Both the position numbers and the translations under genes were made by a program. The notes under the pieces were generated by a model that did not search any database, was not told where the DNA came from, and saw nothing but the letters and a program-made list of their open reading frames with translations. A DNA stretch of 31,206 nt from the IMG/VR virus record IMGVR_UViG_3300020175_001475, positions 1 to 31,206 of that record, one strand, 5' to 3'. This document shows positions 1 to 31,206 of the stretch, in pieces. Position 1 is the first letter of the stretch, and every line of letters begins with the position of its first letter. The stretch comes from a virus.

Positions 1-306
1 TTAATATTTAGTAAATGTCATATCAAAAAAGCTAAGGCTCAGCTCGATAATGAGGCTACCTCACTCGATAAGACAGCAGATACTTATGATTACGATTTAG
101 AAGAGATTGAAATTATAAAAAACCTGCTTGATGAGATTCCCGAAGAATTTATAGATGAGCTAGATGAATGCGCCACATATAAAGACTTACTAGAGGCATG
201 GCCACCGCTACTATTACCAGCGCCACAGTTTATTATCGATCAGCAATCTGGTAGAAATATTTTTGACATACTAGAGAGACAAATCGAATGGGAGCTTTAT
301 GATTGA
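1..306 (+). CDS. Small helical protein, C-terminal part (paralog of the gene at 5362-5739)
   Basis: This reading frame is open from the first base and stops at TGA 304-306, so its start lies outside the window. The visible 101 residues are rich in Asp, Glu, Leu and Lys and look helical. The tail has a YKDLLEAWPPLLLPAPQFII stretch that matches the IKDVLTYWPTLFLPYPSFVE stretch of the protein at 5362-5739, so the two are paralogs. It overlaps the aminotransferase start at 299 by 8 bases. I do not recognise the family and assign no function. Its place at the head of a glycan cassette suggests an accessory or scaffold role; that part is inference. Confidence 0.8.
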   Translation, partial: LIFSKCHIKKAKAQLDNEATSLDKTADTYDYDLEEIEIIKNLLDEIPEEFIDELDECATYKDLLEAWPPLLLPAPQFIIDQQSGRNIFDILERQIEWELYD

Positions 307-1171
307 TCTATCTAAGAACATACACTATGATGAGATTTTTTTAGGTCAACTTCAAATATGTTTGAGTAGCCTTAATATTGGTAGTAATGAACTGCTGAGG
401 GATGATGGTGTTATAGATATTATATCTAGCTACTATAATATTGATAAGAAAAATTTATCGATAGGTTTTGGGTCTGGAGATGTATTGAAGAGAATTATAG
501 ATTTACCAGAAGTAGATCACTTATATGTTGTTGAACCGACGTTTAGAGGTGCGATGGTATACGCTCGTAATAAAGGCATATCATACAGACCGTTACATTA
601 CACTACATTTAACGAAGTACAACTATCATCACTCCCCACCAATGGTATTATTTATATAGCAAACCCGAACGGTAATAACGGTCACAGTTTTAAAAGAGAA
701 GACCTACTCGCGATCATTAAACGTAGTAAGTTAACTATCCTAGATGAAGCGTACATTGAGTTTGGTGGTGAGTCACTTATAACTAATGTAAGTGATAAGT
801 TAATAGTATTGAGAACATTTAGTAAGAGTTTAGGTATGCCTGGTATTAGGTGCGGTTTTGCAGTATCATCAGAGTCAAATATTAATAAGCTAAGAAAACG
901 TGATTTACTGTATAACTCTACAAGTTTAGCATATCATATCTTAAACGAAAAAATTGATCAGATACCGCTAATTGTTGATAGAATGAAGCAAGGTAAGGAT
1001 TTTTTACAACAGAATTTTAATCATATAAAATCTGATGGTAATTATGTTTTATTGGATACTAAGTATGCCGATACATTTAGTAAATTTTGTAAATTCTCCA
1101 CGCGCGGCGATTACTTGAGGATAGCATTAACAAATAAAAGATTATTAAAGGAATGTCTACGGATGGGTTAA
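299..1171 (+). CDS. HisC/CobD-like class I/II PLP aminotransferase
   Basis: A fold-type I PLP enzyme close to the histidinol-phosphate aminotransferase and threonine-phosphate decarboxylase group. Visible motifs are IANPNGNNG (PLP-contacting Asn), LDEAYIEF (Asp for the pyridine nitrogen) and TFSKSLGMPGIRCGF, with the Schiff-base Lys at about residue 176. A C-terminal GDYLRIAL Arg would bind the substrate carboxylate or phosphate. At 290 aa it is shorter than typical HisC (about 350), mainly at the N-terminus, but all catalytic parts are present. It overlaps both neighbours, so it sits inside a polycistronic glycan operon. It most likely aminates a sugar or a small linker rather than making histidine. 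The family is clear; the substrate is unknown. Confidence 0.85.
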   Translation: MIDLSKNIHYDEIFLGQLQICLSSLNIGSNELLRDDGVIDIISSYYNIDKKNLSIGFGSGDVLKRIIDLPEVDHLYVVEPTFRGAMVYARNKGISYRPLHYTTFNEVQLSSLPTNGIIYIANPNGNNGHSFKREDLLAIIKRSKLTILDEAYIEFGGESLITNVSDKLIVLRTFSKSLGMPGIRCGFAVSSESNINKLRKRDLLYNSTSLAYHILNEKIDQIPLIVDRMKQGKDFLQQNFNHIKSDGNYVLLDTKYADTFSKFCKFSTRGDYLRIALTNKRLLKECLRMG

Positions 1172-2010
1172 ATATATCTGATCATAGGGATGCTCAATCT
1201 AATATAGATAAAGCTAGTAATATATACTCTATGCTACGTGCTGTTGAGATTAACCCAACTGAGCTATGTAACCGGCGGTGCTCATTTTGCCCTAGACATG
1301 ATTCTAAACTATATCCAAACACTAATAACCATATAAGTGTAGATACAGTTAAGAGTCTATGTAACAGCTTAAGAGATATTAATTTTAATAATAGAGTAGG
1401 GTTCGTTGGTTTTGGTGAGCCTTTATTACATGAAGATATATACGAATGTATCCGAGTCACTAGAGATATACTACCTGGTCTAAAGTGGCTAGAGATTAAT
1501 ACGAACGGCGATTTATTAGATAGAGAGACCTTAGAGAACCTTCATACAGCAGGTTGCTCTCACATTGCAGTAAGTATGTACGACGAGGATATAACTGATA
1601 GACTAACAGCGATGAAGGAGGATATACCTATTAATTTCATATTCAGACATCACTACGATAAGAGTAATAATTATAATCTGAATATAGTTAATAGGTCAGA
1701 ATTACTAAAAGGCGATGCCACAGCTTATTTCGATACACCGTGCCATATTCCATTTTATAAAGCCATGATTGATTGGAATGGCGATGTATTGTTATGTAAT
1801 AATGATTGGAAGAGAAGTAAAATATATGGCAATATAAACGAAGTAAGTTTTGATAAAATTTGGTTTGGTGATGAGTTGAATGCTCATAGAGATAAGCTGA
1901 TGTGTAGTAGATCGCATTGCGATCCATGTAAGAACTGCTCTGTTGGTGGATTATTAAGAGGAGCTGAATCAATAGAGGTGTATACCGAATATCATGAAAG
2001 AGTGCATTAA
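1153..2010 (+). CDS. Radical SAM enzyme with SPASM-like C-terminus (first of two)
   Basis: Residues 31-50 carry the radical SAM cluster motif C39-x3-C43-x2-C46 (ELCNRRCSFCPRH), followed by a GFGEPLLH segment equivalent to the GGEP SAM-binding strand. The C-terminal third has several more cysteines (CHIPFYKAM, LLCNNDW, then CSRSHCDPCKNCS) typical of a SPASM auxiliary Fe-S domain, as in peptide- and sugar-modifying radical SAM proteins. The start at 1153 overlaps the aminotransferase by 19 bases; an internal Met at residue 27 is a possible alternative. It is followed by a glycosyltransferase, so oxidation, epimerisation or other C-H chemistry on a glycan is a reasonable inference. The exact reaction cannot be read. 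Confidence 0.85.
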   Translation: MSTDGLNISDHRDAQSNIDKASNIYSMLRAVEINPTELCNRRCSFCPRHDSKLYPNTNNHISVDTVKSLCNSLRDINFNNRVGFVGFGEPLLHEDIYECIRVTRDILPGLKWLEINTNGDLLDRETLENLHTAGCSHIAVSMYDEDITDRLTAMKEDIPINFIFRHHYDKSNNYNLNIVNRSELLKGDATAYFDTPCHIPFYKAMIDWNGDVLLCNNDWKRSKIYGNINEVSFDKIWFGDELNAHRDKLMCSRSHCDPCKNCSVGGLLRGAESIEVYTEYHERVH

Positions 2011-2677
2011 TATTTTTATCGGGTTAGATGAAGCGCATCCCGAAGCATATGATGTATGTCGTGAAAGCATATTAAAAGGTAATAAGAAGTATGAGCTTAA
2101 TATTAAACCTATTAATTATAATACTGTTTCAGACTATTACAGAGCTAGGAATGAAACAGAATCTACTCAATTCTCGTTCGCTCGTTTCTGGACTCCATGG
2201 GAAAGCAACCGAACAGGGGTAAGTATATTTGTGGATAGCGATTTCGTCTTCTTGGAGTCCATAGATAATCTTATTGATCTATATGATGATCGATATGCTG
2301 TAATGTGTTGTAAGCATAAAGATTACGAACCTAAAGGCGACGTTAAGATGGGAGGTAAATTACAATCTAAGTACCCGAGGAAGAATTGGAGTAGTTTAAT
2401 TATTTTTAACAATTCATATCTAGCAAACGATGCATTATGTCCTATATTTTTAAATACATATACAGGTGCACACTTGCATAGATTCGAATGGCTTCAAGAT
2501 AGTGAAATTGGCTCAATACCTGTGGAGTGGAACTGGCTAGTTGATTACTATACGGAGACAGAGAGCTTCAAACCCAAAGCCCTCCATTATACTGATGGTG
2601 GTCCGTGGTTGAACCAACATAAGAACTGCTCCTATAATAAGATTTGGAAAGCAATACATAATGAGATATCTAGATAA
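1994..2677 (+). CDS. GT-A fold glycosyltransferase (GT8-like)
   Basis: A 227-aa protein with a nucleotide-sugar-binding DxD motif (D81-S-D83 in SIFVDSDFVFLE) and a GT8-like layout: an N-terminal beta strand (INIFIGLDEAHPEA), a SFARFW helix before the DSD, then a KNWSSLIIFNN segment resembling the acceptor-loop region and a late ALHYTDGGPW resembling the H-x-x-G-x-x-K/P-W metal-binding end of GT8 enzymes. It begins inside the radical SAM gene (17-base overlap) and ends inside the next radical SAM gene, so the three are probably translationally coupled. Donor and acceptor are unknown. It should act in the cytoplasm on a nucleotide-activated sugar. Confidence 0.75.
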   Translation: MKECINIFIGLDEAHPEAYDVCRESILKGNKKYELNIKPINYNTVSDYYRARNETESTQFSFARFWTPWESNRTGVSIFVDSDFVFLESIDNLIDLYDDRYAVMCCKHKDYEPKGDVKMGGKLQSKYPRKNWSSLIIFNNSYLANDALCPIFLNTYTGAHLHRFEWLQDSEIGSIPVEWNWLVDYYTETESFKPKALHYTDGGPWLNQHKNCSYNKIWKAIHNEISR

Positions 2678-3605
2678 TTTTTTAAATAACCATGATAGAG
2701 AAGTAGATGAGGGTGCATTTAAACCCCACACTCTTAATGAGAAATTTGGTAAGATGGTTAATATGCAGACTATTTTTAATTGTAACCTGAATTGCTGTTT
2801 TTGTAGAGGATCTATACCTAATATAAAGGAATTATCAAGGGTAAAGACAATGACGCAAACTAATTTCGAGATATTTGTTAATAAATTTGCTGATTATGGT
2901 ATAAAGTATATTGAGTTAACACCGGCGATTGGTGAGCCTTTTTTAGATAAGGAGTTTGATAAAAAGCTAAAATATTTAGAATCAAAAAAAGAGATTGATC
3001 ATTATCTCGTAACGACTAACTTAACAATACTTCAGCCTAAGCATTTCGAATTACTTAAGAACTTAAAAAAACTTATTTTAACGGTATCATTATACGGGTA
3101 CGATAGCGAGTCTTTTAGCGCAAATACCAATAAAGATAACTTTAAGGTGTTTGAAGAAAAATTTAATACCTTATTTGATACCCTAAATGAAGGTGTTGAT
3201 TTTTTAGTTGAAATAAACATAAGATGTGGTCGACACTTAACTGAATTTCCTAAGAACGATCTCTATATTAAGCTTTTACGACTTAATAAGTTAAAGAACG
3301 TTAAAATAAATCAAGAGGATATATACAACCATAATAGAGGAGATAATTTAAAGGATTTCGAAACGGAAAAGAGGCCTAGGTCAGGTATTTGCCCCTTCGG
3401 ACCAGGTGTAGGTGGAGGTGTTTTACCTAATGGTGATTTTCTATTCTGCCCGTTTAATGATCTTAATAATACCGGTGTTGTTGGTAATCTTTTTAAACAG
3501 TCCTTAGAGGAAATATATAATAGTGACGGTTGGAAGAGAGTTGTTACTGAGCATAAGCAAGATAAATATACAGGTATATGCGAGAATTGTACAGAGACCT
3601 GGTAG
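2661..3605 (+). CDS. Radical SAM enzyme with SPASM-like C-terminus (second of two)
   Basis: A 314-aa radical SAM protein. The cluster motif is C41-x3-C45-x2-C48 (CNLNCCFCRG), followed by an AIGEPFLD strand. The C-terminus has CPFGPGVGGG, a strand LPNGDFLFCPF, and a final CENCTETW pair, fitting an auxiliary Fe-S SPASM or twitch domain. It is only distantly similar to the enzyme at 1153-2010, so the two probably perform different steps. The TAG stop falls 25 bases after the next gene's start. The alternation radical SAM, GT, radical SAM, GT in one operon suggests each transferase is paired with a tailoring enzyme; this is inference. Confidence 0.85.
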   Translation: MRYLDNFLNNHDREVDEGAFKPHTLNEKFGKMVNMQTIFNCNLNCCFCRGSIPNIKELSRVKTMTQTNFEIFVNKFADYGIKYIELTPAIGEPFLDKEFDKKLKYLESKKEIDHYLVTTNLTILQPKHFELLKNLKKLILTVSLYGYDSESFSANTNKDNFKVFEEKFNTLFDTLNEGVDFLVEINIRCGRHLTEFPKNDLYIKLLRLNKLKNVKINQEDIYNHNRGDNLKDFETEKRPRSGICPFGPGVGGGVLPNGDFLFCPFNDLNNTGVVGNLFKQSLEEIYNSDGWKRVVTEHKQDKYTGICENCTETW

Positions 3606-4387
3606 GTAAAGATGTAATTACCTTTACATCAGATAAAAACTACATACCGTTCGCAAAAATATTAATCAATTCAATTCAAAAAAATTCTCCAAACGTAGAA
3701 ATTGTTGGGAGATTTGTCAATTGCGAAGACGAAGATCTAGCTTGTTTTGATAGCATTAGTATTATTTCAGATAAAACAGAACTATCCACGGTACGTAATT
3801 TAAAAACAAAAGAGGGTCTGTACGCGGTAGATAAAGAGGATCTTGTTCTTAAAAATAAAACTACGATTAAACCGCTGAGATTGTTCTATAGCGAGCTTAT
3901 AGCTTATTGCTCAAATATAAAATTTGATACCTTGAAGAGGCTGCTTAAACTTCAGGTAGGGAGTGTAATTTATCTTGACGTTGACTCAATAGTAAGAGGC
4001 GAAGTATATAGACTATTTGCTGATTTAAGTAAACATGACTTTTGCTTTTTCAAAGATAAGCCATATAGCGAGCAATTAGATACTAAAAGACTTATTGATG
4101 AGGATTTTTTGTATCACGGTGGATTAATAGGTGTCCATAATAATAAAGATACACGAGATATAATTAAATGGGCTTGTAGTGTTGTTAATGCAGAAATTTT
4201 TGACTGGGATGTGGATGAGAGAATAATTACTGAGTTCTTAGAGTTATCTAAAAGTATAAAGAATATAGATAAAAAATATAAAGACGAGGATTTAGAGAGT
4301 GGTTCTATAATTTGGTCTGGTTCCGGGAATACAAAATTTACGCACGACAGATATATAGAAGAATGTAAAAAGTATGGTGATCTATAA
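3578..4387 (+). CDS. GT8-like glycosyltransferase (paralog of 10757-11521)
   Basis: A 269-aa GT-A fold protein. It opens with VITFTSDKNYIPFAKILINSI, as in GT8 enzymes, and has the metal and nucleotide-sugar motif D134-V-D136 (VIYLDVDSIV). The C-terminus has the signature SGSIIWSGSGNTKFTHDRY, closely matched by DDSYMWSGDSICKYNERF in the protein at 10757-11521, and the two DVD motifs lie at almost the same residue number, so these are paralogs. The first about 10 residues lie within the overlap with the upstream gene and may not align with the family. Substrate unknown. Confidence 0.75.
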   Translation: MRELYRDLVGKDVITFTSDKNYIPFAKILINSIQKNSPNVEIVGRFVNCEDEDLACFDSISIISDKTELSTVRNLKTKEGLYAVDKEDLVLKNKTTIKPLRLFYSELIAYCSNIKFDTLKRLLKLQVGSVIYLDVDSIVRGEVYRLFADLSKHDFCFFKDKPYSEQLDTKRLIDEDFLYHGGLIGVHNNKDTRDIIKWACSVVNAEIFDWDVDERIITEFLELSKSIKNIDKKYKDEDLESGSIIWSGSGNTKFTHDRYIEECKKYGDL

Positions 4388-5369
4388 TAAACATAGCTAT
4401 CTCCCGAAATATTATGAAACATTACCGGACGATGAGGTATCTACTTTTTTAAAGTTTCATCATTGTCATTTAAATTTTTTAAAAACCAGGAATTATATTA
4501 AAGGTTTAAATTTACATGAACTCACTCTAGATAGTTTAGTAGACTATCTTTATTCTGAGTTATATAAAGAAAAATTTAAAAAGAGTGATATTGTAAGGAA
4601 CGGTTATCGTATAAATTGCAAGCAATACACGAAACTAAAAAAGAATAACTTCAAAATAGAGTATAGCTCTGTGCCGCGTTTTGATTATGGTACCGGAGCG
4701 TTTAAAGTGAAGGTAGGTGATATTAAGACAGCAGTATTAGACCCGAACATTGTTAATATTGGTAAGCGAACACTTGTTATATATTTCCGTGGGCCGTGGA
4801 GAGATTTGGAAAATACAGCTAGTATGGATATATTTCATACTATTTTAATTTATAAAATTATTGAAAAATACATAGATAATAATAATTTTAAATATTTTAA
4901 TAATATTTTAATCGTCAGAGCAGCGCCACTGCATGAAAGATTTGAAATATTTGATGATTTAAAACTTAATCATAGTTTTGAAACAGGGAATAATTTTATT
5001 ACTCAGACTTGCTTATATTCTAATACACTACATTTTAATGGCGGTGCTTTACCGGATTTAAATTCATATACTATACCTATAATATCAAAACAGTTTATTC
5101 ATTTTAATAATTCTAATATTAAAGGCGTGGATCGCGATCTTGTTTTAGACGCGATATATCCTGAAATACAGTATAAGGGCAACATAAAAAATTACAGCGA
5201 AGATCCAGAACTTTATTACGGTGGTAAAGCTTCTTGCTGGCGCGATGTTTGTTCAAATAATACAAATCTAAAAATTATTGAAAACTGCGCGGCATCAAAT
5301 ATATTAAACCTGGTCACCAATGTTATAGGCAATATATACAAGCTAGAAAATAAGATAGATAATGAATGA
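4374..5369 (+). CDS. Unrecognised 331-aa protein in the glycan cassette
   Basis: I do not recognise this protein. It is rich in Asn, Ile and aromatic residues, has no signal peptide or obvious membrane segment, and is especially AT-rich around 4850-4910. Notable segments are a LVIYFRGPWRDLEN strand-turn, ILIVRAAPLHERFE, and a C-terminal cluster GGKASCWRDVCSNN with a later Cys in IENCAAS. The beta-alpha alternation could fit a Rossmann or GT-B-like domain, but no catalytic motif is convincing. It overlaps the GT8-like gene by 14 bases and the next small gene by 8, so it belongs to the same transcript and probably the same pathway. An acceptor-modifying transferase or nucleotide-sugar enzyme is possible. 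Confidence 0.7.
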   Translation: MVIYNKHSYLPKYYETLPDDEVSTFLKFHHCHLNFLKTRNYIKGLNLHELTLDSLVDYLYSELYKEKFKKSDIVRNGYRINCKQYTKLKKNNFKIEYSSVPRFDYGTGAFKVKVGDIKTAVLDPNIVNIGKRTLVIYFRGPWRDLENTASMDIFHTILIYKIIEKYIDNNNFKYFNNILIVRAAPLHERFEIFDDLKLNHSFETGNNFITQTCLYSNTLHFNGGALPDLNSYTIPIISKQFIHFNNSNIKGVDRDLVLDAIYPEIQYKGNIKNYSEDPELYYGGKASCWRDVCSNNTNLKIIENCAASNILNLVTNVIGNIYKLENKIDNE

Positions 5370-5739
5370 ATTACTTAAAATTTTTAAAGTTGAGTCAGAA
5401 GAAGAGCTTATGAATATGAATATAAGTGTCGCTACTCGTATATGGTTTGAATTTATACTGACCTATAAGGAAAGAATATTACAAGAAATGGACAGAGATC
5501 TTGCTGATACTCTAGATATACCTGTACCTGGCTATGAATATCAAGGCTCAGAATATAAAGGTGATAGAGATAGACTAAGGAAGGAGTTACTATTTACTAA
5601 AAATCTTATTGAGAAAACAACACCCTATGAAGAAGAAAGGCAATTTCAAAGCATCAAAGATGTCTTAACGTATTGGCCGACACTTTTTTTACCGTACCCT
5701 AGCTTTGTCGAAAAATACTATCAACAGCGGATCGATTAG
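5362..5739 (+). CDS. Small helical protein, paralog of the gene ending at 306
   Basis: A 125-aa, mostly helical, charged protein. Its tail IKDVLTYWPTLFLPYPSFVE matches the tail of the partial protein at 1-306 (D-x-L-x-x-WP-x-L-x-LP-x-P-x-F). No catalytic motif or membrane segment is visible. It ends the first + strand run; its last 41 bases overlap the convergent gene at 5699-6112. Two copies bracketing the aminotransferase, radical SAM and GT block suggest either a conserved partner of each sub-cassette or a relic of duplication. Function unknown. Confidence 0.75.
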   Translation: MNELLKIFKVESEEELMNMNISVATRIWFEFILTYKERILQEMDRDLADTLDIPVPGYEYQGSEYKGDRDRLRKELLFTKNLIEKTTPYEEERQFQSIKDVLTYWPTLFLPYPSFVEKYYQQRID

Positions 5740-6112
5740 CTATATATAAGTGCCTCAATAGAGGGATATCAGTAGTTGTAATATCAATTACATCTTTTTT
5801 CTCTAGTTTAGGAATAGGTAATTGTCTATCTATTTTTTCTTTTAAAATACTATACGCGCCTCCAGGCACTATCATGAGCTCATGAAGACATGAGTGACTC
5901 GGATTACTCATAAATTTCTTATCCATAACAAGATACATTACTATAATATATTCATATACTACTTTCTTAAAATCACTATTGTTAGTTTCTTGGATCAGAT
6001 AATTTAGAGCCATAAAGATATCTGTTGCCGATTTAATACCTTCTCTATTAATTGGCGTAAATTTAAGTATGTTTAATATACTACAAACTCTTTTATTAAT
6101 ATCGTCGTACAC
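5699..6112 (-). CDS. Hypothetical protein on the opposite strand
   Basis: A 137-aa protein starting with GTG at 6112. Five bases upstream of the start is a late-box-like TGTAAATA (6118-6125 on the - strand), the same geometry as other late genes here, which supports the GTG start. The product is helical, with a VVYEYIIVMYLVMDK hydrophobic helix but no clear transmembrane anchor. I do not recognise it. It is the only - strand gene in the first 13.6 kb and overlaps the convergent gene at 5362-5739 by 41 bases at the 3' end. Confidence 0.6.
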   Translation of the reverse strand: MYDDINKRVCSILNILKFTPINREGIKSATDIFMALNYLIQETNNSDFKKVVYEYIIVMYLVMDKKFMSNPSHSCLHELMIVPGGAYSILKEKIDRQLPIPKLEKKDVIDITTTDIPLLRHLYIANRSAVDSIFRQS

Positions 6113-6117
6113 ATTGA

Positions 6118-6125
6118 TATTTACA
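6118..6125 (-). promoter_or_regulatory. T4-type late box TGTAAATA, 5 nt before GTG
   Basis: TGTAAATA on the - strand lies 5 bases before the GTG at 6112. It shares the TAAATA core and spacing with the boxes at 13249, 19573 and 19816. It differs from the best late boxes at the first bases, so it is a moderate call. Confidence 0.4.
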
Positions 6126-6126
6126 A

Positions 6127-6154
6127 TTGCATTTATGAGAATATATACTAAAAT
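6127..6154 (+). promoter_or_regulatory. Sigma70-like promoter TTGCAT-16-TAAAAT
   Basis: TTGCAT (6127-6132) and TAAAAT (6149-6154) are separated by 16 bases. The ATG at 6163 is 8 bases past the -10 box, so the predicted transcript start is about 2 bases before the start codon. It overlaps the divergent late box at 6118-6125. Confidence 0.55.
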
Positions 6155-6162
6155 ATTTAATA

Positions 6163-6705
6163 ATGAAAGTTTGTAGAGAGTTTCTTACTAAAGAGAAAAA
6201 GGATGCACTCTCTGTATTTTTAGAAAACTCTTCGTACTGGGAGAGTTTTAGTGACAGTAAACATACAGAAAGAGACGCCTTTAACTTTACATTAAAGGCA
6301 GACGAACTACCTGATTTCCTCTCAGAATTTAAAACACCAAAGCATAACCTATATCACTTCGTCGCTATAAGAACATATAAAAGTGGTAGTATTGAAGAGC
6401 ACGCCGACTTCGCTCTAGGAGAAGTACTAATACACAAACAACCCGGGATGCTTATTAGCAAGCCAGAGACGGTTGTCTATTATGAAACTATTGATCCTAA
6501 TATGGAGGGGGGTGAATTAGTGATTGACCAGAATACGTTCAAGCCAATAGAAAACGCTGCAGTAATAATATCACCGAATACGCCTCACGCAGTTACAGCG
6601 ATTGAAGAAACAGATAAACCGAGGGTTGTTTTAGTGTGTGAGCGATATAGAGTATTATCAAAGTATCTTAAGGATATTAAGACCCCAGAATATAAAAAAG
6701 GTTAA
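6163..6705 (+). CDS. 2-oxoglutarate/Fe(II)-dependent oxygenase (P4H-like)
   Basis: A 180-aa double-stranded beta-helix oxygenase. The iron triad is visible as H80-x-D82 (EEHADFAL) and H142 (NTPHAVTAI), with R154 (PRVVLV) placed to bind 2-oxoglutarate. The length fits the small prolyl-4-hydroxylase-like oxygenases common in marine phages. Such enzymes use O2 and 2-oxoglutarate to hydroxylate proteins, nucleobases or sugars; the substrate here is not evident. It has its own sigma70-like promoter and is followed by the epimerase after a one-base gap, so hydroxylation of a sugar or glycoprotein in this pathway is plausible. Confidence 0.8.
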   Translation: MKVCREFLTKEKKDALSVFLENSSYWESFSDSKHTERDAFNFTLKADELPDFLSEFKTPKHNLYHFVAIRTYKSGSIEEHADFALGEVLIHKQPGMLISKPETVVYYETIDPNMEGGELVIDQNTFKPIENAAVIISPNTPHAVTAIEETDKPRVVLVCERYRVLSKYLKDIKTPEYKKG

Positions 6706-6706
6706 T

Positions 6707-7666
6707 ATGAACATAGCAATCGTAGGAGGCGCTGGCTTTATCGGCAGACACACCGCTCGTGAACTTATATCGCACGGGCATACCGTATCAATATTTGATA
6801 ATAACTTAGCTAACTGTCATGACTTCTTTAGTGAGGCAGAAATTCTGAGTTTACAGTTTGTGTATTGTGAGGCTCAGGATTATCGTATGCTTAAGAGTAT
6901 GTTATCATACGGTGACGGGTTTAGCGCCGTATATATGCTTGCAGCTATATCAGATAGTAAGGAAAATCTAGCTGATATACCTCATGCAGTTAGTACTAAC
7001 ATTATGTGCCTCGCAAATACGTTAGAAGCCGCAAATAGTCTAAAGATACCGCGAATTATATTTTCATCTACTGTGTGGGTGTACAGTATATCACCAGATA
7101 CTCAAGTGAATGAGGAGTCTCCTCTACATATGAACAGCTCTGACCATGTTTATACAACATGTAAGGTAGCGTGTGAGGCTCTAGTGCGTAATTTTTGTGC
7201 TGTTAAGGACATAGATTACACTATATTACGGTATGGTATTGCATACGGCCCTGGTTGTCACCCAGATACCGTTATGTCTCGGTTTATAACCAACGCAATT
7301 ACCAGTGTTCCGCTCACTATAACCGGGGATGGGAACATTTACAGGAACTTCTTGAACGTAAATGATCACGCTAAGGGGAACTGCCTAGCTTTATGTGATG
7401 AAGCAAAAAATGAGACTATCAATCTTGAAGGTCCTGAAAAAATAACACTCACTGAAGTCGCAGAAAGGGTCAAAGAGCTGCATTCAGGTGATACTATTAT
7501 TGAATTTACAGGGAAACGGCATGGTGACTATATAGGCAAGGTAGTTGATAATAAGAAAGCTGCAGCTATACTAGGCTGGAAACCTACAATTGATTTTAAA
7601 ACAGGTTCTAAAACACTTTATGAGTACATCAAAAAAGATATTAATAATAGCGCCGCATGCGGATGA
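6707..7666 (+). CDS. NAD-dependent epimerase/dehydratase (extended SDR)
   Basis: A 319-aa extended short-chain dehydrogenase acting on nucleotide sugars. The NAD-binding G7-G-x-G10-x-x-G13 (IAIVGGAGFIGRH) starts right at the chosen ATG at 6707, which is why that start is preferred over an upstream in-frame one. The catalytic Tyr149-x-x-x-Lys153 (VYTTCK) and the upstream SSTVWVY serine are present, and RNFLNVNDHAKG matches the substrate-binding part of UDP-glucose 4-epimerase-like enzymes. The 3' end overlaps the PIG-L deacetylase gene by 47 bases. The exact sugar product cannot be set from sequence. Confidence 0.85.
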   Translation: MNIAIVGGAGFIGRHTARELISHGHTVSIFDNNLANCHDFFSEAEILSLQFVYCEAQDYRMLKSMLSYGDGFSAVYMLAAISDSKENLADIPHAVSTNIMCLANTLEAANSLKIPRIIFSSTVWVYSISPDTQVNEESPLHMNSSDHVYTTCKVACEALVRNFCAVKDIDYTILRYGIAYGPGCHPDTVMSRFITNAITSVPLTITGDGNIYRNFLNVNDHAKGNCLALCDEAKNETINLEGPEKITLTEVAERVKELHSGDTIIEFTGKRHGDYIGKVVDNKKAAAILGWKPTIDFKTGSKTLYEYIKKDINNSAACG

Positions 7667-8252
7667 TGAGGTATTAGGTGTCGGTGGCACTACACAAAAG
7701 CTTATCAGAGAAGGTCATGATGTATATCTTATTATATGTTGTACACGCGAAAAAGACATTGAAGAATATAAAGAATGTACTACACACTTTAAGCAAACAT
7801 TTCGCTTACCTTTTGAAGACGAGTCTCTAGAGGCACAAGTAACTCCTCTACTAAAGAGTATCGAGGAGGTATATACGGTTATAAAGCCAGATTGGACTTT
7901 TATACCTCGTGAGAATGACCTTAATCTAGATCATAGAGCGGTACATAGAGCGTGTGAAGTAGTTCTTAGACGGTATCAAGAACATGCGCCAGTTAAGATT
8001 TTCGAGTACGAAATACCTTCTTCAACTACTCAGTCCTTTGATAATAATTTTAAAGGTAATGTGTATATACCGCTGACCCGCAATGACATTCTCACTAAGA
8101 TAGATTTACTCACATCATATATACATGAAGTGAGAGTGTACCCTAATCCTAGAAGTAGCGAGGGCCTTCTCACTTACGCTAAATTTAGAGGTATGGAGTG
8201 TGATGCTGAATATGCTGAATACTTTAACTTAATATACTCAAAAGACTTATGA
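7620..8252 (+). CDS. PIG-L/LmbE-family N-deacetylase
   Basis: A 210-aa zinc-dependent deacetylase of the PIG-L family. The family motif AP-H13-A-D15-D16-E (IIAPHADDEVLGVGGT) gives the metal ligands and catalytic Asp, and the second motif LDHRAVHRA gives the distal His. The ATG at 7620 is chosen because it places the first strand (KKILIIAPHADDE) at the usual distance. Family members remove N-acetyl groups from GlcNAc-type sugars or related amides. Next to an epimerase, an aminotransferase and an amidinotransferase, it may free an amine for further modification; this is inference. It overlaps the next gene by 4 bases. Confidence 0.85.
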   Translation: MSTSKKILIIAPHADDEVLGVGGTTQKLIREGHDVYLIICCTREKDIEEYKECTTHFKQTFRLPFEDESLEAQVTPLLKSIEEVYTVIKPDWTFIPRENDLNLDHRAVHRACEVVLRRYQEHAPVKIFEYEIPSSTTQSFDNNFKGNVYIPLTRNDILTKIDLLTSYIHEVRVYPNPRSSEGLLTYAKFRGMECDAEYAEYFNLIYSKDL

Positions 8253-8869
8253 ATACACCATGGGATAATGTCTCAAAATTTGAAGAATTAATAGCAGACT
8301 ACGCAGGTAGTAAATATGCTGTTGCGGTTGATAGTTGCACAAACGCTATCTTTCTCTCTCTTAAGTATGCTAAGGATGTATTGAGGGAAGATGTAGATTA
8401 TATTGAGGTGCCTAAGAAGACTTATATATCAGTACCCATGCAAGTAATGCATGCAGGATATAGAGTAAAGTTCACAACAGCTGAATGGATAGGTGCATAT
8501 AAATTAAGCCCTCTATCTGTATATGATTCCGCTCAGAGATTCACAAAGGGTATGTATATACCGGGGTCTTTATATTGTTTATCTTTTAACCATAAAAAAA
8601 CCCTATCAACAGGTAAGGGTGGTATGATTTTAACAGATGATATCGATGCAAAAAAATGGTTGGATATAATGAAGTATGATGGTCGTACATCTATATTTTA
8701 TAATGAAAATACTGATATTGATCAACTAGGTTATCATATGTATATGGCCCCGGAACAAGCTGTTATTGGTATACAAAACTTCTACGGATTACCGGACAGG
8801 AACCCTGATAAAATGGGGTATAGAGATTATAATCTCGATCTCTCTACATTAAAAGCATTCCATGAATAA
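8249..8869 (+). CDS. DegT/DnrJ/EryC1-family aminotransferase, short form
   Basis: A PLP sugar aminotransferase of the DegT/StrS family. The PLP lysine region SFNHKKTLSTGKGGMILTDD is present, with Lys117 aligning to the Schiff-base Lys; VYDSAQRF gives the Asp at residue 93; and AVDSCTNAIFLSL matches the phosphate-binding SGT-x-A-L segment. At 206 aa it lacks the C-terminal small domain of normal members (about 370 aa) and ends cleanly in an operon overlap, so it looks like a compact natural form rather than a frameshift. It may work with a partner subunit or may have lost activity. The first step of an amino-sugar branch is likely. Confidence 0.75.
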   Translation: MNTPWDNVSKFEELIADYAGSKYAVAVDSCTNAIFLSLKYAKDVLREDVDYIEVPKKTYISVPMQVMHAGYRVKFTTAEWIGAYKLSPLSVYDSAQRFTKGMYIPGSLYCLSFNHKKTLSTGKGGMILTDDIDAKKWLDIMKYDGRTSIFYNENTDIDQLGYHMYMAPEQAVIGIQNFYGLPDRNPDKMGYRDYNLDLSTLKAFHE

Positions 8870-9677
8870 AAGAATTATAATTTTAGGTAACGGTAATTTA
8901 GGTAAATATTTAGAGCGGTATTTGAGTAAGCTTTACTCAGTTACAGTGTATGATAGAAGGCATTTTAATGCTATGTTCTTTTCTGATTCAGAGTTTTTTA
9001 GACGTAATATTAAATCAGGTGATGTAGTAATTAATAGTGTAGGTCTCTTAAAACCAAATATTAAGTCACAGGAAGCTGCATGGGAGGTAAATGCTGTATT
9101 TCCTCAAATTATGCAATCCATATGTGAAGATAATAATGCCAACTTTATACATATATGCAGTGATTGCGTCTTTAAAGGAGATAGAGGTAAGTACCTAGAA
9201 ATTGATGAGCCTGACTGCAACGAAGCCTACGGTATATCAAAAAGCCAAGTAACAGAAGGTACTATTATACGTACGTCATTTATAGGTAAATATGGCGGCT
9301 TACTTAAATGGGTATTAGATAGCTATGAGCTCGGAGCCGAAGAGATCACCGGTTATGATAACTGTATATGGAATGGTGTTACAACTCTAGAGCTATGTAA
9401 ATATATCGCTTTAATTATTGATGCAGATGACTTCTGGGACGGGGTTCGGCACTTCCATACACCCGGCGCCATTTCAAAATATGATCTGTGTAGATTGATT
9501 AGTAATATTTACAGTTTAAATATTAATATTAACCAAGTAAAAGCTACTGATATAAGTGGTACAATAGTAGGTGTAGGTAATAAGCTAGATAGAACGCTAG
9601 CGAGTACGCAGCGCTTACCATATGTACCTACTTTTAAGCAGCAGCTTAAAGAGCTTAAATTATATGATAGTAAATAG
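8862..9677 (+). CDS. RmlD-like sugar nucleotide reductase (SDR)
   Basis: A 271-aa short-chain dehydrogenase similar to dTDP-4-dehydrorhamnose reductase. Visible parts are the N-terminal dinucleotide site IILGNGNLGK, the DVVINSVGLL strand, an AWEVNAVFPQ helix, ICSDCVFKGDRGKYLE, and the catalytic Y-G-x-S-K of EAYGISKSQ. These follow the RmlD order. It overlaps the DegT-like gene by 8 bases and the amidinotransferase by 14. Together they could make and decorate a deoxy-amino sugar. The substrate is uncertain. Confidence 0.8.
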   Translation: MNKRIIILGNGNLGKYLERYLSKLYSVTVYDRRHFNAMFFSDSEFFRRNIKSGDVVINSVGLLKPNIKSQEAAWEVNAVFPQIMQSICEDNNANFIHICSDCVFKGDRGKYLEIDEPDCNEAYGISKSQVTEGTIIRTSFIGKYGGLLKWVLDSYELGAEEITGYDNCIWNGVTTLELCKYIALIIDADDFWDGVRHFHTPGAISKYDLCRLISNIYSLNININQVKATDISGTIVGVGNKLDRTLASTQRLPYVPTFKQQLKELKLYDSK

Positions 9678-10776
9678 TCACAATGAATGGGATCAACTAG
9701 AAGAAGTTATAGTAGGTGATGGTTTCCCGAGTGAACTACCCCTACTGGATTATTCGTTTAAATTGTTTTTTCATGAAAATCTCTGGGACGGCTGTCCGGA
9801 CGGGAGAGACTATGAATTTGGTGAACAGACCATTCAAAAACGGCATTGTGAAGAGCATGCAGAAGACTTAAATAAGTTTTGTGATCTTTTACAGTCACTT
9901 AATGTAAAGGTTAGGCGACCTAAGACACCTAAAAGAATAAGCAAGACTAAAACTCCGCTATGGAGCAGTACTAACCACCCCGCTCTTAATGTAAGGGATA
10001 TGGCGATGGTTGTAGGTGATACTATCATTGAGTCTCCTCCGACGTGTAAATATAGATATTTTGAGAACGATTACCTACATCACCTATTTTTAGAGTACTT
10101 TAAACAGGGCGGTAAATGGATCCAGGCCCCTAAGCCCATAATGACAGATCATAGTTTTGATTTATCCGGAATTAATGAAGATAATGGTAAGAAGTATTAT
10201 ATAGACGTCAGGCAAAAAGAACATTATATGGATTGCGGTGTTGAGATAATGTTTGATGCCGCTAATTGTGTTAGGATGGGTAGTCATATATTAATGAATG
10301 TATCAAACGAGAATCAGGAACTAGGCGCTAAATGGTTACAGCAGGCCGTAGGTGACAAGTATAAAGTAATCACAACACCGCTCACAGATTCTCATATTGA
10401 TTCATCATTTCTACCATTACGACCAGGTCTAGCTATTGTTATGAAGGAGCCTGAGTATGTAAGGCCACGGCTTCCTGCTGAGTTACAGTCATGGGATCTG
10501 GTGCATATACCTACTAGAAACCGGACTCAATCTGAAAAGGAAGCGCAGGGTATTAAGCTGGCGTCTCCGAGGATAGAATTAAATGTACTCTCAATCTCAC
10601 CGGAGCTTATTATATGTCACTCCCAGTATGAGACGGAGTTAAATAAGGTTTTAGCTAAGTATGGTATAACAGCAATGGGTACTCCGTTCCGGCATTGTGA
10701 GATTTTTGCTGGAGCACACCATTGCACTACCCTGGATGTAAGACGAAAGAGCAAATATGAAAACTACTTCGAATAA
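9664..10776 (+). CDS. Amidinotransferase (StrB / glycine amidinotransferase family)
   Basis: A 370-aa member of the arginine amidinotransferase family, which moves an amidino group from arginine to an amine. The catalytic Cys is C354 in GAHHCTTLDVRR, the His lies in DSHIDSSFLPLRPG and the Asp in IMFDAANCVRMG, in the order and spacing of human AGAT and streptomycin StrB. The ATG at 9664 is chosen because NSHNEWDQLEEVIVG is the usual family N-terminus; the longer in-frame start would add residues inside the upstream gene. Placed between an amino-sugar block and GT genes, it likely makes a guanidino-modified sugar or cyclitol. That is inference; creatine-type substrates are unlikely. Confidence 0.85.
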   Translation: MIVNSHNEWDQLEEVIVGDGFPSELPLLDYSFKLFFHENLWDGCPDGRDYEFGEQTIQKRHCEEHAEDLNKFCDLLQSLNVKVRRPKTPKRISKTKTPLWSSTNHPALNVRDMAMVVGDTIIESPPTCKYRYFENDYLHHLFLEYFKQGGKWIQAPKPIMTDHSFDLSGINEDNGKKYYIDVRQKEHYMDCGVEIMFDAANCVRMGSHILMNVSNENQELGAKWLQQAVGDKYKVITTPLTDSHIDSSFLPLRPGLAIVMKEPEYVRPRLPAELQSWDLVHIPTRNRTQSEKEAQGIKLASPRIELNVLSISPELIICHSQYETELNKVLAKYGITAMGTPFRHCEIFAGAHHCTTLDVRRKSKYENYFE

Positions 10777-11521
10777 CGCAATAACTTGCTCTACTGATTA
10801 CAACTATATTCACTACCTGTATAAACTAGTAGATAGTCTACATGCAAATAATACGGATGCTGATATTTTTATACGTATTGTTGATTTTACGCCGGATCAA
10901 TTTGAGGAGGTGAGATCAAAAATAACAAGTAATAAAGTAGAGTATATCATCGATCAACCTAATCTTAGTAATCGAAAGGATATATTAAAAGACGTTGATT
11001 CTGCAATGCATTATGTATATGGGGTTGATGTATGTAGAAACGGTAGTAAAAATATTAAAAAGTTACTGTATAGTAAGCGTAGTGTGTATACATGTCATAG
11101 CCGCTTTAAGACGATTAGTATGCTATTGAATAGAGGTTATAATAATGTATTGAGTTTAGATGTAGATACTGTTGTTATAAAGGATATAAATCATATGTTT
11201 AATAATCATACATATGATGTGTCTATAGTACCTACTTATACGAGCAATAAGATTGAATTATGGTATAACGAGGGTCTTTTGCATATAGGTAATACACCTC
11301 AATCAGTTCTATTCTTTAAAGATGTTGAAAACTTTATTTTTAATAGTGGTAGACATTTTGAGTGGAATATAGATTCTGAAGCTCTTGACAGGTGCTTCGC
11401 GAAGAGGCAAGATCTGAGAGTAGGTTATCTGGATAATACCTATAAGGATAGAGAGTTCAATGATGATTCTTATATGTGGTCAGGTGATAGTATATGTAAG
11501 TATAACGAGAGGTTTAAATGA
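10757..11521 (+). CDS. GT8-like glycosyltransferase (paralog of 3578-4387)
   Basis: A 254-aa GT-A protein opening with AITCSTDYNYIHYLYKLVDSL. It has D135-V-D137 (SLDVDTVV) and a closing MWSGDSICKYNERF that mirrors the paralog at 3578-4387. A VRSKI...CHSRFKTISMLL helix precedes the DVD strand as in that protein. It overlaps the amidinotransferase by 20 bases and the GT32-like gene by 4. The upstream AGAGG-like stretch just before 11518 lies in its 3' end. Donor and acceptor are unknown; a role in adding the modified sugar is plausible. Confidence 0.75.
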   Translation: MKTTSNNAITCSTDYNYIHYLYKLVDSLHANNTDADIFIRIVDFTPDQFEEVRSKITSNKVEYIIDQPNLSNRKDILKDVDSAMHYVYGVDVCRNGSKNIKKLLYSKRSVYTCHSRFKTISMLLNRGYNNVLSLDVDTVVIKDINHMFNNHTYDVSIVPTYTSNKIELWYNEGLLHIGNTPQSVLFFKDVENFIFNSGRHFEWNIDSEALDRCFAKRQDLRVGYLDNTYKDREFNDDSYMWSGDSICKYNERFK

Positions 11522-12312
11522 ATAAAATAATACACCAAACATGGAAAAATAAGAATATTCCTAACGATACTTTTAAGAGAAATTGGGTTGAGTCGTGGAA
11601 GAACTTAAACCCAACTTGGGAGTATAAATTATGGACTGATGAAGATATGCATGACTTTATCTCAACCAAATATAGTTGGTTTCTACCTACATTTGAGGCA
11701 TATCCGGAGCAAATACAGAGAGTTGATTCATTCAGATACTTTATCATTTATGAATATGGTGGCTTATATGCTGATCTTGATATTGAATGCTTTAAACCAT
11801 TAGACACCCTTTTAACGGACAATTGTATAATATTTCAGACATACCCGGAGCACCAAATGAAAGCAATAATAGATGCAGATAACCGAGAGCACCCACTTCG
11901 TAAACACTTCCCGTTACATAAACTTAAGAAGGGGTATTTTTTAACTAATAGTATTTTTTACAGTAATGGTGGTCATAAATTTTTTAAGAAGTGTATAGAG
12001 GGCTTAGAGAAGAGTTACGAGGAAAGTAAACGGTATAGATTTACAGAATTTGACTTTTTAAATAAGTCGTGTGTATGCAATACACACATAACGATGTCAG
12101 CCGGTAGTGGATTTTTAACAAGAATGTTTTTTAAATATGGTAGGGTTTTTGATGTAAAGGATTATAGTTACGGTTTCTTTGAACCATACAAACACACCAG
12201 GCGTAAAGAAATTCTATTAAATCAAGAGGCTTTTAATAAAGAAAATTTATACGGTATGCACTGGAATCTAGGTAGCTGGATAAATTTAGAGGACTCTGAA
12301 TATAAGATATGA
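11518..12312 (+). CDS. GT32-family glycosyltransferase (OCH1-like, DXD)
   Basis: A 264-aa protein with the classic start KIIHQTWKNKNIP, the NPTWEYKLWTDEDM segment, and the conserved helix-strand block FRYFIIYEYGGLYADLDIECFKPLD holding D86-L-D88. This is the glycosyltransferase sugar-binding region containing DXD (GT32), typical of mannosyl- or galactosyl-type transferases. A GAGAGG stretch 5 bases upstream of the ATG is one of the few Shine-Dalgarno-like sites in the window. It overlaps its neighbours by 4 bases on each side, so it is co-translated with two GT8-like genes. Confidence 0.9.
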   Translation: MNKIIHQTWKNKNIPNDTFKRNWVESWKNLNPTWEYKLWTDEDMHDFISTKYSWFLPTFEAYPEQIQRVDSFRYFIIYEYGGLYADLDIECFKPLDTLLTDNCIIFQTYPEHQMKAIIDADNREHPLRKHFPLHKLKKGYFLTNSIFYSNGGHKFFKKCIEGLEKSYEESKRYRFTEFDFLNKSCVCNTHITMSAGSGFLTRMFFKYGRVFDVKDYSYGFFEPYKHTRRKEILLNQEAFNKENLYGMHWNLGSWINLEDSEYKI

Positions 12313-13025
12313 AGGTGACTGATATACATGTTTGTTATGTTATTAACGATAACAAGGATTTTATAGACCTTACTATTAAGTCTGCTAAACAACTGAAAAA
12401 ATTCTTTAGATCTGAGGATCATAACCTAAAGATCTATGCGTTAAGTGAAATGGAGCTGGAAGGATTACCACCATTTATTGAGAATGTAATCTCGCCTCAT
12501 AAGGATATACCGTTGTTGTGGCAGCGTATGTATATACCGGAGTTGATTAATTCTGATAAATGTATCTTCCTGGATAGTGATACTCTAGCATATACATGTA
12601 TTAGTAAGTTATGGGATATTGATATTGGAGACAGTTATATAGCGCTGGCTCCACACTATTGCATGCATACTATCCAGGAGATGCTTAACCACTACGGTTT
12701 AAATGAGTTTCCACTATACAGAGCCAAGGGAGACGTACAGCAATATTATAATTGCGGTGTGTCTGTTATAAACAGTAGACTATGGAGAGACCTAAGCCTC
12801 ATCGAAATACCACTCGAGTATTATGAGAGTATTAAAAGTACATCGCACTGGAAAAATGATGAACCTACATATAACGTCTGTTTTTCTGATAATATATTTG
12901 AGCTCGATAAAACGTGGAATTATTACCCTATAGACGCCTATAAGAAAGCAAACATTGTACACTACTACGGTACGTACATTAAAGGTAAACCTTTTCATAA
13001 TGAATTTGCTATTCATCCAGACTGA
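12309..13025 (+). CDS. GT8-family glycosyltransferase
   Basis: A 238-aa GT8 protein. Visible parts are the DIHVCYVINDNKDFIDLTI start, the metal motif D89-S-D91 (CIFLDSDTLAY), the QYYNCGVSVINSRLWRD acceptor segment (typical GT8 FN-x-G-V-x-x-x-N), and the closing IVHYYGTYIKGKPF, equivalent to H-x-x-G-x-x-K-P-W. It is the most canonical GT8 in the window. It ends the long + strand glycan operon; the next gene begins under a late box immediately after its TGA. Confidence 0.88.
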   Translation: MKVTDIHVCYVINDNKDFIDLTIKSAKQLKKFFRSEDHNLKIYALSEMELEGLPPFIENVISPHKDIPLLWQRMYIPELINSDKCIFLDSDTLAYTCISKLWDIDIGDSYIALAPHYCMHTIQEMLNHYGLNEFPLYRAKGDVQQYYNCGVSVINSRLWRDLSLIEIPLEYYESIKSTSHWKNDEPTYNVCFSDNIFELDKTWNYYPIDAYKKANIVHYYGTYIKGKPFHNEFAIHPD

Positions 13026-13033
13026 TATAAATA
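13026..13033 (+). promoter_or_regulatory. T4-type late promoter TATAAATA, 6 nt before ATG
   Basis: A perfect TATAAATA box directly after the stop of the GT8 gene, with exactly 6 bases to the ATG at 13040. In T4 the late transcript starts 6 or so bases past this box, so the message would begin at or next to the start codon. Confidence 0.8.
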
Positions 13034-13039
13034 ATTTAT

Positions 13040-13237
13040 ATGAAAGAAGAAATTCAATTAAACATCCAAGACCTAGCAGAATATCAAACTCACTTCCAAA
13101 CGGATGTTAGTTTGTTTCTTGAAAAAGAGAACAAATCTGCAGCTACTAGAGCTCGTAAATCGCTACTAGAAATTTCTAAGCTATGTAAACAGATTAGAAA
13201 AGAAATCCAAGAGATTAAGAATAGCGCTGCGGCCTAG
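13040..13237 (+). CDS. Hc1-like histone H1-type nucleoid protein
   Basis: A 65-aa protein with the pattern of the Hc1 family (chlamydial histone H1-like; also widespread in bacteria and some phages): an acidic helix, then ENKSAATRARKSLLEISKLCKQIRKEIQEIK. The core x-N-K-x-A-x-T-R-x-R-K-x-L-x-E-x-x-K-L-x-x-x-I-R-x-E-I-Q is very characteristic. Two amphipathic helices with a basic face suggest DNA binding or packing. A perfect late box precedes it, so it is probably made during morphogenesis and could condense DNA or end up in the virion; that part is inference. Confidence 0.75.
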   Translation: MKEEIQLNIQDLAEYQTHFQTDVSLFLEKENKSAATRARKSLLEISKLCKQIRKEIQEIKNSAAA

Positions 13238-13248
13238 TACATATACTG

Positions 13249-13256
13249 CTTAAATA
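13249..13256 (+). promoter_or_regulatory. Late box CTTAAATA, 5 nt before GTG
   Basis: CTTAAATA followed by ATAAT and the GTG at 13262. The same TTAAATA-ATAAT-start string, with ATG, is found on the - strand before 19567, which supports it as a real element and supports the GTG start. Confidence 0.6.
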
Positions 13257-13261
13257 ATAAT

Positions 13262-13681
13262 GTGAAATCATTTAAGCATTTTTTTGAAGCAAATAAGCCC
13301 CTTGGCTTAATAGAGACGCTTCATTTTCAAGATTTAGGTCCCATTGAAGCTAAAGTTGATAGCGGCAATGGGGCTTATAATGTACTGCATGGTCAAAATA
13401 TCCAAGAAGTTGCAGATGGTCAAATATCATTTGATACTGTAAATGGAAAAACACTAACTGTGCCAGTTGAGGAGTATATCGATATTAATATCGGCTCTGG
13501 TAATATAGAGACAAGACCTGTAGTCAAATTTGATATAGAGGTCGGTGATGAGAGTTACCCTGGTACAAGTTTCTCTATAGGTGATAGGTCATCTAACGAA
13601 TATAAGATTCTATTAGGTAAGGACTTTATCGAACAGCTAGGCGGCTTAATCGATGTAAGTGCTGAAAACAACCTCGATTAG
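13262..13681 (+). CDS. Retropepsin-like (RimK-associated Zn-protease family) protein with possible capsid-targeting peptide
   Basis: A 139-aa protein. After residue 15 it follows the PF05618 'ATP-dependent zinc protease' pattern, a retropepsin-like fold: LGPIEAKVDSGNGAYNVLHG, with an Asp-Ser-Gly like the aspartic protease D-T/S-G, then ETRPVVKFDIEVG and SFSIGDRSSNEYKILLGKDFIEQLGGLIDVS. The first residues, MKSFKHFFEANK, resemble the T4 internal-protein targeting peptide (MKTYQEFIAEA) with a possible cleavage after E9. The start is GTG under a late box. It could be a packaged protease-like protein; the enzymatic role is unproven in this family. The last 4 bases overlap the convergent gene at 13678. 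Confidence 0.7.
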   Translation: MKSFKHFFEANKPLGLIETLHFQDLGPIEAKVDSGNGAYNVLHGQNIQEVADGQISFDTVNGKTLTVPVEEYIDINIGSGNIETRPVVKFDIEVGDESYPGTSFSIGDRSSNEYKILLGKDFIEQLGGLIDVSAENNLD

Positions 13682-14208
13682 TACCAGTCAGGTTTATTAA
13701 CTGACGTCCAGGTAGCAAAAGGCTTATCTTCTCTAATATAAGATCTATACTGATCTATTACTGACAGTCTTTCGAAGTCTTTATCTCGTCGACATTTGCA
13801 GTCTTGATTAATAGCGACAGCAAATTCAGTCAACCCAGTTTTATTAATAATAGTATTGTGTAAATTACTCTTACACCATTTAATAAAATCTAATGTAAAA
13901 TGTTCTTTTGAGCCTGGCCATCTAACCATTCGCTCCGTAAACATTTCAAGTGTGTGGTCGACTAACCACATAAAGTTATCAGTCGTCTCACGTGCCCATA
14001 TACTGCATTGATGATTGAAGTAGCCTTTACCTCGTTTACGTGGTTTACCAGTTGACGTCCTAGGACAATCTTCGTGATTTAACACTTCTTGAGGAAAGGC
14101 GTGTGCTAACATTATAGCACCTTCAATTTGCATCTTTGAACGAACATGTTGATCACATAATTCCTTCGCAGCAATAACAGGATCATTATCAGTACAAAAT
14201 ATATTCAT
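13678..14208 (-). CDS. Conserved marine-phage-type hypothetical protein
   Basis: A 176-aa protein starting MNIFCTDNDPVIAAKELCDQHV. I recognise this N-terminal pattern (NIF-x-x-D-x-DP-x-x-AA-x-x-x-x-D-x-HV) from phage proteins of unknown function. Features include conserved Cys and His residues, an arginine/lysine-rich loop TGKPRKRGKGYF, a CKCRRDKDF segment and an aromatic end TSVNKPDWY. The ELCDQHV stretch is faintly like ELADQHL of T4 pyrimidine-dimer glycosylase DenV, too weak to name it. A TATAAT box sits 6 bases before the ATG. It is transcribed in the same direction as FolE just upstream. Confidence 0.65.
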   Translation of the reverse strand: MNIFCTDNDPVIAAKELCDQHVRSKMQIEGAIMLAHAFPQEVLNHEDCPRTSTGKPRKRGKGYFNHQCSIWARETTDNFMWLVDHTLEMFTERMVRWPGSKEHFTLDFIKWCKSNLHNTIINKTGLTEFAVAINQDCKCRRDKDFERLSVIDQYRSYIREDKPFATWTSVNKPDWY

Positions 14209-14214
14209 ACCGAT

Positions 14215-14220
14215 ATTATA
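14215..14220 (-). promoter_or_regulatory. -10 box TATAAT, 6 nt before ATG
   Basis: TATAAT on the - strand with exactly 6 bases before the ATG at 14208, the same geometry as FolE and QueD. No convincing TTG-type -35 is present at 16-17 bp, so this may be a weak promoter or may serve read-through from FolE. Confidence 0.45.
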
Positions 14221-14232
14221 ATAGTGTTCCTA

Positions 14233-14883
14233 CTATCTACCCCAGTCGTTAACGAACGTATAGAACTCACTACGCGTAGATGTATCATCGAGAAAGTCAC
14301 CACTAATCTTCGCAGTCTTCATCTCGCACCCATCATGCTTAATACCGCGGAGGCATGCGCAAGTATGAGATGCAGAGATCATTACTGCAACACCTTTATT
14401 ACCTTCACATACTTCATCAATTGCTTTATGAATCTGAGTAGTTAGACCTTCTTGAATCTGCGGTCGTCTAGCATAATGCTCTACAATTCTATTCAGCTTA
14501 CTCAGACCGATAACTTTACCATCGGCAGAGGGTAAATAAGCTACGTGACATCTACCCGTAAATGCTAGGTGGTGATGCGAACATAGACTCTTTACAGGAA
14601 TACCACCCTGAAATACCATCCCATTATAGCCATCAGAAGGGAAAGCTGTAATATTAGGTAGCTCATTATAACAACCAGCTGCAATATCATTTACATAAGC
14701 TTTAGCAACACGCTTAGGTGTACCATCACTATTAGGATCGTTTCTCCAGTCAATACGTAAAGCATCTAGAAACTTTTCATAAGCTTCTGTAGCGTTAAGG
14801 ATAACCTGTTGTTTTTCGTCATCGCTGAGCGGCATATTACCATTAGCGGTTGGTAGCTTGGTTAGTTTAATTCTATCGGACAT
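14233..14883 (-). CDS. folE: GTP cyclohydrolase I
   Basis: A 216-aa GTP cyclohydrolase I, which converts GTP to 7,8-dihydroneopterin triphosphate, the first step toward folate and 7-deazaguanines. The zinc and catalytic motifs are clear: C101-S-H-H-H (SLCSHHHLAF), H173-x-C175 (SHTCACLRG), GLSKLNRIVEHYARRPQIQE and STRSEFYTFV at the end. The length is normal for the bacterial or phage enzyme. It has a strong sigma70-like promoter with the -10 box exactly 6 bases before the ATG. With QueD and QueE nearby, it most likely feeds a deazaguanine pathway rather than folate. Confidence 0.95.
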   Translation of the reverse strand: MSDRIKLTKLPTANGNMPLSDDEKQQVILNATEAYEKFLDALRIDWRNDPNSDGTPKRVAKAYVNDIAAGCYNELPNITAFPSDGYNGMVFQGGIPVKSLCSHHHLAFTGRCHVAYLPSADGKVIGLSKLNRIVEHYARRPQIQEGLTTQIHKAIDEVCEGNKGVAVMISASHTCACLRGIKHDGCEMKTAKISGDFLDDTSTRSEFYTFVNDWGR

Positions 14884-14889
14884 ACCCTT

Positions 14890-14917
14890 ATTATATAGTA
14901 TAGTCTAACGAAAGCAA
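14890..14917 (-). promoter_or_regulatory. Sigma70-like promoter TTGCTT-16-TATAAT for folE
   Basis: On the - strand TTGCTT (14912-14917) and TATAAT (14890-14895) are 16 bases apart, and 6 bases (AAGGGT) separate the -10 box from the ATG. The predicted start site is the A of the start codon. The AAGGGT is too close to the ATG to act as a Shine-Dalgarno site. Confidence 0.7.
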
Positions 14918-14923
14918 TAAATA
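14916..14923 (+). promoter_or_regulatory. Possible late box AATAAATA before the 504-aa gene
   Basis: AATAAATA lies 10 bases before the ATG at 14934, a wider gap than the usual 5-6. It overlaps the folE -35 box on the other strand. The identical box at 23555-23562 has the normal spacing, so this one is plausible but weaker. Confidence 0.35.
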
Positions 14924-14933
14924 TATTTACAAT

Positions 14934-16448
14934 ATGAGTGATTTCTTAAAATTAGTCCAGGAAGCGACACCGCCACATGTAATTGATCATTATGATAAAA
15001 ATGCAAAGACAAAGAAGGGCGGTATACTTAATAAAGTTGTGAGTGGTGTGCAGAAAGTATCGAGTGCTATAGATACCATTGAGAAGTATGGTACAGGTAA
15101 GTGGGATATCAATGATACTCTGCAGAAGATATTAACAAAACAACTAGATAAGAGTACGGATAAGATGGGATTATTTGGTAAATCAAATTATAGTCAAATT
15201 AAACTCGGAGCTGATATCACTGACAAAATTAATAATTATACCGATGGCGAGGACTATGACGTTAAGGCTGGTATTGAGAGAGCTAAAGCTGGTATTGAGA
15301 GGTCACGTGAGGGTATGAGTGGAATGCGCGATACTTTAGATGGGGCGTCGCAAAAGACTGACCCAGTTACAGGTGAGTCTACATTAAATGGTGGTTTTCT
15401 GAACATGATTAGTGAAGCTACGGCCGTATTAGATAGAGATAGAGATGGTGAGTTTCAGAATACAGCACAAATGAAGGGTGATAAGGAGGGTAAGTCTGCA
15501 CAATTAAAGGTCTGGGATGTGTTAAAGAGTGCTTTGGATTTACCAGAAGATGCACCTATGAAACTTACTCACCCAGATCCTCAATTGAGAGGTAAGAAAG
15601 AATTCGACAGAAGAATTGACTGGATTGCAAGAGGTGTACCTGCTTTTCTTAAGAATGTTAAAGAGGAATACCCAGATATACCATTTATCTTTAAAGATCA
15701 TAGTAAAGAGGATGGATTGTCAGTCTCAGCAATTGAGCAGGACGAGGAAGAGTTTAACTTTAACGATACTACTAGACAGAATTGGATCAAAACCCTAGGT
15801 GCAGAAAAAGCAGAGAAAATTGTTAGAGGGCTTGTAGATATATATCCCGGTGATCGTATTGTGTTTGATGAGCCAGTAGAAGATGAGCCAGTAGAAGACG
15901 AGCCAGTAAAACTAACTAGTGAAAATGCCTTGTTCAAACTAGCAGGCAGAACAAGCTTCGGTGCTAAAGGTATTCAATACACATTAAAGCCTGAGTTAGC
16001 GGATGTATCTAATATGCTTGAAGAGCGTGGTATAAAATATCTAACGTTCTTATTACAGACAAACGATAATGCATTCAAGGCTCCAGAAAGTAATAATGGT
16101 GTTATATATGCGTATGATAATAATAACCAACCCATCAATCCAATAACTACTAAGGATGTAAATTTTCAATGGAACGGTCAAGAGGGCTTATATACTCTTA
16201 GTACTAATAATGCTACATTAATGGGTGTTAAGTATAGTGAAGGTCAGTTTGCTATTAATAAGGATGACGTAATGCCATTAACAGATGGTAATCATGTATT
16301 ATATAGACCTGATGAAAATTCAGTATATATGAAATTTAAGATAGTACAGGATATGAACAACGCTGACAAGTACCTGATAGATAAGGATAAAGGAGTTGCA
16401 GCGACCAAGGAAGATATAGCAGAAGCAGAAGCAGTTGGAGACAAGTGA
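14934..16448 (+). CDS. 504-aa probable virion protein with T4-type targeting peptide and DEPVE repeat
   Basis: I do not recognise the family. The N-terminus MSDFLKLVQEATPPHV has the form of a T4 internal-protein targeting peptide with possible prohead-protease cleavage after E10. A helical region follows with a direct repeat AGIERAKAGIERSREGM (about residues 114-130). A tandem DEPVE-DEPVE-DEPVK (residues 312-326) forms an acidic hinge between the N-terminal part and a C-terminal domain of mixed beta character. No catalytic motif is seen. It stands alone between folE (divergent) and QueD. An internal head protein or other structural protein is the best guess. Confidence 0.7.
   Translation: MSDFLKLVQEATPPHVIDHYDKNAKTKKGGILNKVVSGVQKVSSAIDTIEKYGTGKWDINDTLQKILTKQLDKSTDKMGLFGKSNYSQIKLGADITDKINNYTDGEDYDVKAGIERAKAGIERSREGMSGMRDTLDGASQKTDPVTGESTLNGGFLNMISEATAVLDRDRDGEFQNTAQMKGDKEGKSAQLKVWDVLKSALDLPEDAPMKLTHPDPQLRGKKEFDRRIDWIARGVPAFLKNVKEEYPDIPFIFKDHSKEDGLSVSAIEQDEEEFNFNDTTRQNWIKTLGAEKAEKIVRGLVDIYPGDRIVFDEPVEDEPVEDEPVKLTSENALFKLAGRTSFGAKGIQYTLKPELADVSNMLEERGIKYLTFLLQTNDNAFKAPESNNGVIYAYDNNNQPINPITTKDVNFQWNGQEGLYTLSTNNATLMGVKYSEGQFAINKDDVMPLTDGNHVLYRPDENSVYMKFKIVQDMNNADKYLIDKDKGVAATKEDIAEAEAVGDK
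15867..15911 (+). repeat. Three 15-bp in-frame tandem repeats (DEPVE)
   Basis: Three copies of GATGAGCCAGTAGAA, the third with two changes (GAC, AAA). They encode DEPVE, DEPVE, DEPVK in the 504-aa protein. The near identity at DNA level suggests recent slippage expansion. Confidence 0.85.
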
Positions 16449-16500
16449 TCTCTCCCCCGTCCCTCTTATCTAAAGATATTTTAAGCTTACCATTTTTATA

Positions 16501-16540
16501 AATCAACTAGTTTTTTTTTATTTTATTAATTTAGTTGATT
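16501..16540. repeat. Inverted repeat AATCAACTA / TAGTTGATT upstream of the QueD-like gene
   Basis: AATCAACTA at 16501-16509 and TAGTTGATT at 16532-16540 form 9-bp arms around a T-rich 22-base spacer. The right arm contains the -35 box TTGATT of the QueD promoter. It may be an operator, or a weak terminator for the upstream gene read through the T-run; the long loop favours a protein site. It lies in the 120-base gap after the 504-aa gene. Confidence 0.5.
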
Positions 16541-16562
16541 ATGATCTTCTATAGGTTATAAT
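16535..16562 (+). promoter_or_regulatory. Sigma70-like promoter TTGATT-16-TATAAT for the QueD-like gene
   Basis: TTGATT (16535-16540), a 16-base spacer, and TATAAT (16557-16562) with exactly 6 bases to the ATG at 16569. The block TTAGTTGATTAT and the GTTATAAT around the -10 are shared with the QueE promoter at 18274-18301. Confidence 0.75.
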
Positions 16563-16568
16563 ACAATT

Positions 16569-17198
16569 ATGAAATACTTATCTACTAAGGTTATACCCAT
16601 GGGCAGTACTGCTTTTCGTCAATGGAAGGCGTATAGTCATTGCAAATTTATTCACGGATACCGTTTACAATGTAAGTTATGGTTTTCAGCTGATGAGTTG
16701 GATGACCGTAACTGGGTATTTGATTTCGGTGACTGTAAAGATATTAAGACAGCTTTAGAGGATCAATTTGACCATACTACGTGTGTAGCTGCAGATGATC
16801 CAGAGCTTCATAGCTTTCAGCATTTAGCTGACCGTGGATTAATACAACTTCGTATTATGCAAGATGGTGTTGGAGTCGAGAGAGCGGCTGAGTGGGTATA
16901 TAACAAAGCAAGTGAGATTGTTAAGGATAAGACGCAAGGTAGAGTTACAGTCGCAAAGGTTGAGGTATGGGAGCATGAAGGTAATAGTGCCGTCTATGAA
17001 CAATCGACTAGCTCTGCAGAAGATAAAAGTAATGCAAAGCCTGATGTAGAAGCTGCTATGCGGACCGCAGCTGTTGTTGAAAATACGGTAACTGAAGTAC
17101 CGCCTGCAGAACCTAATACCGAGCCCGGTCATCCCCCTAAGCAGAGAGTAACTCAGGGTATGTCAAATCCATTCGGTGGAACGAGTTGGGGAGAGTAA
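16569..17198 (+). CDS. queD: QueD / 6-pyruvoyl-tetrahydropterin synthase-like protein, divergent zinc site
   Basis: Residues 1-140 follow the QueD/PTPS fold: C25-x3-H29-G (HCKFIHGYRLQCKLWF), VFDFGDCKDIK, the catalytic pair in FDHTTC, and a late Glu in VEVWEHEG. In normal QueD three His bind zinc (one before the Cys and both in HGH). Here the second His of HGH is Tyr31 and the upstream AAH motif is missing, so only one ligand is visible. QueD makes 6-carboxy-tetrahydropterin from FolE's product. A low-complexity, Pro/Glu-rich tail of about 65 residues ending SNPFGGTSWGE is extra compared with QueD (about 120 aa). It overlaps the next gene by one base (TAATG). Family clear, activity less so. 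Confidence 0.75.
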   Translation: MKYLSTKVIPMGSTAFRQWKAYSHCKFIHGYRLQCKLWFSADELDDRNWVFDFGDCKDIKTALEDQFDHTTCVAADDPELHSFQHLADRGLIQLRIMQDGVGVERAAEWVYNKASEIVKDKTQGRVTVAKVEVWEHEGNSAVYEQSTSSAEDKSNAKPDVEAAMRTAAVVENTVTEVPPAEPNTEPGHPPKQRVTQGMSNPFGGTSWGE

Positions 17199-17461
17199 TG
17201 AGTTTAGATAATGCTTACAATAGAGTACCAAAACACACTGTAGGCAGTACAGGTATGGGAGCGCCTGTAGCGAGAGAAAGAGACCCTCAGCTCCAAAAAC
17301 TGGAAAATGATATATTTGCAAAAATGAACCAGGCTATTGTACCTCGTACTCCTACACCGGACTTACCAGAAGTAAGGAGTATCGAGGTACAATCAGTTGG
17401 TTTTGAGCAAGCACTTAAAGAACTAGCTAATGGTATCGAGTCTCTCGACGATAAACCTTAA
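17198..17461 (+). CDS. Hypothetical 87-aa protein
   Basis: The ATG at 17198 overlaps the stop of the QueD-like gene (TAATG), so it is chosen over an upstream in-frame TTG at 17186. The product (MSLDNAYNRVPKHTVG...) has a flexible Pro-rich N-terminal part and a C-terminal helix with acidic residues. No known family. It ends inside the convergent PhoH gene with a 39-base overlap. Co-transcription with QueD is likely. Confidence 0.6.
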   Translation: MSLDNAYNRVPKHTVGSTGMGAPVARERDPQLQKLENDIFAKMNQAIVPRTPTPDLPEVRSIEVQSVGFEQALKELANGIESLDDKP

Positions 17462-18193
17462 TACCTTGCTTCTTACAATGTCATCACCTGTAAATTTGTA
17501 GGTATTAATACCCTGATCGATGCATGATTGAGAGTCAAAAGCTTTGTATATAGTATCAAAGCCACCTTTATCATTAATATCTGATTGATTTGTATCTCCC
17601 ACAATCATATACTTACTATGGTTGCCGAAACGAGTTAGTAGCGTTATTAGCTCACTTTTTGTAAGGTTTTGTGCCTCGTCAATAATAACACACGAATTAC
17701 GAAACGTCATACCTCTTGTAAAGTTGACGGGTAAGCAGGTAATATAGTTTTTATGTAGTAGATTACTAGCTACGTTCGGGTGAATTAATTCATCTAGTTT
17801 ATCTACTAGCGGCATAGACCATGGTGCGAACTTATCCTCCATCTCACCAGGTAGAAAGCCTAAGCTCTTAGATGCACTCTCTACTATAGATCTAATATAT
17901 ACTATACTATCAACCTCTCTATCTCTTAACATATTAAGAGCAGCTAAAACAGCGATGTATGTTTTAGCTGTACCAGCTGGTCCATCCACAAACCCCATCT
18001 TAGTAGCTGGTTCCATCATTGCGGTATAAAAACTATGTTGTGTTGGAGTTAGTTTAAAATGATGACTTATTTTGAATGTTAAATCAAAATCAGTCTGATT
18101 ATTTTCAACTATCTCATCCATAATGTTAACATTAGTGCTGTGAGATCTCCCCGACGCCTTCGAACTCTTGCGAGTACTCTTTTTTGTAGTCAT
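17423..18193 (-). CDS. phoH: PhoH-family P-loop ATPase
   Basis: A 256-aa PhoH-like protein, common in marine T4-like phages. The Walker A is GPAGTAKT (residues 71-78) and Walker B is VIIDEAQN (D172-E-A-Q175), with the family segments FRNSCVIIDEAQNLTKSE, GDTNQSD and MTFRN. About 45 extra N-terminal residues are Ser/Lys-rich. PhoH binds ATP and is linked to RNA metabolism and phosphate stress; its role in phages is unresolved. A perfect late box lies 6 bases before the ATG, so late expression is predicted. The 3' end overlaps a convergent gene by 39 bases. Confidence 0.9.
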   Translation of the reverse strand: MTTKKSTRKSSKASGRSHSTNVNIMDEIVENNQTDFDLTFKISHHFKLTPTQHSFYTAMMEPATKMGFVDGPAGTAKTYIAVLAALNMLRDREVDSIVYIRSIVESASKSLGFLPGEMEDKFAPWSMPLVDKLDELIHPNVASNLLHKNYITCLPVNFTRGMTFRNSCVIIDEAQNLTKSELITLLTRFGNHSKYMIVGDTNQSDINDKGGFDTIYKAFDSQSCIDQGINTYKFTGDDIVRSKVLRFIVERLDTIS

Positions 18194-18199
18194 TACACA

Positions 18200-18207
18200 T
18201 ATTTATA
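18200..18207 (-). promoter_or_regulatory. T4-type late promoter TATAAATA for phoH
   Basis: A perfect TATAAATA on the - strand, 6 bases from the phoH ATG (18193). A second TATAAATA on the + strand at 18253-18260 could be a late start toward the QueE gene, 52 bases upstream of its ATG. Confidence 0.75.
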
Positions 18208-18273
18208 CCATATATACTCAGTCCATGAAGCGTAAAAAGTTCATGTAAAAGGTATAAATAGTATATGAATTAG

Positions 18274-18301
18274 TTGATTATAACCTACCATGAGTTATAA
18301 T
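18274..18301 (+). promoter_or_regulatory. Sigma70-like promoter TTGATT-16-TATAAT for queE
   Basis: TTGATT (18274-18279), 16-base spacer, TATAAT (18296-18301), then 10 bases to the ATG at 18312. The surrounding TTAGTTGATTAT and GTTATAAT are nearly the same as in the QueD promoter, which suggests a shared regulator or recent duplication. Confidence 0.75.
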
Positions 18302-18311
18302 AATACTAGTT

Positions 18312-19070
18312 ATGAACTTAGAAAAAGAAACATTAATACTCTCTGACGATAAAATATTTTATACGATAGAGGGTGAAGGTGAGTATATAGGTCAGCGCTC
18401 TTTGTTTATGCGCATGGCGATGTGCAATCTAACTTGCATTGGTTTTGCCTCTGAAGACTCTCCTCATGGTTGTGATTCCTTTATCTCTTGGAGTATTAAA
18501 AATAAGATGACTTTTAATGAGATCTTTCAGATGATGGAAGACAATAACTGGATTGAAAAACTTGAGAAGGGTACTATATGGAAGCTTACCGGTGGTGAGC
18601 CTCTAATTCAACAGAAGCAACTACTTAAACTAGTTGAAGCGTTTATTGAGAAGTATGACTTCACCCCGAAGATTGACTTCGAGACGAACGCTACTCTTAT
18701 GCCTAGCCCGAGATGGAAGGAAGAGTTTGATGCTACCTTCACAACTTCACCGAAGTTAACTACTAATGGTGACCCGGAGAATAAGACCTATAAGCCTGAA
18801 GTTCTCAAGTATCACAAAGAGATTAACTCTGGTTTTAAGTTTGTTATTAATGACCCTGCTGAAGATATAAAGGAGATATGGAGTAAGTACGTTGAAGATA
18901 CAGAGGGTATTAATGTAAGTCTCGATAGAATCTGGTTCATGCCGTGTGCTGGTTCACGTGTGGAACATATTGCTAATGCTGAGGCGGTTGTTGAATACGC
19001 GAAGTTAATGCACGTTCACTTCTCACCTCGATTGCATTTATTAGTGTGGGATAAGGCTCTTAAAGTCTGA
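18312..19070 (+). CDS. queE: 7-carboxy-7-deazaguanine synthase-like radical SAM enzyme, atypical cluster loop
   Basis: A 252-aa QueE-like protein. The N-terminus FYTIEGEGEYIGQRSLFMRM is the QueE substrate and SAM region, and LTGGEPLIQQ is the GGEP motif. QueE converts 6-carboxy-tetrahydropterin to 7-carboxy-7-deazaguanine. The three cluster cysteines are C38, C42 and C54: CX3C, then 11 residues before the third Cys, instead of CX3CX2C. The sequence after C54 (DSFISW) aligns with the usual DSAFTW, so an insertion of about 9 residues sits in the cluster loop. The reading frame is intact. It is followed by a strong bidirectional terminator. Confidence 0.85.
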   Translation: MNLEKETLILSDDKIFYTIEGEGEYIGQRSLFMRMAMCNLTCIGFASEDSPHGCDSFISWSIKNKMTFNEIFQMMEDNNWIEKLEKGTIWKLTGGEPLIQQKQLLKLVEAFIEKYDFTPKIDFETNATLMPSPRWKEEFDATFTTSPKLTTNGDPENKTYKPEVLKYHKEINSGFKFVINDPAEDIKEIWSKYVEDTEGINVSLDRIWFMPCAGSRVEHIANAEAVVEYAKLMHVHFSPRLHLLVWDKALKV

Positions 19071-19093
19071 GTATTATCTTTAAATAAAAAAAA

Positions 19094-19122
19094 GCCGTTC
19101 AATTAATTGAACGGCTTTTTTT
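19094..19122. terminator. Bidirectional intrinsic terminator
   Basis: A perfect 11-bp stem (GCCGTTCAATT and its complement, 19094-19115) flanked by an A-run (19086-19093) and a T-run (19116-19122). It lies between the convergent queE (+) and the 135-aa gene (-), so it can stop both. Confidence 0.92.
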
Positions 19123-19123
19123 G

Positions 19124-19147
19124 GTATAATATGTAGTATAATATGTG
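19124..19147. repeat. Tandem 12-bp repeat GTATAATATGTA/G
   Basis: Two copies of GTATAATATGT(A/G) lie directly after the terminator. Each contains TATAAT and an ATG-like TATG. Their role is not clear. Confidence 0.5.
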
Positions 19148-19159
19148 TTATGTAAAATC

Positions 19160-19567
19160 TTACAGATAACCTAAATTAACTAGCCTTCTGATACGAGGGC
19201 TTATTGAATTTCTATCCTGCGCTGTTACAACTTGCTCTTCAACACCAGTATCAAAAGTAAACCGAATGGAATTAAATTCCGGGTCTATAATAGCAAACTC
19301 CATACCAGCGTATGAGTCGTCAATATCCATTGTGAATTTGTATTCTGTGTCGAGTCCAAAACCTCCATAGGATGGGAAGCCTTCTGCAGATACTGAAACT
19401 GCTGTTGAGTTGCCAGTAGCACCAGGTATGTCTTGATATAATAGCTCGCAATCTAGACCAGCTGGTTCTAAGCCGTTTGGAAATGTATCGATGTTATTGG
19501 CAGTATCTTCATTAGGTACATTTGGTGCACCAGAGAATGTTAAGGCGTTTGTAAATGAGATAGGCAT
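19160..19567 (-). CDS. Hypothetical 135-aa protein, probably a virion protein
   Basis: An acidic, Gly/Ser/Thr-rich, mostly beta protein starting MPISFTNALTFSGAPNVPNE with no Lys-rich tail and no catalytic motif. Segments such as YKFTMDIDDSYAGMEFAIID and IRFTFDTGVEEQVV look like beta-sandwich strands. A late box ATTAAATA lies 5 bases before the ATG, and the gene ends near a bidirectional terminator. A minor structural or decoration protein is the best inference; I do not recognise the family. Confidence 0.6.
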   Translation of the reverse strand: MPISFTNALTFSGAPNVPNEDTANNIDTFPNGLEPAGLDCELLYQDIPGATGNSTAVSVSAEGFPSYGGFGLDTEYKFTMDIDDSYAGMEFAIIDPEFNSIRFTFDTGVEEQVVTAQDRNSISPRIRRLVNLGYL

Positions 19568-19572
19568 ATTAT

Positions 19573-19580
19573 TATTTAAT
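19573..19580 (-). promoter_or_regulatory. Late box ATTAAATA, 5 nt before ATG
   Basis: ATTAAATA followed by ATAAT and ATG (19567) on the - strand. It is the same as the string before 13262 except at the first base. Confidence 0.6.
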
Positions 19581-19588
19581 ATAAAAAG

Positions 19589-19810
19589 TTATTTTTTAGG
19601 AGGTAACCCGTAACGCTCTCTAAATGTAAGCTTCTTAGTTGGTGCTTTTTTAGACGTCTTCTTTACTGCCGGCTTCGTAGATGTAAAGAGAGCAATTGCT
19701 TTTGAGAGCAAGTTACTCTTTTTAAGTTTCTTATCTAACTTAACACCCTTGTCTTTGCAGAGAACTTCGAGCTCGTCTTTAGACATACTTTTTAATTCTT
19801 TCTCGGTCAT
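19589..19810 (-). CDS. Small SAP/HeH-like domain protein with basic tail
   Basis: A 73-aa protein. The N-terminal half KELKSMSKDELEVLCKDKGVKLDKKLKKSNLLSKAI has the helix-extended-helix pattern of SAP/LEM/Rho-N-like nucleic-acid-binding domains. The tail is very basic (KKTSKKAPTKK) and ends FRERYGLPPKK. It would bind DNA or RNA. A CATAAATA late box precedes the ATG by 5 bases. It could be a packaged DNA-binding protein. Confidence 0.6.
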   Translation of the reverse strand: MTEKELKSMSKDELEVLCKDKGVKLDKKLKKSNLLSKAIALFTSTKPAVKKTSKKAPTKKLTFRERYGLPPKK

Positions 19811-19815
19811 ATTAA

Positions 19816-19823
19816 TATTTATG
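19816..19823 (-). promoter_or_regulatory. Late box CATAAATA, 5 nt before ATG
   Basis: CATAAATA on the - strand, 5 bases (TTAAT) before the ATG at 19810. It is divergent from the late box at 19845-19852. Confidence 0.6.
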
Positions 19824-19844
19824 GTTGAATGTATTATTTTTAAG

Positions 19845-19852
19845 GTTAAATA
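19845..19852 (+). promoter_or_regulatory. Late box GTTAAATA, 6 nt before ATG
   Basis: GTTAAATA lies 6 bases before the ATG at 19859. Together with the box at 19816-19823 it forms a divergent late promoter pair. Confidence 0.55.
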
Positions 19853-19858
19853 ATATTT

Positions 19859-20062
19859 ATGGAAACAATAATTACACTAGTAGTATTCATCGCCGGTTTT
19901 ATTACTGGCACGTTAGTTGCTCGCAATAACATTAAGAAAATTAATTCAATCGTAGAGGATGCAGAAGATTTTACCGCAGCAGTTGATCGTAAAATTGATA
20001 AACTTCGCGATGAAGTAACTAAGAAACCTACCAAACGTGGGCGACCAGCTACTAAAAAATAA
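19859..20062 (+). CDS. Membrane-anchored small protein with AT-hook-like tail
   Basis: A 67-aa protein: one N-terminal transmembrane helix (residues 3-21, IITLVVFIAGFITGTLVAR), a charged coiled-coil-like middle (INSIVEDAEDF...KIDKLRDEV), then a basic tail TKKPTKRGRPATKK that contains the AT-hook core RGRP. With a short N-terminus and a basic residue right after the helix, the C-terminal tail should be in the cytoplasm. It could tether AT-rich DNA to the membrane. Alternatively it is a small i-spanin-like protein. A late box precedes it. Confidence 0.6.
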   Translation: METIITLVVFIAGFITGTLVARNNIKKINSIVEDAEDFTAAVDRKIDKLRDEVTKKPTKRGRPATKK

Positions 20063-20077
20063 TTTAATATTATAAAT

Positions 20078-20152
20078 TCCTTGATAGCTCAGCGGTAGAG
20101 CGGGTGACTGTTAATCACTAGGTCCAAGGTTCGAATCCTTGTCGAGGAGCCA
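20078..20152 (+). tRNA. tRNA-Asn (anticodon GUU)
   Basis: A full cloverleaf: 7-bp acceptor (TCCTTGA with TCGAGGA), D arm GCTC-AGCGGTA-GAGC, anticodon loop CTGTTAA giving GTT, T arm CAAGG-TTCGAAT-CCTTG, discriminator G and an encoded CCA. Anticodon GUU reads Asn codons. tRNA-Asn(GUU) is one of the four tRNAs that can carry queuosine at G34, which is notable next to QueD and QueE genes. A terminator follows at once. Confidence 0.95.
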
Positions 20153-20157
20153 CTTTC

Positions 20158-20189
20158 AAATAAGCAACCTATCGGTTGCTTATTTTTTT
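20158..20189. terminator. Intrinsic terminator after tRNA-Asn
   Basis: AAATAAGCAACC and GGTTGCTTATTT form a 12-bp stem with loop TATC, followed by a T-run. It ends the tRNA transcript and, from the other side, the holin-like gene. Confidence 0.88.
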
Positions 20190-20667
20190 ATTTACCACCT
20201 GGGGTGAAGTAGAATCCGATGATGCACCCCAAAGTGGCGACTGAGACCAGAGAGATGTGCCCTGTTGTAATGGCTGTTGTGATCGGGTCCGATGAGGGAA
20301 AAACAACCAATCCCCAGAGGAGGGAGAAATTTTCTTTATTTTCGGGTGGTGTAAAGGTGACGAGCTCGACTGCTGGCCAGAGGGTGCAAAGAATCGAAAT
20401 GACTGCGAAGTTGAGCATCCCGATAAGAGCAATAATGCGGCGAGTGCCGCGTGTGAACATACCAGCATCCTTATCCGCTTCACCGAACACTGCTTGTTGA
20501 AACTCAGCGTTTGATTTTTGGAGTGACATGTCTCTGATGAGCTCCCTCTTAGCACGCGCTTCATTTGCAAGTGATCTACTCTGCGCAATACCGCCGATAA
20601 TTTTAAGCATCGAGCCCATACCAGTTGCTCCAAGTGTTGATAATAACATCGTAATAAGTCCAAACAT
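20188..20667 (-). CDS. Holin-like membrane protein (3TM-holin type)
   Basis: A 159-aa protein with an N-terminal hydrophobic segment (MFGLITMLLSTLGATGMGSML), a charged helical part (SLANEARAKRELIRDMSLQKSN), and two or three transmembrane helices in the C-terminal half (RIIALIGMLNFAVISILCTLWPAV; SLVSVATLGCIIGFYF). This layout resembles the phage/GTA 3TM holin group, so a role in lysis is likely but not proven. Base composition is clearly richer in G+C than its neighbours, and it has a perfect GGAGGT 8 bases before the ATG, unlike other genes here. Both suggest recent acquisition. Confidence 0.6.
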   Translation of the reverse strand: MFGLITMLLSTLGATGMGSMLKIIGGIAQSRSLANEARAKRELIRDMSLQKSNAEFQQAVFGEADKDAGMFTRGTRRIIALIGMLNFAVISILCTLWPAVELVTFTPPENKENFSLLWGLVVFPSSDPITTAITTGHISLVSVATLGCIIGFYFTPGGK

Positions 20668-20675
20668 ATCATTTT

Positions 20676-20681
20676 ACCTCC
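20676..20681 (-). promoter_or_regulatory. Strong Shine-Dalgarno GGAGGT
   Basis: GGAGGT on the - strand, 8 bases before the ATG at 20667. It is the only full-strength ribosome binding site I see in the window and fixes the start of the holin-like gene. Confidence 0.85.
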
Positions 20682-20687
20682 ATTTTA

Positions 20688-20701
20688 TATAAATATTTAT
20701 A
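20688..20701. promoter_or_regulatory. Divergent overlapping late boxes TATAAATA
   Basis: The palindromic sequence TATAAATATTTATA reads TATAAATA on both strands (20688-20695 on +, 20694-20701 on -). The - strand box serves the holin-like gene with a leader of about 20 bases; the + strand box can serve the operon starting at 20746 with a leader of about 45 bases. Confidence 0.65.
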
Positions 20702-20745
20702 CAGAACCGAAGCACTTCATGTAAAATGAATTGTATAACATTGAA

Positions 20746-20949
20746 ATGATTACATTTAAAACATTTTTTGAAAACTACGCCGATGGTAAGGTCAAGGGTA
20801 AAAGTAAAACGGGACGAGTAAAGCGAGCAGGTGCTAGTTGTAAGGACTCTATAACTGAACTAAAACGTAAAGCTAAGAAGTATAGTGGTGAAAAGGGCAA
20901 AATGTATCAATGGTGTCTTAATATGAAGAGAGGTAGAAAGAAGAAGTAA
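20746..20949 (+). CDS. Small basic protein with capsid-targeting-like N-terminus
   Basis: A 67-aa protein starting at the ATG 20746; an in-frame TTG at 20731 is less likely because the ATG begins the motif MITFKTFFENYADG, similar to the T4 targeting peptide. The rest is very basic: KSKTGRVKRAGASCKDSITELKRKAKKYSGEKGKMYQWCLNMKRGRKKK. The core RVKRAGASCK...LK-x-KAKKYSGE-x-x-KMY-x-WC-x-NMK is one I recognise from small proteins of marine T4-like phages of unknown function. It could be a DNA-binding internal head protein. It heads an operon with a membrane protein and superoxide dismutase. Confidence 0.7.
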   Translation: MITFKTFFENYADGKVKGKSKTGRVKRAGASCKDSITELKRKAKKYSGEKGKMYQWCLNMKRGRKKK

Positions 20950-20953
20950 TTAG

Positions 20954-21169
20954 ATGTTTATACTGGCTGGAATAGAACAATTGTTATTTGAAGTATTAGG
21001 TAGCCTCTTTAAAGAAGCTCTTAAGAAAATGGTAGCTGCGGCTGCATCACTAAAAGATGCTCCAGCTAGTTTTTTTATAACAGTCGGAGTTGTATGTACT
21101 AGCCTTATTGCATTAACTATTCTCTGCAAAAGATATAAAAGAAGTAAATTTAAAGAAAATGAAGCATAA
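20954..21169 (+). CDS. Small membrane protein (71 aa)
   Basis: An amphipathic N-terminal region (IEQLLFEVLGSLFKEALKKMVAAAASL) is followed by one transmembrane helix (ASFFITVGVVCTSLIALTILC) and a basic end KRYKRSKFKENEA. The ATG is 4 bases after the previous stop and the gene overlaps the dismutase start by 11 bases, so the three are co-translated. No family recognised. Confidence 0.65.
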   Translation: MFILAGIEQLLFEVLGSLFKEALKKMVAAAASLKDAPASFFITVGVVCTSLIALTILCKRYKRSKFKENEA

Positions 21170-21785
21170 TTACGATCAACTAACTAACCTCATATTAGAG
21201 GGTCTAGGCGGGTATAAGCCAATCACACTACCATACTCATTTAATGATTTAGAACCTCATATTGATGCGGAGACAATGAAGCTCCACTATAATAAGCACT
21301 ATAAGGGCTACGTCAAAAAGCTAAACGACGCTATCGGTAAAACTCACATACCATTGAGAGAATTAGTAGTTAAAGCTGCAAACAGAAAAGCAGATGTACG
21401 TAATAATGCTGGCGGAGCATACAATCATCAACTCTTCTGGAATATGATGACACCTCATAAACATTCATGCAGAGGCTTGATAAAGGAAGCTATTGATAAG
21501 AAGTTTGGTTCCGTTGACAGTTTTTACGAAGAGTTTACAGCACAAGCAAAGTCGCATTTCGGCTCCGGTTGGGTATGGCTTATTAAAAGGGGTAATACCT
21601 TGAAGATTGTACAAACAGATAATCAGGATAATCCTCTTATGTTTGATCAAGGAGAACCAATACTAGGTATTGATGTCTGGGAGCACGCCTATTATAAAAA
21701 GTATGGGCCGGATAGAGAGAAGTATATTAAAAACTTCTTAAAGGTGGTTAACTGGGATTATTGTAATCAGCTATTATCGCTTTAA
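21159..21785 (+). CDS. Fe/Mn-family superoxide dismutase (Mn type) with N-terminal peptide
   Basis: A complete 208-aa Fe/Mn superoxide dismutase, which converts superoxide to O2 and H2O2. Metal ligands are H43 (MKLHYNKHYKGYV), H90 (GGAYNHQLFW), and D172 and H176 (GIDVWEHAYY). The active-site Gln sits at Q156 (TDNQDNPL), the Mn-type position, and GGAYNH also fits Mn enzymes. The family usually starts near YKPITLPYSFNDLEPHID; here 18-20 extra residues MKHNYDQLTNLILEGLGG precede it, with an I-L-E-G site like those cut by T4 prohead protease. It may therefore be packaged. The 3' end overlaps the convergent nuclease gene by 38 bases. Confidence 0.92.
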   Translation: MKHNYDQLTNLILEGLGGYKPITLPYSFNDLEPHIDAETMKLHYNKHYKGYVKKLNDAIGKTHIPLRELVVKAANRKADVRNNAGGAYNHQLFWNMMTPHKHSCRGLIKEAIDKKFGSVDSFYEEFTAQAKSHFGSGWVWLIKRGNTLKIVQTDNQDNPLMFDQGEPILGIDVWEHAYYKKYGPDREKYIKNFLKVVNWDYCNQLLSL

Positions 21786-22437
21786 CTTCCTCTTTAAGGT
21801 AGTTGACGTGTATTTTTGACCACTCATGTTTTTCAGGATTTTTGTAGAAGATAACTAACCCATCACACTTCTTACCTGAGATTGCTTCATACATATGAGC
21901 ATATAAAGATAGCTGCAGCGCATACGAATTAAACTCACATACAGTTAGGTGACTCACCGGGCCATTCATATACTCACCATACTCATTGGTGTATCTGAAA
22001 CGCTTATTTGTTTTAAAGTCTCCTACCTTAAAACTATTTGTATTTTCATAAATTAAATCACCTGTACCTGCAATTCCATTAACTGTATCATATAGCTTTT
22101 CCTCAGCGCGCAGCTTAGGATAACCTTTAAATATATCTGCATGTGACTTGTACGATTTATAAAGATCTTTATATTGGTCTTCTCGTTTATCATCTACGAG
22201 AAAATCCTCCATTACTTTATGTATATGGGTACCGTAATCACACGCTTTGTTTTTAACATCTTCCCATTGCTCTAGAATAAAGTCAACATGAACACCCTCA
22301 CGCTTTGCAACTCGAGTTGCGTTACCTATTGCATCAAACTTAGGTTTATATTTACCGAGCAGAGTTGTTACTGATATTAACTGCTTACCAGTCTCTGTAT
22401 CTGTATACGTATGAGATGCTTCGTCAAAATGGATCAT
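21748..22437 (-). CDS. PD-(D/E)XK nuclease, RecB/Cas4-like
   Basis: A 229-aa protein with the RecB-type nuclease layout: HFDEASHTYTD start, a CDYGTHIHKVMEDFL helix (the G-x-x-x-H motif), GIAGTGDLIYEN...FKVGDFKTNKR (the D and D-x-K catalytic motif), and YALQLSLYAHMYE (the Q-x-x-x-Y motif). Such enzymes cut DNA in recombination, repair or host-genome breakdown. It has a sigma70-like promoter with TATAAT exactly 6 bases before the ATG, divergent from the P-loop gene. The 3' end overlaps the dismutase gene by 38 bases. Confidence 0.85.
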   Translation of the reverse strand: MIHFDEASHTYTDTETGKQLISVTTLLGKYKPKFDAIGNATRVAKREGVHVDFILEQWEDVKNKACDYGTHIHKVMEDFLVDDKREDQYKDLYKSYKSHADIFKGYPKLRAEEKLYDTVNGIAGTGDLIYENTNSFKVGDFKTNKRFRYTNEYGEYMNGPVSHLTVCEFNSYALQLSLYAHMYEAISGKKCDGLVIFYKNPEKHEWSKIHVNYLKEEVKAIIADYNNPS

Positions 22438-22443
22438 ATTATT

Positions 22444-22471
22444 ATTATAACTTAAGACCTTGAAAATGCAA
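22444..22471 (-). promoter_or_regulatory. Sigma70-like promoter TTGCAT-16-TATAAT for the PD-(D/E)XK nuclease
   Basis: On the - strand TTGCAT (22466-22471) and TATAAT (22444-22449) are 16 bases apart, then 6 bases to the ATG. It interlocks with the divergent promoter at 22460-22487. Confidence 0.65.
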
Positions 22472-22487
22472 ATTCTTATTATAAAAT
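22460..22487 (+). promoter_or_regulatory. Sigma70-like promoter TTGAAA-16-TAAAAT
   Basis: TTGAAA (22460-22465), 16-base spacer, TAAAAT (22482-22487), 6 bases to the ATG at 22494. The same spacing is used on the other strand in the same 56-base gap. Confidence 0.55.
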
Positions 22488-22493
22488 ATATGT

Positions 22494-23321
22494 ATGAGAT
22501 TAGCTATTAGCGGTACGGGTTGTCAAGGGAAATCAACATTAATTAAGGACTTCCTAGAAGAATGGCCCATGTATAAAACTGAAAGTCAGACGTACCGTGA
22601 CGTACTTACTAGTGAGAAGTTACCTCACAGTAAAGAAGCTACTAAAGAGACACAATGGAGGATTCTCAATCATATGATTGATGAGATGCAGACCTTTAAC
22701 CCCGGTGATAATGTCATTATGGACAGGTGCCCTATTGACAACTTAGTTTACTCTCTTTGGTGTTTTGAGAAAGGTGTTGGTGATATTGATAAGGAGTTTA
22801 TTGATAAATGCATACCTCTTGTCTGCGAGAGTTTAAAGAATATAGACATCATATTTTTTACACCTATTACTAAAGCTGCTCCTATTACCCCTGTTGAAGA
22901 TGGTGTACGTGAAACAGATTCTACCTATATTAAAGAAATTGATAACCTATTTAAAATGATAGGAGCTCAGCATATTGAAAACAACGGCCTCAATCCATTC
23001 TTTCCAAAAGAAGATGCGCCGGGTTGGATTGAAGTATTCGGAGACAGGCCTGTTAGAATCGCCATGATTAAGCAATATATCGATGAGACCGGTGATCTTG
23101 TCGGTGGGTGGGAATGTGCTCCGGAGCCTGATATCGTCGACCCTAATAATCAATCTGTTGGTGATAACGAAGAAGCAGCTGCAATGAAAGCATTAATCGA
23201 TGATCAACAAAATGCTAAAGTGTTTGAGAAGGATCTCGCAGATCAGAAGCAGCTAATTAAAGATACGCTAGGTGATAAAGAAATCGATGAGATTAACAGT
23301 CTATATAATCCCAAAGCTTAA
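22494..23321 (+). CDS. P-loop NTPase/kinase (AAA_28/NadR-like)
   Basis: A 275-aa P-loop protein. The Walker A is G7-T-G-C-Q-G-K13-S-T (LAISGTGCQGKST). NVIMDRCPIDNLVYSLW is the D-R-x-x-x-D signature of nucleoside and nucleotide kinases and NadR-type AAA_28 proteins, and VRIAMIKQYID lies near the end of the core. The C-terminal 70 residues are acidic and coiled, beyond the kinase core. It probably phosphorylates a small metabolite such as a nucleotide or cofactor; the substrate is unknown. It is convergent with the short gene at 23342. Confidence 0.75.
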   Translation: MRLAISGTGCQGKSTLIKDFLEEWPMYKTESQTYRDVLTSEKLPHSKEATKETQWRILNHMIDEMQTFNPGDNVIMDRCPIDNLVYSLWCFEKGVGDIDKEFIDKCIPLVCESLKNIDIIFFTPITKAAPITPVEDGVRETDSTYIKEIDNLFKMIGAQHIENNGLNPFFPKEDAPGWIEVFGDRPVRIAMIKQYIDETGDLVGGWECAPEPDIVDPNNQSVGDNEEAAAMKALIDDQQNAKVFEKDLADQKQLIKDTLGDKEIDEINSLYNPKA

Positions 23322-23367
23322 GCTCTCAGCCTAAATCACTTTTACGGATTTAACGCTGCGGAGAGCT
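23321..23367. repeat. Nested inverted repeats between convergent genes
   Basis: AGCTCTC (23321-23327) pairs with GAGAGCT (23361-23367), and inside it TAAATC (23332-23337) pairs with GATTTA (23347-23352). This can form a long interrupted hairpin just after the P-loop gene and inside the end of the short - strand gene. There is no T-run, so it is not a typical terminator. Confidence 0.4.
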
Positions 23368-23548
23368 CTGCGATCTGAGTTGTATGTAGTTCGATAGTAC
23401 TACCGAACGTAGTATTTTCTAAACCTACAACGAAGTTGCTAAAATTTAACCTATTAGTCGCATTAGGTGTCTGGAGGATTATAAAGTCTCCATTAACGAC
23501 TTGATTGGTTTCCGGTAACTGATTGATACTAACGTCTGTGCTTGCCAT
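23342..23548 (-). CDS. Short fibre-type N-terminal domain protein
   Basis: A 68-aa protein MASTDVSINQLPETNQVVNGDFIILQTP...RLNFSNFVVGLENTT. The pattern I-x-x-LP-x-x-x-x-x-x-x-x-D-x-x-x-x-x-x-x-x-x-x-x-R/K-x-x-x-S-N-F is typical of the N-terminal attachment segment of phage fibres and related virion proteins. Here it stands alone, so it may be a small virion subunit or a fibre remnant. It has a late box AATAAATA 6 bases before the ATG. Confidence 0.6.
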   Translation of the reverse strand: MASTDVSINQLPETNQVVNGDFIILQTPNATNRLNFSNFVVGLENTTFGSTIELHTTQIAELSAALNP

Positions 23549-23569
23549 ATAAATTATTTATTATAAAAT
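23542..23569 (+). promoter_or_regulatory. Sigma70-like promoter TTGCCA-16-TAAAAT for the second glycan cluster
   Basis: TTGCCA (23542-23547), 16-base spacer, TAAAAT (23564-23569), then 7 bases to the ATG at 23577. A late box for the opposite gene sits in its spacer. Confidence 0.5.
23555..23562 (-). promoter_or_regulatory. Late box AATAAATA, 6 nt before ATG
   Basis: AATAAATA on the - strand, 6 bases before the ATG at 23548. It lies inside the spacer of the + strand promoter at 23542-23569, so the two may exclude each other. Confidence 0.55.
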
Positions 23570-23576
23570 ATATATA

Positions 23577-24371
23577 ATGTCAAAGATTGGTGTAGGTATA
23601 ATAACGTGTAATAGAAATGATTTTTACATTAGGTGTATTAAAAGCATTAAATCTGACTGGTTCGATGAGATTGTTACCATTAATGACGGTGATGAGCCTA
23701 TAGCAACTACAGACGCTCCTCATCGTCATATTATTAACAACGGGAGGAATTTAGGTGTTTGTAAGAGTAAAAATAAAGCGCTTACACACCTATTATCAAA
23801 AGGCTGTGAGTATATTTTTCTCGTAGAGGATGATATGGTGTTTAAAGGTAATGCGTTTGAAGAATATATTAGAGCAAGTAAGATTACTGGTATACAACAT
23901 ATGTCGTTTGCATACCATGGACCGGCTAATAAAGGTAATATTAGTAAAGGTAAACCTAAGCCGAGAAAGGTAATTGATTACGGTGACGTAAAAATTGCAC
24001 TAAATCAGCACTCAGTTGGTGCTGTATGTTTTTATACCAAGGAAGCATTAGATAGTGTAGGTATATTTGATGAAGAGTTTGATAAAAATAATTTTGAACA
24101 TGTAGAGCATTCTTATAGTCTCGCCAAAGCCGGTTACAGTACACCTTACTGGTGGTGGGCTGATATAGCTAATAGTTGCGATCTTATTCAAGAACAGGCT
24201 TGTAGTGAAGAATCCTCGTCAATAAGAAGAGGTGATGATTGGCAGCAAAAAATAATCGACAGTGCATACTTATTTCAGAAGAAGCATGGCTATATGCCGG
24301 CATGGCAAAATGCAGTCCCCGATACACCATTGCCTGACGTTATTAAGATTTTAAAGAGTATGAAAAAATGA
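23577..24371 (+). CDS. GT2-like glycosyltransferase
   Basis: A 264-aa GT-A transferase. Visible parts are the start IGVGIITCNRNDFYIRCIKSI, the NNGRNLGVCKSKNKAL nucleotide-binding segment, and the metal motif E84-D-D86 (FLVEDDMVF). A later SVGAVCFYTKEALDSVGIFDEEF is the acceptor-binding part common in GT2 enzymes. It opens the second glycan cluster under its own promoter. The next gene starts 4 bases before its stop. The C-terminal 60 residues (SSSIRRGDDWQQ...) are extra to the core. Donor unknown. Confidence 0.82.
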   Translation: MSKIGVGIITCNRNDFYIRCIKSIKSDWFDEIVTINDGDEPIATTDAPHRHIINNGRNLGVCKSKNKALTHLLSKGCEYIFLVEDDMVFKGNAFEEYIRASKITGIQHMSFAYHGPANKGNISKGKPKPRKVIDYGDVKIALNQHSVGAVCFYTKEALDSVGIFDEEFDKNNFEHVEHSYSLAKAGYSTPYWWWADIANSCDLIQEQACSEESSSIRRGDDWQQKIIDSAYLFQKKHGYMPAWQNAVPDTPLPDVIKILKSMKK

Positions 24372-25093
24372 TATCTTTTATTATAGCTTACAAGCAAGAT
24401 ACTAAAGAAAGGGCTGTAAATTTAGAATACTGTAAGAAGTATTATAAACAATTGGTACCTGGTTGCGAGATTCTGATTAAAGAATCATCTGATAATAACT
24501 TCAATAAGTGTAAGTTATATAACAAAGGAGCTTTAGAGGCCAAGCACGATGTGTTGTGTTTTTTAGATAGTGATGTGTTTGTTTCAAAATACTCTATTCA
24601 GAAATCTATTGAATTGGCAGATATGGATAACGTCATTATAGGTTATAATGGAGTGGCTATATATCTATCATATAAATCTAAACGCACATTAACTAGTGAT
24701 TTAAAATATCAGAATATGCTAGAGATACTACCGGTAAACTACGTACCGACTCGATTAGAGAAAAATGAGATGTTTGAGGTAGGTAATCTTAAAGCAGTCG
24801 GTGGCTGTTTAGTAATGTCTAGAGACTGCTTTAAAGATGTTAACGGATTTAATCCTAATTTTATTAACTGGGGATATGAAGATAATGAGATTGTAACCAG
24901 ATGCCATAAACTCAAAAAGAATGTTATTTTAGCTAATACAAAAGACCCATATCTATTTCACTTACCTCATCATGATGTAGAGGGGGATAAGAGTGTACAT
25001 GACTTTTACACAAACAATCAAACCGAGTATATGAAAGTATGCGAGATGAATTATAATGATTTACAAAAATACATAAAAACATGGAAGCTATAG
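24368..25093 (+). CDS. GT2/GT7-like glycosyltransferase
   Basis: A 241-aa GT-A protein: ISFIIAYKQDTKERAVNLEYC start, metal motif D67-S-D69 (VLCFLDSDVF), and the galactosyltransferase C-terminal (GT7C-type) block VGGCLVMSRDCFKDVNGFNPNF-x-NWGYEDNE. That GG-x-x-x-x-x-R-x-x-F-x-x-x-N-G-F plus W-G-x-E-D-x-E is strongly diagnostic of galactosyl- or GalNAc-type transferases. It is translated in overlap with both neighbours. Confidence 0.85.
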   Translation: MISFIIAYKQDTKERAVNLEYCKKYYKQLVPGCEILIKESSDNNFNKCKLYNKGALEAKHDVLCFLDSDVFVSKYSIQKSIELADMDNVIIGYNGVAIYLSYKSKRTLTSDLKYQNMLEILPVNYVPTRLEKNEMFEVGNLKAVGGCLVMSRDCFKDVNGFNPNFINWGYEDNEIVTRCHKLKKNVILANTKDPYLFHLPHHDVEGDKSVHDFYTNNQTEYMKVCEMNYNDLQKYIKTWKL

Positions 25094-25749
25094 ATGTAAT
25101 TATACTCTCAAATACAGCTAATTTAGAGTATTACAGCAAACTAAAAAAGTGTATTAACTCTCTAAAGTCGAGTACTAATATTAAAACTAATATTATTGTT
25201 ATTGAGACAAACAAAAAATTAAGAGGTAAAAATTTAAAGCTACCAATCGATACACTCTATATTCCCGAGGATGCAGAATTTAACTATAATAAGTTTCTGA
25301 ATTATGGTCTCACTTTCTGCAAACACGATTATTTGTGTATATCAAATAACGACGTTTATTATAATAAAGATGTTTTATGTACCCTAGTCGATCACTTAGA
25401 TGATTATGATTCCGTTAGCCCGTGGGATGATAATTCTACGTGGCGGTTCCATCAAACCAAGGGAATACATGTAGGTTACTCTACCAGGATGTTTGTAACC
25501 GGTTGGTGCATTGTAACAAAGAGAGTCACTATAGATAAAATCGGTGGTAAGTTTGACGAGAGATTTTCTTTCTGGTTTCAGGATGATGATTATTCTAAGC
25601 TATTAGAGACTAATAATCTAACGCATGCGTTAATTGGTGATGTATCGGTATGGCACGACTGTGGTCAGAGTCACGAACTATTCAGTAAAGAGGATAGAGA
25701 GAAACAAACACATGGCTTATCAGAGGTCTTTAACGAAAAATGGAAGTGA
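25081..25749 (+). CDS. GT2-like glycosyltransferase
   Basis: A 222-aa GT-A protein. DVIILSNTANLEYYSKLKKCINSL is the first beta-alpha unit, and LCISNNDVYYNK carries N89-N-D91 in place of the usual DxD, as seen in many bacterial GT2 rhamnosyl/galactofuranosyl-like enzymes. FVTGWCIVTKRVTIDKIGGKFDERFSFWFQDDDY is the acceptor and general-base segment. It overlaps the preceding gene by 13 bases and the fucosyltransferase-like gene by 10. Confidence 0.8.
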   Translation: MEAIDVIILSNTANLEYYSKLKKCINSLKSSTNIKTNIIVIETNKKLRGKNLKLPIDTLYIPEDAEFNYNKFLNYGLTFCKHDYLCISNNDVYYNKDVLCTLVDHLDDYDSVSPWDDNSTWRFHQTKGIHVGYSTRMFVTGWCIVTKRVTIDKIGGKFDERFSFWFQDDDYSKLLETNNLTHALIGDVSVWHDCGQSHELFSKEDREKQTHGLSEVFNEKWK

Positions 25750-26555
25750 ATAAAAAAATTACATTGCGAGATAGTAACTTCGCTGGTAGGGATGTCTTGA
25801 GTATGCCAGGTGTTAATTTTTCCTGGTATACAGGTGACAATATAGTTAGTGAGCACGTTTTCTTTACAGATAAAAAATTGCAGGATGTAGATGAGGCTCA
25901 GTATAGCAATGTTAAGAAAGTTGCGTGGCTGCTCGAACCTAAGGGTATCGACCCGTCTATATATGATTGGATCTTAAAAAATTATCATAAATTTGATAAC
26001 GTACTAACATTCGACCGTAATATTATATCTCAAATTGATAACGGTATATTTCAGCCGTACGGTACCTATTGGGTTGAGAAAGATAGCCCTGTAAAGAGTC
26101 GCTCAGTCTCTATGATTGCATCCTACAAAAAAGAAGCTACTGGTCACAAGATCAGACACTCAATATATAAACACTTTAAGAGCCGTATAGATACGTTTGG
26201 TACTATTACCGGAAGCCGGTTAACTAATAAAGATGCAGGCTTGAGGGATTTTAGATTTTCTGTTGCTATTGAAAACTGTATACAAGATGGGTATTTTACT
26301 GAAAAAATACTCGACTGTTTTGCTACAAAAACCATCCCGATATACTGGGGTACACGTACGGTTGGAGAGTTTTTTAATACAGATGGTATTATATTTGTGG
26401 ATGATTTTAAGAGTATTGAAAGTCTAATTAACTCTCTCAGCGAAGACGTGTACAGTAGTAAGCTCGAGGCAATTCAAGAGAACTTTAATAAGATAGACGA
26501 CTACCATATACCGGAACTGTACATTGAGAAAAATTACAAGGGCTTGTTACATTAA
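25740..26555 (+). CDS. GT10-family fucosyltransferase-like protein
   Basis: A 271-aa GT-B protein. The key block RFSVAIENCIQDGYFTEKILDCFATKTIPIYWG matches the GT10 alpha-1,3-fucosyltransferase motif (F-x-x-x-x-E-N-S-x-x-x-D-Y-x-T-E-K-x-x-x-A-x-x-x-x-x-x-P-x-x-x-G), with R and E/K residues that bind GDP-fucose. VAWLLEPKGIDPSIYDWI is the acceptor-side helix. GT10 enzymes transfer fucose from GDP-fucose, or close analogues, to GlcNAc/Glc or Gal; the exact sugar here is unknown. It is the last gene of a four-transferase block. Confidence 0.85.
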   Translation: MEVNKKITLRDSNFAGRDVLSMPGVNFSWYTGDNIVSEHVFFTDKKLQDVDEAQYSNVKKVAWLLEPKGIDPSIYDWILKNYHKFDNVLTFDRNIISQIDNGIFQPYGTYWVEKDSPVKSRSVSMIASYKKEATGHKIRHSIYKHFKSRIDTFGTITGSRLTNKDAGLRDFRFSVAIENCIQDGYFTEKILDCFATKTIPIYWGTRTVGEFFNTDGIIFVDDFKSIESLINSLSEDVYSSKLEAIQENFNKIDDYHIPELYIEKNYKGLLH

Positions 26556-26602
26556 TAACGTGAAAATACTGGTTAGCAGTAGCATTAGTACTACTACGAC
26601 AT

Positions 26603-26617
26603 TATAATAGCTATAAT
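26603..26617 (+). promoter_or_regulatory. Double TATAAT before the methyltransferase-like gene
   Basis: Two TATAAT boxes (26603-26608 and 26612-26617) come just before the ATG at 26618. The second abuts the start codon. No good -35 box is seen at 16-17 bp, so activity is uncertain. Confidence 0.35.
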
Positions 26618-27190
26618 ATGAATATACAGGAAGAGTATACTAATCGAAAAAATAATAGTTCTGATATTAATGAACATTTAGAGACATTATACAAATATGG
26701 TAAAAAGTGTAAATCTATAACAGAGCTCGGCTCACGTCACGGTGACAGTACTGTTGCTCTACTTAACAGTCAACCGGAAACAATGGTTAGTTATGACCTT
26801 TTTAAATCTGAATTTATTGATGAAATTAAATTAAAGAATTATAAGTTTATAACAGATGATTCCCTTAAAATTAGTATTGAAAAAACTGATTTACTTTTTA
26901 TAGATACCCTTCATAGATATTTTCAATTATATAATGAATTAGGTTTACATGCTAAAAATGTACGTAAGTATATTATTTTACATGATACTGAAACGTACGG
27001 TTATTCAGATGAGCCTTTATATGCCTCGCATATAGCTGTAAAAATGAGTGATAAGGTAATTGCTACTAAAAAGAAAGGTCTTAAACAAGCTGTAAATGAT
27101 TTTCTACATGAAACAAAAGAAGGTAAAAACTGGGCTGTTCATGAGGAATTTAAAAACAATAATGGCCTCACAATTCTATCGAGAATTTAA
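26618..27190 (+). CDS. SAM methyltransferase-like protein (Methyltransf_24 type)
   Basis: A 190-aa class I methyltransferase-like protein. SITELGSRHGDSTVALL is motif I (usually E-x-G-x-x-x-G-x-S), TMVSYDLFKSEF is the acidic strand 2, DLLFIDTLHRYFQLYNEL is motif II with the family D-x-x-H, and YIILHDTETYG follows. The D-T-L-H and L-H-D-T-E residues match the metal-site His/Asp of the cephalosporin-hydroxylase and Methyltransf_24 group. It likely methylates a sugar hydroxyl of the glycan built by the preceding genes. It has its own promoter region. Confidence 0.75.
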   Translation: MNIQEEYTNRKNNSSDINEHLETLYKYGKKCKSITELGSRHGDSTVALLNSQPETMVSYDLFKSEFIDEIKLKNYKFITDDSLKISIEKTDLLFIDTLHRYFQLYNELGLHAKNVRKYIILHDTETYGYSDEPLYASHIAVKMSDKVIATKKKGLKQAVNDFLHETKEGKNWAVHEEFKNNNGLTILSRI

Positions 27191-27204
27191 ATGAGAATAA
27201 CTAG

Positions 27205-27233
27205 TTGATAAGTTATTATTAATACGCTATAAT
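27205..27233 (+). promoter_or_regulatory. Sigma70-like promoter TTGATA-17-TATAAT for the DUF366 gene
   Basis: TTGATA (27205-27210), 17-base spacer, TATAAT (27228-27233), 8 bases to the ATG at 27242. It shares TAGTTGAT with the QueD and QueE promoters. Confidence 0.7.
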
Positions 27234-27241
27234 AAGAATAT

Positions 27242-27829
27242 ATGATTATTAAAGATATTCAAGTTTACGACGGCCCTCTCATTCATAAGAGATTCGCATA
27301 CGATTATTTCCGTAATAAAGTATTACCTACTGGTAATATAATTGCTTTTAGATGTCCGATGGATGTGAGCATTGATGGTATGATTGACCAAGAAGATGTG
27401 CTGCAGGGAGATTATATATATAGTGATGATGCAGTTAACTTCTGTTGGGAGATTCCAAACTTAGATAGGTTTGGAGCCGTAGCGTTTCAGCGCTTACTCA
27501 ACACTCAGATTGCTAGTATACTATCTGGTTTAACCAATAAGCCGATTGAGGTAGATGGAGACGACCTCATGGTTCATGATGAATTTGAAGGAAATGACGG
27601 TAAGCTACAAGCTGTTGGTAAGTGTAGTGTTAGTATTACATACTCAAAAGATAATGTAGCTATTGGGCATACGGGTATTAATATTAATGCTGGTAGTAAA
27701 GCTCCTGCATTTGCTTATAGTACTAAACTTAATGAGGAGCAGACTCAAGAGTTTATGACTAGGGTTATTGATACCTTTTACGGTATGGTAGATGATATCT
27801 TCATCGCTACTACTAAGATTAATCTATAA
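27242..27829 (+). CDS. DUF366-family protein
   Basis: A 195-aa protein matching the DUF366 (PF04017) pattern as I recall it: a start of the form F-x-x-D-x-x-x-Y-D-G-x-x, IIAFRCPMDVSIDGMIDQEDVLQGDYIYSDDAVNFCWE (the very conserved D-x-x-x-M-V/I-D-x-E-D-V-x-x-G-x-Y-I-Y-S-D-D), and HTGININAGSKAPAFAYS. DUF366 was described mainly in archaea and in 7-deazaguanine-modifying phages, where I recall, without being able to check, that it was proposed as a 7-carboxy-7-deazaguanine decarboxylase (DpdL). Its promoter resembles those of the QueD and QueE genes, which supports a link. The next gene starts in a one-base overlap. Confidence 0.75.
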   Translation: MIIKDIQVYDGPLIHKRFAYDYFRNKVLPTGNIIAFRCPMDVSIDGMIDQEDVLQGDYIYSDDAVNFCWEIPNLDRFGAVAFQRLLNTQIASILSGLTNKPIEVDGDDLMVHDEFEGNDGKLQAVGKCSVSITYSKDNVAIGHTGININAGSKAPAFAYSTKLNEEQTQEFMTRVIDTFYGMVDDIFIATTKINL

Positions 27830-28191
27830 TGACTATTTTTCAGTATCTAAATAGCTTACTCTATAGTAAGAAGGTAATAGATATGAACTGCGACGATGAG
27901 TCGCAGTTCAACCTGTTTATGGTCAATCGATGGGCTAGTATGTACTCACCTGAGATGGCTAATTATATTAACGAGTCGAGTAATAGGTATTGGAGCTTGT
28001 TTGATGATAAGCAGAATCAATATAACTATCTATATAACCTATTGCCTCGTTTGAGATTTAAAAAGATTAGCTATCTCAAGAAGATTAAAAAGGATAAAGT
28101 GAAGAAGGAAGAAGAGCCAATCCTACCTGAGTTTATATCTAAGAGGGAGTACAAACATAATGTTGACTTACAGAAAGTGCTTTATAAATAG
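27829..28191 (+). CDS. Clamp-loader small subunit-like protein (T4 gp62 type)
   Basis: A 120-aa protein with the features of phage gp62-like subunits: an acidic start, an NRWASMYSPEMANYINESS segment (F-x-x-N-R-x-x-S-x-x-P), DKQNQYNYLYNLLPRLRFKKISYLKKIKK and a basic end. T4 gp62 works with gp44 to load the sliding clamp on DNA for replication and late transcription. It is shorter than T4 gp62 (187 aa), as in other marine T4-like phages. The identification is by pattern only. A late promoter for the next gene lies in its 3' end. Confidence 0.55.
   Translation: MTIFQYLNSLLYSKKVIDMNCDDESQFNLFMVNRWASMYSPEMANYINESSNRYWSLFDDKQNQYNYLYNLLPRLRFKKISYLKKIKKDKVKKEEEPILPEFISKREYKHNVDLQKVLYK
28183..28190 (+). 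promoter_or_regulatory. T4-type late promoter TATAAATA, 6 nt before ATG
   Basis: A perfect TATAAATA within the last codons of the gp62-like gene, 6 bases from the ATG at 28197. It predicts a late, leaderless transcript for the co-chaperonin. Confidence 0.75.
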
Positions 28192-28196
28192 TCTAT

Positions 28197-28631
28197 ATGG
28201 CTGAAGCATCTATTGACAACCTAGCAACAAAAAGAAGTCTAATTGATCTGAGCTCTCATAGCGATGGAGACTTCGATTTAAGTAAAGAGTTTATTTTATC
28301 GTTTGTATATGACGATATTATTTTAGTTGAGTATATTGATGAAGCACCGGATGCTTCCGGTGATAATATTATGAGAGATGGTATTTATATACCCACTAAT
28401 ACTCTCACAAAAACGTGGCGTAAAGCTAAGGTCATTCTGGCTGGCCCGGAATGTAAATATACAAAAGCAGGTGACATCGTTATGTTTCCTAATGATAAAG
28501 GAGCGTCAGTTGCAAATATTCAGATCGCTGATTATGGTACAATAAACAAGGGTATGTTTTTGAATGAGCAAAGATTGTTCGGTATTTGCAAGAGACGAGA
28601 AGATATAGAAGACGGTAATGCCAAAAGTTAG
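28197..28631 (+). CDS. GroES/gp31-like co-chaperonin
   Basis: A 144-aa beta-barrel protein. SFVYDDIILVEYIDEAPDASGDNIMRDGIYIPTNTLTKTWRKAKVILAGPECKYTKAGDIVMFPNDKG follows GroES: a first strand with R/K-hydrophobic-V residues, a mobile loop (EAPDASGDNIMRDGIYIP, where gp31 and GroES dock on GroEL), then G-x-x-x-x-x-x-x-x-V-x-x-G-D-x-V-x-F. T4 gp31 replaces GroES to help GroEL fold the capsid protein. The late promoter fits that role. The C-terminus is extended (RREDIEDGNAKS). Confidence 0.75.
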   Translation: MAEASIDNLATKRSLIDLSSHSDGDFDLSKEFILSFVYDDIILVEYIDEAPDASGDNIMRDGIYIPTNTLTKTWRKAKVILAGPECKYTKAGDIVMFPNDKGASVANIQIADYGTINKGMFLNEQRLFGICKRREDIEDGNAKS

Positions 28632-28983
28632 CCGTCAGAGTTTATTGCAGTTATTAGATAATAATGTCTGTGAAATAACATTTATCAAGCGTACAACAGG
28701 TGAAGTGCGTACGATGCTCTGCACGAATGATCAGACTATTTTAAATAGTGTAAACGGTCGTACCACATTAAACTATAAACCACCTTCTAGGCTGCCTGAG
28801 TATGCACCAGGGCCAAAGAACCTAGTATTAACTTGGGACGTCTTCATGCAAGATTGGCGAATGGTTAACATGGATACTTGTAACCTTATTAAGAGTATAC
28901 CACGTGATGAGTTCTGGGAGTATTTTAACACTAGTGTTTATACTATGACGACAGAACAGAAACAACAATTTATGGGTAAATGA
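28618..28983 (+). CDS. WYL_2/SH3-like small phage protein
   Basis: A 121-aa protein. NNVCEITFIKRTTGEVRTMLCTNDQTIL followed by LVLTWDVFMQDWRMVNMDTCNLIKSI is the pattern of the phage WYL_2 (PF10902, Sm-like SH3 barrel) family: C-E-I-x-F-x-K-x-x-G-x-x-R-x-M-x-C-T, then V-x-D-x-x-x-x-x-W-R. Members may bind nucleic acid; function unknown. It overlaps the co-chaperonin by 14 bases and the next gene by 4. Confidence 0.7.
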   Translation: MPKVSRQSLLQLLDNNVCEITFIKRTTGEVRTMLCTNDQTILNSVNGRTTLNYKPPSRLPEYAPGPKNLVLTWDVFMQDWRMVNMDTCNLIKSIPRDEFWEYFNTSVYTMTTEQKQQFMGK

Positions 28984-29327
28984 GACAGGTAGCAGCTATA
29001 GAGACACAATTGAACGACTTCCTGCTAAGGGACGTAGTATTTCTCCTGAGTAATGGAAAGACCCTTAAAAAAGGTAAATTAATTTTATTTAAGTTTAAGG
29101 AATTTCATTTTGTATTTACGCTAAGGAATCATAAAGATGAAACACGCGTGTATGAAATACCCTACCCGTATAACTGGGAACGGCAAGACGCTGGTAATTT
29201 AAAGTTCTCATATGACCTAGCGGAGCTCGCTGGTACTAGTAAGACCCTATTTTACCGTATAAAGGTACTTGACAAATCTAATTGTAATAAATTTTACGAT
29301 TCAAGCCTTGTTTTATCTGTTGTGTAG
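28980..29327 (+). CDS. Hypothetical protein (115 aa)
   Basis: A beta-rich, basic protein: MRQVAAIETQLNDFLLRDVVFLLSNGKTLKKGKLILFKFKEFHFVFTLRNHKDETRVYEIPYPYNWERQ. The regular strands suggest a small beta-barrel, perhaps nucleic-acid-binding. I do not recognise it. It is translationally coupled to the WYL_2 gene (ATGA overlap). Confidence 0.65.
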   Translation: MRQVAAIETQLNDFLLRDVVFLLSNGKTLKKGKLILFKFKEFHFVFTLRNHKDETRVYEIPYPYNWERQDAGNLKFSYDLAELAGTSKTLFYRIKVLDKSNCNKFYDSSLVLSVV

Positions 29328-29335
29328 CTTATACT
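29308..29335 (+). promoter_or_regulatory. Sigma70-like promoter TTGTTT-16-TATACT for the helicase
   Basis: TTGTTT (29308-29313), 16-base spacer, TATACT (29330-29335), exactly 6 bases to the ATG at 29342. It lies in the end of the preceding gene. Confidence 0.55.
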
Positions 29336-29341
29336 GGTTAC

Positions 29342-30964
29342 ATGGTAGGTAAACTTTTAAATAACTTTCCTCAGGGATATACCCCGAGTAGTCAACAAGA
29401 TAAGATAATTAGAAAAATTGACGGAGCATTTAGCTCTGGAAATAAATTCGTTATATGTTGTGCGCCTACCGGAAGTGGTAAGAGCTTTATATCAAAAACT
29501 CTCGCGAATGCTTCAACTCCTTTTACTGATAACTTTACTGAGTTGGTTAATACATATGCAGCCTTTAAGATGGATTCTAACGGTAATTATGCGCATGCGA
29601 GCGAATGCAAAAATGACCTACCTGCCGGCGCGTTTGCATTAACTATTACAAAGGCTCTGCAAGACCAATACCAGGATTTATTCGAAGATACAGCTGTACT
29701 GAAAGGTAAGGCGAACTATAGAAGTACTATTGACGAGAATATTGATGTCGAGCAAGAGTCTGTAGTAATGCCGAAGAAGATTCTAGATGCTCATAGACAG
29801 GCTAATAAATGTGACTATCATAATGACCGTAATGCTGCTCTTACTAGTAAGTTCACGGCTTTAAACTATAAGATGTTCTTAGCGTTGCCCGATCATGTCA
29901 AGTATAAGAACTACATTATATGTGACGAGGCATCTGAGTTAGAAGATGAAATCATAAAGCAATTTTCTGTAGCGATTGATATTCAAAGATTGCAGAAACT
30001 TAAAGTTAAGATCTTCCCGCTCGCATCTACTAAAAATACTGCTGTTAAAAAGTGGTTAAATGAAGTACAGTCAACCATTATTGAGCATATTAACATATTG
30101 ACTGATGGTATTAAATTAGGCCTCTCAAATAACGAGTTATCTAAGTTAAAATATCTTAGGAGCTTGCATAGTACTTTAGTATTGATTAGTGATACCTGGC
30201 AGCAGTGCGAGTATATTGTACAGGTAGAGGATAAGTTTAATATCAGACTTACTCCGCTCAAAGTTGATACCCTCTCGAGCTATATCTTCAAGTATGCTGA
30301 GAAAGTTTTATTGATGTCAGCTACAGTTATTGATCATAAGAACTTAGCTAAGACTCTAGGTATTAAGGAATATAAATATGTCGAGTCTGGTAGCTCATTC
30401 GACCCAGCTAAAGCACCTATATACATATCTAGATCTAATCGGCTTAATCATGCTAACCTACAAAAAGCTCTACCATCGATTGTAGAGCAGATAAAGGAGA
30501 TTTGTAAGAATCATAGCGGTGATAAAGGTATTATACATACACATACAAATTACATTACCGGGTACCTTCAAAGAGGTTTGAGTGATTCGAGGTTTCTTTA
30601 CCGAGATGGTATGACCCGTAATGAAGAGATCTTAGAAGAGCATACAGCGTCAGATCAACCAACAGTATTAGTAAGTCCATCCTTAGGACTAGGAGTCGAT
30701 CTTAAGGGAGACCTAGCACGTTTTCAGATTATTATTAAAGCTGCGTACCTACCACTCGGGGATGATAGAGTAAAAAAGATGTTTGAGCAGGATAAGCAAT
30801 GGTATGCTAATAAGATGCTTTCAAACTTTATACAACAATGCGGTAGAGGTATACGTAATCAGGATGATCATTGCGTTACGTATGTTCTCGACGCTAATAT
30901 ATATGATGCGGTTATACGTAATAAATCAAAACTACCCAAGTACTTCCTAGATAGATTCGTATAA
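29342..30964 (+). CDS. XPD/DinG-like superfamily 2 helicase
   Basis: A 540-aa SF2 helicase. Motif I is A41-P-T-G-S-G-K-S48, motif II is D195-E-A-S (YIICDEASELEDE), VLLMSATVID is motif III, and GLGVDLKGDLARFQIIIKAAYLP and QQCGRGIRNQDDHCVTYVLD are the motif V and VI region of the Helicase_C_2 (DinG/XPD) group. These enzymes unwind DNA 5' to 3' in repair. The LKGKANY that normally precedes the Fe-S cysteines is followed by Ser, and only one Cys (NKCDYHN) remains, so the 4Fe-4S cluster is probably absent. It has its own sigma70-like promoter. Confidence 0.85.
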   Translation: MVGKLLNNFPQGYTPSSQQDKIIRKIDGAFSSGNKFVICCAPTGSGKSFISKTLANASTPFTDNFTELVNTYAAFKMDSNGNYAHASECKNDLPAGAFALTITKALQDQYQDLFEDTAVLKGKANYRSTIDENIDVEQESVVMPKKILDAHRQANKCDYHNDRNAALTSKFTALNYKMFLALPDHVKYKNYIICDEASELEDEIIKQFSVAIDIQRLQKLKVKIFPLASTKNTAVKKWLNEVQSTIIEHINILTDGIKLGLSNNELSKLKYLRSLHSTLVLISDTWQQCEYIVQVEDKFNIRLTPLKVDTLSSYIFKYAEKVLLMSATVIDHKNLAKTLGIKEYKYVESGSSFDPAKAPIYISRSNRLNHANLQKALPSIVEQIKEICKNHSGDKGIIHTHTNYITGYLQRGLSDSRFLYRDGMTRNEEILEEHTASDQPTVLVSPSLGLGVDLKGDLARFQIIIKAAYLPLGDDRVKKMFEQDKQWYANKMLSNFIQQCGRGIRNQDDHCVTYVLDANIYDAVIRNKSKLPKYFLDRFV

Positions 30965-30977
30965 CCGGCTGTATTTG

Positions 30978-30985
30978 TATAAATA
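30978..30985 (+). promoter_or_regulatory. T4-type late promoter TATAAATA, 7 nt before ATG
   Basis: A perfect TATAAATA, 7 bases before the ATG at 30993, in the 28-base gap after the helicase. Confidence 0.75.
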
Positions 30986-30992
30986 TTTGTCG

Positions 30993-31206
30993 ATGGAGAC
31001 ATTTAAACAATACTACTACCTCGATGAAAATTTAAAGAGTGCAATCGCTGCTGGTGCACTAGGCCTAGCTTCGCTTGCTGGCGGTACAACAGCAGACGCG
31101 TCTGGTATTACGTTCTCCTCACCCTCTAAAGCTGCTCTAAAGGTATCTCCATCACCTATATATAATCCTAGTTTTATTCAGGAAGTAAAGAGCGCCGAAA
31201 ATTTTC
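30993..31206 (+). CDS. Late protein with targeting-like N-terminus, 3' end outside window
   Basis: The first 71 codons of a gene that runs off the window. The start METFKQYYYLDENLKS is again like the T4 targeting peptide, followed by an Ala/Gly-rich helix SAIAAGALGLASLAGGTTADASG and a Ser/Pro-rich linker (SSPSKAALKVSPSPIYNPSF). This N-terminus resembles those of packaged or tail-associated lysozyme-type proteins in marine phages, but the catalytic part is not visible. Late promoter directly upstream. Confidence 0.7.
   Translation, partial: METFKQYYYLDENLKSAIAAGALGLASLAGGTTADASGITFSSPSKAALKVSPSPIYNPSFIQEVKSAENF

Follow-up and report, generated by a model that had tools for sequence, protein, structure and literature searches.

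The question raised by this locus is why five proteins with unrelated bodies should begin with similar short peptides. The window (the whole stretch of 31,206 nucleotides that was analysed) is a 31-kb fragment of a viral contig carrying T4-like and marine-phage genes, including a QueD-like gene with a PTPS domain, and its source is an uncultured marine T4-like phage. An initial annotation had pointed to tag-like N-termini on proteins encoded from positions 13262, 14934, 20746, 21159 and 30993, all on the plus strand, and had claimed that the bodies behind them are unrelated. All five were found at these coordinates, and the bodies are indeed diverse, namely a retropepsin-like protein (PF05618), an unknown protein, a small basic protein, an Fe/Mn superoxide dismutase and a protein at the window end that is a probable lysozyme. 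The sequences indicate that the five peptides are very probably T4-type capsid-targeting sequences (CTSs) borne by a wider cargo set, which would very probably comprise the retropepsin-like protease, the 504-residue protein, the basic protein and the Mn-type superoxide dismutase, with a lysozyme as a probable fifth member.

In T4, the CTS is a propeptide of 10-19 residues that depends on residues 4 and 7 for targeting and is cut off after L/I-x-E (PMC9026906). The T4 sequences used as controls were IPIII (MKTYQEFIAE↓A, the arrow marking the cut), gp24 (MAKINELLRE↓S) and gp22 (MLKEQLIAE↓A). In the window the peptides extend 9 (13262), 10 (14934), 9 (20746), 14 (21159) and 12 (30993) residues up to the Glu, with hydrophobic residues near positions 4 and 7 (F4/F7, F4/L7, F4/F7, Y5/L8 and F4/Y7, respectively). 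The predicted cut-site triplets of the dismutase (ILE) and the 30993 protein (LDE) match L/I-x-E; the 14934 protein has VQE, and the proteins at 13262 and 20746 have FFE, with a Phe at P3 that is unlike the Leu or Ile of the T4 motif.

The retropepsin-like protein starts with a GTG codon at 13262, which lies 5 nt downstream of TAAATA, a T4-type late promoter element (13251-13256), and both the GTG and the close upstream promoter are kept in seven orthologues. Its predicted tag, MKSFKHFFE↓A (13262-13288), belongs to a family in which nine of ten members fit the tag rule given below and which keeps M-x-[ST]-F-K-x-F-F-E; the residue after the Glu varies (A, S, K, Q) and the subsequent residues diverge in two members. 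The body (13289-13681) scores 30 bits against PF05618 (cut-off 27) and contains a D-S-G motif of the D-[TS]-G type at residues 33-35; in an annotated phage collection its sole clear match was a domain within an annotated glutathione synthetase of Pelagibacter phage Mosig. The 504-residue protein is likewise preceded by TAAATA (14918-14923, 10 nt upstream of the ATG at 14934), and its predicted tag, MSDFLKLVQE↓A (14934-14963), has M1, F4, L5 and E10 invariant among six family members that are 55-94% identical overall. For its 494-residue remainder (14964-16448) there was no Pfam and no convincing PHROG match, and an AlphaFold2 model of the family was uninformative (pLDDT 45). The ATG of the basic protein sits at 20746 inside a longer mechanical ORF (TTG at 20731), and orthologues favour the ATG. 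Its predicted tag, MITFKTFFE↓N (20746-20772), precedes a small body, NYADGKVKGKSKTGRVKR... (20773-20949), and varies among orthologues in two registers, MINFxTYFE↓N and MNSFIQFF(S/L)E↓N, with E↓NYAD retained despite the one-residue insertion. Searched directly, the annotated phage collection yielded no relatives of the 14934 and 20746 proteins.

The dismutase carries the predicted tag MKHNYDQLTNLILE↓G (21159-21200), followed by a Mn-type body (21201-21785) that matches PF00081 and PF02777, has Mn superoxide dismutases as its best matches and contains the His/Asp metal-ligand segments LHYNKHYKGY, NHQLFW and DVWEHAYY. Homology to most solved superoxide dismutases begins at residue 22-23, so the tag is an extension, lying mostly outside the part that aligns with cellular enzymes. 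Among relatives the P1 Glu is invariant in 21 distinct tagged sequences, encoded by GAA in 12 and GAG in 9, and P1' is variable (E, Q, S, K, G). Such an enzyme may shield packaged DNA, or disarm superoxide in a new host.

The gene at 30993 has 71 codons within the window and a TAAATA at 30980-30985, 7 nt upstream of its ATG. The predicted tag, METFKQYYYLDE↓N (30993-31028), leads into a body that opens with a Gly/Ala-rich hydrophobic stretch and is truncated by the window end (31029-31206); in a relative that is 82% identical, a phage lysozyme domain follows (PF00959, E 8.9e-11), and the body here is probably a lysozyme. This is the least certain of the five tags because a membrane anchor of the signal-anchor-release (SAR) type fits too. 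That the N-terminus of this one protein is the SAR domain of an endolysin and not a capsid tag is a serious possibility, at somewhat under an even chance, given that the hydrophobic stretch occupies residues ~17-34 and is followed by the lysozyme domain in the relative. However, L-D-E↓N matches the cleavage motif, and the M-x-T-F-x-x-[YF] start is common to three different hydrolase-like bodies at this locus, which share a start of ~35 residues made up of that motif and the Gly/Ala-rich stretch; among these bodies, profile support is for lysozyme only.

Similar starts on all five proteins could also be due to chance, or be a by-product of AT-rich leaderless late mRNAs that favour Met-Lys-x-Phe as first codons. 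These are AT-rich genomes in which many genes start 5-6 nt downstream of a late promoter, and a loose motif that asks for no more than [hydrophobic]-x-E close to the start gives no significant excess in the window by itself (14 of 47 genes, vs 9.3+/-2.5 in shuffles); under that motif the five window sequences by themselves would not have been convincing. We used a rule drawn from published T4 CTS genetics (a hydrophobic residue at about positions 4 and 7, then hydrophobic-x-E), compared with shuffles that preserve residue composition. The rule was composed after the five starts had been seen, so its p-value in the window is not independent, and weight is placed on the relatives and on cyanophage S-CREM2. 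In the window 6 of 47 genes matched, vs 1.0 in shuffles, and five of these are the proteins of the initial annotation. The sixth, at 8249, is probably a false positive with a sugar-aminotransferase-like N-terminus, and a match at an internal Met in the ORF at 27829 was set aside. Applied literally, the T4 pair-of-hydrophobics rule reached significance in G001 (a 185-kb relative) and in G003, a second relative, and not in the window.

Matches to the rule numbered 18 of 222 in G001 (5.0+/-2.2 when shuffled) and 13 of 104 in G003 (2.5+/-1.5). Across the related contigs, which are related to each other and were represented by one member per family, 34 of 438 family starts matched vs 9.6+/-2.9, the highest of 500 shuffles reaching 20, and internal Met residues used as a control matched in 32 of 1421 cases (~2%; Fisher 5e-7). 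Gene starts in these contigs were taken from a simple purpose-made caller with a small bonus for TAAATA, and single starts may therefore be wrong. The further proteins with the same start that the initial annotation had proposed to look for thus exist, in the form of many tagged late proteins in relatives. The excess over both shuffles and internal Met controls makes chance or codon bias a very improbable source of the tags, as do the use of both synonymous codons for the conserved Glu, the tagging of the dismutase and the basic protein, neither of which has a TAAATA late promoter in front, and the association with virion proteins in cyanophages of different composition (see below). TAAATA precedes three of the five tags in the window, and the tag is found in 19 of 137 late-promoter families vs 15 of 301 others; the association between promoter and tag is only loose because tagged genes also sit within operons.

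The spacing between promoter and start differs from that in T4, where the late promoter element usually lies 13-46 nt upstream. Of 224 genes in G001, 66 have a TAAATA that ends 5-6 nt ahead of the start codon (at 5 nt, the same holds for 2 of 720 internal ATGs) and 17 have a TATAAT 6 nt ahead of it; among 78 late-adjacent genes, only 1 has an SD-like site. Close spacing also occurs in the window (13262, 14934, 28197, 30993 and others), suggesting that mRNAs are largely leaderless in a T4-like phage.

A CTS in the T4 sense goes together with a gp21-type protease, which the initial annotation had suggested seeking. A PF03420 search of the 31-kb window found no protease; the fragment stops short of the head genes. 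Peptidase_S77 was detected in five related contigs, including G013, which is 88-92% identical to window positions 21372-31201. This contig runs on past the right end of the window and, ~15 kb beyond it, carries the gp21 protease gene (8323-8991 in G013), the scaffold gene gp22 and the capsid gene gp23. Its gp21 is 36-38% identical to that of T4 and conserves T4 gp21 His85, Ser140 and Asp168, which we take to be the catalytic residues. The cut sites predicted in the core substrates, MDIKQILSE↓A at the start of gp22 and CLNE↓A in gp23, agree with the tags.

The claim that the tag is portable is borne out by its loss or exchange among homologous bodies. Homologues of the dismutase have a different tag (MKLKSLLFE) in one relative and are untagged in two others, and NUDIX homologues are tagged in two contigs with no clear tag in the rest. 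DUF6267 proteins of this clade carry a tag, as does that of Melnitz (MINFSKYITE), and that of S-PM2 lacks one. Genes with such starts can also be clustered: at 15.7-22.4 kb in G003 about ten adjacent genes have tag-like starts, DUF6267 among them, and an island of CTS-like starts at 83.5-88.6 kb in G001 includes a DUF6267 fused to a cytidylyltransferase domain.

Virion proteomes of cultured cyanophages, obtained by mass spectrometry, allow the tag to be compared with the content of particles. In S-CREM2, whose virion proteome has been published (PMC10665884), the unchanged rule matched 5 of 26 non-structural virion proteins (SAM hydrolase, kinase, cytidylyltransferase, ORF15 and ORF136) vs 3 of 167 undetected proteins (Fisher p=0.0013). 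ORF13 (MKDLHSFLTE↓Q) and Cas9 (...RFASFMAE↓A) are additional fits by eye, and the Cas9, which is in the virion proteome list, has a longer CTS-like start, MTSRWSNWSTGSDKKPLRFASFMAE↓A. The cytidylyltransferase T4-GC190 has been detected in virions of S-SM1 (PMC3037559) and S-SCSM1 (PMC9602691), where it starts with MKKFSAFLNE↓A and MKSFLQFLKE↓A, respectively, so that a cytidylyltransferase tagged MKxFxxFLxE↓A is virion-detected in all three phages. Over the 40 kb of S-SCSM1 that were covered, the rule fell short of significance (1 of 8 vs 2 of 49), and the virion NMNAT was tagged nonetheless. Many virion proteins are without a tag, but in cultured cyanophages the tag is associated with presence in virions. 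Whether such virion enzymes are packaged or co-purified was left undecided by the authors, and the tag is not mentioned in the sections of the S-CREM2, S-SM1 and S-SCSM1 papers that were consulted.

Since unrelated proteins share a T4-like head tag that is predicted to be removable, the virus probably carries enzymes inside its virions, and these may enter the host together with the DNA. The tagged proteins would be made late in infection, the tag would bind the scaffold core of the prohead, and a gp21-type protease would cut after the Glu; the mature body so released within the head would remain with the DNA and could be ejected into the next host. We consider this whole account, from late synthesis to head retention and possible ejection, likely to be correct; packaging, cleavage and injection are what we infer for these particular proteins. 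There is an even chance, in our judgement, that virions of this clade hold and deliver tagged dismutase, retropepsin-like protease, lysozyme and others, and that CTS-like starts predict the virion enzymes of marine T4-like phages. It is rather unlikely that the tags are real CTSs but sit on components of the prohead core, or on DNA-associated components of the head, that work solely within the particle and do not reach the host. A dismutase guarding packaged DNA against oxidation would be an example of such a role, the basic protein and low-complexity members would suit internal DNA-binding roles, and gp22 too has a tag-like start. Yet in T4, IPI and Alt are injected and do their work in the host (PMC9026906), and the retropepsin-like and lysozyme bodies have no obvious role in a head.

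Carriage with possible delivery has its closest parallel in T4 IPI, IPII, IPIII and Alt, with which the proteins here share an N-terminal peptide of 9-14 residues, hydrophobics near positions 4 and 7, a [hydrophobic]-x-E site, unrelated bodies, late expression and a gp21-type protease, encoded here by a near-identical relative. It is already established that the internal proteins of T-even phages have a conserved CTS in front of bodies that differ widely (PMC3012670). Unlike the T4 internal proteins, the bodies here are enzymes such as superoxide dismutase and a retropepsin-like protease, P1' spans a wider set of residues (A, S, N, G, E, Q, K), tagged families outnumber T4's handful per genome, and late genes are largely leaderless. 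The virion enzymes of cyanophages (SAM hydrolase, kinase, Cas9 and cytidylyltransferase of S-CREM2; T4-GC190) are also non-structural and mostly have CTS-like starts (for example MKDFDSFLEE, MKRFDAFLTE, MKNFSSFLTE↓A and MKKFSAFLNE↓A), but their cargo differs, with no dismutase among those enzymes. In phiKZ and SPN3US many internal head proteins are cut after Glu by a gp21-related protease (PMC9026906); there the motif is S/A-x-E, the cargo is unrelated and the propeptides are longer. The mechanism is thus known from T4, and what is new is the dismutase, retropepsin-like and probable lysozyme cargo, how many families are tagged, the clade, and the connection of the tag with published virion proteomes.

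If this is true, the N-terminal sequence alone would foretell which phage enzymes travel in the particle and are present before phage gene expression, and a puzzle of cyanophage proteomics, namely what brings metabolic or regulatory enzymes into virions and whether they are contaminants, would become a testable rule. It would also suggest protein delivery for some 'auxiliary metabolic genes', superoxide dismutase in this case, and the tags would be natural peptides for loading capsids, for which T4 could serve as a test system.

Other genes of the window belong to functions apart from the tagged set. Runs of glycosyltransferase-, radical-SAM- and nucleotide-sugar-enzyme-like genes at 299-13025 and 23577-26555, recognized by eye only, look like a surface-glycan cassette. 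Genes resembling GTP cyclohydrolase (14233-14883, minus strand), QueD (16569-17198) and QueE (18312-19070), with a profile check for QueD only, suggest a deazaguanine pathway.
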